From Antitrichia curtipendula (lineage: Eukaryota > Streptophyta > Bryopsida > Hypnales > Leucodontaceae): 64,000 nucleotides of DNA. The stretch covers positions 18,434,981 through 18,498,980 of the forward strand of contig OX579640.1 of assembly GCA_951230915.1 (NCBI GenBank), written 5' to 3'. Of this stretch, positions 1 to 64,000 are shown one piece after another. Every line of letters begins with the position of its first letter. Position 1 is the stretch's first letter. Both the position numbers and the translations under genes were made by a program. The notes under the pieces are model-generated. The model did no database searches. It had not been told where the DNA came from and was given only the letters and a program-made list of their open reading frames with translations.

Positions 1-190
1 CAATTGTCATGCAACCAGATTCATTTGAAAAACAACTTCCTAAGTGCAGTGCGGAGGAGGGAGTGCTCAATCCGGACGCAACAGTCGAAGGAAGCAGTCG
101 TTCTCATTCAGGTACTAAAAATAACACTTACACATGTCTCCGTTAGGTACATTTTAGAAAGGTAGCCTATACCCGCGGTCATTCTAAAGG

Positions 191-615
191 ATCAGAGCGG
201 CCGCTCTGAACCTCTACGAATTCCATAAAAGGGATGACTAGATTATAGATTAGAGCGGCCGCTCTGAACTCGATTAATGTAGCCCAACTTCTCGGATGCG
301 AACAGGATCAGAGCGGCCGCTCTGATCTCATTGGACGTTTGAATTATGAAAATTGAAGAGGATCAGAGCGGCCGCTCTGAACTGTTGCCTGGTCGTCTGG
401 ACTACAGGAATTGAAGAGAATCAGAGCGGCCGCTCTGAACGTCATCAATGTGCATACCCCACATGGATGAGCATAGGTTCAGAGCGGCCGCTCTGAACCT
501 CATCATTGTGCATACCCACCATGGACGAGCACAGGTTCAGAGCGGCCGCTCTGAACTTCATCAATGTGCATATCCACCATGGATGAGCATAGAGGTTCAG
601 AGCGGCCGCTCTGAA
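191..615. repeat. Phased array of eight 20-bp palindromes upstream of ParB-methyltransferase gene 1
   Basis: Eight copies of TTCAGAGCGGCCGCTCTGAA (first base T or A; contains a NotI site) start at 191, 249, 307, 362, 420, 478, 536 and 596, so the spacing is 55-60 bp and mostly exactly 58 bp. The copy at 307-326 (ATCAGAG...CTCTGAT) is a perfect palindrome over all 20 bases. The first four spacers differ from each other, whereas the last three are clearly related (each carries a variant of TCAATGTGCATA...CATGGATGAGCATAGG). The array lies about 0.7 kb before the ATG of the ParB-methyltransferase gene. Copies of the same palindrome recur inside that gene and I did not see it elsewhere in the window. 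Confidence 0.95.
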
Positions 616-931
616 ACAACTGCAGCAAACGAGGATACAATCAAATCACCCATTCTAATCCACTACTAGAACAAGGACGGGCTAGAAGTACGACAGATCG
701 CAGGGTATCGTTCGTTTGGATATATCCAATGTCTAATAAGGCATAGGGATCACGAACTAAAAGTCACAAGACATTCATTTAATAGAAACGATAGTCATCT
801 AGACTAGCATAGAGTACCCTCACTAATCTAGGAACCCCTCCATCGATTAGCTAAAACTCGTTAGAATAGAAACCTACTAAATATGAATCCCTTCCAAAAG
901 AACCAATGTAAAAGTCAGAAGTCGCATACGA

Positions 932-1127
932 TTCAGAGCGGTCGCACTGAACCGTTGCGTCATTTCCTCGGTATATTCGTTGCACTAGTTCGGAAAGGAT
1001 CAGAAAGCCTGCTCTAATGAACTCTTCGGATAATGTAAGTTCTAAAACGCGCGCTCTAAGTTGGATTTCCGCTGACGCGGATAAAAGAACGTTATTGCAA
1101 ATTCCAATTTAGACCGCGTGGTCTAAT
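932..1127. repeat. Degenerate copies of the locus-1 palindrome
   Basis: A near copy at 932-951 (TTCAGAGCGGTCGCACTGAA) is followed by weaker ones near 997-1016, 1040-1058 and 1108-1127 (for example AGACCGCGTGGTCTAA). They keep the dyad but have lost the NotI core, so the array seems to extend, decayed, up to the promoter of the ParB-methyltransferase gene. The stretch 616-931 holds nothing else I can name. Confidence 0.6.
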
Positions 1128-1192
1128 TCGTACGAATTCTTGTGGACAGTGCCATGGAGTCCTTTTTGGAGAGCAAGCCACCACTCATAGGC

Positions 1193-1200
1193 TATATAAA
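1193..1200 (+). promoter_or_regulatory. TATA box of ParB-methyltransferase gene 1
   Basis: TATATAAA stands 101 bp before the ATG at 1,301. This is a good plant TATA box and would place the transcription start near 1,225-1,230, with a short GC-richer leader. The decayed palindromes lie just upstream. Confidence 0.6.
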
Positions 1201-1300
1201 ACGGCTGGCGCCTGACCGCGTGCACGAGTGCTAGAAAGCTCACATAGAGGAGAAAACTCCGCTGCAGTTGTTGGCGACGAAGGCCTTGTGGACGGTGGAG

Positions 1301-4300
1301 ATGAGCTACCATCACGACTCGCCTGTCTTCAATCTAGCGCTGGGATTTACGAAGCACGGAGACCCTAGATGGAAATCGTTCAAGGACATCATAGTCATTA
1401 ATATCAATGTGCTTCAGGAGGCCATTCTTATAGACGTAGTGAATGCAACAAACAGCACCTTCGATGTCATCGTCATCCGCGTAGAAGATGAAATGACTTT
1501 CTCCCACGAAAGAATAATCAAGAACTACGATAACGTTCCACCTCATTTCCAAGCCTTGATGATGGACACCAAATCGATATGCGAAGCACTAGGAGGTGAC
1601 TTCGTACAAACCGGCTTCGCTGTGAAGACGTACTTGAACAATGCAAACAACCTCCACATTGCATCGCTAACGAGTACGACTGACACGCAGGACGTAGGAA
1701 GCACCCCCATGGATTCACAAAACCGGCCCCCCAAGAAGTCAAAGAAGTCAGTAGGCTCCAATTCTGGAGCAGGCACCCATGCACGGCCTCCGGCGTCGTC
1801 AACTCTCGCAGGCGCCCCAGCCCCAGCAGTCGCTCGGGCCTCTGCGCCTCCTCCAGTAGGTGCCGCGGAGCCAATCAACGATACGGTTGGTGCCCGCTTC
1901 CAAGCGACTTCAAAACGAGGTGCCGTGGTGTCAGCCAACGTCATGGCTCCACCGCCATCCACAACCACTGCGTCTAAACCCAAAAAGTCGGCACGCCCCA
2001 AGCAGAAGGTGAAGAGGAAAACCAACCGTACCCCCATGGAAACATTGCTGGAGGAAGAAACGGAGGGCAGGCGTCGACGACAGCGACGGGAGACTGATGC
2101 CGAAGACACTGCAAGTGTGCCCAGTTCGTCCCAACAAAGCGATATCCCAGAATCCATCGAGGTGTCCGAAGAGGAGGCGCACAAACAAGCGATCAAGAAG
2201 GTAAACGGTCACTGGGTGGACAACCCGGAAACAATGCCCTTCAACAAATCCTCCGTTCCAGAGAAGCTCTTCGTCGAACTGGAAATCAAGAAGGAGCCTA
2301 GACGAAGTGACGAAGAAGAGGCAAGGAAACGCTTGAAGGCCGAAGCAGTGGCGAACAAGAAATTAAAGGAGCTCTCCAGCTACATGTACATCTTCGGGAG
2401 AGGAAAATACTTTGAGCTTGATGTGGACGACATGAGTCCGTGTGACGACGACTCGGGCATGATATTCAGGCCTTTGGAAAAGAAAGGTGTCATGGCTGTG
2501 CAGGAGCGAATGGTGAAGGTGAACTTCAACAAGCAGATCTTGACCGTGATGCCCAACACGTCGACGAGACCAAGGTGTTGGCAAGACTGCGTGAATGTCT
2601 TCCCCATGAAGATCATCAACGGCCAGCACACATGGAAAGCTTCCAAGGAAATCATCTCAGGGACAGCATGCGTGGACGACGAAGAGGTCAAGAAGCGAGT
2701 GCAGAAGTGGACATGCGAGATCGTTTGGTCAAATGAGAAGAATCATTTGCACACGTTGTCCTGCAAGTGCAACGATGGCAACGTCACCGGACCTTACTTG
2801 TCGTCCCTCCCGGCTACAATCAAGCATTGCCGATACCTCTGGCTAGACGCACGCAAGCCAGCGCAGTGCCGCAAGAACACGAGGGCGAAGGAGCAAGGCG
2901 AGAATTTCAAGGCCTATGAGGTAAGCAATTCAGACCGCCCGCTCTGAAGTGTTTTTGATTGCTATGCCGACTTCAACAATCGGCTTGTCTAACTTCAGAG
3001 CGGCCGCTCTGAAGTGATTTCATCCACAATTGTCCTCATCATACGCTTCAGAGCGGCCGCTCTAAAGTGATTCCTGTTGTATCGATATTCTCATCATACA
3101 TCGTTTTAATCGTGCAGGAGTTTAGGGAGAAGGCTGAGCAAAGCTTCGAATCAACCGGCGTGCTGAAGGGGCAGTCGAGAGCGTCGTATGACCTGGACCG
3201 GATGGGGGAGCTGAAACTCATCATGGCCTCGGAGGAGACTTGGTCCCTGTGGCAGAGAATATTTTCGTGTCACGAGTCGGGATCCCTATACGACATCGAC
3301 TCCAGTGGTCCCTTCAACGAAATCACGACGACCGATGGTAGCACGAAGCCGTATAAATTCCAACCCATCACCAACAATATGATGAAGAGTCTGCACGGGT
3401 TGGACGATTTAGCAGTCGGGGAGCTAGCTCAGAAGATCCTGGACGTCCCCCCAAAGGTGTACATCATAAAGAAGCCTTCGACATGGGCGAAGACGCTTCC
3501 TATCGCCGCGTGGTGCACAAACAGGAAGCACAAGAATGTGCTGTACAAGGAGTTGGTGGACAAGGGCAAGGATATGGGCATCATAGAAGCAGCCAGTGTC
3601 TTCCTCGAGAATGGGGACTTGGACCCCAAGGGCTGGAGGGACTATAAGGCCGCGTTGAACATCTGCGGGTTTCACATGTGGCACCTCCAAACAATCGATG
3701 TGGAGTACCTGAAGTCCGAGGTGCGGTCGGGCAATAAGAAAGACGAGCCCTCCGCAAGGTTGGTAAGGGCCTTGAATCGAGTCGTGAATAATACCGCGCG
3801 ATTCAAGTACGTCAAGAATTGCTCGCGGGCGAGTATTTGTCGACAGATTTGGGACGATTCCAACTTCGAGGACTATCTATGCCTTGAGAAGAGGAAGACG
3901 TGGTCTGTCCTCCGCGACGCCAACTCACCCGCCAACCTCCAGTTTTGTGAGGTAGGCATCATGGATCTCCGACTTTTCCCGAAGATCGAGAACATGGAGA
4001 TTAGCTATGGAATCAGGAAGATCGTGGAGGAGGTCGAGAGGGTATCCAAGTCCGTGATGTCGAAGAATGTGCACACGTGGATGTTGATCTTCAATTCCAA
4101 GCGGTTGGCTGCGGTGGATCAGCTTGTGAAGGAGTTCTTCCCGGATCACGCTATTCGGCGGGAGTGCAACTATGTGTGTGCCAAAGGCGAACCGGGCTTC
4201 AAGGACAGGAACAAGGACAAGGTGATGTACCTGCAGCGAAACATCAAGCAGTTCACAAACTCTGACATTGTGAATGCTGCGGAACGTGTGCCAAGACTCT

Positions 4301-7070
4301 CAGCAGAACAAGACATAGACCTCGAAAACGACGAAAGTCTGTACGCGACCCGTGAAACCTGCCGTCACGATAATCCAAAGATTAGCTCGAAGTACGAACT
4401 TCGGTATGAAGTCTACCTCCGCTTCATCGACAAGTTCTGTAGAGATCAAGGGACCGCAATGCTCGTCTTTGCTGGGGCAAAGGCCATCTCCGCATGCACG
4501 GTAATTACCGACGACTCACGCATTTATATACAGTGCTTGTCCAGATTTATTTGTGCATCTCATGTGTTCGGAGTCATTAATGCCATTTGTGCTTGCAGAT
4601 GTTGTCCCGCAGCTCCGTCTCCCTCATGCTTGCCACAGAGAAGTCCATGGCGCGTCACTCGACGCACAACCGCATTGGAGCCCAAATGTGGCCTGATGTT
4701 CTGGTCCCGGGGTGGAAATTGAGGTACACCTACGAGGACCAGGTGAAGGCGAAGAAGGGCGTTGCCGCATTGGAGGAGGAACTCGCCCCCAACGCAGAAA
4801 CGTCGAGGGCGGACGAGCCCCTGAACATGTCCAATGACGATGAATCAGATGATGACGGAAACCGACAGGACGATGACGTCGACGAGGACAATGACCAAGA
4901 GGAAGACGATGCCGACGAGGAAGACGATGAGGATGATGAGGTCGGACCAAATCCATCAACGTCGGTTCACAATGACGTCATCGATTCTGTCGTCGGGGGG
5001 AGGTCCGCGCAGATGCCCGCAGAAAGCGATGCTACTGTGCAGTCGGAGCGACCTGACGACTCATCTCCCTCTCGGATGGCAGTCCTAGGCACGATTCAGA
5101 GCGGTCGCTCTGAATTGGTTCAGCCGCTCTCCCCAATGGAGCCCCCCCTCGTCCCTGGAGAAGATGAAGTGCAAATAGTCTCGCTTGCTGTGGAGTCCCG
5201 AGACAACCTGCCTTCGTCCGAGTATGACCAGAGAGGCTTGTCTGATCCAGGTTCTCCTCGATCCCCCGATCCCCCAAGATCTCCCATCCCTGTAGTTCAG
5301 AGCGAGAGCTCTGAACTGGACTCTCTACTACCGCCCTTTCATCCCCCCCCTCCAACTCCTCCTGTCGCAGTTCAGAGCGACCGCTCTGAACTGGATTCCC
5401 AGTTTTCCATTTGCCATCCTTCCTCTCCGCTTGCTGCAGTCCTGAGCGGGCGTTACCATACACCATCGCTTTCCCCCCTCTCTGGCTCTCAGTCTGTCAC
5501 TCCCCCAAACCAGAGAGCGCAGTCCAAAGCCGTTGTCTCTCTTTCCTTTGATTCCCCCGCTCCCGTCGGTGAGGTTCAGACCGGCCGCTCTGAAGTGAGT
5601 GCCACTGCTAACGTCTTCCGGGTTCCCGCTCCTCGTGCTCCGACGACGCCATCGACTTCGGCTCACGCAGAGCATGCACTTCCTCCGCCTTCCACCAGAA
5701 TGCAGATTGAAGATCTGCAGACGCAGTTGGACCTGTTGAAGGTCTTCCTTTCGAACGAGCAGCATGCGGATCTGGAGAAGGTGAGGATGGATGTCAGAAG
5801 TTCCCCACGGAATTCTTCAACGGAGTCTAGGGCGCAGAGGATTGGCAGGACGAGGAGTGTTTTGCTGGAGTTGAAGTCCCTTCGCCCGGCGTCGAGTGTT
5901 GCCGAGAGCGAGAGTCTTAAGAAGTTGACAGTGGTACAGGTGACCATCGACAACTTGATGTCAGAACTCTCTCCCCCCACCAATGAGGAATTGGCATATG
6001 CGGCCCATACTCGGGCGATGCAGAAGAGACTCGAGGAGGCTCTGAGGAGTAGCCAGAACAACCCGATTGATTTGGACGAGGAGGATGACGAGGTTCTGGT
6101 GAAGCGTCTGGCCGAGGCGGCGTTGAAGAGGGAAGAGTACAATGCGATGGCCAAGGCGGCGGCTGCAAGCGGATCGACTTCAGACACGGGGACCGCAACT
6201 CAGGCAGGGGCGAGCTCGAGCGTGGAGGCGGAAGAGGCAAAGCCCGACGTCATGGACTCCAAGGCAAACATCAGCCTCGCGTTCGTGGAGAGGATCTCGG
6301 AGCGCCAGAGGAAGAAGCATTCGGGGGTGGTGGAGAAGTGTACCCAAACCATCGACCTGCTCAACAAGCAAAACGAAGAGATGGAGCGGCAGGAGCGGGA
6401 GAGGGAGCGGCAGGAGCGGGAGAGAGAGCAGGAGAGGGTGCGGGGAGAGGAAGAGAAGAAGGCCAAGCGGAAGGCCAAGAAAGAGAGGAAGGAGAGGGAG
6501 CTGGCGGAAGAGAGGAGGCAGCAAGCGGAGAGGGAAAGGAAATACCAGTTGGAGCAGCAAGAGCAACGGGATTTGATCAAGAGCATGAAGGAGAGCACAG
6601 ATAGGATGATGGCGAAACCGATCCAGTCCACGCCCTCCCCTGCGGTCGCTCTTACTCCACCCCATCCGATCGAACTCCAGAACGTGTCCGACGTGTCCAC
6701 GACAAACTCGGCCTCCGCGACGCAAACCGCAGCGTCAGGGCTACGGATGCTGGCTGCCTTGGACCTTCCCAATACCTCGGTGAGTGTCACTTGTGAACCA
6801 GAATTGGATGACCTGGCCCTCAGTCAATTTCCTTTTGTGCATGTCACTGAACCCGTGCATCGTGCGAGCATGGACGACGATGACCCGTACAGCCTAGAAG
6901 TTGACTTAGGAGATGTAGAGGCCTCCTTCGCTAACCTCACCCAACAATATGCTCCCGTGCAGGACGCAATCGTTCCGGTGCAGTCCCGTGCGAGGGTTGA
7001 GGAGCAAGCTCCGGTGGATTCACCGCCCAGGGATGACCAAGATCCAACTGTGGGTAACCCCTCCACATAG
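1301..7070 (+). CDS. ParB-like / beta-class DNA-methyltransferase-like protein, gene 1 (apparently intact)
   Basis: Three exons fit with phase-0 GT-AG introns: 1,301-2,920, 3,118-4,500 and 4,599-7,070, giving about 1,824 residues. The N-terminal 150 residues are unassigned and are followed by a Ser/Pro/Lys-rich linker. Residues about 360-450 resemble a ParB/DGQHR fold (FELDVDDMSP, then INGQHTW at 439-445). Exon 2 resembles a beta-class N6/N4 methyltransferase with motif order IV then I: MDLRLFP (822-828) in the place of DPPY, a hydrophobic strand WMLIF, then VFAGAKA (990-996) in the place of FxGxG, and a second strand ending in an acidic residue at the start of exon 3. The catalytic DPPY is not kept, so activity is doubtful. 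Exon 3 adds an acidic tract (about 1080-1116), palindrome-encoded repeats, and a long Glu/Arg/Lys coiled coil (about 1565-1675). No internal stop was found. I chose ATG 1,301 because it is the first in frame after the TATA box. A strong GTGAGT donor at 6,780 could instead splice the gene to the phosphatase behind it. Real gene: fairly sure; biochemical function: inferred. Confidence 0.75.
2929..3066. repeat. Three palindrome copies inside intron 1 of gene 1
   Basis: The 197-bp intron (2,921-3,117; donor GTAAGC, acceptor GTGCAG) holds copies at 2,929-2,948 (TTCAGACCGCCCGCTCTGAA), 2,994-3,013 (perfect) and 3,047-3,066 (last bases changed), 65 and 53 bp apart. The spacing resembles that of the upstream array. 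The palindromes make up about 30 percent of the intron. Confidence 0.92.
4501..4598 (+). other. Intron 2 of gene 1, inside the methyltransferase motif I region
   Basis: A 98-bp phase-0 intron with donor GTAATT and acceptor CTTGCAG separates FAGAKAISACT from MLSRSSVSLML. The related gene at 25.6-29.5 kb has a phase-0 intron at the matching place (CAG before ATGAAT), and the MULE-borne copy has an intron within the same motif. This conserved position supports common descent of the three genes. Confidence 0.8.
5038..5594. repeat. Palindrome copies within coding exon 3, all in one reading frame
   Basis: Copies at 5,095-5,114, 5,296-5,315, 5,371-5,390 and 5,575-5,594, plus decayed ones near 5,038 and 5,440, lie within the open frame. 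They encode VQSGRSEL-type peptides (IQSGRSEL, VQSESSEL, VQSDRSEL, VQTGRSEV). All distances between copies (57, 201, 75, 69, 135) are multiples of three, so every copy is read in the same frame. The surrounding peptide is Pro/Ser-rich and looks unstructured. Confidence 0.88.
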
Positions 7071-7319
7071 CTCCCATCTTTTTAGTCTGTCGTCGGGTGG
7101 ACGTTGTGTGAGGGTAATACAGCGGGTCGATCGAAGGTCGTCCCTTTGAGTCTGCCCAAGCATAAAGCCTGTAGTGACACCTAGCTATAATAGTTTGTAG
7201 ATGTAGCTTGTGAACCATTCTAGAAAGAACCACTCGGTCTGTAAAAACATTGTACATTACTTGTAATATATTGGATTCTTTTTTGTAATCATATTTGGGT
7301 GACTGCGGTCCATTTGGAT

Positions 7320-8863
7320 ATGTGTTTGTCTTTCCGAGTAAATCGGGGCATTCAAATTGCATTCTTTGCATTTTCGATTCAGGATGACAATGCTCTCTCG
7401 CTGCGCCACAAGTCCCCGTTGCCCACAAGCGGTCCGGATGCAACGCCCCGTCGATCGAGTACCGGCTCTTCGCGCCATCCAATCGCAGTGGAGTCTCCGG
7501 CTATGCACGTTCAAGTCGACGCTTGCATGGATGCCGACTTGGGCCCTCCGATCCCTTCCGAGGTCAATCCCGCAATCACACTAGAAGTTGTAACGGCCAA
7601 GCGACAAGCAGCGCCTGCCCCTTCCACGGATGCGAAGAAGGTGAGTCTTAATTTCCTTGCAACACCTCTCCTTGCTCACTATAGGCGACCCTTGGTCAAT
7701 TAGATTGTCTGCACGTGATGGGCATGGATCTCTCGTACAATTAGGATCAAGGCGAAGAGGAAATGGGGGGGACAGCTCTCGGTTACCATGGCACGTCTTC
7801 TCGGGTGTAGAGAGTCACATGTTAGATATTGTGGACTCCATTCGTTTGTCATAGAATCGACTTTGAACAAGGGGTATAGTGTACGCAGGCACCGTCGCCA
7901 CCGCCCGAGCCACCGGAGCCGCCTGGTCCCGTGGCTTTGCCATCATGCAGTTATCTCTTGATCTTCGAATTAGAGGGGATCTTGAGCAGAATTGAGAACA
8001 TCGGGCACATCCTGCCCAATCCGATGCCCATGGAAGGGACGGAGGCGGATTACCAACCAAGGAGGCGCCATGTCTTTGACGAATACACCCTTCACTGTCG
8101 CCCGGACTTGCGGGAATTTCTCAGGAATGTGGCGAAGAAGTTCCACGTATCCGTGTGGACCAGGCTACCGTCCAAGGTCGCCAAGTCCATGGTGGATTTC
8201 CTCTTCCGCGGCATAGAGTGTGGAACCATGCGCATCCTCGCACTGGAGGATTGCACCTCCATTGTCGAGAGACGAGCGTGGAGATTTTGTAAGTGCAGAC
8301 CCCTCCCGCATCTCCCAGAATTACCCTGTCCCGCGCACCCCGTCCATTCGGAATCTGATCCGGACCTCACGGAAGACACCTTTGTCCAGTTCTCCGAACA
8401 CCCGGGAGGGCAGCTGCGGCTCAAGGTCCTCCACAAGGGCGTCTGGGACAATGAGTTGTTCAGGTCGAACAACTTCAGGGCGAACTCGACGAACACGTTG
8501 CTCATCGATTCCTCCCCCGAGAGCAGCATCCTCAATCCCTTGTACAACGCCATATTTCCCTTGTCATACGCAGGCAGCGACTTTGATTCCATCCTCCACG
8601 GGTCATTGTGCCAATATCTCCACAAACTGTTGTTGTCGGGTCTTAGCGTGTCGCAATTCGTCTCTCAAAACCCGTTCCTATGGGAGCTCACGGTTCCCCT
8701 AAGACAGACGCGTCTGGGACTCAAAGTGCGCGCGTGTGCTAGATGGCAGGACAGATCCCTCCTCCTGGAGTATCCAGAGTTCGTGGGCATGTACACTAAA
8801 ACCGGGAATGATTTCTTTGTCGCTCGAAAGGCCAAAGAGAAAAGGGAATTAAAAAAAAAGTGA
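7320..8863 (+). CDS. FCP1/NIF (HAD-family) phosphatase-like protein 1 with altered catalytic motif
   Basis: Exons 7,383-7,640 (or from an in-frame ATG at 7,320) and 7,889-8,863 join in phase 0 (donor GTGAGT, acceptor TACGCAG). After a Pro-rich linker the sequence follows the NIF/FCP1 fold: LLIFELEGIL in the position of the DLDGTL motif, then RPDLREFLRNVAKKFHVSVW, and near the end TLLIDSSPESSILNP in the position of the DD/NSP motif of CTD phosphatases. The two catalytic aspartates of DxDG are both replaced by glutamate (ExEG), so catalysis is doubtful; it may bind phosphoprotein without cleaving it, or be under little constraint. It lies 313 bp behind the ParB-methyltransferase gene, and a phase-0 donor at 6,780 plus the phase-0 acceptor at 7,381-7,382 would fuse the two into one product. 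A Lys-rich tail ends the protein. Confidence 0.7.
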
Positions 8864-9426
8864 TGCCCAGTTGTGGAATTTGTGCGTGTACAGACTCGTC
8901 GTCGCATTGGCGTTTCTGATCGGTGGGCAGCCAACACTTCTCGACCGCTTCTGAGGCGCTCGAAGCGCCATCGAACCCGGATGTCGGAGGGAGTGGGCTC
9001 CTCGGAAGGCTGCGTGGCCTTGGAGGAGGCGGGCGCGGATATCACCTCCGCTCAACTCTGACGAGGAAAAATAAAACTCGATGGCCACATATATTGTGAA
9101 GGCAAGCTCTTTCCTACCATGGATGGTTGCATGATTGAAGTAGAGTCCGACGGACAACTTGGCATAGGGTTGGACAGATCTTTATCTCTGTCGCACTGAC
9201 AGTTTAAAATGGATAGCAACTGGTTGTCCAAATAGTCTGTTGCTCTTTCTTTCCACTCTCCTTGGAGATTGTCATCAGGAAGTCCTCAATCCTAACCGAA
9301 GAATTGTAATCGTTGGCTCTATTGTGCAGGATTCTTGGTCCTACGGTCGTTTAGGCCAAGATGGTCTCTTCTCGGCGCAACAATTGAATAAAACACTTTT
9401 GCAGGTTATAATGTCCCTGCTCACGA
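8864..9426. other. Downstream region of locus 1, no gene seen
   Basis: Short open frames here (for example 8,873-9,061) have no recognisable domain and no neighbouring exon signals. I read this as the 3' end of the phosphatase transcript and spacer DNA. Confidence 0.4.
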
Positions 9427-9446
9427 TTCAGAGCGGCCGCTCTGAA
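9427..9446. repeat. Isolated perfect palindrome copy downstream of locus 1
   Basis: TTCAGAGCGGCCGCTCTGAA is present without change, 560 bp after the phosphatase stop codon. It marks the downstream limit of palindrome occurrence, so locus 1 spans at least 191-9,446. Confidence 0.93.
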
Positions 9447-9839
9447 CTGTACGCGACATTGCTCAGGTGGTCTCCCGCAGGTCAGGCGGCGAGGTTCGCT
9501 CCAGAGGCATCCTTTCGTGTCACAGATTGACTTCAACACTTTTCAGGGATGGATCAACACATTGACGATGTTGTGAACACGGGATGACCCATGGATGGCA
9601 TCCCCCTAGAACGTTGCTGAAATATTAGAGATGCTTTAAGAGTTAAGACTATAGGATGGTAGGTACATTTTCACTTCATTCTTCCAAGCAATATACCCTC
9701 ATTGAATATAGAAAATACAAATTATAACATTTAGGTAGCTATACAACACTATTGTCCAAATCGTAGCACCTTTCTCCCTTCTTTGCATGTTTAGAGTCCG
9801 CTTACCAAAAATAATCCATGTGTCGCCTTTTCACCAACA

Positions 9840-10900
9840 ATCGTGTATTCTTCAACTGCGTCGTTAGGAGGTCCTTGCAGCGCAATAGGAGAACCTCGAG
9901 CAATTGTTCAACCGTTGTGTGGATTTGTTCGAACGTTGTCTCGGTGTTGGATGAGACACGGTTGAGCTTGGTGCAGGTGTAGATCGGAAGCAAAATTGAA
10001 GGCAGCTCATCATTGGTCGGTCAAGAATATTCATAGAGGAAGCCGACTTCCTCTTTGAACTCTGTTGATGCACGCCACTAGAAATCGGGGTTGCACTAGT
10101 AGATGCGATGCTTCAAGCGTTCACGGAGCTCTCATGTGCATCTAGGAGAGTCGTTTGGAATGAACAACCTCTTCAAAAAAGTTCAAGGGTATATTGTGCC
10201 AGCAACTGTCATCCGTCGGCCTTCTCCGTTGCGTCCTTCATTTCTTTGGGCATGTCGCGGAACCGGTCTACTATTGTCGGCATGGGGGTTGTTGGGAGGG
10301 GTTCTCATTTGAGCACTTGTTGGCTGCGCATAATATAAACCTACGAGTCAAAAAGACCTGGAAGTTGCTTCCAACTTGATGGCTTCTATTATGAACAGCC
10401 AATAGGTGCTCAAGTAGAAACTCTGTTCACAACCATCTCCATCCCGGCGAAAGTTGATCGTTTCTGCCTCTAACCCTGAGAAACGGAGGACCTGTTGGAC
10501 GAGGTAGATGGATTGCAATCGCTCCCATACGCACCCTTGAACTTCTTTGGAGAGGTCATTCATTTCAGATGACTCCCTTGGATGTGCATGCAAGCTCCGT
10601 GAATGCCAGGGCAATCTGTTGTGCGATGGATCTCCAGATTCCAGTGTCGTGTGCCAACATAATTTGTGGAGGAAGTTGACTTCCGCTATGAACATTCTTG
10701 ACGTGACCGAAGATGGGTTGTCTTCAATCATGCTTCTGCTCTGCATGAGCTCCAAGTTCAGCAGTGGTCCATCTTGCAAGGAGGCAACGCCGGCACGGGT
10801 CCTCATTGCAGTTGACAAGCATTTGACCGAGAACCTCCAAAAGCCCTGTAAAGACATCCTGGCGGCGCGGTTGGGAAATACACCCTTGCTTCCATGTGTC
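9840..10900. repeat. Imperfect inverted duplication with about 500-bp arms
   Basis: The left arm, roughly 9,840-10,340, matches the reverse complement of roughly 10,390-10,900 with many differences. Clear anchors are CAAGAATATTCATAGAGGAAG at about 10,022 against the reverse complement of about 10,700, and AAAAAGTTCAAGGGT at about 10,176 against AAGAAGTTCAAGGGT (reverse) near 10,540. The two arms face each other across about 50 bp. The minus strand is open from 10,953 to 10,348, but I do not recognise the product. It could be a decayed gene duplicated head to head. Confidence 0.6.
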
Positions 10901-11239
10901 AAGCTGTACACTCCACTGGCCTCACACGGAAATTGAGGACTATGTTGTCTCAATTGTATACTGAATTGGAGAAATTCAAAAGCCTAGAAGAAATTTAGGA
11001 ATGTAGATGATTAGGATTCGTAAGCATTGGCTCCTTAGGATTCTCTTGTAAACTACATACTGTAGATAAAACGCTTATGCAATATAGACATGCAAACCCC
11101 CGCCCACGTTGTTCAAGCGATAGTCCCTCTTAGGTGTCTTAATTATAGCATAGTGACCCCCCTCAATGAGAGGATGTAGGACTATTGCAATTAAAAACAG
11201 TGATCTACGGATCACCATTTCATCAACGTCAACAGGCTT

Positions 11240-11640
11240 CTACTTCTTAACCATGTTGTGGGAGGTTCTTGTAGGGCACTCTAGAAACCTTGGACAATTG
11301 TTCTTTAGGTGCAGTGTAGCTCGAAGAGGATCTTGGCTTCTCCTATGAACACTCCTGACGTGATTGGAGAGGGGTTGTCATTATTCTAACTTCTACTCTA
11401 CACAACCCAAGGGGTTCGGCATCCATCCATTAGACAAAGAGGCAACGTCCACATTGGGCTGCATTGCGCTTGATGAGCATTTGACTGCGAACCTTGGAGT
11501 GCCCTGTGAAGCCCCCCCATCGACTTGATTGTCAAGTAGAAGTTTGCTTCCGTTGATCAAGTTCAAGACTCTTCCCTTACACATTGCGGGATGCGAGCAA
11601 GGAGGTGCAAGGTAGAAATACAACAAACATCGCACCACAA
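11240..11640 (-). pseudogene. Third decayed copy of the 9.8-10.9 kb repeated segment
   Basis: 11,320-11,510 is a direct relative of 10,660-10,870. On the minus strand both can be read as a peptide of the form RFxVKCxSxAMxxxxxVASLxxG. The segment around 11,258-11,310 also matches 9,864-9,915 in direct orientation. The product is not recognised, and no splice structure was worked out. The shared peptide frame suggests a former coding exon rather than a purely non-coding repeat. Confidence 0.4.
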
Positions 11641-14600
11641 TAATATTTTATAGATGTAGATGAAGGCTTTCTGTTCTATTTACCCTCCCCTCGAATACGT
11701 AGATGTCACTTGAAACGATTTTTTTAAGATTGTACCTCACTCTAGACGCGTCTGTCTTACCTCCTTTATATGGAATGTCCCCCTGTGTGCCCATTCAATT
11801 CAATAAAGCATTTTTCCGTTTGTTTATTTATGAAGTGTCGATATTAAGAGTTTTGCTGTGTCACAAATCAAAACGGCCACTAGATGGATGGATGGAGCGA
11901 CTGCATAATCAACAGAGAGAGTTTTGTTCTAGTATTGGGGTGTGCCCATATCTTTTCTTACTGAATTGGTTGCCCAACCACTTGCCTACGGACAGAACGT
12001 AGGGTCCATTTCAGGTTACCATTGGTCGCATGAAAGAACCTCGTACACTACTATTTGAAAATCGTAATACTTGTTTATGATCAAGCCATATCTTTTTCCA
12101 AACCGAGCATGCATGGGTTTTGCAAGGTTATATGCCAGACATAGAATCCTTTGCAAAATTCACCAGGGAACTCAAAAATGCTTAGACATTGACCATATGG
12201 TCCGTGGTTCTTAGAGCGACCCTCTTTTCAACCGGTCGTGTAGGTGGTTCTAAAATGGACATTAAGTGGACTGCCAACAATGTCAGAGCATAATGAAGAT
12301 CTGTCATTTATTGCTTCATACTTCGCCAATGGATGGATTAAGAATTAGAGAGGATCCATTTTAAAGGTAGGGTGTGTTCACATATTTTTTCTAGATGCGA
12401 TTTGATTGTCCAATTGCCTTCTTATAAATGTTAAAAAGAATGTAAGGTCCGTTTCAGTTTTGTAAGGGTCGCATTTAGGAACCTTGTGTATTACAATTAG
12501 AATACCATAATGCTTGTTTTTGGTCGAGACATCCCTTTTCCAGACTACATGCATGTCTATTTTGTAACATCTAGGATTACAAGTAGTTGCCAATGACAGA
12601 CTCCTGCAAAAAATTTATAAGTAATTCATAGATGCTCCAATAAATATGAAAGCCCCTGTGTTAGATTCCGCATCAATTTTTCTTCTAAATGGAAAATAAG
12701 GGAAAATATTTTTGGGTTTTCGAAACACATCAAAAAGGCCAAACAAACCTTAAAGGGTTGCTGAGCCACTTCCCTTGTTGCATCAGTATCTTCAACTCAA
12801 AAATAAGGGAAAAGATTTTTGAGCATGTCAAAACCATCCAAAAGGACTAACGGCCCTTTGGAAAAATCTTTGTGTACTCGCCAAGTACATAAGAATGTAT
12901 CACATCCAAGGTTAAGTTTTTTGTATGTTGTGATCATTTTGTTGGCAACTCCCAACTTCACAGTTGCATCCACAACTTTCTCTCCCAGTTCATTTGTCGA
13001 CTTTTCACCCTCTTTGTCGCATTTTCTTGAGGGCACGTTGTGAGGCCCTTTGAAGACGTCAGTGCAAATGCTCCACAAATTACCAATCCAAAAAACGGTG
13101 CAATCTCTGCACAACTTTCCCTGGTATTGAACTTTGAAGGAAATTTTTCTTTTCAAATGTAGGACCCTCTAACATAGTCTGTCGAACTCCCTTCTATGGG
13201 AAATGGCTCATAAAATTTATAGGAACCACTGCTAGTCCAAATTCCATCTGCAAGCGACATGAACATTTCATAGGACACCTCATTATGAATTATCGAAATC
13301 AATAGTAATGTGCACAATTCCCCACCCATGCTACAATCTTTTGATAGTTTTTCTACCTACTTCAAGCCCCTAAACTGCCATTTTAACGGAATACCGCCAA
13401 TTTAACGAAATTGCCCATCAATACAAACAACAAGACTAATAATAAGAATCATAATGGGGTGCAATTTTGCTTGCAATTATCAATCAATAAGACAATTGAA
13501 AACATCAATTTCAATGTAGACGCATGCCTCACAGAACTCCTCCGTATATCTTCAGAGTTCATAATAGAGCAGTGAACACAGAAGTTCAAAAAATTTGGTC
13601 AATCGCTTGAAATCTCTTTTATACAAAGACATTTGAACAAGTACAAGTGACAACAACTGAGACCAACCTATTGCAAGAACTATGACTGAAGACAGAATTG
13701 TCCCTTACAATTGCACAATTTTCGCTACTCAAGCTACATCTGCGGTGAATTGCCTCACACATTCTAGATTGCAATTCAGAAAACCAAAAGACGAATGGAA
13801 TTCAACTGAACAACGCAGCGCATGCAAAGCAATTCTACTTTCGATCCTACTTTTTAAGGTTTAGGATTCTCTTATTCACTAAACTTTGTCATTACTACAA
13901 CAGCGATTAGCACAGTGAAATTCACCTTCTACATACTAAACTACAAGTTGAAGGACTTCATTTCACCAATGTCGTCTCCACAAAACATTCTCAAATGCAT
14001 GTGAGCAGAATCTGTACCACTAGTATTACCTCTGCTATCTCAGATGGCACTACTATACTACAATAACAAAGCAAACGCCTAAATCCTAAAGCCGCACCAA
14101 TTGAAAATCACCGAAGAAAAAAAAAATTCTAAACGATAAATTTAAGAAATAGACATAGCTTTTCCTAATGCAATTGCTACCCAATTTTTCCTCAACTAAA
14201 CATACACTTGCACTGAATTGAAGAAAACTAACAGAGTTACATCATGATTACGAATTACAAACCAAAATCACAACCGTTGACAGGATGAATGATGCAGGCC
14301 GACATTTCTGTGGAGTCCGCACAAGCAAGAAAAGAAAAGCATATTGCACGGCACAATGAGGATCAAATTCAAAACAAAGGGATACGTCATACCTCCATGG
14401 AAATTGTTTGACTCCTTCGACCGCAAGCTGAACACGATATGAACCTTGTAGTGAGCGCCGCAACACAACTTCAAAAAATTGCCCACTTGCCACGACTCGT
14501 CCAATTGCCCTCCAGTCTTGAAAAGTTGAATCGCACTCATAAGCAACAATATTCGCACACCTCAGGCACTAGAGCAAAGAGACCTCACAGGAGCAGACAA

Positions 14601-15230
14601 ACAAACTTCGTCAAAAAATTTGGAATGGACGCAACAATAGTCACTGAGGCGGGAAATTTTGGAAGGGAAGTGCGTTTCCAAAGTCGAAACGGTTCTCCTC
14701 AAATCTAGAGCGCTTACAACGGAAGAATGACAAATCCTTCTCCACCTAGAAAATCTAAATCCATTTACTACTTCGAAGGCATTCATGTTGCCGTCACTTT
14801 ATTCCACCGCCTCTAAGCTTGCAGGTAGGCGACAGAGTGGGAAAAGGTCATGTTCACCTACTTGCATTTATGAAAACAGTCCTCTCAGGGAATTTCAGGA
14901 ATATGAAGTTCAGGAGTCAGATCTACGTGAACATACTTTTAGCAGGATCCGATAATCCGCACATTATGCACCTGACATGGCCAAGGCCTACCCTTTGCAT
15001 AGCTCATCCCACCCAACCTCATTACATTCGGCTATTTAAAACACATCCAATGAAATTGGATCTAGTGTTCAAATGAAGGTTCTGATAATCTTACATTGGG
15101 TATTACATTTGGAGCAAATTATCAATGGAAATTGATGAAATTATCTTCATATGGATTTGTTTGCCATATATTCTTCTTCCTAAAGTGGATGACAATTTGA
15201 ATTGCCAACAAACTTTGGAGCAATAATGCT
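11641..15230. other. No gene recognised; small diverged duplications
   Basis: The longest open frames (for example minus 12,797-13,156 and plus 14,439-14,708) have no domain I can name and no adjoining exons. A roughly 50-bp segment is repeated near 12,697 and 12,802 (AAATAAGGGAAAA...TTTTTG). I see nothing else in this stretch. Confidence 0.4.
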
Positions 15231-15339
15231 CTATCCATACCATAAAAGAGGCTATTGGTTTTGTTTTGTTTGGGTTAGGTTTGTTTGTTTGTTATAGTAA
15301 AATCTCAAGGATCTTGTTTCCATCGATTTCGTTTATGGT

Positions 15340-16015
15340 ACCATTTGAAAGCACTCTATGACAAGGGGTGCATGGGCTTTGTTTTGTGGCACTTGCCCAT
15401 ATGGTGTGAAAAATATTGAAATTCAAAGTATATATAAAACACAAAATTAGAAAATTAGTTTTGCTTTTACTTTGAATGTAGCAACAACACAAGGCAAAGT
15501 AGTATCTATCCATACTTTAAATTTGTTTGTTTGTTTGTTTGTTTTGCTTGTATGTCACGTTGAAATCTTCCAGACCGTGCGTCCCTCAATGCTGTGCTTC
15601 GTACCGTCAGAAAGCCCTCGGTGAGGAGGGGTGCACCGGCACCGGTTTTGTGGGGTTTGGACTCACGGTGGGGAAGTTATGGATTTATGAGTTCTTTTGG
15701 ATTCTTAAAAACTACTAAATTATACTAAATTATATATCCAGTGAAGTGTGTGTCAATTTGTTACGTTGTTGGTACTGCTGAAAAGCCCTGGGCATGGAGG
15801 GGTGCTCAAACTTTGTTTTGTGGCGTTTGGACCTACGGTGGAGAAGTTATAGATTTTTTATTTTTCTTTGGTTTTAAAAGTGACTTTTTCTTGTCACATT
15901 CTTTGTACTATTGGAAAGCCCTTGACAAGGAGGGGTGCAGAAGCTTTGTTTCGTGGCATTTTAAGCTACAGTAGAAAAATTCTAGCTTATTGAGTTATTT
16001 TTGGTTTTAAAAATG
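15340..16015 (+). repeat. Dispersed repeat family R1, four tandem-like degenerate units
   Basis: Units near 15,345, 15,580, 15,770 and 15,905 share an order of blocks: GAAAGCCCT, then GGAGGGGTGCA, TTTGTTTTGTGG, TTTGGACCTACGGTG and GAAGTTAT. A TTTG microsatellite lies at about 15,524-15,544. The same unit occurs in the opposite orientation at 22,105-22,830 and 44,480-44,650. No coding capacity is evident; it is probably an old non-autonomous or satellite-like repeat. Confidence 0.65.
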
Positions 16016-16305
16016 ACTCTTCCTTTTGTTTAAGCTGTGGCAACGACACAGGGCTACACTAGTTAAAACTAAAGAAGGGCACTCAGAGCGATTTTATAGG
16101 AATTATTCTAGAAAAGAAGCAAACTACTTCCTCAATACTCATGTGATACTTGGATCACACTAAAGTGATATTTATTGACTGGAATAAATATCAAGAGTAA
16201 GTGATACATACTTAGGTGAAATTCAATATTAATTTTAAAAAGTAATAGTGATTTGATCATTTTGAATAAAATAAATTAAAGTTTTTTCTTAGTGAAACTA
16301 CACTA

Positions 16306-16752
16306 AAGATGATATTTAGTGTCTTGTACACTAAATACAAAGGCATACACTAAAAGCCAATTATCCTATGAAAGTAAGTAACATTAAATGTCAATTCAAA
16401 CACTAAATGTGAACTAGAGTTGTCATATCAGACGGAATATCACTGTTCACGGACAGAATCGGACCGATTAGGGCTAGGCGGCTGCAAACTTCAGAGCCTT
16501 GTAACTTTTGCAAAAATTCTTCAAATAAGAAAAATGAGATGTTTTTCGGCATCTACAGTTTTTGTAGATGCCGAAAAACATCTCATTTTTCTTATTTGAA
16601 GAATTTTTGCAAAAGTTACAAGGCTCTGAAGTTTGCAGCCGGCACATTCAAGTCTAACACTATTGTGGACAAGTTCAGATTTAGTGTTGTAGCTAGTAGG
16701 GGGGTAAAAACACTAAATGTCACTCAACACTAAATATCATCTTTAGTGTAGT
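16306..16752. mobile_element. Foldback / CACTA-like miniature element
   Basis: The outer ends are inverted repeats: ACTACACTAAAGATGATATT... at 16,306-16,331 and its reverse complement at 16,727-16,752. They contain CACTA...TAGTG ends. CACTAAA/TTTAGTG motifs recur inside both ends, like the subterminal repeats of CACTA (EnSpm) transposons. The core is a perfect hairpin at 16,479-16,641. I cannot define a convincing target duplication, so the CACTA assignment rests on end sequence only. Confidence 0.6.
16479..16641. repeat. Perfect 79-bp inverted repeat with a 5-nt loop
   Basis: 16,479-16,557 is exactly the reverse complement of 16,563-16,641, separated only by GTTTT. There is not one mismatch, while the surrounding element is diverged. 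Transcribed, it would form a long perfect hairpin. Confidence 0.95.
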
Positions 16753-18320
16753 CAACTAACTAGCCAAAAATCATGCATAAAAAAACATTTTATATTGTAA
16801 ATGAAAACTTACCACACACGACAAGAGATTCATCAAATTTTACAATGAATACTCTTTACTTTATCCTTTCTGATGTTAGAATATTACGTTGTAATAAGTC
16901 TCAAACCATATAGAAATGACATGCTTGTATTTGCTTGTGAGTCAATCAATTTCTTTAGTTAAAGTAGAGCGTACAAAGTTAGTGGTACTGATTTGTACTT
17001 CTCAATACATCGAAGTAATTATTTTAAGTATATATTTATATCTATGCCTTTCCAATGTAATGAGACTAATATTGTAAGTGAAGATAAAGGGTGGCACATC
17101 TTTATTTAATATTTAATTATTTCCAAACTGTAAGATTAGATAAAAGCTAAAGATAAAAATATGACTCAAGGTGGGTTTTTTAATACATTGGAATTTACAA
17201 AAACAATGTAATTTTTTGGGGATTATTTTGTATTCAATCTATCCAATACGTACATTACTAATCATGATTCTAATTTTTTTAATAGGATATTTTTAGCATA
17301 AAATATAACATTAATTTAATTGGTCATAAGAGAAAAAAATGAAGACTGCAATTTTGTAGTATTAAAAATTATATCAAGGTTGAGAAGTCTATAAATTCAA
17401 ACTAAGTAATTCAGTAATTTATAACAATTGAAAATTCAATTCATATTTTTTATAATTTTGTATGTTGAAAGAGTATATTAGGTTACTAGAGTTCAACTAG
17501 TATAATGTGCTAAAAAAATTATCCTTAACCACTTTCCCAATAAATGCAATCTCCAAAATTAATTCACGACATCTATAATTTAGTAATAACTTAGAGCTAA
17601 TATATGGTGCACTAAATCATATGCACTCTAATTATAAGTAAGATATATAGATAAGTACTACCACATATTTTAAAAATTGTACTAAATGTAGGATACAAGA
17701 TATAGATGCTAGAAATTTATTATTTCTATGTTCAAACTATAGGATTGCTGATCCGTTTAGGGGAAGAAGAAATATTGGTATTGGTCAAATTTGGATGGGC
17801 GATTTTGCCCAGTAGTATCTGTTCCTTAGCGACGTGCCAACTTTAGGGCGGTTAGGATTTTGGGTGCAACTGGACTGGTTTGGGGATTCCTGTGCATATT
17901 GTAGTATTCACATACTGTAGTGCATATTGTGTTGCATACTGTAGTATTCACATATTATACTAGACAGTACATGATTTGTGTCTGTGGCTTTTAATTTTTT
18001 AAGCCTGCTTACAGTATTAGTTTAAACTTTCTAACTTTGAGTGCAAATTCCAAGGTTCTTCTACTGATGTTGTTTGAACTGGCCGGTTACAAATTTAGGA
18101 AGTGCTAGCCAAGTAGTGAATGAAAAACCACCAAAATTTTGTTGCAGCCAGTTTGAAGTTCTTACTCCTTTACAGTTTTCTACCTCCCCATTTATTTAGG
18201 TTACGTAAGTTTACCATTTATTATTTTTTCCATTTTTCTTGGCCGATATTGCCTAAAGAGTTCTTTTCACCTTCTAATTTATTTGGTTTGCAAGCAATTT
18301 TGGCATGACTTTTGGAGAGC
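16753..18320. other. AT-rich intergenic DNA, no gene seen
   Basis: The stretch is strongly AT-rich, with stops in all frames and no domain-bearing open frame. I see no RNA gene or clear repeat boundary. Confidence 0.5.
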
Positions 18321-18323
18321 TCT

Positions 18324-18560
18324 TCCCTTCCCATTTTTTTGGAGTTAAAATTAGTTTATGGTTATTTTTCCTTCCCATTCTTTGGGGCTGAACGTAGTTT
18401 TTGATTTTTTTCCCTTCCCATTTTTTTGGTGATTAAGGTAGTTCACAATTTCTTTCCCTTCCCATTCTTTTGGTGATTAAGGTAGTTTACAATTTCTTTC
18501 CCTTCCCATTTTTTTGGACTGAAGGTAGTTATATTTTCCTTACCTTCCAATTCTTATGAG
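18324..18560. repeat. Tandem repeat of about 44 bp, five copies
   Basis: The block CCCTTCCCATTYTTTTGG followed by a GATTAAGGTAGTT variant recurs at about 18,325, 18,370, 18,412, 18,456 and 18,500. The last units are the most alike. It is a short, diverged minisatellite in otherwise AT-rich DNA. Confidence 0.75.
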
Positions 18561-21088
18561 TTATGACACTTTAGGTAGTTTAGGATATTTGTTTCAGTTC
18601 CAATTTGTTATAGATTTTTAATATTTGATTAATGTAGCAAGCATTGCAGTAGGTCCAACTTCGGAAAATTAAAATTACTTTCTACAATTTTATACATACT
18701 AATTGTTTGAATAGAAGACTTCAGAGAAATAGACAGTGTTGGTCAATGTTTTCAATTTCTGGAAAGTAATAAACACATTCATAACAATAAAACATGAAGT
18801 AGACATTCTTAAACTTTTTGAAAATGAGGTTCTACCCAGCAGTCATTAGTGCCAACAAATGTCTAATATAAATATGTACAAGAGGCCATGAAAAGTTTGC
18901 ATTTGATTTTTTCCTATTCTAAATGTATATGACTGAGGTAGATATATAGGTTCAAATCACAGTAATAGGAGCTAGTATTGGACGTTATTGAGGTGCTCAT
19001 GCAGGTTCTTATTTGAATATTCTAACAGAAATTGTTGCTTATTCATCTGAAATACCCCTCAATTGGATGAATTGAAGAACCATTAATATGGATGACTGAA
19101 TGAGTGCTTACAACTACATTTTTGTTTAATTTATTCAAACTTAGAAACCTAACATCATTATTTCCTGTTGTATTATGTCGAATAGCCATAAGTAAAAAAC
19201 AAAGCACTACCAAAAAATTTCATGTTTTAAGGCATACCCAATAATTAGAACAAAGATTCTTTAAAAAAAGCAGTGGTTATGCCAAAATTGTCTCCTATTA
19301 ATTTGTTGGGATCTTATAGCCTTTTTATTACAATGAGTGCTTTCTACCTGAAGGTTATGCCTCGCTAAGAGAATCGATCAATTTTCTGGTCACCCAAAAA
19401 AATCACAAAAACTAAAATTATAAATTGAGAAGTTTACCTTTCTCATCAAAAATACTCTATACTATTGTGGGTATTAAAGAACTTCATTCATCCCATTAAT
19501 TTTGGACTAGTGATGAAAAAGTTATGGAGTGTTTTATTTATCAAGCAATCTCATCATCTTCTTCAAAAAATAACTCATGGTTCTTTATTGAACTCCGCTT
19601 TTACATTTTTGTAAGAAAAGAAGTTGCGCGTGGGTAGGGTTGCTAGCTAAAACAATGTCATTGTTGCAATTAGTGTATTTAAATTCCATCTTACACTCAA
19701 GTACTGAAGAGTTCATTTTTTCCTTGATTGTGGTATTTCATATGGAGTATTTGCTTCAACATTTCAATTTCTTGAAGAATTAAAATGAAGTGTGCTTTTA
19801 AAACAAAAATATAAAGTGACCCTCAATTGACGTCTTCAACACAATTTTTTTATTCAATACCTATTAGAGCTGTGGTATTTTAGATAAATAGATTCAAAGT
19901 AACAAAATCAAATTACGGAAGGTGCCAAAACAATTGGCGTTCTTTACTTTAAATGCAAAGATCTTGCTAAACATGTGGGAGAAGTTTTTTAAATTTCTAC
20001 CACACATACTTTTACTTGTGTACTGCACGATTGATTTGGTGAGTCAAACATTAAGAATATTTGTAAAGCCTAAAAAGGAAAAGTGTCACAAAATCTGAAT
20101 TATTTTAGTGTAATACAATGGAACACCTAATTTAGTTGCATTTTGGCAATCATTACACAATTAACCAGAATAAATGTTTACAATGTTACAATGCGCAATG
20201 GTGATTGTCAATTCAATGTTTGGTTAAGTTCATGATTATTTTGCATTACATGAAAGTGTCAATATTAGTTGCAACAATAACATAAAGGGTACTAGAATTT
20301 AAAGCATGAATTACTTACAACCGCATTTTGTGTTAACATGAAATATGAAATGTCCATTTATAAACTATAAATTTTTTTAGGAATATGTACACTTTATTAC
20401 ACCACAATATTTCCATTATGACCTCTAAATATAATATTTATTGCTTTTAGAATAAAATCATTCAATTAAACCCGTCATTGTTGGGTACTACTTCAAAATC
20501 TCTAAATAGCAATCATTCTCTTCAAGGCCATTTCATCCTCATTCTACATTAAAGCTTCTAGAAAGGTTAATTATGGAGGGCAATGATCAATGCTTTTAAA
20601 AATTACCTTGTGTAAAATTTTGACGATTTCTTTTGAACTTAATATTGGAGTAAACCATTCTTTGCAAACATCCAAAATTGTTTGTTTTTTCTCTATTTGT
20701 TAGAAATATTAATATATAGTCAAATGTGGGACCAAAGAAATGTCCAAAATTGCAAAATTAAAAATATTATTATAAAATGCAATTTCAAAGAACAAATTGA
20801 AGATGATAATGAAACATAATTTGGAAAATGTGATGTATACATCACATTTAGGTACCGGTAATTAGATCAAGCACTACACTAACCAATTTTTTTCAATAGA
20901 ATTATTAAAAAAAATTTAATAGAATTATTCAAATAATTCTATAATATTCACGTTCAACATCTCTTTTTGAATTTAAAATTCAAAAATGTTGAGAACATAG
21001 TACAGTGTAGCATGTCTAGGTTTTGTCCCCAAATCTTTTAAATCAAATCTTTCTATGCAATTAAAAACACTTTGTATAAAAAACAAAG
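18561..21088. other. AT-rich intergenic DNA, no gene seen
   Basis: No open frame longer than about 60 codons is supported by any motif, and no structured repeat stands out. Confidence 0.5.
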
Positions 21089-21336
21089 TTCTAAATTGTT
21101 TTGAATTTTTTTTTGTGTGAAAATGATTTCAAGTCTTCCTATCTTCTTGTCACATGTCAAATTTCTCACCAAAAAAATATGAAGATGAAGAACATATTAT
21201 ACATAATTCAAACCAGTTTATGTCTTTTCAAAATGTACTCTACAATTTTTTTAAATGATTTCTATAGTCATTTTTTCTTACAATTGTAGTGCATTTGAGG
21301 CTTATTTCTACAAGCCCTAAACACTATAAAATGAAG

Positions 21337-21986
21337 ATTTTAACCCCTAAATGCCCAAGGCCTGTTTTGGGCTTCCTGGATTTTGCTCTAAATTGAACAA
21401 AATGCCAACATTTTGAAAAGTTGTATCAATTTTTTTGGAATTGTAACCGTAAAAATTCAAACTAGGCATATTAGAGATCTCACAGGAAAAGAAAACACAA
21501 CAATATCACTTATGGAGTGAAAGATTATGCTGTTTGATCATGAGGGTGCTAAAATTGCAAAAATATTTCAATCTTCTTTACATAAATCAAATCTAAAAAG
21601 TTGGTGATAAAAAAAATATGAGGTTAAAGGGCCTAACTTGTATAGCCCCAATCAATTTATGGCTTCTTAAAATTTACTCCACAATTTTTTTAAATGAATT
21701 TTGAATGTGATTTTTTCTCCAAGATCTAGTGTATTTGAGGCTCATTTCTGAGAGCTCTCAACACTACGGGAAGTCAAGATTGCAATGGGTATCCTAGTAC
21801 AAAAACTTGAATAGAAAAATCACTATCATTTATTTTCAAGATCGGATTTTTGGTACTAAAATTAGACTTCAAGAAGAACTTTAAAAAAATATAAACTACT
21901 AAAAATAACAACTTGGTTAGGTTTTATTTAACTTCAAAGTTTTGCAAACACCAGATTTGGGTGCCTTCGGCATTTAGGGATTAAAC
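21337..21986. mobile_element. Non-autonomous element R2, copy 1, with terminal inverted repeats
   Basis: The ends are inverted repeats: TTAACCCCTAAATGCCCAAG at the left and the reverse complement of TTAATCCCTAAATGCCGAAG (sense GGCATTTAGGGATTAA) at the right. The whole roughly 650 bp is matched by a second copy at 44,663-45,306 in direct orientation, with my rough visual estimate being three quarters or more identical. A partial third copy of the inner part lies at 21,090-21,336. There is no coding capacity. A TTA/TAA-type target site is possible but not proven. Confidence 0.7.
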
Positions 21987-22104
21987 GAGCACCGTTGCAC
22001 AACATCTTGAATACAATGATCAAAATCATTCACATTGAATTGAGTATATATATACATATACTAGCGTGCCCTGAGCCATTGCCACAATCCAAAAAATAAA
22101 AGTA

Positions 22105-22830
22105 ACAATATTTTTTTATTTTTTGTATTCAATAAATACTTCGAAATTCAATAACTTTCACATTGCAGGTCCAAATGCCACAAAACGCAGCCCGTGCACC
22201 CCTCCTAGCCAAGGACTTTTTGACAATACCAAGCACGCCCTTGGGGAACACACGGTCCGGAAGATCTCAATGTAACAAACAAACAAACAAAACAAAACAA
22301 TCAAAACAAACAGCCAAACTTAAGGTATGGACTTATGCCGTTGGCACAATAAAAACAAAGGTAAAAGCTATATTTAAAACCAAAAATAACTCAAAAATCC
22401 ATAATTTTACCACCCTAGGTCCAAACTCCACAAAACAAAGTGTGCCTTATGTTATTGCCACACCCAAAAAGTAATTTTTTAATTTTTTAATTCAAAAAGA
22501 ACTTTGAAATTCAATAATTTTTCCTTCGTAGATCCAAACACCACAAAACCAAGCCATCCTTGTCGAGGGCTTTCCAGTGCTACCAAGAACATCATAATTT
22601 GACACACAGTTCAAATTTTTTTTAATTTAGCATAATTTAGTAATTTTTTGATCCATAATTTTTTTGAAATTCCATGACTTTTGTACCATAAGTCCAAACG
22701 CTACGAAACAAAGTCCGTGCACCCCTCCTGGTTGAGGGCTTTCCGACGATACAAAGCACGCCCCCGGGGGATGCACGGTCCGGGAGATTTCAACGTGACA
22801 AACAAACAAACAAAATAAAACAAAACAAAC
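22105..22830 (-). repeat. Dispersed repeat family R1, reverse orientation
   Basis: Four units in reverse orientation relative to 15.3-16.0 kb, for example TCCAAATGCCACAAAACGCA followed by GTGCACCCCTCC. Two of them end in AAACAAACAAACAAA microsatellites after ACACGGTCCGGAAGAT or ACGGTCCGGGAGAT blocks. Non-coding. Confidence 0.65.
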
Positions 22831-25050
22831 AGCCTGTTTTGAGGTATGAATTTTTTAAAAGTAGATGATGTCACAAAGTACCAAAAAGCATGATTTCTTT
22901 TTTATCACCAGTTTGGCGTTAAACGTTTAAAGTGTATGTTTGTTGTCCACTAAGGGAGGAGGCTTGCACTATGATTAAGCATTTTGAACCGAACATGACA
23001 CAAAGGTACATTTTGCTTTCTTTAATGTACCAAAATGTACAGAAACTATACATTCTAGGAGGTGGTCGCTTTTAGAGCCGTATGGCATTTCAACTTCAAA
23101 ATTTCTTACCTAATTCCACAAACCTCCAAATAATATGAAACAACTTGGGTTAGATGTCATTTCTTATTGTCTTTCAAGGAAAATTAAAAAAATAAATATT
23201 TCGTGATCATTGTGATCGCTGAGGTCACGGTTTGGGTCGGGAATGGTCCGGGTATATGTACTGGGGTCCGGGTATCAACTGAGGTTGTTCCTCGTTATCG
23301 TCAATGGCTCCTAGGGTTTCTGGGGTTTGCTTTCCCGGGCTTTGCCTTCGTCGTGGTTCAGAGAATACCGCACTGTCAGAAACTTGTGGTGAATATCAAT
23401 GTGCTTGTCTTGTCCCTGCGTACGGGCGTGTACCGAGATTTTTGTTGGAGTTCTCTTGCGTTGGCTAGGCGTAGTTGTGTAGTTTCATTTTTCATTGCAG
23501 GTGTTGGGGTTTGTAGTATCCTTCTAGCTAGATTTGCAGAAGGAGAAACCTGCATGAGTGCTGCCATTTTTGGCCTTGTTCCCTGTCGCAGAGAAGACCA
23601 ACGAGGACCGGACGATTTAAGCTCGTGAAGCTGCGCCTGCTGCTACTGATTTTTGTTAGGGCTCCTGTAGCGGTGCTTTTTACGGACGTCCCTGCAAGCA
23701 CGTCGTGGAGCGCAAGCAGCCAAGTGATTTCCCAAAACTTTGTCATTCTTATTGCTTTGCTTTCTCTCGGTTTGCTCTTGTAGGCTCTGTCGGCTTTGTT
23801 TGAGTCTTGGTAGGTTGCTTTGTGGACTTGATCGCGGTGGGCGTGGACATCAAGATCTCTGGTTGGGGTGAATTTCGGGCGATGTAGTTTTAGATTGTGA
23901 GTTTTGTTTTGGTCGTTGTTTTGACTTATGTACTCAGTATTTGCGGTAGGAAGTGCTAGCTTATAAGAGCAAGTCGCTACTGCAGGAAAGTTTTGTGATG
24001 CTGGTTGTCAATCTCATTTTGGATTTGCACCTGTTTCTAGGCATGCCGTCACTATGTCACCGCAATCTCACCGGCCGACTTTTTAAACCTCAGTATCTAT
24101 ATGACTCGTATTAGTTCAATCAATACTCAATAATCTCACCAACAAGAATCTGAACACAAAATTCAAACCTAGTACCAATGTAACTAGCGCTACATCTTTC
24201 AGCACCTGTATTGTTTGAATAGTGACGATTGAGTTGTTGGGGTTTTAGATTTAGCTTGAACACTGTCTTTGATTCGGCCTTGGATTTGGTTTCCAGCTTG
24301 TATGGTTTGATGGTCTTACTTTTGAGGGTTTGCAGTGATCGACTGTTTCCAAATGATCGGTGATTTCTAGGTTGATTGATCCAGTGATCAAGGATGTTTA
24401 TGTTTGGTTGCATCGATCCAGTGATCAACTGATCAGGATGTTCATGAATTTCGAGCTGGAGGAAGCTCATTCTTCGACATGTTTCTGAATTTTGAACTCA
24501 GTGTGCATTTTGAATGATTCCCGAGGTGCTTTATCAATTTTGAAAGAATCATTGTGAACATTTAAGGGTTTAGGACCGTGAGTATACAATGTTGCCTTTG
24601 CAGTCATCGTTGATTCTTTGTGAGCTTTGTAGTCATCTTTGATTCATTTTTGATTAATTGTGACCTTTACAGGCTGTTGAGTCATCGTTATTTCTTTGTG
24701 AGCTCCTTAGCCAGAATTCAAATGAGCAGTTTCAAAACAAGAGTTTAGAATTAGGTTCCAATGAGTAGTTCTAATTATTAGCTTTCCAATGCTTTCAGTT
24801 CTTGAGGCTGTAACTATCGTAACATTGTGGAAGTGTCACTACTTTTTGAGGAATGTCAATCTCACTTCAACATGTGGTTTGATTGTTTGCAGCGTGTATG
24901 ACATCCAAATTTCTGGAAGACTTTCGTGGCATTTTGGCTATATACATTCATTTGTGAAGTTAGAAGTGAGCAATTTTAATGGATGATATTCTTTCTCTTA
25001 CATAAAATGATTTTTCCCTTCTTCTATTCTATATCTAGAACAAGTATTTC
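22831..25050. other. Intergenic region, no gene supported
   Basis: A GC-richer patch at about 23,203-24,060 contains a 141-codon open frame without any recognisable domain or splice context; I do not call it a gene. The rest is AT-rich. Confidence 0.4.
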
Positions 25051-25057
25051 AAACTCA

Positions 25058-25442
25058 AATCACCTTGACTCGAGGTGAATCAAAGGCCTCTTTATCTTTC
25101 TTGTAGAAGTAGTATCCCAAACTCAATTCACCTTGATTCGAGGTGAATCGAAGGCCGCTTTGTCTTCTTGTAGAAGTAGTAACCCAAACTCCATTCACCT
25201 TGAATGGAGGTGAATCAATGGCCGCGTGGTTTTCTTGTAGAAGAAGTATCTCAAAATTCAAATCACCTTCATTTGAGGTGAATAAATGGACGCTTGGTCT
25301 TCTTGTAGAATGAGTATCCCAAAACTCAAATCACCTTGAGTGGAGGTGAATCAATGGCTGCCTTGTCCTCTTGTAAAAGTAGTATCCACAATTCAAATCA
25401 CCTTGATTCGAGGTGAATAGCTGCTAGCTCCATTCGAGGTGA
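25058..25442. repeat. Phased array of palindromes upstream of ParB-methyltransferase gene 2
   Basis: Six units of about 68 bp each carry the dyad ATTCACCT-N7-AGGTGAAT (first base variable). The dyads start at 25,058, 25,126, 25,193, 25,261, 25,329 and 25,396, and a half-copy CATTCGAGGTGAAC ends the array at 25,442. The units also share TCTTGTAGAAGTAGTATCC and variants of GGCCGCTTTGTC. The array ends 175 bp before the ATG of gene 2. The same dyad is found again in both introns of gene 2. Confidence 0.93.
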
Positions 25443-27171
25443 ACTATATCTATTTCTCATTTCTGAGGTTAATTAATTCAATTACATTATAGTATAGAGT
25501 GTTCAATTAGGCGCCAATGGTAATTGGATTACTATTACTACTAAGAAAAAGAACATTCGGGTCTCAAGTTGAATATCTTTTCTAATTGAATTCTTCTTGT
25601 ATGATTGACTATAGATATGGATGAACATAAAAAAAAACTTGACTTATACTTTGATCAATATAAAGTACCCGAAGACTTGGTCGAAGAATTTGGTTATGAG
25701 GCTGACAATGGGGATTATTGGAAACTAAAAGAACCAGAGAGCGTTGAGTTCTGGAGCATCATTATTTATCCAATGACTCAAAACGTTGGGTTCATGAAGA
25801 AATTCAAAAATGGGCCTGACGCCACACTTCCAATTTCTCACTATGAAGAAGTTGTTGATATTGCCAAATGTCCTCCAGGAATGATTTTGGTCACGTGCTT
25901 GATCAAGAACGATCCAGATATGCTGGAAGAATATAAGTACACTTATGTCGTCAATCCTCAAGAGACGCCATTCAGTATTCATGAATGTTGTACGTCTCTC
26001 ATGAACTCCCAGTACAAAGGCCTCTATAAGGAGCTCGAAGCACAAATCCAGAAAGGAAGGTGGATGAATAAGGATGGAGGACCGCTACCTTCAGCAATTC
26101 TGGCAACTCGACTGAAGCAGCTGTTAGTCTCTTTTCAAATTGAGATAACAACATTACGGACTAGTTACAAGAACATGACCCCTCAACATTTGTCTCGAGA
26201 GTCAAGTGGCGTGGTTGGAAGCCAGCAGTCCCGCCTAAATCTCACCCCTGAGACAGGCAGAAGTGAAAATCAAAAACGTCAAGCTAGTACTTCAAGAACG
26301 GTACGTGCTAGTACGCCAATGAAGACGTGGGACACTACAACAGCTGAAGCCGATGACCAAGATCCCGAGTCTAGCTCACTCTCAGTCCTTACAAACATAC
26401 CAAAGGATTTCAAGTTTATACCCAAGGATAAAGACTCTGGGAAAGCGAATTACGAGGAGTCCTTGAAGACCTATGATAGTTATTGGTCTGAATGCCAAGA
26501 AGCATATTGTTTTGGTAGTGATAAAGTTGAAGAGATTTCAATTGATCAGTTGATGGTACCTCTCCCTGACATGAACTGTCGCAGTCTAGAGCCGTCCGGC
26601 ATTGACCACACCATGCATTATTTGATGGAGATGCCTGACAAAGATCGAAAGCAAGCCCTTTGTGCTATGCCTATCGGATTGGAGGAAATGCCAAAGGATT
26701 GGAAAGACATAAAAGATTGCAAGTTCTACATGATAAATGGCCAGCACAGTGTCGAGGCATCAAAGAAGATGAGGACCAAGGCATCTGCATCCAAGATCAT
26801 GGAGAAGTTTGAAAAATGGCCATGCTTCATTGTTTGGAGCAAGGACCACTCCATTCTACGACGAATTTCATCTTACTATAATCGAGTGAATCACTTTGAC
26901 AAATATAACCCTACCTGGGCAACTAATATAATTGGTGCTCGTGGAGTGTGGTTAAGGATGGGAGAACCAACTCCTCCGAAACAAGTGTCCGAAGCGGGAC
27001 GATCAGTTTCAAGATCAAAGTCACAATCCAAAGGCAACAACGCCGAAAATTGGAAGGTATATCATAGGAAAGTAGTTTGATATTATTCAAGTAAACTCTT
27101 TCTAATACATATAAGTTAGGAGGTCATCTGTCTATTCTTAAAACTTGCAAAATGCAGTTTTCTAGTTCATA

Positions 27172-27192
27172 ATTCACCTCCATCCAAGGTGG
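27172..27192. repeat. Gene-2 palindrome copy in intron 1
   Basis: ATTCACCTCCATCCAAGGTGG lacks only the last arm bases of the upstream palindrome. It lies in the 182-bp intron 27,057-27,238. Confidence 0.85.
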
Positions 27193-28624
27193 TTTTTCTA
27201 TTCAATGACTAACTTGTTTACATTATCTTTGAGTGTAGAAATTTGACGTTGCTTGCCAGCTGCGGTTTGGTATGATTGACATTAAGAAGCAACAGAGAAC
27301 CAAGTCTGGCAAGCCCGTGAAGGTTGACATTATAAACAAGCTCAAAATTATTACTGCTCCAACAGATGTCTATGAGTTATACTCTGAACTCATTTCCGCT
27401 GCCTCAATGGGAGAGTTGATCGATCCGGAGTCAAAAACTTTGTTCAAGAACACCAAGGGTTGGGTTCCGGAGAAGGATGGCATCATCAGTAAAGAGTTCT
27501 TTAAATGGCTTAGCAACCTTTCCAACGCAAGCCTCAAGCGACTTGCAAAGCATCTATTGAAGAAGCCTGACCGACCAGAGAAGAAGAACAAGAGAATGGA
27601 GGATTATCCAAAGGTGACATTTAAGAAGCTGAAGAAGGTTGTACCAAACTGTTGTACCTATCGACAGTGGTGTGAAAGGGGCAAAAGAAAGCAAATTATA
27701 AAGGTGCAGCTCAATGATATGAAGCCCGAACTTGATTTGTTAACCACGACGGGAGAGACTAAGAAGGACATGTGAAAGAAATTCAAAGAAGATTACAAGA
27801 TCACGGACGCTGCCATGCATGTCCTCATCACAGGTCCATCTGAGATATTCTTCACTACATCGAAGTTTTTGTGTAACATCAACAAGAGCATTAGAGAATT
27901 GTCACCCTATGCCGAGGAATTTTTGAAGGTCTTCTTGAGAAATAAAGGAAGATTTACAATTTCCACCGGTCAAGCATTCTACCGTCCATTCAACGAAAAC
28001 ACAGACGACTTAGCGAAGTGGGCTAGAGGTGATTGGGATCATTTGGATGTCAACCGTATAAAGATGGGATTCATGGACTTCAGAATTTTTCCAAGCAACA
28101 AGGAGGCTGGAGGGATGGCAACTCCATATTTTTATTCTTTCTTGATGTTGCTGATGGGGCTAAACAATCCTGCAATTCTTGATATCCCTGTGTGGATGTG
28201 GTTATCTGGAGATAAGAAGACCGACTCCAGTCTCATACACCATTTTTACCATTCCGTATTTACAAATAATTATGTCCTTCATCACGCAGAGTACATGCCG
28301 GCGAAGTACGAGCGACTTGAGGATCTTGAGTTGAACAAGAAGAAAGTCAAAGCCAATGTCCACATCATGTTCCTCATTAAGAAGAACCACAAGGCAAAAT
28401 GCAACTCCTTGCCCACAAAATTCAAGGCTCCGAAAACGCATGAATTCCTTACCTCGAGAGCTTACAATGAAATGCAATACCGAATCTATGAGAATGAATT
28501 ACGGATGGAGTTCTACATAAGCATTTTGGCTTTATATTGCAATCCTGAAGACGCAGTCCTTACAATATATGGGGGTGAAAAAATCATTTGTGCGGCGTGG
28601 GTGAGTATGTTGTTCTTTCTAAGT

Positions 28625-28647
28625 ATTCACCTCCATTCAAGGTGAAT
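28625..28647. repeat. Gene-2 palindrome copy in intron 2
   Basis: The full 23-bp dyad ATTCACCT-N7-AGGTGAAT (inner bases CCATTCA) is intact in the 120-bp intron 28,601-28,720. Confidence 0.92.
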
Positions 28648-29631
28648 TGACATGTTTGTTTGTTCTTGGAATTTATTATCTAAAATATGTTATTCTAACT
28701 ATTTTTTCATTTTCTTCCAGATGAATTCGCTGATAAATTATATCATTGGGGATTCTGACGAGATGAAATCCTATAGTGACCTCTCGCAATTGTCTGTGGA
28801 CTTGGACAAGGCGGATTTCCTTCAGTTAGGGTACTATGTTGATGAAGAGAACTATCCAAAGATAGTCGATAATGACACCTCGTCATCCGGTAGGGGCAAG
28901 AGAGATCGTATTCAGTTGGTTGCTCAAGATTCGGAGCACGACATGATTGACCAAGGAGAAGGTGACAAAGTCCATGCGATCAATCCTCCTGCGTCCCAAA
29001 AGTTTAGCACTCTACATGCTGGAACAATTGCCCCTTTGAATCCACCAGCAAGTGAACGTCGTCGTTCATCGTTCACTTCTCCTTCCTCTTCTTCAGAGCG
29101 TGATCGAGGAAAGATGAAGTTGGATGAAACAGAAGATCTTATTATGAAGGATTATATGAAAATGATGCATGAGAGGATGCAGAAGTATGAGGAGGAACAA
29201 TTTGAGGAGAGGAAGCGTTCAAGGATTGAATATGCTCAGTTGATGACTATCATCAAGGGAACTCTACCTTCTGGAAACTTTTCCCTTCAACTATTGAGAT
29301 GAGTGAGCCGGCCCCTCATGTGTCGTTAGAGAATCGTGTATCGGTATCTTCAGGTAGTGGAGCTCATATTCTTCCTAAGACATCCATGGAACTGGATCCA
29401 GCATTGCATAGTCCTTCCGAGGCGCTGCAGCAATCAGATGACCTGTAGACTCCTGCAATGAGTTCGGGTGTTGGAAATGAGGAAGTCAATGATCCCCAAG
29501 GTTCATCTCAGTGAACTCTCACTGTAATGATTTAGGATCTTTTGAAGTTGCGCTATTTTTGTTTTTTTAAGTATGATTTTTTTTACTTTTACAGGATTGT
29601 TTTGTATTGTTGAATGTAATTTTGAAGATTG

Positions 29632-29641
29632 CATTTACAAA
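29632..29641. other. Left target-site duplication of the MULE
   Basis: CATTTACAAA directly precedes the left terminal repeat and is repeated exactly at 41,520-41,529 after the right one. Ten bases (or nine, if the outer C belongs to the element end) fits Mutator-like elements, which duplicate 8-11 bp. Confidence 0.9.
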
Positions 29642-29975
29642 CAGGGTTGCTATTCTGTGAGCTTGCGAGCGTGAGCCTGGGAGCCTGGGAGCATACAGTT
29701 TTCTAGACTGAATTCTAGGGTGGGACCTATGACCGTGTTTATGAAAAATACAGCAGTAGGATAGAAATTCTAAAATAATGTTCGGATTTTGGATACCTAA
29801 AATGATTTTAACCCTTGAGGGACACTCTATGGCTAAATATTATCGAATTTTACTATACTTGAAGTTATAAAACGATGAACTAATTCGGTTTAGGGTTTAG
29901 TAATTGCGCCTCCTTGGAATTCTACAGTGGATTTAGGGAATTATAGGGTTTAGGGTTGGCCTAAATCTTGCATGT

Positions 29976-30162
29976 TGGGCCGCGATGATCCTAAACTACC
30001 GGAGGATGGTCGAGAGGTACTTAAACCAAATAATGTGGTTGCGGGTTTGAAACCTGGTAGAAGTAGTTTCTCTAGCTTGCGGGAAATCAGCCTCTCTTCC
30101 TGACAGACCCTTTGCAGTGTGTTTCCTCAACTCGCTTGTTTCGAAAATAAAAAATAAAAAAT
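29976..30162 (+). mobile_element. tRNA-derived SINE inserted in the MULE
   Basis: A 187-bp body is flanked by the exact 10-bp duplication TCTTGCATGT (29,966-29,975 and 30,163-30,172). It contains a polymerase III A box (TGGTCGAGAGG, 30,007-30,017) and B box (GGTTTGAAACC, 30,044-30,054), and ends in an A-rich tail (AAAATAAAAAATAAAAAAT). The A box resembles Leu/Ser tRNAs. It is not a functional tRNA gene: the acceptor and anticodon parts do not fold properly. Confidence 0.85.
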
Positions 30163-30490
30163 TCTTGCATGTACATAAAAAATGGCAGTACATCATATGA
30201 ACTGAAGTAATTTGGATCCCTTTCCACCCAAAAAATTAAAAGCAACAAAGCTCTCTTTGTTTCTAACCAATTTATGCAAATCAAGGGGCGCACCCCCTAA
30301 AACAAGTAGTAAATGACTATAGATACAGTCATTTACCACAATCAAAACCATGACAAGATATTGACAATACAAATTCAGATCTGAGGACCATGAGCTAGTA
30401 GCTATATTGGCATCATTTTTCAAATGCATAAAGGAAAGAGTAGAAGATGGAGAAATAGATCAAACAAGAATGATCTATCTCAAAACAAGA

Positions 30491-33400
30491 TCACGTAGAC
30501 GAAGAAGACATTGAGTGAGAATGAACACTTCTATCACTACTAGAGGTCTCCTCATCGGCTTCTTCAGCTTCCACATCTACAAATTCCAACACCCTAGGGT
30601 CTAAAGGAGTAGCCTTATTCCGTGTAGGGAGAAGGCACTGGGATGCAAATTGAACTGCTAACGCCTCGGCATAGGGGGGAAGTAGGTACGGTTGCTCCGA
30701 ACTAGGAAAAAACCCGGGCGAAGAGTACAATGGCCAGTGTTGCACCTCATTACTAATCATGCTACATGGAAAAAAAAAGAGTTATAAATGTCTTAAGATA
30801 GGCCAAGGTGAAATGAACATGAACAAGTGCAAATTCAAAAAGGACTTACTTACTGAATCGAGATTTCTTGATAATATGTTGAACCACGACCTCCTCTGCA
30901 TCTGGATCGTCAGAGGCCAATGTCACAGGTGCAGGTGTTACAGGAGCAACATGAACTAGACGAATGAGAGGAGCCAACATTGCATCAAAGATGGCCTTGT
31001 CTTCTTCTAGGGCTATAATGTGCCTGTCTAGAAGCCTGCAAGCATGGATTGAGGCCCCTGAAACATGAACATTGAATTGAAATTAAAATTTGACTACATC
31101 AAGCGCAACAGCTTTGACATGTAATTTGCATCATTAACACGTGAAGGGTTGGTTCTACAATGTACCAATTGAAGCCGTACAATCTAGAACCATGTCACCC
31201 GGGATAGATGACGCTTCAATGAACATGGCCATAAATTGAGGGTCCTTCTCACGCGCCCCTCTCCACGGAGTACCCTTGTCCATGGCCATCGTTTCCGAGG
31301 TAGTGAAGTTCTGCATAATGTCGTCACGCTCAACATCCACCCCGAGTGCAAGCAATGTCGGACAGGGCTGGAATGCAAACTTTGAAGGACCAACGTTCGG
31401 CAAGTTCCTCACAAACAACTGAATTCCGAAACGCAACGTCTGCAAAATAAAAGTGATCAATGTCACTTCAGCTCTTACCAGAATGTGAAAAATATTGAAG
31501 TGAAGCTAAGAACTTGGCACGAGAGGGGACATTACCGTCAATGAACGATCCAAGGGCGACACTGAGTGCAAGCGGTTTGCCCCCCACCATTCCTTCCGTA
31601 ATTTGAAAGCATAGGGATCTGCATAGCTGCGGATGTCAGCTTGGGCTTGGGCCCTGTAAGGATAAATAATAAGTAGTGCCCCATCATCCTGTAAATGTCC
31701 ATCGGCGAATTCGAAAAGAGATTCAAGCCAGGAATCGAAGTGCTGATTCCACTTTGGAATCGCAGAAGGAGGCTTGGACACAGTAGGAACAGGTAGCCCT
31801 TCAGGCATGTCGGCGATGATGAGGTCCACCCGTGGCGACGTACTCCGAACTCCTTTGAAGGATCGATCTTTATCCGCTTCGTGCTGCAATTAAGAGGAAA
31901 TTCAGTATAATACACAAAAAGACAACAAGTGAGTGAAAATGACATTGTAGATGAGAGGAGAGGGCTGCACCTTTTCCATGAATTTTAGTATGTCATGATA
32001 AAGCGGAGGCAGTGGATCAGCAAGAACTGCCGTTAGAGACGAGTTGCAAATGAATTCATCAATGGAGATGTCTGTGTCATTGACCAAGTCAATGACAGTG
32101 GGTCCACGAACTAAGTCCGCTTCCGTGAGTGCTAATCGTTCCGATCCACGCTTCGAGCCTTTAGAAATGGATGTCTGCAATCGAGAACCCTGATCCACGA
32201 CAGATGAACCGGCTATCGGTTGCTTTGGAGTCTGCTCCACATTCTTCTCTTTAGACGTCACCTTCACCTTCTCAACAATTTTGAACTTCTTCTTCGTCAC
32301 TCGTTGAAGCGCCTTGTCGACTGCCTCGGAGTTCTTCACAGCAATCTTCTTGTCGGCCTCCTCCCTCCTCTTCATTGCCTTTGCTCTAGCATCCTCGTCC
32401 AAGCCATTGAACTCGTCGTACTCAGGCACAAGTTCTTGGGAGTCAATGGAAGGTTTCAATCTCTCCTCCGGTAGAGGTGTGAACTCAGGAGGGCAGTCCA
32501 AATACCATGCTCCGGACTTCAAGTGAGCACTTGTCTACCACCGCAACTGTGAAGGAGAAAACATGCAGTGGTCGGTGGAAACGTCTAGCCATGTACTTAG
32601 AAATGGAGGCAGGTCGCGCTTCGCAATTGCTGCTTTTGGAAGCAGCTCGTACTTGAAGTACCTGACAAGGTAAATACATCTCAGAGTTGTGATATAAACG
32701 AGATCCCTAGAAAACGAAATTTGATTGCATTTGAAAATAATCAGTTCAAATAAAAATTTACCTGAATATTACTCGCTTGACCACGAGGTCAGAACCCTTG
32801 TGCTTTGAAAACAAATCAGACTTTTTGAAGACATCGTGGCCTCTGAAGTGAGAAAGGAATGAATGATCCCACAGTCGGATTCTCCAGCCCTCGATGTATT
32901 CAGCTAAAACCTCGGGTTCTTGAGGCGAGTCCATGGCCAAATCCAGATTATCCTTCTTGACGATATTGTCAAACATTTCTGTTGCTGCATCCTGTATCTG
33001 AACATTCAAGAGATGGAAGCGGTTTTAGGTAAGCATGAACATGCAAGTCAACTCCTGTAGAGAGATTGAAGTTACGAATTCAAATGATGTAGAGAACAGT
33101 GGGGAGATAAAACACCAGTTGAAGTCACTCACCCCTGCGTACCAACACGCCTTGACTAAGAAGGCTTTTAAGTCATTTTCACCCACGGGCTTCATAGGAA
33201 ATCGACGAGCCTCTCTAGTTTGGGTGGACGAGTTCCACCAACGTAACCACATGATTTTGTGCTCTGACGATACATTGCAGGTAGCAATCATCTGCAACTT
33301 GTCGAGAGTCATCTCCGGGATAGTATTTGTACACCAGTGGCGCTCAATCTTCATAGAATCATTGGAAAAATTAGAATTACAAATACATTCAACAACATTG

Positions 33401-35325
33401 AGAAATTGAAAATCTGTCAAAATGAGAACTCACCTCATCAAGCCACTCCTTCCCGAGACTTGGATTAGCCACAGCAGTGAGCTTCCCCAACTTTTTGGTC
33501 AAGACAGTTGTCTTCTCTTTCGTTCCTAGTCTCATTGCAGCCAAAACTCTATTCTCTGTCTGCTCCTCCACTGGCGTGTCTTCCTTATACAACCTCACTG
33601 CAGTATCTGCTGCGGCAGCTATTTCATACTGAAACGGAAAATGGATAAGACAAGTGAGATAAGAAAACAATGAGAACTGAAGAATATATGTAACTGAAGT
33701 GTACTTCAAGGGGAACAGTGACACTTACACAATAAATGAATGCTGTAAACACCTCTAACGACATGCTGTACCATGACTTCCTCAAATTCTGAGTGCATTG
33801 TAACATCTCAGAGGCACTCAAGTGATCGGCGAACTTATCTAAGGGCATGACTCCGTATTTGCGGACCCGGTACAAGGTGTGCACCAAGCTTGTCCGGATA
33901 AATGAATTCTCAGTGTATCTGTAATTACAAATCAAACAATTCGTCAGAATCCCTTAGCTTATAGGAAAACATGACAAAAGAGTCACAAAACAGGAGGAGA
34001 GAGTTGTGCACATACTTATTTATGTCGTGCATAACATGCATGACTTCTCCAATCCGCCCCTTTGTCTCTAATAATATAGAGTCAACGGAAACATGCCAAT
34101 CTCGGTCGTTATCATGGTGATGAGAAATATATGATGACCAAGCCAGAAGCCGATGGTTACCATCGCATACAAAGAACTTAGAGTTCTGGAGATGCTTCAA
34201 CTCCGGCGTAGAACACAAAATTCCATTAAACACATCATTCTCTTCATTCCAAAGAGGTCCCCATGCAACCTTCTCACTCTCTTTGACGTGCTCCTCCTCC
34301 CCCTGTTCATTTGTAATTGAAACATAGAAGACGGCCGACCCATCCCTGTACCCAAAGACAAATTCTTCAGCTAGCCTAGTCAAGTCAGACTTCAATGCTG
34401 GTCTAACCATAGGCATCGCAGACAGGCGACACAATGGAATTCGGAGTCGAGATACGGAATGGGGCTTCATTCGGAGACTTGAGATGGACGACACCGAATT
34501 CACTTTCTGGGATCTACGTAGAGCATCTTCCGAAGTGAAGTCATCCACTAGTTCTACATCATCGGCCTCGGATCCGTCTCCTTCCATGTCTTCAGCCATT
34601 GATATGTCTGGCTGATCAGGGACAGGCGATTCAACATTCTCAGGTTCCATGTCCACCTCAGGATCAGGAGTAGCCTCGGGCAGAACCTGGAAAACAGTAC
34701 AGCACTCAAAGTTAATGTGGTCCGCGGCATCACGAAATATAGGATCACGTCGGGGGAGCAAGCTGGACGCTCTCGGCGCCGAGAGGGACTGGTCACCCCC
34801 TAAACCCTGATGCGCAAACAAACTGAAAGGCGGGACAAAACCAAAAGAATGTCACCTTGACCCCAGCACCCGTCCTAGTGGGATCACGTCGGGGGAACAA
34901 GCTAGACGCTCTCGGCGCCGAGAGGGACTGGTCACCCCCTAAACCCTGATGCGCAAACAAATTGAAAGGCGGGACGAAACCAAAAGAATGTCACCTTGAC
35001 CCCAGCACCTGTTCCAGTGGGATCACGTCAGGGGAGCAAGTTGGACGCTCTCGACGCTGAGAGGGACTGGTCACCTCCTAAACCCTGATACAAAAGCAAA
35101 TTGAAAGGCGGGACGAAACCAAAAAAATGTCACCTTGTTGCCCTGGACTGTCAGGGTTTCTTCGGCGTCGCTCGCAGGCTCGGCCCGATGCGTTTTCTGG
35201 GGACTGCTTCTGTCTCCCGCCCCTTCGTTGTTCTTGCGGCCGCCATCCTGCTCGTCGTTGACGCGATCTCCGTCGCGGCTGCTTCCTTTTGGAGTTGCAT
35301 TCCTGGTCGCTGGCTTCCGCACCAT
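30491..35325 (-). CDS. MULE-borne ParB-like / beta-class DNA-methyltransferase-like gene 3
   Basis: Eleven minus-strand exons join with consistent phases: 35,325-35,134, 34,686-34,016, 33,918-33,729, 33,628-33,434, 33,348-33,133, 32,997-32,762, 32,661-31,971, 31,883-31,536, 31,439-31,166, 31,057-30,850 and 30,761-30,491 (1,163 codons). The ParB-like domain is the clearest of the three: LRIPLCRLSAMPMVRP and then CDGNHRLLAW (DGNHR at 239-243). The methyltransferase-like half has IIADMPEG in the DPPY position (D822), the strand LLIIYPYRAQAQ, and IPGDMVLDCTASIG (motif I, D999) followed by RHIIALEEDKAIF, which closely matches the typical RRFIGIEIDPEYF strand. Motif order IV then I is that of beta-class N6/N4 enzymes. 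A Lys-rich stretch (about 640-720) may hold a nuclear signal. One TAG (32,535-32,537, codon 609, probably a former CAG) interrupts exon 7. The rest is open, so inactivation is recent or the stop is read through. Confidence 0.75.
32535..32537 (-). other. Single in-frame TAG in gene 3
   Basis: Between ...SPSQLRW and TSAHLKSGAWYLDC the minus strand reads TGG TAG ACA. The frame is open on both sides for hundreds of codons, so this is a lone nonsense change, best explained as CAG to TAG. Confidence 0.85.
34742..35135. repeat. Three 139-bp tandem repeats with a GC-rich palindrome in intron 1 of gene 3
   Basis: Units starting at 34,742, 34,881 and 35,020 are exactly 139 bp apart and nearly identical. 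Each holds a 16-bp dyad: CTCTCGGCGCCGAGAG at 34,770-34,785 and 34,909-34,924 (perfect), and CTCTCGACGCTGAGAG at 35,048-35,063 (two changes). They fill the intron between exon 1 (ending 35,134) and exon 2 (starting 34,686), right at the 5' end of the gene. Each unit ends next to a GTGACATT sequence that could serve as a splice donor. Confidence 0.93.
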
Positions 35326-36807
35326 TGTTTCAGTCTATTGAGGAAGTGAGAAAGGATGAGCAAAACTGATGCTGAGGTAGCGGGAACTCGCAAAACACTA
35401 AACCCTAACTCTAAGAACTACCTCCATAAAAGTGAACCAGACGCGCACCGAGCTCCGTTTCGTTCGTCTTTTCCCACGGACCTCTTAGAATTAGGTTTCC
35501 CAGAAAGTTCCTTGTGCATGAAGACTATCCCGGTTCTAAGAACATCAGCTTATAGAACAGGAAAATGGAACGCTACTTAATCCCGATTCTATGAATTGCG
35601 AGACAATGTGTGATTGTTAGAATTGACCCAAGTTATAAAATTTGGAACAATGCTAGGGGCATCTTTTTCCTAATGTAGGTATCATCGAATCTGTATTCAA
35701 GGGTCACTTTCAACATTGCATGATAATGATCATGTAGGAAACGCTTGGTTGATTTCTAGTTCTAGAAGTAAATGTAATTCAAAAAGCAAATTATGATCAT
35801 GCAATCATGCAGGACTTACAGAATGGTCGCTGGAGGTTTTGGGCGCTTTGTTGTCTTCGATGCAGGATGTCCCACATAGCAGGCCACTCTCTTCTTCGTC
35901 TCAGTACTTTGCCTTCTCAATCGTGCACGGGTTAACTCCTTTCGTGATGAGAAATGGGACCTTCCTCTCTTCTTGGATTTCCTCGCTTTACTCAATAAAC
36001 TACTGTCGGGTATGTGTCGTGCTAAAGGCATGAGACTAATAGTTCATATTACTTTCAGAAAGTAATGACCCTTCCAAAATCCTCTAACTAAGATGTCCAT
36101 ACATATCCTCATGACCAATTTGAAAGTCCTACTCTCCTTTTGTAATTTCATTTAGACTCAGCGCCTCTGAACAGTATACCACAACTGTGAACCTAAACTT
36201 CGGCAACCACAACTGTGTTCACATGTTATATCTAATACTTGTTTGTCAGTTGGTAGTGACGGCCAGTTCCAAAAGCTATTGAAATCAATCACCCTAGATT
36301 TAGTCCGTTTTCAAAATCTTCCTGTCATCATATATAGGTCAGCTACATTTTTTATGATTTTATGGGACAACTCTACAATGATGCCGTGATGTATCATGGG
36401 ATGGGGGGGAAAGGTCCTATGCCTGCGTTCTGATAGCAAAGTAGGAGGTGTCTACGTGGACTCCTCTCTACGTGTATCCCAAATCTATAGACATGTCACA
36501 TGGTCCTTGAATTTTGAATTACTCTCATTTATGATTTAGGTTAGATACTGTCTCGTTTTAAGAATACTCACTCCTAATATACATTTGGGCGGCGATTTTA
36601 GACATCCAAATTGGGGGCTAGTGATAGTACTGCATCATTATACGGAATGAAGACACATTATTCCTATCTTTTGAAGTTCCCGTTGTAAGACAAGTACATG
36701 CCCGCATATTTTCTACGTCTGGATCACTTCATTCAGTAGGAGTTTTTGTTTTCTATGGTTGCTGTAAAAGTGTTATCATTTCAAGTGTGTCCAAGTTTGC
36801 TTCGTCA
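35326..36807. promoter_or_regulatory. Divergent intergenic region between the two MULE genes
   Basis: About 1.5 kb separates the ATG of the minus-strand ParB-methyltransferase gene from the ATG of the plus-strand transposase gene, so promoters for both must lie here or in unseen leader exons. I see no clear TATA box pair, and the short open frames have no recognisable content. Confidence 0.45.
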
Positions 36808-39099
36808 ATGGCCACCATTAGAGCAGATGGCCGTGAAATTCCATTTGTTCTGCCTTTAGGAGAAGGAGGGTATGCTATAGTGTCTTCTCACCTCCTTTAT
36901 GTTCGTTTCGGATTTCTCCAATCTAGTATTTATGTTGAGGAGGAAGTCATGTCTGATTTGGGGCACTTAATAGAGTCCATCCATATGCCAAAGTTAATTC
37001 TAGAGGACGGTCATTGCCGGCACCTCCGTCGAGGGCGTAATAGGGTATATGGTTTGCCTTCTATCATGCAGGATACTTCTACTAAGAGATTGCCACGGGA
37101 GTCAGACCACTCCACTGTTAACATGCCGTTTGTAGGCCAAAATATAGGAACTTCTGTGGACAGTGATCGCTTTACAATTGCTACAACTCCGATTCAACTT
37201 GTCCGAGTGAAGCTAGAAGTTAATGTTCCTGTGATAGATTTATCTAGTGAGTTGGAGGGAGAGTCGCCTAGTCAACCAGGTCTTGCAACAACGCTTCCTA
37301 GACGTGTCTGTAGTGACGTACAGGAAACAACATCCGGTAGGTACTCCACGCTTACTACTAGTCCTGCTTTGTCCACTCACTCAAGACCACCAACTCACCC
37401 AAATATTTCAATTGGGCACAGTATCGTTGGGTGCCTTCGCAAACTAGCATCTATTCGCGGATCTAGGAACAAGGTTGCTGCATTAGATTATGATTTGCTC
37501 GACCATCAGAAAGTACAGTACCTTCCTGCAGACTTTGATGGAAACGTAGTATTCAAGTTGCCTTCTCTTCGTGCTCCGTCTTCATCATCCGCTGCTGGGA
37601 ACTTACAGGGTATGGATAAATGATACGATGGGCATGCATGGTGTCGGACCATTACATCCAATATCCATAATCAAGATAGCTTGAAATTCCGAAAATCATC
37701 TTGTACATGTCATTTGATTTGTAACAATTCCGATTGTGACTATTTTAGGCGATCTTCCAAGCAGAATGAGATTGAATGGTGTGGATATACTCCTACTCCT
37801 TTCTATGTTGGTGCACTCTCTCCAAAGGATTCTACTGTTCTTTGCAAAATATGCAAAAGTTCACCCCACTGCGTCAGTACTTGTGATGCTAGAGTTTATT
37901 ACGTTTATAGTGATACTCCAGGGATGACGAGAGCGTGCTTCCATTTGGGTAATCACATGCATCCTGTTGCTTCTGGAACCTGTAGAGAGTCGTTAGACAC
38001 CATTTTGGAGCTCATTGCAGGTGAAGTCTTAAAAAACCCTAGTGCCACTAACTCAGCCATAGCCCTTGCAGCTAGTAAACAATTTTTGGAGAACTACTTC
38101 ATACACAACGGTGAAGGTCCAAAGGAGTTGCTGCGGGGGAAGTCGCTGGAAGATGTTATGGATAGGTTCCAGATCCTTAGTTCTCCGAACATCCGTAACA
38201 CTATTTCTTCATTTCGTAGCACTGAAAAAGGTGGGGTCATAGATAGCATTATGAATATGAAACGAAATCTAAAGTTTGAATACATTCATGAGAGCATTTT
38301 TCCTGGACAGGGAAAAGAAAAAGTGTACTTGTTTAAGATGTTGGTCGATGGACCTGGTAGTGGGGTAGACTTGGTGAAGCGTATGCAAGTGGGAAGAGAT
38401 TTGGAGAACGCGTGGCTCATGTTTGATCACGTAAAACGAGTAAAGGATTGGACCACCATGGCCTGCCATGTCTATGACACAGGATGTAGAAAGGTCATGA
38501 CAATCGCCGTTTATGACATGCAATCTGAAGATACTGAGATCCAGTGCATTATGTGGAGGTTACTAAATGATGTCATGAGACGCAACGGCGTAGTGAATAC
38601 AAACTTCAAGGGCTTCATGGCAGATAGCGCGCAAGCAAATTGGAATGCCGTTCGAATTGTATACGGCACGGGGAACCCCAAAATGGAGATGGTTAATCGC
38701 GAACGAACATGTCTTCTACACTGGAGTACTTCGTTGCACCGGCATACCTAGAAGCTCATCAAACCGGATATGCAACACCAACATATACGTCTATGCAAGC
38801 AATATAAAGACTCAATCACTATGGAGGAAGCTGAGATAAGGTATTTGGCCATTCGATCTTGGTGGTTATCATCCGGGGCAGCCTCAGAAGATGCTCTGCG
38901 TGAATTGGAGTTGTGGCTTGCTTTTTGGCATTTCCGATATCGCCAATGGGGAGGCTTTATGCAAATGGTATGTTTAGATCCCTCCTTCAGTTCTGCTGCT
39001 TTTGTTCTTTTGCACTATCACTTTGAGATGGCTTTCTCTGCTACGAAATTATTATTACGAAAAACTATGATTGTGATCAAATCGGTAATAGGATGCCAT

Positions 39100-39119
39100 A
39101 CCTCTCGGAGCCGAGAGGT
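39100..39119. repeat. MULE palindrome copy in the transposase intron
   Basis: ACCTCTCGGAGCCGAGAGGT has 9-base arms around two central bases that do not pair, and shares CTCTCGGnGCCGAGAG with the palindrome of the 139-bp repeats 4 kb away. It lies in the intron 38,968-39,239 of the transposase gene. Confidence 0.9.
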
Positions 39120-40379
39120 GCCTTCACAGCCTGCTGACGAGATCAAAATCATAAATGCTTTGCCATGCCTACGCAAGTTGAAGTCTGAGTCTTTTCAGCC
39201 TTAACAATTGTAGGACTAACAAGAATATTTCTTTTGCAGGGACTGAGTGTTGAGGAAATTGCTGACATGCCATCATGCAACTTATCAGAAACAGTCCACA
39301 ACAAATGGTTGCAGCAGTCGGGTAATCGCGGTAATGACTTGTTCGCCGCCACCTGTGATGATTGCATTCGAGCCTTCATGCGAATGACAAATTACCGGGC
39401 TTTCTTGAACGGCACAACGTCAAGGTCGGGTCCATCGAAAGAGGAGCTAAAGTTAAGAGGTGCTAGACGCAGCGGCAATCCTAAGAAGATCGCGGAGGCG
39501 TTGAATGTCATTCCTGGAGCAGCTGAGGTTGCAACGCGTGTTCCGCACTTGGAGGGTGAAGAGGTATTTGGCAGCAGTAAGTGCAAACTAGACCTCCCTA
39601 TTGGGTCGGATGGTGATTCCCATCGGTCGGACAAGGTGAACTTCTCTCAGCCAAGAGTCATGACTCGGTCTACACGCACACCCACGGAGTCTATTAAGGA
39701 TAGGAACGAAGTGGCTAATTGTGAGCATGTGCCACATATCACTACTGCGTTGGAAAGTGATTGTGACACTTCTCAATGGCATATTGCAAGGTTATCCCAC
39801 AAGTCTAGCTGCAAATGTCATGCCCAACAACGAGGATCAAACATCCGTTGCATTGCCAAAATTGCAAGAGGAAGCAAAGGCACTCCAACTCCTACATACC
39901 GCGGACGCAAAAAACAGTACGGAGGAAATAAGGAGATCGTGAAAGATTTTTGGTTCTGCCCAGATGATGTTCACCGTTGCGTGCGAGGCTCTAAACGTTC
40001 TTGGGTAATTGATTGGCCTGAAGTACCAGACATCTGGCCTGTATTGACAAGCACTAGTTTATCTTGTCAGGAAACACTTCTGCTGCAGGAAGCTGGATTC
40101 CAGCTCCAAGACCGACCACCTATGTCACCTCGACGATTATTCACGATGTCAAATGTTTTTGAGGCGGTCATGTATGATCAGCCTATCCCTGTGCATGCAG
40201 ACACCTATCCAACAACTCGCCGAAACAAGCCTATTAGACGTATTGCAAATGCTCCTACTACAGAGCATCGCAATAAGTGGGAGAGTGCTGGGAACGTCAA
40301 AGGTACAATCTTAGGAGTCACGATGCTTCCCTTTCCCTGACTTGGAGCCATAATCTCCCTTCAATTTGGAACGGACTAG

Positions 40380-40797
40380 CAGGGTTGTCTATCCGGACGT
40401 GACGTGGGGTTTTCACGTCCGGATGTCCGTCGGCGTCAGTCCGGACGCGTCCTGACGCGTCAGAATTGCGTCAGGATCAAAAAAAATTTTTTTTTTTTTT
40501 TTTTTTTTTCAAGGACGGCCTGTCCGTCGACTTGGACGGACCGTCTGTCCACAGGGACGGCCAGCCATCAACAGGGACGGACCAGCCGTCTACAAAAAAA
40601 AAAAAAAGATTTTTTTTTTTTTTTTTTTTTTCCGAGGACGGCCTGTCCGTCGACCTGGACGGCCAGCCGTCCACAGGACGGACAGACTGTCCACAAAAAA
40701 AAAAAAAAAAAAAATCTTTTTTTTTTTTTTTCTGAATTCTGACGGACGCCGGGGTTGAATCCTGACGGACTGACAGGACGTGACGGGGACAACCCTG
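40380..40797. mobile_element. hAT-type MITE inserted in the MULE transposase gene
   Basis: CAGGGTTGTC...GACAACCCTG ends enclose 418 bp of non-coding DNA with long A and T runs and repeated GACGG/CCGTC motifs. The left 30 bases match those of the MITE at 57,882-58,238. GAACGGAG follows the right end, and GAACGGA-CTA-G precedes the left end, so an 8-bp duplication with a later 3-bp insertion is likely. Removing it restores the reading frame across SLQFGT/EPAHKVYRITLG of the transposase. Confidence 0.8.
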
Positions 40798-41519
40798 GAA
40801 CGGAGCCTGCACACAAAGTCTACCGAATCACACTGGGCATGTACTCAGAGTGTACTTGTCCTGATTTTGTGGACATGGCTGTTTCAGCAATTGGTGGACG
40901 CCATCAATATGTTAACTGCAAACATCTCTATTACTTATTTCGTTACTTTTGCAAAATGAACCAAGTAGATGACAAGTTCATACATTCTCCAAGCTTCAGC
41001 TTTAATGAGGTCAAGTGCCTCCTCATTCGGGCTGGTATCATCAACGTTCCAAACGAGGTTCTGTTTGATACTTAGGAACCCTAGAGCCTGAGAGTGACTG
41101 AGATCTGAATGTAAATTACTTCTAACTGAAGTTACACTTGTGGACAAAAGTATAAATTTTTCTTTGGGAAAATCTTGTAATTGAAGGTTATATTTTATAT
41201 ACCCTTCCTTCCATCGCCAGGTTCATCTTTCACATCTTTCACTTCGTCTTTACAATGTATACTCCCATCATTATATGCTATTATGATAAACAACACCCCT
41301 AATACAAATTATTTTTATCCACGGTCATAGGTCCACGGTGATAGGTCTGGGGACCTAGACCCTGAAATTTATAATGAACTTCAAATTTAGCCCAAAATGT
41401 TTGGATTCTCCTTTTATTTTCCACTAGTAATGATATCTATACTATTTTTTCTAATTCCAGTGCTCCCTGCTCACAATATTCCCGCTTGCCGCTCACAGGC
41501 TCACAGAATAGCACCGCTG

Positions 41520-41529
41520 CATTTACAAA
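41520..41529. other. Right target-site duplication of the MULE
   Basis: CATTTACAAA is identical to 29,632-29,641. Confidence 0.9.
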
Positions 41530-41952
41530 TATGAAGTTGTAAATATTGCAATCGTTTTTTCATGATTTTTAATTATTTTCAAAATGTATGTGTGTAGAAT
41601 TGCAAAAGTATTCCATCTTTTTTTTGCTTGCTTTTATATGTAAAATTCAATTTCACCTTTTTAAATTTGTGAGTATTACATTTTTTCTTTTCAAGATTTT
41701 AATTGTAAATTCATACTTAACTACTTAAGTGTATGTAAATATGAATATTGGATTTTTTTCATTTATATTTTAAATGTAAATCTATAGTTACATGTAAATA
41801 AATTATAAGTGCGACTTTTGTTTGGTGATTTTTGATATAAATCCACACTTATGTGCATTAGATTGTGAACATAATATATTTTCATAAGATTTGAAGTGTG
41901 AATCTACATTTGTTTTGGAAACTACTCATTATCCACTTGTAATAATTCGCAG

Positions 41953-43219
41953 GTTCTCTTAATGAGGACATAGTGACCCAACATCTTCCACCTTCTACCT
42001 TTGATTCCTCGAATGTGTCCTTCCCAAAGAGCCCTTCATGTGTTCCAAGATCAAACCATCCAAATTCTGGTGGAAGAATCGACCCTAACTTGGAAGTGTC
42101 ACTTCAAGGAGTCCAATTGCAAGAGGATATGGAGGTTGATGTGAATATCCCAGATGATGTTCTCATGGAGGTTCATATATCGCCTCCAGCAAATAATGCA
42201 TGCACTAAAGAATCCTTACAAAGTCCTACGTCTGAGGAAATTGTAAGTGGTCAAATTTTCTTTATTTTAATGTGCATCTATTGAGATATTTGTTCTTGTG
42301 ACTTAGATCTTCTACTGTTTGAGTCCCTTCATTTGTGTTTCTATTTTGTGTTCAAATGTTTACTAACAACTGTTGGCGTATTTCTCTGCCTTGATTTTAA
42401 CAGAGGAGCGATCTTTCAGAAATATGTATAGGTGCAATACAAGAGCCTATCGTTCCTCCGCTCGCTTCTAGGCCGAGAAGAAGGTGGCTCAATGTCATTC
42501 TAGACATGAATGGGATCCTTTGTGTATCTAAGGAAAAGAAAAATCTTCCTAAGAGCACAGTCTACAATGATCTCTCAGAGCCACATTCTAGCGTTTTTCC
42601 AGTATCTATTGGTTCAAAAGCTGTATATGTTCATCCTCATTGCGAGGAATTCCTCCAACAATTAGCCATAGTCGCATACATTTCTGTTTGGAGTTCCATG
42701 ATGACTTCTACAACAAAATTCATATGCAAGTACCTATTTAGAGGATTAGAGACACCATGGAGTATCCTTGGGCAAGAGTTTTGCGACAATCTGAAGTGTA
42801 GGGGTCCGCGAGGAAACATCACAACTTTGAAAGTGAAGGGAACCGACAAAGACATGTTCCTCAAACCTCTAGACAAATTGTTCGATGCATAGAATTCAAA
42901 GTTTACTATTGGCAATACTATTATGGTAGACGACAGTCCTAAGAAGCATGTTCTGAACGAGCCTGAAAACATTGTGCTGTCGGATTCGTGGTCAAAGGAA
43001 GGAGATGGTTTTAAAGACACTTTCTTGTTGGATGAGCTTTTGCCTTGGATTACACACTTGCAGGGCACCAAGGATCGTGGACTATTGTCCTTTCGGAAGA
43101 ATGACAACATTGGACGGCGGATGCTTGTTGAGGAGCAGGATACGCGAGAATACAATGAACTTATAGAAGCCATAGAGGAGTCTAAGATGCTAGTTAAAGA
43201 TCATTCCAGTCGTCGCTAA
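41953..43219 (+). pseudogene. FCP1/NIF (HAD-family) phosphatase-like gene 2, one nonsense codon
   Basis: Exon 41,953-42,242 (acceptor CGCAG, phase 1) joins exon 42,404-43,219 in phase 0 (donor GTAAGT, acceptor AACAG). WLNVILDMNGILC stands in the DxDG position: the first Asp is kept, the second is Asn. Then come EEFLQQLAIVAYISVWSS and TIMVDDSPKKHVLNEPENIVLSD, the DDSP motif of NIF/FCP1 phosphatases. TAG at 42,890-42,892 lies between LDKLFDA and NSKFTIGNTIMVDDSP with no frame change, so the gene is broken by one stop. The phase-1 start of the first exon implies an upstream exon; a phase-1 donor at 29,354 in ParB-methyltransferase gene 2 would fit. The MULE now lies between them. Confidence 0.75.
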
Positions 43220-43419
43220 TACTGAACAATATTCCTTGTATTTATGCATTTATCTAATGCTATGGTGTTTCATTAAAGAGAAGTGTATCGATTATACTTC
43301 TATCATACTCGTCTTGCAAAATGGATGATTGCTTAATTCATTTTGAGTTGTTTTATTGTTTATATTCCAATTGTCTATCATTTATTCTTTGTAATCACAC
43401 TGACTTTTGTGCCCTTCAG

Positions 43420-44240
43420 GATTTGCGTGATTGTTCCATACCATATACTGGTAGTGTTTCCAAGTGTAATGCGTTGGTGGATTCCATTTTAGAATACGGC
43501 CAATATGCATTATCTCAAAGTGGTGTGGGTCACATTATGGTCTTGGCAGCTACTACACTATCTACTATGGACTTCTCCACAAGACCCATTAATGATGGTG
43601 TGGTGGATAGTCCACCAAGCGGGAGAAAGCGATTGCTCCCAGTGAGCTCCTCGTCGCCACTCAAAATTCGAAAAACAGCTCCTTCAGCTTGTCTATGTTC
43701 AGCTGATGTTATTGTTCCACAAAGAAAGTTGTATGTTGAGAACAGACACATTGCTACAACTTCTAAGGTATGAATGAATTTGGTTTTTTATCCATTTGCT
43801 ACAATTGTGTTCTATGCATGTGTTGGATTACTTTAACACATATTATTGCAATTATAATTTTTTCATTTATTGTCTTCTTTATCTTATAGGTATCGAGTGG
43901 ATCCCAAAGAAAAGAGTGTATAAACACAAAGTCCATTCCAATACCTCCACGACCTATCAATTCAGCAAATGCTGAATATCCGAGGAAATTAGGATTACAA
44001 GTTCAACTTGGTCTACTTCCTAAAAAATTGGTACAACGTCATCGTCCATCGAAGTCACATGATGAACGACTCATGCATTGTACTCGTCGACCTTGGGATG
44101 CATGGGAGAGGAGGTCCTTGAAGATGCAAGAACTACAACATCCCCACCAAATACGCCCTCAAGAATGTAGTCGAGGACCTGAGATATGGAAAGCAATGGT
44201 AGAGCTAAGGAGTAGATCTCATGCATACAACTATGTATAG
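43420..44240 (+). CDS. Hypothetical protein, two exons, partial at its 5' end
   Basis: Exon 43,420-43,767 (acceptor CTTCAG, donor GTATGA) joins exon 43,890-44,240 (acceptor TTATAG) in phase 0 and ends with TAG. The first part reads DLRDCSIPYTGSVSKCNALV and has a Pro/Ser/Lys-rich patch (PSGRKRLLPVSSSSPLKIRK) that may be a nuclear signal. The second is basic (RPWDAWERRSLKMQEL). I recognise no domain. It follows the phosphatase-like gene by 200 bp on the same strand; it may be a further part of that locus or a separate gene whose first exon I cannot place. Confidence 0.45.
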
Positions 44241-44306
44241 CTATAGGGATTTCATGGATCAAGTAAGATGAATAATCTATTATATATTATACGGTATATG
44301 TTATAC

Positions 44307-44309
<3 letters not shown>

Positions 44310-44340
<31 letters not shown>
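44310..44340. repeat. (AT)n microsatellite
   Basis: About 15 uninterrupted AT units, preceded and followed by TATA-rich imperfect repeats. Confidence 0.95.
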
Positions 44341-44343
<3 letters not shown>

Positions 44344-44479
44344 ATATACCTGCTATACCTGTTATATATTATATGGTATATGTTAATTTACATCTGTACA
44401 TGTCCTAGATGTTCAGACAAAGTGGAGGATTTCATATGCCATTTTAACAAAATTGACGTTAAAGAAAATAATTTTTTAA

Positions 44480-44650
44480 TTATCTAATTCATGAAATTCA
44501 ATTACTTTCACATCGTATGTCCAAATGCCATAAAACAAAGTCCGTGCATCCCTCCTTGCAGATGGCTTCCTAATGGTACTAAAGACGTGACTAGTGAATG
44601 CATGGTTTTAGAGATATCACCTAAACAAACAAAACAAACAAAACAAACAA
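44480..44650 (-). repeat. Dispersed repeat family R1, single unit
   Basis: A single unit in the same orientation as 22.1-22.8 kb, with TCCAAATGCCATAAAACAAA, GTGCATCCCTCC and a terminal AAACAAACAAAACAAAC run. Confidence 0.65.
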
Positions 44651-44662
44651 AACAACCTAACA

Positions 44663-45306
44663 ACTTAACCCATAAATATCCAAGGCCTTTTTTGAGCTTC
44701 TAGGAATTTTCTCTAAATTGAACAAAAAGTCAACATTTTGATAAGTTGTATCAATTTTTTGTAATTGTAATCGTACAAATTCAAACTAGACATAGGAAAA
44801 AGAAAACACAACAAAAAAACTTATGGATTGAAAGATTATAATGTTTGTTCATAAGGGTGTTAAAAGTGTGAAAGTAATTTGAAGTCTTTCCATTCTCTTT
44901 TCATGTGTCAAATCTAAAAAGTTGGTCGCCAAAAAATATGAGGATGAAGGGCATAACATGCATAACCCTAATCAATTTATGGCTTTCCACAAATCTACAG
45001 TACAATTTTTTTAAATGAATTTTTAATGTGATTTTTTCTCCAAGATCTAGTGTATTTGAGGCTCATTTCCAAGAGCCCTCAACAATATAAAAAGTAAAGA
45101 TTGCAATGGACACCCTTGCACAAAATCTTGAATAGAAAAATCAGAATCAAGCATTTTCAAAATTTGATTTTTGATGCTAGAACTAGACTTCAAAAATAAA
45201 ATTTCAAAAATAAAAATTATTAAAAATAGCAACTTGGTTAGATTTTATTTAACTTCAAGTTATTGTCAACACCAAAATTTGGTGCCTCGGGCATTTAGGG
45301 GTTAAT
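44663..45306. mobile_element. Non-autonomous element R2, copy 2
   Basis: A second copy of the element at 21,337-21,986, in direct orientation and co-linear along its length. Its left end is decayed (TTAACCCATAAATATCCAAG), its right end well kept (GGGCATTTAGGGGTTAA). Confidence 0.7.
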
Positions 45307-48300
45307 GTATGGATATTTAGAGCAACAAGTCTTGGTTTCACCCCATTTGCAATAATATCAACTAACACAATGTCAATGGTAGTGGGGTCCATTTTAATCC
45401 TATTGAGCAAGTTTTCTATGTAGCACATCTAATGTGCTTTGTAAGTTCAAACCAAATGAATTGTTTAGTCTTTACCAAGAGGTCTTTCTTTGACAATTTA
45501 AAAAAATTCATTTCTTCGGACTAGTCACTACATTTGTTTTGGCAACTCAAAGGTAGAACTATCTACAATTGTTTCTGAAAGTTGATGCAATTAGAAGTTT
45601 TTTTTACTTATAGACAAATAGACACTTTCATTACTTCTTTTTTAATTTTATATTTTGGGAGAATCTTATCAATTTTTAAAATCAAGACCTCAAGAAACCT
45701 TAAATGTCAATCATGTTGATATACCTTTGAATTTGTCTTCAAAAAAGACTCAAATCAAATTTACTAAAGCATTAATTATTGTACAACCATATTCTACTAG
45801 AAGACATTCTACGTTGACAACCAAAGAGCATATGTTGTCTAAAATTGCATGTTGATGAATCTAGAATTTTTTTTTACTCTTCAAAAGATTCAACAATGCT
45901 TAGAAAATACAATAATAAAAAATATGATAAATGATTCATATTCGGACAATTTTAGGTGTGGTAACCTAGGATTTGTAGGCCCGACAACAAAGGTTCATTG
46001 GAAGATTGAGAACCTCATTGTTATAAAAATGGATAAATAGGTTTCATATCATAGCCATTTTTGAAAATGAAGAACTTGGATTTTGTTTCTTTTGCTCTAA
46101 GGTTCAATACTTCAAGGGCAACTAATTTCAATAGCTTTCAAATGTATTCACCAAATAAAGAAAGTCCAATAAACAAGAAGCAAAAGGACCTAAGGTAAAC
46201 AAATTCATTATTTATGGATCATAGCCCAATCCAATATCTCTAGTCCAAATTCCAATTGGGTTGGAATTGGGTTGAAAATTCATAATTTTGTGAATTCAAT
46301 AATCAACATCGTACTTTTTCTTCACATGGCAAAAGATTCATGCATTATTCTACAATTTGATTATGTGAAAGGACACTTTTGGATTGTGATCAAAATCTTG
46401 TAGGGAATTAAGAGTCTAGCCTCACTAGCATTCAAATGGGAAAGAATAGTCCCTCCTATGGTTTACAATGGAAAGCTATATAATTATGCTTTGACCGCCT
46501 ATTATGTATTCCTTTTCAAAAAATGAGTTGATCAAAATATTTGTAGAATATTTCCTAATTTGCCATCCTTCTTCTAAATTTATTTTATAAATTCAATAAA
46601 CATAATTATTTAGAGTGACTATATAGTCCACAAATCCACAATGGGCTTCCTACCTTTCTAACACAATATTCATTAATATGAGAGAATTCTCTGAAAATGA
46701 TATGTGGTGAGGCCAAACATAGAGCATAAACCACTAGGAACCCACACCAACACAAGACAAGAATAGCTATAGAAGTGAAGGATTGCTTGAAACATAGAAA
46801 ACGAGAAGAAACTATTTTGAAAGATTATTTTATGTATCTTTAGTAAATAGTGATTTGGTTCATACAATTTGTGCTAGACTATTTTGAAAATATATAGAAA
46901 TAAACTTAGATCATTGGACCACGTAGATTGTAAGATTATAATATTTGAAATTAAAATAAAATAAAATTTAGGACCTACCCAATAAGGCTATAAGGTCAGT
47001 TGATAATTTAACTCAACTTTGCGGAGGAGGCACAAACTATCTAGCTTTGGAAATTAAACCTTTAGGTAGGTAGTTATGTCACTTACTTGCATGCCAATTT
47101 TCAAAGATAATGAAGGTGTTTAACTTTAGGTGGCTAAAGGGTACTAGCATAAAAAGTAGAAATAATGTGAGAGATAAATGAAGCTATCTCTATTAACATA
47201 TTGCCTAAGTATTTGAAACTATTTTAGTGATCTAGAAATTAATGTTTAAGAAAATAAATACTCTAATTGGGGAAGCCATTAGTCCATAGATGTTCTCTTT
47301 CAACCCAAGATTCAACAAATTATCACCTTCAATTCTTCTATTGTTTGTTTTTTATTAATTAATTTGACAAACTTTGAAGAATATAAAACTTTTATGAACA
47401 CTCATTTTATAATGTTAAATCAAGATTACACTAAAAAATGTATTTAGTGTCACCTACACTAATTGATTTTAAAATGCTACAAATTTTATCTTCCGCTAAT
47501 ATTTTTATCAACTATATTTGTAGAGATCCTCATCTTTGAATAGTATTGATATCTACGCTCTTGGTAAAAATATCCATCTATTGTAAAATGTTATAGTCTT
47601 AAGTAGATAGTTAATATGTGTGATACAATAAATACAATTCTTAGTATAATAACAGTTCCTAAAGCTTTTGTACACTTAACTCTGAAATTTCTAGGGAGTT
47701 AGGAAGTGGCCAAACACAACTTGTCCTCATTGAAAAGTGGATGACTTTTGTCCAAAATTTTTTGAGGGACTTCTTTAAATGTGTATTTAGCACTTGCAGG
47801 TGGAAACTTAAGTCTCTATATAAATAATTATAAATTTTCCCAAAGATTATTGGGATGCTAAATTCACATATCACAAAAATGCCTTTCTAGTGTATTGGAC
47901 AATTATCTGGACAATTTTCACTTTTTATACTCTTGATCTCAATTTTAGCCATAAAAATGATCTTTTGAAGAAAAATATTAAAATGGAGCTACTTAAATTT
48001 AGTTTCTACAACAATTTGAAATTTTGCAAAATTTGCAAAATTTAATATTTTATTGCCATTTTACCCTTGAAACACCAGAGAGGATCTTTTGTATCCTTCA
48101 GATGATTTTTGGAAGGCTTCAAAGATGGATTTTTTTTTTTATCCAATTTTTTTGAGGTGTATGAGTGTGTGCTTGGAACCCATTTCAATGAAATATGTTG
48201 TATATTCTCTCCTTGTGATATTTTCACTTTCTTATATAAATAAATGACAAAATTATAGGTCATTGTATAGTGTATTTTTGCAATTTTTGCTCCTTTATCT

Positions 48301-48998
48301 GAATCTAAATTTAAGCCACAAAAATGATCTTTCTGATTTAAAATCAACTAATTAAATCAAGCTTATCAAGTCTAATCTTACTCCACTTTGAAGATTTAAA
48401 AATTTGATTGTAATTTGAACTTTGCATCCATTATCATGGAATGCTCGTTTTTTAGTTTTAGAATGATACAATCAATTTTTTTGCAGAATTGTGTTCTTCA
48501 ATAAACAATAATAAGATGGCAGTTCTTCTCGCAGTTCCTGCCTCTTTTGATCCCATTGTGAATAATCTATTGTTTTTCATGAAAAGCAAACATAACTACC
48601 AAAAGAGGATACACATGTTTCTATCATATTGGTTGTAACAAAGTCATTTTTCTATTGGTTACAAAATTCTTACATTCAAAATTCTGCAATCTCCCACTTT
48701 AAAATGCTTAAAGTGACAGCAAATAGTATCTGAGTATATGTGCCTTAAGGCAGATTCTTAATGATCTTCATTGAAAACTCATAGTTGACCAAGTAGAATC
48801 AAAGAGCTATAGGTACATAGAGAGGAAACTTAATCCCTAGAACAAATCCTAGATAACCTGTCCAACCAGTGCATTTGGTGTCACCATTTGCTTTACAACA
48901 TGACCACCTTGCCAAAGAAACTTCTTCATTTTAGAGTTCACCGACAAAAGCAAACATGTAACAATTTCAAAAACATGTTGACTAATCAAGCCTAGAGC
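45307..48998. other. AT-rich intergenic DNA, no gene seen
   Basis: All frames are broken; open frames of 60-100 codons are Lys/Ile/Phe/Asn-rich, as expected by chance in AT-rich DNA. A CACTA-like motif (TACACTAAAAAATGTATTTA) occurs near 47,429 and recalls the foldback element at 16.3 kb. Confidence 0.5.
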
Positions 48999-49198
48999 NN
49001 NNNNNNNNNNNNNNNNNNNNNNNNNNNNNNNNNNNNNNNNNNNNNNNNNNNNNNNNNNNNNNNNNNNNNNNNNNNNNNNNNNNNNNNNNNNNNNNNNNNN
49101 NNNNNNNNNNNNNNNNNNNNNNNNNNNNNNNNNNNNNNNNNNNNNNNNNNNNNNNNNNNNNNNNNNNNNNNNNNNNNNNNNNNNNNNNNNNNNNNNNN
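48999..49198. other. Assembly gap of 200 N
   Basis: Exactly 200 undetermined bases, which suggests a fixed-size placeholder. Order and distance of the flanks may therefore be unreliable here. Confidence 0.99.
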
Positions 49199-49208
49199 TT
49201 GGGAGGGC

Positions 49209-49300
49209 GTCCGCCGCCGGACCCACTTTAGGTTTGGTTGCGGACGGGTATAAAGGCGGACGGCCCTTCCATTCTTCCTCACTTCTTCTCTCCATTTTAG
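49209..49300 (+). promoter_or_regulatory. TATA promoter with CGGACGGCCC element upstream of the RING gene
   Basis: TATAAA at 49,249-49,254 is followed by GGCGGACGGCCCTTCCA and a CT-rich stretch ending in CCTCAC. Almost the same layout (ATAAAA, then CGGACGGCCCGTCCA, then CTCCTCAC) lies before the kinase-like gene at about 60,492-60,530. The ATG of the RING gene follows 150 bp downstream. Confidence 0.6.
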
Positions 49301-49404
49301 AGGTGGACCCATGTCGGAAGTTACAACTGTTGCTTCATTGTGCTAGTTGCTCCTATACAGGTAGAGAGTGAGGTCAATTATTTTGATATCACTTGTTGTC
49401 AGTC

Positions 49405-52400
49405 ATGACAACGGAAGGTACAAGCAAGGGTACTATAGCGATGACTTCAAGAGGTGGCAATCCCGGGAAGACAAAATCAAAGGGGACTGCCCACGAGCTT
49501 CATTGGGACATTTTAGATGATCCAAATATCAAGGCGGAGAGCGAATGGGAGAAGGAGGAAGAAAATTATTGGACCTCCAAAATGTGCAAAAAATATGTGA
49601 AAATGTATCACATCGACAAGTTGTGGCCTCGTGAGGTCTACATTATTCACACACGAGGTTTCTGTTGCAAGCCATCGAATTGCAAGGATGGACATTTTGT
49701 CCGTCAATCACTTGAGGTTTGGCGGGCCGCCGGGCCCTCTTCGGGGACAAATCAATGAGTAAGGGTCTTATAAACTACAGCGTGGCCTCTATGGTGTATG
49801 CTGAGCTCATATTGGCTCGGAAGGTGGACTGGAGCACATATCCAACGACAACTGCGGCTCCACTTTTGCTTAGAGAAGGGCAAAAAGATATTCCGGATTT
49901 GTATGATCCAAAGGCAAGTCCAAGTGAGGCACCAAAATCACAGAAGCGACAAAAAGATGGTTTAATGCAAGTTAAAAAAGAGATCATGGAGGGGAGAAAT
50001 ATTGGAGTACATTTGGACTCTACGAAGATTCCAACTACAATGTCAAATGCCACGGTGGAAGGTGTTGACGGAGAGGTGTTTTTAACTCCTCGGGCGGATT
50101 GGATATGCACACGCAATTTTACATCCGTGGGTGAACAAAGTGGTGCTCCAAGCATGCGGCCCATTTTTGAAGAATCGGTGGCCCCGTCTGTACCACAAAA
50201 ACATCGGGAAGAGGTTCGTCCCGAACAAATGGCAAGGGCCATTGCATCAATTGATAATATCATAGCGAGTGATGCTACGAATTTTATGACACAAGTACCT
50301 TGCAATCAAGACTTGCCAACCACACCGAGCCCCATATTGAGCCCCGTATTGGACCCCGTATCAAGCTCCATGTTGGGCCCCGTATCGAGCCCAAGAGTTG
50401 AAGGGCAGATGTTGCCAAAAAATAGAAAGCAACTCGATGGCATGGCGCAAAATGTGTCCATTGATGACAACCCATTGGATAAGAGCTATCCGCATTTGTC
50501 AACTCAAAATACAACACAATTGGAGGATCTTCGTCATTTACCAATGGCGAGTGAATTGGAAAGCTTGTTGGAAGCTTCTTATTTGTTTAGGGCACATCAA
50601 CAAGACATCTCTCTTCAACCAAACCAAGTAATCGAGACAAATGAGGCCGGTCCTAGTAACCCCGCAAACAAGGTAGGTTTGAGTGAAACCGCAAACGAGG
50701 CCGGACCTAGTAATCCCTTCGCCGAATACAGTGATCAATGGCCCAATTTTGTGATCACCTCGAAAAGATTGTCGGTTACAACTAAATTTGTAGCTAGCAT
50801 TGCCTCCAAACTTGTAGAAGTTGCTCAGGAATTCACCAAATCCGGGCCCGAGTTGGTGTCTGGTGCCTTGTCGTTTTGGGATTTCGTCACGTCTATGAAA
50901 CCATTATTGGAGGAGCGGGTTGAAAATAATCGCAAGGTGCTCATCTTGACTGAAGAGAATGAGAAATACAAGGCCTTGAAGGTAGAGCACAAGTAATTGA
51001 AAGAAGAGCACAAGCAATTGATTGGTGCATTCAAAGGAGTGTGCGCTAATTATGAAAGATTTGCGAACGTACAAGATCGCCGATATGACGCTCTAGTTTC
51101 TAAGAGGGAATTTATCGAGAAATTGGAGTACGAAATTGTAGTGCTCAAGCAAAAGAATTTCAAGGATGGGGGATGTGTTCTTCCAAAGACCGGCGGAGCC
51201 GTGCGTATAGAAGCGGTTGAGGAAAACAACCAAAAGGAAGTAATATCCGAAACCGCCATGGATAATCCTCCTCCCACATTCCAAGACGCGTCCATGCAAA
51301 CGGAAGGCCACGAGTTTGAAGAGGTGAAGCATGAACTAGAGTCGGCAACTCAACAAAACGTCTATTTGGAGGCAGAGTATCAAAAAATGATGCAAGTAGT
51401 GGAGCTAGATAAATGTTTGCCAAAGAGCAGTTCCGACACTTGTTGGTTGACGTAGGTTCAAAAACTACAAGACAAACCGTAGTAAGTAACCCGAGCAATG
51501 AAGGGGCTTCTCAAATTAGCCATGAAGTCGAAGGAGCAATGCGATGCCATTTCCTCCAACCTCCTATCTATTAGAAGGATGTTTGAGGTACATCATAGGG
51601 GTTCAATTGACGTCACATATTGGGGGGACATGTCGGCAATGTTTAAGACATGTCGGCAATGTTTGAGCGATTGAATGACGCGCAGAAGATTGCATCAAAG
51701 TCCATGAATTGGACCTTGGAAGTAGAAGAAGGTTGGGCCCCTTACAACACGCATTCAGTGCACATCAAAGAGGCGGACAAGATAGTAGTGCATGGTGAAA
51801 GTTCAAATACGAAACTATTGGAGGGTAAATGCAGCCTTTGTCTAAATCATTTTGGTCCCGAGGGCGCCTTAATCATGGGCCAATGTCGCCACACTTACCA
51901 TATCACGTGTATGGTGAAATCATCCCTTATTCGTTCGGTTTGTCCCGAATGTCGTTCTCCTTTGAGCCCTAGGTTTTACGAAATGGTTGGGCACGAGGAG
52001 AGCATGCCCCCTAGCCACGAACACAATCGATGGACCCTTCCACTTGACCAAAAGCCATTTCTATTCCAAAACTACATTCATTGGGGGCGACCTCTAATTT
52101 GGAATGCGCAAAAACTCATGCATGATGTTTGTGAGAACTACAATGACAAATTGGATGACTTTGACTGGATGACGCGCAATAGAGAGGTGGAGTTGCGGGC
52201 CAGGGATATTGAAGACTTGAAGGCTCGAGAATTGTTTTGCCGTAGCATGGGGGGACACTAGAGCATCTCACATCAAAAGTTCTTCTAATTTCCTGAAAAG
52301 GAAGTGCGGAAAGGAGAAGATGGCGTCTGGATAGAAGTGCAATCATCCCAAGAGATCAATGAGCAGTACGGAACATACAATCACAGCTTAATAGGGAGAG

Positions 52401-52885
52401 TCCTATTCTTATCAAAATTGGAAGAAGCTGTGCAAGTTCGTGCTGCTTTTAATGTAGATGGACTATCAAGCACAGAACATGCACTCGTGGAGGTGGCAAG
52501 TGCATTTGATAAGAAGATCACCTACATTATAACGACGTAGAGGACTTTTCTACATGGCACAAGGCAAGCGATCTTGTTGACCCTTCGAGATGATGACAAA
52601 GCGGTAAATGCTATGATAGAAAAGATTTATTCGACTTTGAGAGCGTTAAAGGCAAAGGAAATAGATTTCTCTCCCACAAGGAAAAATAAACGGAAGATGG
52701 AAGACGAAGATGACTATTCTCCAGAAACCAAACGACAATTCATTGCCGTGGACATGGAAGTCCGATCAGGAGGGGGCACAGCCTCCGGGTTGGGTGGTCC
52801 TCAAACTCGTAGAGCAAGTCGAAGATTTAAGGAACAAGAGGGTGCCTCTCATATTTCCGCAAACGGTAGCGATGATGCAAAATAG
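49405..52885 (+). pseudogene. Decayed gene for a RING-H2 / coiled-coil protein
   Basis: The N-terminal part (from ATG 49,405) includes a Cys-containing segment (GFCCKPSNCKDGHF). After a frame change near 49,720-49,740 a long frame runs to about 51,455 with a TAA at 50,994 (EHK*LKEEHK; a repeated unit shows that Gln is lost). It encodes a low-complexity middle and coiled-coil segments. Further frame changes follow, including a 20-bp tandem duplication at 51,627-51,666. The last frame holds a RING-H2 finger (CSLC ... CRHTYHITC ... CPEC, about 51,829-51,960), as in E3 ubiquitin ligases, and a tail with a Lys/Arg nuclear-signal-like patch (RKNKRK), interrupted by stops at 52,259, 52,286 and 52,538. 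Each frame continues co-linearly past its stop, so this was one gene. Its family is not known to me. Confidence 0.7.
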
Positions 52886-53284
52886 TGTTTGTATTAGGGG
52901 GTTAACCAATGAAATTTGTTTTGTACTTATTTGAATCTCATGAGGATTCAATATTAGTAATGCACAACACTCATGGTATGTCAAAAGTTGCTTTTAATTA
53001 ATGTATAAATATTTATGCAATACAAATATGTTTAGATTTGTTTTTTCATCATGATAAATTTTGCCTTATTTATTTGTCAAATATGTTTTTTTTGCGTACC
53101 TATTGCAGAAGATCATACCTATTGTACATTTGTATAAGATCATTTCATGTTATTGTTATGTTATCTTCTATAACCCCGTGCCTACAAATCACCCATTTTC
53201 ATTTGCACATACATTTTTATTCGCCTAATCCACTTGTCCGCCTGTCTGCACACTTCAAACATCTTACCAAAATTGTAAAAAACG

Positions 53285-53530
53285 GTTGTCCGTCCGACAG
53301 GTTTTAGGTCGGCCCGTCCGCCGTCCACCCGTCCGCTGAACCAACGGCCCAAATTCCCGTCCGTCGACCGCCGATCCGGTGATCCGATGGCCCAGATTCC
53401 CATCCGCCCGTCCGCTGATCTGACGGCTTAGATTCCTGTCCTCTGTCCCGACAGACCAGATTCCCGTCCACCGTCCGCCGTCTGCTGTTCCGACGGCCCA
53501 GCTGGCTGTTCGCCGTCCGCCTGACCATTG
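53285..53530. repeat. CCGTCCG-rich block upstream of the hAT transposase
   Basis: A GC-rich patch repeats GGCCCAGATTCCCGTCCG-like units (about 53,345, 53,391, 53,427 and 53,454), with spacing of about 27-46 bp. A comparable block follows the hAT gene at 57,293-57,530. The pair may be subterminal repeats of the former hAT element, but I could not fix terminal repeats or a target duplication. Confidence 0.55.
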
Positions 53531-53815
53531 TGAGAGGATTTTTTTTTTCCCCATATTTAACGGTCACCAACAGATGGAGACTATAAGAGTCCTGAAATTG
53601 ACATTTACAAACACTTCTAAGAAACTGAACGTTAAGATTTCCAAGGGATAGGAGCTACAATTTTTTGTGTCCCTTGCTTGGTAATGCATAGTTCAGTGGA
53701 AAGGGGGGCCTTGTTTTCCAAGGCCTTGTGCATAAACATTTGAACGATTTTACCCAATTGTTATCATTACGTTTTGAATTTAGGGTTTTAATATACCTAG
53801 CCTAAAACAGCCACT

Positions 53816-56800
53816 ATGACCAAGGATTGGTCTTCTTGGTATGAAATCCTATCAAATGGAAAAGTACAATGCAAGGCTTGCAAATTGATATTTGCCAAGA
53901 AGCTGGTCCGTATGTTTAGTCATTTGGGATATGCAGGCACATCGGAGAGTTGTGACAAAGGAATCAACCTTTGTACCCAAATGACATCTAAAGTTCGAGG
54001 TCTATTTGTTCGTTGCAATGGAGTGATTCCACAAAGAGGTACTCCACACAATGTGGATGGCAACGACACATCTATGCCTATGGTTGTTCGTGCTATGTCA
54101 AATGCGAGAGACACTGTAAACTCTACCGAAGAAGACTCATGCACGGCACCAGAGGAATATGTTGGTGGTTCTTCCCAAGGAAATCCAAGTACACAAGCAT
54201 CAGGTGGATGTGGAACTCAGCGGACATCAAGCAGTAGGCCTCAAAGACAGAGTAGGCTAGTAGAGGGATTCAAAGAAGCAAATAAATGCATTTTGAATGC
54301 AATGTGGGCCAATTTCTTTTATGCGGCAAACATACCATTTGCTGTAGCCCGAAATCCAACCTTCAAAGAAGCAGTGAAGAAAACGACGGAGTTTCACCAA
54401 CTTTATAGCCCACCATGATCTACGTCATAAATTGCTTGACCAAGCAAAGGTAGACTTAGAGGTCAATCTCCGTAGGCGGACAGAAACCAGTATTAGAAAG
54501 TTTGGAGCCACATTGTCTATTGATGGGTGGACCTCGGTTTCGAATCGGCCATTGATAAATGCCATGCTTGTGTCATCCGCGGGTGAGCAATTCTTAGGAT
54601 CGGTGGATACAACTGGGAAAACTAAAGATGCTCCATATTTGGCCTCTATATTAGAGAGTTTTATAGAACAAGTGGGCCCTGCAAACGTAGTGCAGGTGAG
54701 TACAGATAATGCGGCTGTAAATCCAACAGCATGGAATTTGGTATCTACTACCTATCCCCACATTTTTTTCCAAGGTTGCGTGGTACATGCCTTGAATTTG
54801 TTGCTAAAAGATTGGGCAAACGAACAATGGATTGATGACGTCGTGAAAGATTCCCGAAAGATAGTCAAATTCTTCAAGAAGAGGCATATGCCGCTTGCGA
54901 TACTTCGGAAATATTCGACGCAATACAACTTGTTGTTGGCGGTGGAAACAAGATTTGCCTCGAATTACAACATGGTTGCATGTATGCTCAAGGTGAAAGC
55001 ACAATTGCAACAAACTGTGACAGACCCGCAATGGGAGGAATATGCTAGAAAGCACTCGCAAAAATCCAAAACTCGTTTAGAATCCGAACGGGTGAAGAAG
55101 ACCATTCTAAGTGGGCATTTTTGGCATCGTTGTCAAAATTTTGAAGATGTGACAGCTCCAATTGTCAATGCTCTTCGTGATTTGGATGCGAAGACACCAT
55201 GCATGGGCAAGGTGTTACATATTATGAGGAAACTAGAGAAGCACGTCCTCGCTTTAGACAAAGAGCCTTTTGTTTGGCTTTAGACAAAGCCATCCCGTTG
55301 GTGAAGGTGTTCTACGAACGACGTGATATGGTGAAGACCGATTTACATTATGCAGGAGCACTTTTGAATCCCTACCTTCTTGAAGACAAAGAACTAGCCG
55401 ACGACACTGATGCCATGGCTGCATGCAAGCACGTTTTGATGCAAATATATACACCTTTAGAGTAAGCGAAGGTGGTGAAGGAATTTGTAGCCTTCCGCCA
55501 TAGGGAACCTCCGTTCCACAACATGTTGGATCCGGGTGAACAACAATTGTCGGCGCATGCTTGATGGGATTTTGAGGGCGCGTGCGGGAAGCTCATTGCT
55601 CCAATTGCCAAGAGGATTTTGGCCCAACCGGTATCATCGTCTTCATGTGAACAAAATTGGAGTAGCTATTTTTTTGTTCACAACAAATATAGAAACAAGT
55701 TGAAGCCACAAAGAGCACAGGATTTGGTATATGTGTATACCAATTCCAAAGTCCTCGGTGCATCAAAGCAAAATGACGAGAAGAAGTGGTACGATGAGAA
55801 CCTCGAGTCGGAGGATTTGGCCTTGCTTTCATCAGAAGACGAGGGTGGTGAATCCGGTGAAGAAGTTGATGCCCTCATGGATGATGAAGATGACCACGGC
55901 ATCCGCAATTTCGATGATGAACCGCTTCGAAGCTCACCTCGTTATGATGCAGACATCGGAGATGATTGTGAAGACCCTTACAAGTTTCCGTTGGATGAGG
56001 ACAACTGTGAATATGACGAAGGTGGACCTTCCATAGCTAAATACTTAGATGGAACCGGGTTGTTGCGTAGTGAAAACATTCTAGCAAATAGGAAAAATAC
56101 TCATACGAAGGTAGCGGAGGAAGATGAGAAAATGGTTATAGCTGATGAAACTCCCCAAATGGATGAAGTGATTTGAATTCCCGAGTGTCCATCCATGACA
56201 ACAGTAGGAGCGAAAGAAAATGATCAACACGAAGACATAAAAGAGTGTAGGGTGAAGTCCCACACAAATGTGGTCAACCAAAGTATTGAATTACCAGGGG
56301 CATTGATAAGTGAAACTATTGGACTTTTCGACATTCAAAATGCCCAAGCACCTCGAATAGAGGGAAGTCAAGATCCATGTGTATTGGAGTCCGTGTGCCC
56401 AATGCTAGACCGCAACGCGTCAGACATGAAGCACCTCGTGCAAGATCCTCAATTACCATCACGTAGCGGTCCTCGACATGCACTATATACAAGCAGTAGC
56501 ACGACTTTGAATGGTCCTGGAGACTCACGGTTTAAAGAACAACATTTGAACAATTTGAAAGAATTGCGCATTGGAGCCAATCCCAATCCATCCGTTTCAT
56601 CAGACAACGATGATGTGCAAAAATTGGAGTCTATGTTTCGTCAATTTTCTGGCGATGCAAAGCATTCTCCAATCAAATTTTCAAACCCTACAGTGGAAGC
56701 TTTGTCCGCAGAGAAGACAAACATTCTAGGAGGTTCGGAAGCACGTCCACCCGCGGTGAAGGAGTCCAAAAAAGCTAAGAAGAAAAGAATAATGGAGCCT

Positions 56801-57144
56801 TTTGCAATCTCTCCATTGAAAAAACAAAATGTAGGTAGAACCCCCTTAATGCAAGTTTGCCTCTAACCAAGCAAAAGGTGAAACCAATCCACGATCTTAA
56901 GGGAGGTATTGGAAAGTCTCTACTAAAAGTAAAAAGGGATCATAAGTTAGATAGACTAGTGAGATCAGGCGCATCGAAACAAGTACAAGAAGGAGAGAAG
57001 ATTGTACAATCTTCATCAGATAGTATGCAAAATTCATCCAGTGACAATGATTCCGGATGGGATACAACAGGTCATAGTAGCGGGGCTGAAGTCAAAGGAG
57101 ATAGTGACTACCAGCCACAGTTCATAAAGATTGAGAAGATGTAA
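53816..57144 (+). pseudogene. hAT-family transposase (BED finger, DUF659, dimerisation domain), decayed
   Basis: The start is a BED-type finger (WSSWYEILSNGKVQCKAC ... MFSHLGYAG). Next is the DUF659/hAT core with LSIDGWTS, VSTDNAAVN and GCVVHALNLLLKD, then the C-terminal hAT dimerisation block (SSSSCEQNWSSYFFVHNKYRNKL), and a long acidic, Ser-rich tail of unknown role reaching 57,144. Breaks: a single-base-type frame change near 54,414 (SPP/DLRHKLL); a 26-bp partial duplication at 55,251-55,276 (GCTTTAGACAAAG repeated) that shifts the frame; TAA at 55,463; TGA at 55,562 (HA*WDF, where hAT proteins have Trp); TGA at 56,174; and a frame change near 56,860. It was the enzyme of a cut-and-paste element and cannot be made from this copy. 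Confidence 0.85.
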
Positions 57145-57292
57145 ATTTGGGTGTTTAGTTTTTTCTCCTAAACACATTATATTATGACAATTCATTGTTT
57201 GGACTTTAAGTTTGTAATACAAATTTGCTCATTCATGTTGTGCACACCATCAAAATTTTGTTTTTTTAAATACCTTAAAACTAGCGAAGAAT

Positions 57293-57530
57293 TTGGACCG
57301 TCTGTCCACTTGTCGCCAGTCCGCCCGTCCGCCTCGTGGCTCGTCCGCGCCTTGGTCACTTCCGTCCGACGGGCGGACGGTCCGACCGCCATCCGCCTCG
57401 TGGCCCGTCCGCGCCTTGGTCACCTCCGTCCGACGGGCGAACGGTCCGACCGTCCGTCTGCCTCGTGGCCTGTCCGTGCCTTGGTCACTTCCGTCCGACA
57501 GGCAGATGGTCCGATCGCCCGTCGATCCAT
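57293..57530. repeat. Tandem repeat of about 64 bp, CCGTCCG-rich, downstream of the hAT gene
   Basis: Three units share GCCTCGTGGC, then CGTCCGCGCCTTGGTCAC, then TCCGTCCGACGGGCGGACGG; the CTTGGTCAC block lies at 57,351, 57,415 and 57,480. Each unit contains an inverted CCGTCCG/CGGACGG pair. Open frames across it in several phases are by-products of the repeat. Confidence 0.85.
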
Positions 57531-57873
57531 CCCAGTTTATGTTTTTTTCTCATTTAGTGCAGCATAGGATTCCTGAAATGGCCAGGTCATCTCCAAAGAG
57601 TGTACCTTCATGACAACAAGCATCCAATGTCAATACTTCAAAAACATTGAACTCCTCATGGGTCAAACATCAAAGTTCATTCTACAATGTGCACATTATA
57701 TTTTTAGGTTCAATCTTGAAATTAAACATCTCAATGATATTTTGAAATGACCATCTTGAAAGATCAAAATGAAATGCTACCTATAGTTCTAAATTTTTTT
57801 ATCTAATTTTTTGATGATAGATCATAGATTTAATTATTCAAAAATTTATTTGGATTTTAATCATATATTACTA
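57531..57873. other. AT-rich spacer
   Basis: No gene or structured repeat seen between the GC-rich block and the MITE. Confidence 0.5.
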
Positions 57874-57881
57874 TATATTGT

Positions 57882-58238
57882 CAGGGTTGACTATCCAGGC
57901 GTGACGTGGGCATTTTGCGTCGTGATGTCACGTCACGTCCGTCGTGACGCGTCACGAGTCCTAACATCCCTAACCCTAAAGTGACATCCCTAACCCTAAC
58001 CCTAAAATTTCAGAAAATTTTGAACTTTAGTTTCATTTTTTTTTACAAATATAAATGGAATATCAATTGTACTACTACTATTGAACATATTAGTCTAATG
58101 TACAACCTTCTATGTAAAGAATTTTGCAAAATTCCTTCAAATTTTTAAAATATTCCGTCATGATGTTGTTCGAGCAAAACGTCACATCACATCTTGACGT
58201 CACGTCCGTCCTGACGTGATGTGACACGGACAACCCTG
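57882..58238. mobile_element. hAT-type MITE with perfect 8-bp target duplication
   Basis: A 357-bp non-coding element starts CAGGGTTGACTATCCAGGCG and ends CACGGACAACCCTG. It is flanked by TATATTGT at 57,874-57,881 and 58,239-58,246. Terminal CAGGG and an 8-bp duplication are hallmarks of hAT transposons. The left end matches the MITE at 40,380. The short CCCTAACCCTAACCCTAAA run inside (about 57,960-58,005) is part of the element. Confidence 0.92.
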
Positions 58239-58246
58239 TATATTGT

Positions 58247-60066
58247 AAGACATCTTAATTTTTAAATAATTGTTTTTATGAAGAAATTTGTCGAAGTAAG
58301 CCAAATCCGACTTAATGTCATGAAACAAGAAACAATTGCTATGTACTTATATAATACTATTGCATCAAAGTCACGATCTTTTAAGATATTTGTATGCAAA
58401 GTTCTAATATAGGATTTAGGATTTAGGGTTTAGGATTCATGTCATTCATATAAATGTTGTCCAAATTAGAAGTGTATTTTGAAAATGGATGTGTGATAAT
58501 ATTTTGATGTAATATTAAAAAATCATTTTGGTCATGATAGTATAGATTGATACCTAATTACCTACTTATAAGAAATTGCCCCATTCAATGTCAAATAATG
58601 TTGTCAAAAATCATTTGGAGTTATATGTTGCGGACTTGCGGTCTTGCAGAGTGCGGATCATGAAGTTAGAAAAAGCATATAGAGTTGTCTTATGTTTCTA
58701 GAATTCAAAATTCTTTATTCAAAATTGATATAAAAGAATATTAATTGTCTATTAGAATATTTTTTTCATTGGGATTAACAATTCTTCAATTCTTCCAAAA
58801 GTTATTCGCGCATTATTTTTCATTTAATAGTGCACCAATTTCTACTTCACAAATTTTAAAAAATGAATGTATAGTTCTTTTGAGTTTAACCTCTAAAGTC
58901 CCATTGTCCCATCGGGGGACAAAATGGATGTCAAATTTTTAGGCAAGCTCCTATGGCCTCAATATTTTTTGTAATTTTCTGAGATTTTTTGGTATCTTTT
59001 AGAATAAATAACTTGAAGGATTCATTTCTGAATTGAGTTCTAACAGTTAAAAAAAAAAAAAAAAGTTTCATGAGGTCTAGAACTCTAGATTCCTTGCTAG
59101 AACAATCTCAGAGTGGAAATTAGTATATTTCAATTCTATCTTACTATCTTAGAGCTATTAATGATTTAATTTTTCCTTCGATCTTGAATCTACTTCTACC
59201 TAACAATTTTTTAATGAGTGAAAACTAAGTGTTTATTTTTAAATATCTTTTTTTTAGATTCTCAACTCAATTGTTTATCATATAAAATTAGACATTCACC
59301 ATCACTAGAGTAGCCTTTTTTAGTTAAAAAGGTTCAAAGCAAAAAAATGTAGTTAAGTAAGGTGCCTAAAAAGTAGGGGTTAAACATTTCACATTTAATC
59401 ATTTATTCATAACTCAATTGCCTAAATTTTGGCTAAAATGCACAAGGTGAAAGACGTACGTGAATATTCCTCAAAGGGTTGAATGACCAAACATTCCAAT
59501 TTAGAAAAGCTAGAGAAGTAAACATTTAATTTTTAAATTCCATGCACAATTGCACATTGGTGAATTCTTTGAGGTATAAATTCATTCAACTAATGTGGGA
59601 CCATGGTGTTGATAAAGTTACATAAAAAGTCTATTGTTGAATTTGTTTAACAAAATATATTCACATAAGAAATTAAAAATTGACTTCAAAGCTTTATTTG
59701 CGAATTTGTGCGTGCTATGAATTCAAGAAACACCTAAACCCAATCAAGAATCCTCAAGTTAAGTCCTTAATTGAAGATGGTCCATATATTTCTTGAGGAA
59801 CTTAATTTGTTTTCATATTTTAAATTAGTTATGATTTCTTACATTTGTGACTTTAGAGTACAATTTAGGACTTAGGTTTTGGAGTATAGGGTTTAAGGTA
59901 TAGGGTTTAGGATGTAGGATTTAGTGTATAAGATTGAAGATCATTGCATTAAAAAACCGCTGGAGTTCTATTTAATGATTCAAGTTCTTTAAGTAAGAAA
60001 GTGAATCTCGATGAGATTTTTGTCTTTCCCATCCTTGTCATTATTTGCTGGTCAAGGTCGTTTTAG
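58247..60066. other. AT-rich intergenic DNA, no gene seen
   Basis: No supported open frame. A few degenerate TTTAGGG-like words occur near 58,418 and 59,880, too few to mean a telomeric tract. Confidence 0.5.
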
Positions 60067-60089
60067 GAGTCAGCTGATGCAGCCGTCCA

Positions 60090-60520
60090 CTTGGTCGGAC
60101 AACCTCGAAAAATCTCTCAGTTTGATCTCTACTTGAGAGGGGCTGTCCGATCAGGCGAATTGCCCAGGGCGGACGGCAGCCGACCGATTCATCGGGGCCG
60201 TCCGATGAGTCGGACGGGTGGCGTCCGCCTGATCGGACGGTCCTTACAAGGCAGACGATTGTCCGTCCGCATCGTCTGGTCCGTCCGATCAGGCGGACGG
60301 TCGAGGCGTCCGCCTTCGATAAGAGGGTCGGACGACCTAGAGCGGACGGCGGCCGTCCGATTCACCGGGGCCGTCCGATGAATCGGACGGGTGGCATCCG
60401 CCTGATCGGACGGTCCTGACGAGGCGGACGATGATCCGTCCGCCTCGTCGGGTCCGTCCGATCAAGCGAACGGTCGAGGCGTCCGCCTTGCATAAAAGAG
60501 TCGGACGGCCCGTCCACTCC
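60090..60520. repeat. GC-rich inverted-repeat block with a 173-bp direct duplication, upstream of the kinase-like gene
   Basis: The segment from GGGGCCGTCCGATGAGTCGG at 60,194 is repeated from 60,367 (173 bp later), including GTCCGCCTGATCGGACGG or a close variant, and GGTCGAGGCGTCCGCCTT. Short dyads are dense, for example CCGTCCG-ATCAGG-CGGACGG and GTCCGA-TGAG-TCGGAC. The second copy leads directly into the TATA region of the kinase-like gene. Confidence 0.85.
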
Positions 60521-60530
60521 TCACTTTTAT
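60492..60530 (+). promoter_or_regulatory. TATA promoter with CGGACGGCCC element upstream of the kinase-like gene
   Basis: ATAAAA at 60,492-60,497, CGGACGGCCCGTCCA at about 60,502-60,516, then CTCCTCAC: the same order and near-identical words as upstream of the RING gene (49,249 onward). The ATG at 60,737 follows. Confidence 0.6.
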
Positions 60531-60736
60531 CTTCCCCCTTGTGTCATGCAAGAGAGAGCGGAGAGCTTGGTGGTTTATCCTCCATTGGCTCCTTTCTAAA
60601 GGAAGATAAGAGTGTGATTTCTAGGGGATACTTGTTGTCTTTTTTTTCTAGATTTCGTGTATGATCATCTGGCAAATCGTATATTGCCTTGTGGATTACA
60701 AATTGCTTTTGCACTTCTAAACGTGATTTCATCACG

Positions 60737-62041
60737 ATGCCGAGACCAAAGAAGGCTGCGAAGGACAAACGAGTGAAGTCGGACAGTGAGGCGAGTATGG
60801 ATGCTCCTTCTCTCGCTTGCAAAGCATTTTTCATTGAGTGCATTGTCAAATTTTATGAGTCGGAAACCACTGCATCGTTGTATACCAAATATGCGAGGTA
60901 TGAAGACGAGTGCCCAGATAAATTCAAGGGAAATATGGAACAGAAGTTTATGGATGCTTTAAACGTATCCTACTGGATTCATGAAATGGAGAGGAAGGGC
61001 TTTCAACAATTTTTGAGGAACAAGGTCCATGATGCATTGTGAAATGCAAAGGTGATCTTAGAGAAGTACGGGAAGCAACACCGCGTAGGTGATGGCGCTT
61101 TTGAACAGGTCATTTTGAGGGCAGACTTGTTTGTTCGCCAGTGCGCCCCTTTTGCAATGAATTGAAATAGGTGAGGTTCAATGGGTTGGTGGAATAGTGA
61201 TGAGGGACTTGTGGAGTTGCAACATGGGCGACGACATCTCTTAGCGCTTCCGGAAATAGCAAGGGTGATTCCACAAGATGATCAAATCCTGAGGGATGGA
61301 TACGCAACAATTCGGAGGGTCCGAATTGAAGGATGTCGTGAGATACCCACATTTTGGGAGTTCGCAGCGAAGGTATCTCATCAACAACGCTTTCGACCTC
61401 AGCTCGCAAGGTTGGAACACCAAAATGAGTCAATGACAGTGAGAATTCCACATGATGGAGTTATCCGATTTTCTGTTGTTCATGCAATGCAGAACGAAGG
61501 GTACTCGTATTGGTGGAATGGCGGAACATTGAGGCAAATGTTAAAATTGGATAAGGAATATCCCGATAACATTGGCATTTGGTTGGCTTATTCTCAACTG
61601 ACCCCGGAAGAGGTGACCAAAGCTTTTTTTCTTGGTCGTTGGAGGAAGAAGCGCACAGAGCTTGCATGGGCACTGGTGCACCTCATGAATGCAGTGCACA
61701 GCGCTGGACATTTGCACAATGATCTTTCATTGGACAACATTATGTTTCACTTTCCCGAAGATGAGTCACGTGTTTACATTGGAGTTTGCGATTGGGGCAT
61801 GACTATTTTACGTAATGAACGAATGAAGTCCTTGTACACGTTCACCTCTCAAAATGAGCGGACTGAGACCTTGAAAAAGAGGTGGTGGGTGGACCCTTCT
61901 ATTGCATACTTGCATAGAAGAGATGCGGATGTGTCAACGATACCGATTTTATCACGTAAATCGGAGGAATATGCGGTTGGTCGAATAGCTCAAGCCATCA
62001 ACAATGGTTGCATGTGGGCGGACTATGTGAGCTTACATTAG
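60737..62041 (+). pseudogene. Protein-kinase-like gene with three in-frame TGA codons
   Basis: One reading frame covers the whole length from MPRPKKAAKDKR (basic, nuclear-signal-like) to the TAG at 62,041, with TGA at 61,040, 61,162 and 61,171. The C-terminal half looks like a protein-kinase catalytic domain: RRVRI and WEFAAKVSHQ in the N-lobe, HLHNDLSLDNIMF as catalytic loop (Asp329), and VCDWGMT in the DFG position (Asp352). The domain ends early, shortly after the activation segment, so the C-lobe is incomplete. The three TGA codons could all be former TGG (Trp). The only introns would have to be tiny, so I read them as nonsense changes. Its substrate and family are unknown to me. Confidence 0.7.
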
Positions 62042-64000
62042 GAAAATGGAGGACATATTATGACTTTGACCACCAATTGTGGAATTTTTTTGCACTACAA
62101 ACTGTGAATTTGAAAAAAATATTGTGTTAAGAAAATTGGATTGGAAGTTCAGATTAAATATTTTAAAAGAATCCATTTGATCTTCATTTAAAAAATTATT
62201 ATTAAATAGAAATAGGTCCAAGATTGAAAGAAAAACTAAATTGTTATTAGCTCTAAGATGAGCTTTAAATTCAAAAATTCTAATGGTGATATTTTCTTAA
62301 CAATCAAACTTAATCTTGTCAAATGATGTTTTTCAAAAAAATTGTAAAAGTTGCTTTCAAAAATGACCTATAAAGGGTTTTTCCAAGAAGACGGATAGAT
62401 TGCCCAAAAAACAAGATTGTCCTTCACTTTCTCCATTACTAGTCCAAAAATAATGAATCAAAGTTTCACATGTAGACAAACATTGAATATTTTATAAATT
62501 ATTTTTTTTTGAAAATTATTTTGACTTTTTGCAATTTTTCTAGTACACTATTCTAGGCTTTTGTGGTATAACTTTTGCTCTCAACACCAATTGAAATAAA
62601 ACTTTAATTCCATGAATCTTATCAAATTTTCTATCTTATGAGAATATATCAAAAAATTCACTAATAATTGAGGTCTGAGGAACTTGTCTAAAATCCATTT
62701 TGTTTCCTAAGGGGACAAAGGTCCTTTTAGGAGTTAGGGGTTAATTTTAGAAGGACGCTTCAAACACTAAATGTCTAATGAATGATTTCACTTGAGGTTG
62801 TAGAATGAAAAATATGTTTATTCATCCAATATATTTTTTTGAAATTGCTTGAGTACATGAGGAATAGTATTGCAAATTTCCTCATTATAATATTATTTAC
62901 TTTTGAAAGAAAAAGATGTTGAATCCACAAATCACCTTTGTAGCATCCTTTGTCTAATTTTTGCTATTGATGTGAATATTAGCTATAAAAATGATATGTT
63001 TTGAATTTGAATTTAACTACTAAAATGAAGCTTATCAAGTGGAATTTCTACTCTAATTAGAAATTTTGAAAAATTTCTAAATTTTAATAATTTATAATAG
63101 TATAAACTATTGTTTTTAAATTTTAAAGTGATACGGTAATTCTAATTTATATAGTGGCAAAATATACTATAATATGCATCTACAGTGAAAATTTCAAAAA
63201 ATTTGAACATATTATGCATTTAATATGAATTTTCCTCATTTTCTCCATCAATTTCAAAAAAATTCTCAACTAATTTGAGCATTTTTTGACTTCATAACAT
63301 TCATGCGCATTGCCTTTCCTTCAAACACTCTACTCATCACATGGAGTCTCCATCTATTTATTTGGCTGCTAATGAAGTATTGTTCAGTGTAAAATATTCT
63401 ACACCATCTACAAAAGAGTCAAGGCAATGCATGCTAGCAAATGTTATGTTGAAGTAGATATATAACTTCATCTATGACAAAAATTGTATAAGATCATTGG
63501 GAATTCAAATGAGTTGTAATTATTTTTTTGTACTAAAAGACATTTATAAGATCATTTGAAAATTCAAATGAGACGTATCCTTTTGTCTGCAATTGTTGAG
63601 TGTTTATAAGACTCTTTGCTTGTTGTTGCTTGCATTGTGCTCCTTGATCTATTATATAAGTTGGATGGCTACATAACCTATGGTTCAATGAAGAAATGAT
63701 AGGTAGCTATGCTATTGATTTACCTTAACCCCTAAAGGATCAAACACCATTTTTTGACAACATAGCAATTTTTGGCAGCTCACTTACCTCACTACAATCA
63801 AAAATTTTACTTTTTTTCTTTGAAAGTTTCACACAAGATGTGCCCGAGGAGTAGCTTTAAGGAATTAAGGCTCAACAATTTTCATAACTTTTGACTACGT
63901 GGTTAAAAAGTTATTGCATGATATGACATTTTCATTGGTCAGCGGGCAACCCGAGCAGCTGAAAAAACTTCTTTAAAAATCATTTAAAAAAATAAAAAAA
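62042..64000. other. AT-rich intergenic DNA, no gene seen
   Basis: Frames are closed throughout. Isolated words such as GGGGTTAATTTT (about 62,738) and TTAACCCCTAAAGG (about 63,725) recall the ends of element R2, but no full element is visible. Confidence 0.5.

What the first reader, a model, noticed from the sequence alone, without database searches (positions are those of the whole stretch)
191..39119. Each ParB-methyltransferase locus has its own private palindrome, placed in arrays at the gene 5' end and in introns
Gene 1: TTCAGAGCGGCCGCTCTGAA, 8 phased copies upstream, 3 in intron 1, more in exon 3. Gene 2: ATTCACCT-N7-AGGTGAAT, 6-7 phased copies upstream, one in each intron. Gene 3 (MULE): CTCTCGGCGCCGAGAG, 3 copies in intron 1 at 139-bp spacing, and one more in the intron of the co-resident transposase gene. 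The palindromes are unrelated in sequence but equal in position, and I saw none outside its own locus. This is what self-specific recognition would look like: a ParB-type DNA-binding/methyltransferase-type protein co-evolving with dyad sites in its own locus. Known parallels are ParB-parS and the VANC anti-silencing proteins of VANDAL MULEs, which act on short motifs in their own non-coding DNA. The functional link is inference.
Basis: partly seen in the sequence, partly recalled or inferred. Interest (0 to 1): 0.96.

Follow-up and report, generated by a model that had tools for sequence, protein, structure and literature searches.

The report
Transposons carrying private ParB palindrome sites
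In this 400-megabase genome nearly every sampled lineage of a repeated, likely transposon-borne gene family predicted to encode ParB-fold proteins carries its own palindrome in arrays beside the gene; the protein is likely to recognise that site and would thereby act on its own element alone.

Summary
Exact counts: P1 428, P2 2614, P3 157; reversed controls 0. Of 50 listed P1 sites, the 41 in regions that I fetched all lie in ParB-encoding elements (30) or a ~310-bp MITE (11). All 50 listed P2 sites lie in three clusters, each holding a ParB hit. 48 of 50 listed P3 sites lie within 5 kb of a gene-3-type ParB exon. De novo search around 16 paralogues found recurrent dyads in 12, against 1 of 26 control tiles. 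Seven dyads sort with protein clades (8 label changes, 7 the minimum). The gene-3 family has drifting variants of P3. The ParB fold of gene 1 rests on a predicted model; a methyltransferase is weakly supported for gene 3 only. The window copies carry in-frame stops. ParB-methyltransferase accessory genes of algal transposons are in print, with self-binding proposed; the sites and their clade-by-clade diversification appear new. Best reading: transposon-encoded self-recognition, probably anti-silencing as in VANC or VirB. Binding and function are untested.

The parts
191..615 (.). P1 5' array: 8 copies of TTCAGAGCGGCCGCTCTGAA (0-2 mismatches) at ~58-bp spacing
932..951 (.). P1 site, 2 mismatches
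1154..7070 (+). Gene 1: likely start ATG 1154 (by resemblance to relatives P0004/P0005), which puts a TAG in frame at 1232-1234; exons to 2920, 3118-4500, 4599 to 7049 or 7070 (splice sites by eye); ParB-like domain about 2243-2920
2929..3066 (.). Three P1 sites in intron 1 (2921-3117)
   Evidence: splice sites read
5095..5594 (.). Four P1-type sites inside the open frame of exon 3, all in one frame
7880..8860 (+). NIF-type phosphatase open frame downstream of gene 1, perhaps its 3' exon
   Evidence: Pfam NIF 1.3e-9
9427..9446 (.). P1 site, exact
13396..13418 (-). Terminal inverted repeat and end of homology of the gene-1 element; 1 mismatch to the TIR of the P1-bearing MITE
25058..25418 (.). 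P2 5' array: 6 copies of WATCACCT-N7-AGGTGAAT at 67-68 bp
25617..29302 (+). Gene 2 (exons 25617-27056, 27239-28600 with in-frame TGA 27773-27775, 28721-29302), homologue of gene 1 (blastp 4e-20)
27172..27194 (.). P2 site in intron 1 (2 mismatches)
28625..28647 (.). P2 site in intron 2 (exact)
42401..43216 (+). NIF-type phosphatase piece, in-frame stop 42890-42892; inferred 3' part of the gene-2 locus, cut off by the inserted element
   Evidence: Pfam NIF 1.1e-5 for 42401-42889; frames
29642..41519 (.). Inserted DNA transposon: TIRs by eye and a 10-bp target-site duplication CATTTACAAA (29632-29641, 41520-41529), holding gene 3 and a transposase-like gene
30491..35325 (-). Gene 3, 11 exons in frame, one in-frame TAG (32535-32537, read); ParB-like motif FFVCDGNHR in exon 2, N6_N4_Mtase-like stretch near the C-terminus
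34742..35158 (.). Three 139-bp repeats in intron 1, each with a P3 palindrome (34770, 34909, 35048)
39102..39117 (.). P3 site in an intron of the transposase-like gene
   Evidence: intron read
36808..41072 (+). Transposase-like gene of the inserted element (likely start 36808), in-frame TAG 38749-38751; SWIM-like CxC/CxH motif seen by eye near 40850
   Evidence: no supporting Pfam hit

Best explanation
Repeated, likely transposon-borne genes in this genome that are predicted to encode ParB-fold proteins each have, lineage by lineage, their own palindrome in an array upstream of the gene and again just behind the ParB exon, and the encoded protein likely binds those sites and so acts on its own element alone. 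Shown by the sequence: the sites, their placement, their match to protein clades and, for P1, their presence on a MITE with the same terminal repeat. Predicted: the ParB fold. Inferred: that the copies outside the gene-1 and gene-3 elements are transposons too; that the sites behind the ParB exon of the paralogues lie in intron 1, as they do in the window; that the protein dimerises on the dyads, perhaps loads and spreads as an NTP-dependent clamp as bacterial ParB does, and displaces or prevents host silencing of its own promoter and of non-autonomous kin (anti-silencing, as VANC does for VANDAL elements and the ParB-family protein VirB does against H-NS). Arrays with fixed spacing would raise local occupancy, and joint drift of dyad and protein would give each lineage a private code.
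Against: No binding, methylation or expression data. The three window genes carry an in-frame stop, gene 1 only if it starts at 1154. L028 has no upstream sites; L035 has no site behind the exon and only two 3-mismatch upstream sites. By the >=3 rule only 3 of 5 gene-3 paralogues and not the window's gene 3 itself qualify; L046 has a variant, L047 only 3-mismatch matches. Two of 50 listed P3 sites are lone. Protein-dyad distance correlation not significant (711 of 5040 permutations as high). Sister dyads overlap (C5a/C5b, g1/C218). A dyad array also precedes a gene at 60738 where no ParB hit was found. Anti-silencing is argued by analogy; a role in transposition or in repression fits the same anatomy.
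Confidence: 0.5

Rival explanations
1. The dyads are transposition sites: the ParB-like protein works with the transposase as a targeting or synapsis factor, and arrays mark DNA to be mobilised.
For: The P1 MITE is little more than TIRs and three P1-type sites 104 bp apart; a P1 array also lies about 0.7 kb before the second open frames of the element; P3 lies in the transposase-like gene too.
Against: The recurring placement is 5' side plus just behind the exon of the ParB gene, not the termini; up to 12 sites lie in the 1.9 kb 5' of the ParB exon.
Confidence: 0.2
2. Self-methylation: the protein binds its dyads and writes N4-methylcytosine or N6-methyladenine on its own element (the idea in print for algal transposons).
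For: Gene 3 has an N6_N4_Mtase-like stretch (3.2e-5); PMC12477816 describes a ParB plus methyltransferase protein of a Sola-1 element and proposes self-binding and modification (passage).
Against: Gene 3 is below the curated cut-off (24.4 v 26.7 bits) and reads DMPE where a DPPY-type motif is expected (motif recalled); genes 1 and 2 have no methyltransferase hit.
Confidence: 0.12
3. Self-repression and copy control: the protein represses its own promoter through operator arrays, like KorB or ParB autoregulation (recalled).
For: Arrays lie upstream of the gene; KorB and Noc are among the fold matches.
Against: Sites behind the exon and on MITEs are not needed for it; large families (470 and 1292 first-look candidates) do not suggest tight control.
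Confidence: 0.1
4. No recognition by the element's own protein: the dyads serve a host factor, form RNA or DNA hairpins, or are tandem-repeat by-products inherited with each element.
For: Near-identical copies share everything; P3 repeats look like recent duplications.
Against: P1 linkers have diverged far while cores are kept; equal placement with different sequences in seven clades and a second family.
Confidence: 0.08

Closest known systems
ParB-methyltransferase accessory genes of algal DNA transposons (Ectocarpus Sola1-1_Ec32 and relatives in green and red algae; PMC12477816)
   Same: A transposon accessory gene for a protein with a ParB-like domain and an N4/N6-type methyltransferase domain, in a giant DNA transposon (21.5 kb; passages); the self-binding idea is stated there.
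   Different: The passages read name no binding site ('palindrom' occurs 0 times in that main text). Here the sites are found and shown to differ by clade; genes 1 and 2 lack a recognisable methyltransferase. Homology between those proteins and these was not tested.
VANC anti-silencing proteins of Arabidopsis VANDAL elements
   Same: Transposon-encoded, sequence-specific protein; short motifs in tandem repeats of the element's non-coding DNA; motifs differ between related families (PMC5735166, PMC10398659, passages).
   Different: The VANC21 motif is nine bases and 'palindrom' occurs 0 times in PMC5735166; homology of VANC to these proteins was not tested; no methylation data here.
Bacterial ParB-parS, Noc and KorB
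   Same: Fold of the predicted domain; dyad sites near the gene.
   Different: No HTH or ParA partner was looked for; eukaryotic setting (introns); up to a dozen or more sites per gene.
VirB, a ParB-family anti-silencer
   Same: A ParB-superfamily protein that relieves silencing; [quoted passage not shown]
   Different: Bacterial, plasmid-borne, acts against H-NS.

Membership tests
ParB/sulfiredoxin superfamily | ParB/Srx fold (gene-1 domain) | tested here: met
ParB/sulfiredoxin superfamily | Recognition by sequence profile | tested here: inconclusive
   No ParB Pfam hit for genes 1-3; DUF1015 matched 3 of 38 gene-3 relatives, best 0.061.
ParB/sulfiredoxin superfamily | Gene 3 domain shares the fold | tested here: inconclusive
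   FFxCDGNHR invariant in 38 of 38 aligned rows, but hhalign with the gene-1 family gave probability 0.1 and no model was made.
ParB-parS partition systems | CTP binding and clamp sliding; ParA partner | not testable with these tools
   Biochemistry needed; ParA was not searched for.
beta-class N4/N6 DNA methyltransferases | N6_N4_Mtase domain in gene 3 | tested here: inconclusive
   E 3.2e-5, 24.4 bits, cut-off 26.7.
beta-class N4/N6 DNA methyltransferases | N6_N4_Mtase domain in genes 1 and 2 | tested here: inconclusive
   No hit; exon-2 model pLDDT 40.5, so the fold is undecided.
[quoted passage not shown]
   No methylation data.
Mutator-like elements (inserted element with gene 3) | TIRs with 8-11-bp target-site duplication (recalled) | tested here: met
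   10-bp CATTTACAAA on both sides (the same 10-mer occurs once more in the window, at 53602); TIR ends match by eye.
Mutator-like elements (inserted element with gene 3) | MULE transposase domain | tested here: inconclusive
   No such Pfam hit for the pieces searched; SWIM-like motif by eye only.
Sola superfamily (gene-1 element) | 4-bp target-site duplication and Sola transposase (recalled) | tested here: inconclusive
   Several MITE copies show 4-bp repeats at their ends by eye; open frames of the element match DUF7869 below cut-off.

The most novel reading that the evidence does not exclude
A natural set of orthogonal ParB-site pairs has diversified inside one eukaryotic genome: at least seven clades of one transposon-encoded ParB family, plus a second sequence-unrelated ParB-like family, each with its own operator built on a dyad (outer TTYA half-sites in the first family), the proteins acting as clamps that license only their own elements and MITEs.
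Probability: 0.4. Interest if true: 0.93.

Novelty: new variant of a known kind. Interest (0 to 1): 0.86.

Why it matters
If true, this supplies the missing DNA half of a transposon accessory system that was noticed through its proteins: concrete candidate binding sites, a set of clades that share design but not sequence, and a MITE that carries them. It makes two open questions testable: how selfish elements evade host silencing without harming the host, and how a protein and its site change specificity together. It would also be a eukaryotic ParB-site system and a source of orthogonal DNA-binding pairs.

Tried and rejected
Rejected or failed: scans of viral contigs and genome contigs returned no relative and no P1 site; the tool leaves out records near the window's genome. 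Gene 3 as a whole protein found none, its ParB exon alone found 198. Gene-1 and gene-3 families do not align by profile. Exon-2 (methyltransferase-like) model too poor to use. PDB sequence searches gave nothing convincing. Mantel test not significant. P1 spacing is near 5.5 and P2 near 6.4 helical turns, no common phase. The stop-context print for gene 3 used a wrong frame and is not used; the stop is taken. The first gene-3 model missed an exon and was mended. Of 27 control tiles two passed the rule; one of these overlapped the gene-2 array and was dropped (1 of 26 left). That the palindromes are generic repeats: rejected. Paralogues for searches were chosen by me across identity bands from the hit lists, not at random.
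Full report
What was asked.

P1 has 17 sites at <=3 mismatches, all within 191-9446, none expected by chance. P2 has 8 sites within 25058-28647 (0.47 expected). P3 has 4 sites, three in gene 3's intron 1 and one in an intron of a transposase-like gene (0.12 expected). A de novo search for repeated 8-bp-arm dyads returned these plus two minor ones, and ten shuffles none. In P1 the cores agree at 0.95 pairwise while linkers agree at 0.36, in 28 of 28 pairs; for P2 0.90 and 0.64; for P3 0.92 and 0.75 with only three repeats.

The genes. Gene 1 and gene 2 are homologous (blastp 4e-20 over 686 columns) and gene 3 is not detectably related to either. Gene 3 splices, by my reading, into 11 exons that stay in frame but for one TAG. 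Gene 2 has one in-frame TGA; gene 1 has a TAG if it starts at 1154, as its relatives P0004 and P0005 suggest, and none from the next ATG at 1301. These window copies are therefore probably not functional; many genomic copies have no stop in the searched domain. A NIF-type phosphatase frame follows gene 1 (7880-8860; 1.3e-9), and another piece lies at 42401-42889 and beyond (1.1e-5). Because the element with gene 3 (29642-41519, 10-bp target duplication) sits between gene 2 and that second piece, I infer that the gene-2 locus had the same order as gene 1 and was split by the insertion.

Genome-wide test 1: where are the sites? The window lies in a 400,189,583-base genome of 303 contigs. P1 occurs exactly 428 times, the reversed control 0. 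Of the 50 places listed, 41 lie in the regions that I fetched (the other nine were not looked at). Thirty are in five elements with gene-1-type ParB genes and eleven in copies of a ~310-bp MITE with three P1-type sites 104 bp apart (my tally). The gene-1 element ends at window 13418 with a TIR one mismatch from that of the MITE, so the MITE is probably its non-autonomous kin; the other end of the element was not reached. P2 occurs 2614 times, control 0; all 50 listed sites fall into three clusters on contig C1, each holding a ParB hit (7637729, 30310815, 36827724), at most about 16 kb away (these clusters were not fetched). P3 occurs 157 times, control 0; 48 of 50 listed sites lie within 5 kb of a gene-3-type ParB exon, two do not (C2:33901762, C3:369476).

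Genome-wide test 2: do other family members have dyads? From 150 scored hits (470 candidates) I fetched the 5' side and the stretch behind the ParB exon of 16 paralogues. Twelve have a dyad core repeated at least three times; 20 Markov shuffles of each never exceeded one. The dyads are: TTCAGAGCGGCCGCTCTGAA (gene-1 clade and its 75% sister), TTCAGAC-N6-GTCTGAA (C218), TTCAGCGCG-N3-CGCGCTGAA, TTTAGCGCG-N3-CGCGCTAAA, TTCAAGTCG-N3-CGACTTGAA, ATTTAGGT-N4-ACCTAAAT, and TTCACCT-N7-AGGTGAA (gene-2 clade). Of the other four, L032 and L040 carry fewer or weaker copies of their own clade's dyad, L028 has the C218 type only behind the ParB exon, and L035 has nothing at <=2 mismatches. In tiles without ParB genes 1 of 26 had such a dyad (one more of 27 was dropped because it overlapped the gene-2 array), Fisher 1.9e-6; that one holds the array before the gene at 60738.

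Placement. With the window's genes 1 and 2 and one 75% relative (19 loci), an own-clade site lies behind the end of the ParB match in 18 of 19 at <=3 mismatches, at +9 to +258 bp, upstream sites occur in 18 of 19, and none lies inside the match. At <=2 mismatches these are 16 of 19 and 17 of 19. In the window these rear sites are in intron 1; for the paralogues I infer this from the position and from splice donors seen at several exon ends.

Agreement with the protein tree. On an ML tree of 19 domains the eight labels (seven dyads and 'none') need 8 changes, 7 being the least possible; shuffled labels need 13.6 on average and 0 of 200 did as well. Near-identical copies inflate this, and the tool flags long branches; the independent content is seven clades with seven dyads, two of them single rows. 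The cross-scan is block-diagonal except between sister clades, which have similar dyads, and for three single C218-type hits in the C5a clade. Across the seven clades dyad distance and protein distance were not significantly correlated (rho 0.26, 711 of 5040 permutations as high).

A second family repeats the pattern. Among five gene-3-type paralogues (of 150 scored, 1292 candidates) the 97% and 85% copies have 8 and 12 P3 sites at <=3 mismatches (about 139-bp period), the 72% copy a TCTCGGCYCCGAGA variant at 107 bp, the 70% copy a CTCGGCGCCGAG variant at six places, and the 62% copy only three 3-mismatch matches. By the >=3 rule 3 of 5 qualify. P3 thus seems to drift along the gene-3 lineage.

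How it would work. Shown: anatomy, conservation, clade specificity, sharing with a MITE. Predicted: ParB fold. Inferred: binding by the element's own protein, NTP-dependent loading, and the purpose. Anti-silencing fits promoter-side placement, sites on non-autonomous kin and lineage-private codes; it has two precedents, VANC (passages) and VirB (abstract). Transposition, self-methylation and self-repression remain open.

What is known. [quoted passage not shown] The protein class and the idea are thus in print. I saw no report of the sites in the searches (listings and abstract starts, passages of five papers), which cover an open-access library only; refs. 50 and 51 of that paper were not looked up. 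PMC12704722, a survey of the ParB fold including eukaryotes, has 0 occurrences of 'transpos', 'plant' and 'alga' in its main text (passages).

Limits. Family counts are lower bounds (tool note). Paralogues were picked by me.

Noticed in passing
window 60163-60510 and gene at about 60738-62038: Two 173-bp repeats with a CCGTCCGA-N4-TCGGACGG dyad precede a gene with a weak kinase match and no ParB hit; GTCCG/CGGAC motifs also cluster at 40.4-40.75 kb, 53.3-53.5 kb and 57.3-57.5 kb. Possibly another element family with its own sites.
   Followed up: partly
window 53801-56866: Decayed hAT-type element (DUF659 1.1e-33, Dimer_Tnp_hAT 1.8e-7) with GC-rich repeats on both sides.
   Followed up: no
window 21340-21984 and 44665-45305: Direct repeats of about 650 bp, 80% alike, on both sides of the gene-2 locus; the same repeat occurs twice, 87-90% alike to it, inside the gene-1 element on C1.
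   Followed up: partly
window 1232-1234, 27773-27775, 32535-32537, 38749-38751, 42890-42892: Each ParB-like gene, the transposase-like gene and the second NIF piece carry an in-frame stop, consistent with decay of these window copies.
   Followed up: partly
window 5095-5594: Four P1-type palindromes inside the coding frame of gene 1 exon 3, all in the same frame (encoding Q-S/T-x-R/S-S-E); P1-type sites lie at like places in other copies (L006, L009, L022).
   Followed up: partly
G000 C1:41.45-42.12 Mb: Fourteen gene-3-type ParB exons with the same score and one TAA each, tens of kb apart: a recent amplification.
   Followed up: no
C1:25366228-25370586 (loci L023, L026): Further open frames of the gene-1 element behind an ~87-bp-period P1 array; two match DUF7869 just below cut-off, perhaps the transposase. 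P2 clusters also have a second array with 87-88-bp spacing 12-16 kb from the ParB hit.
   Followed up: partly
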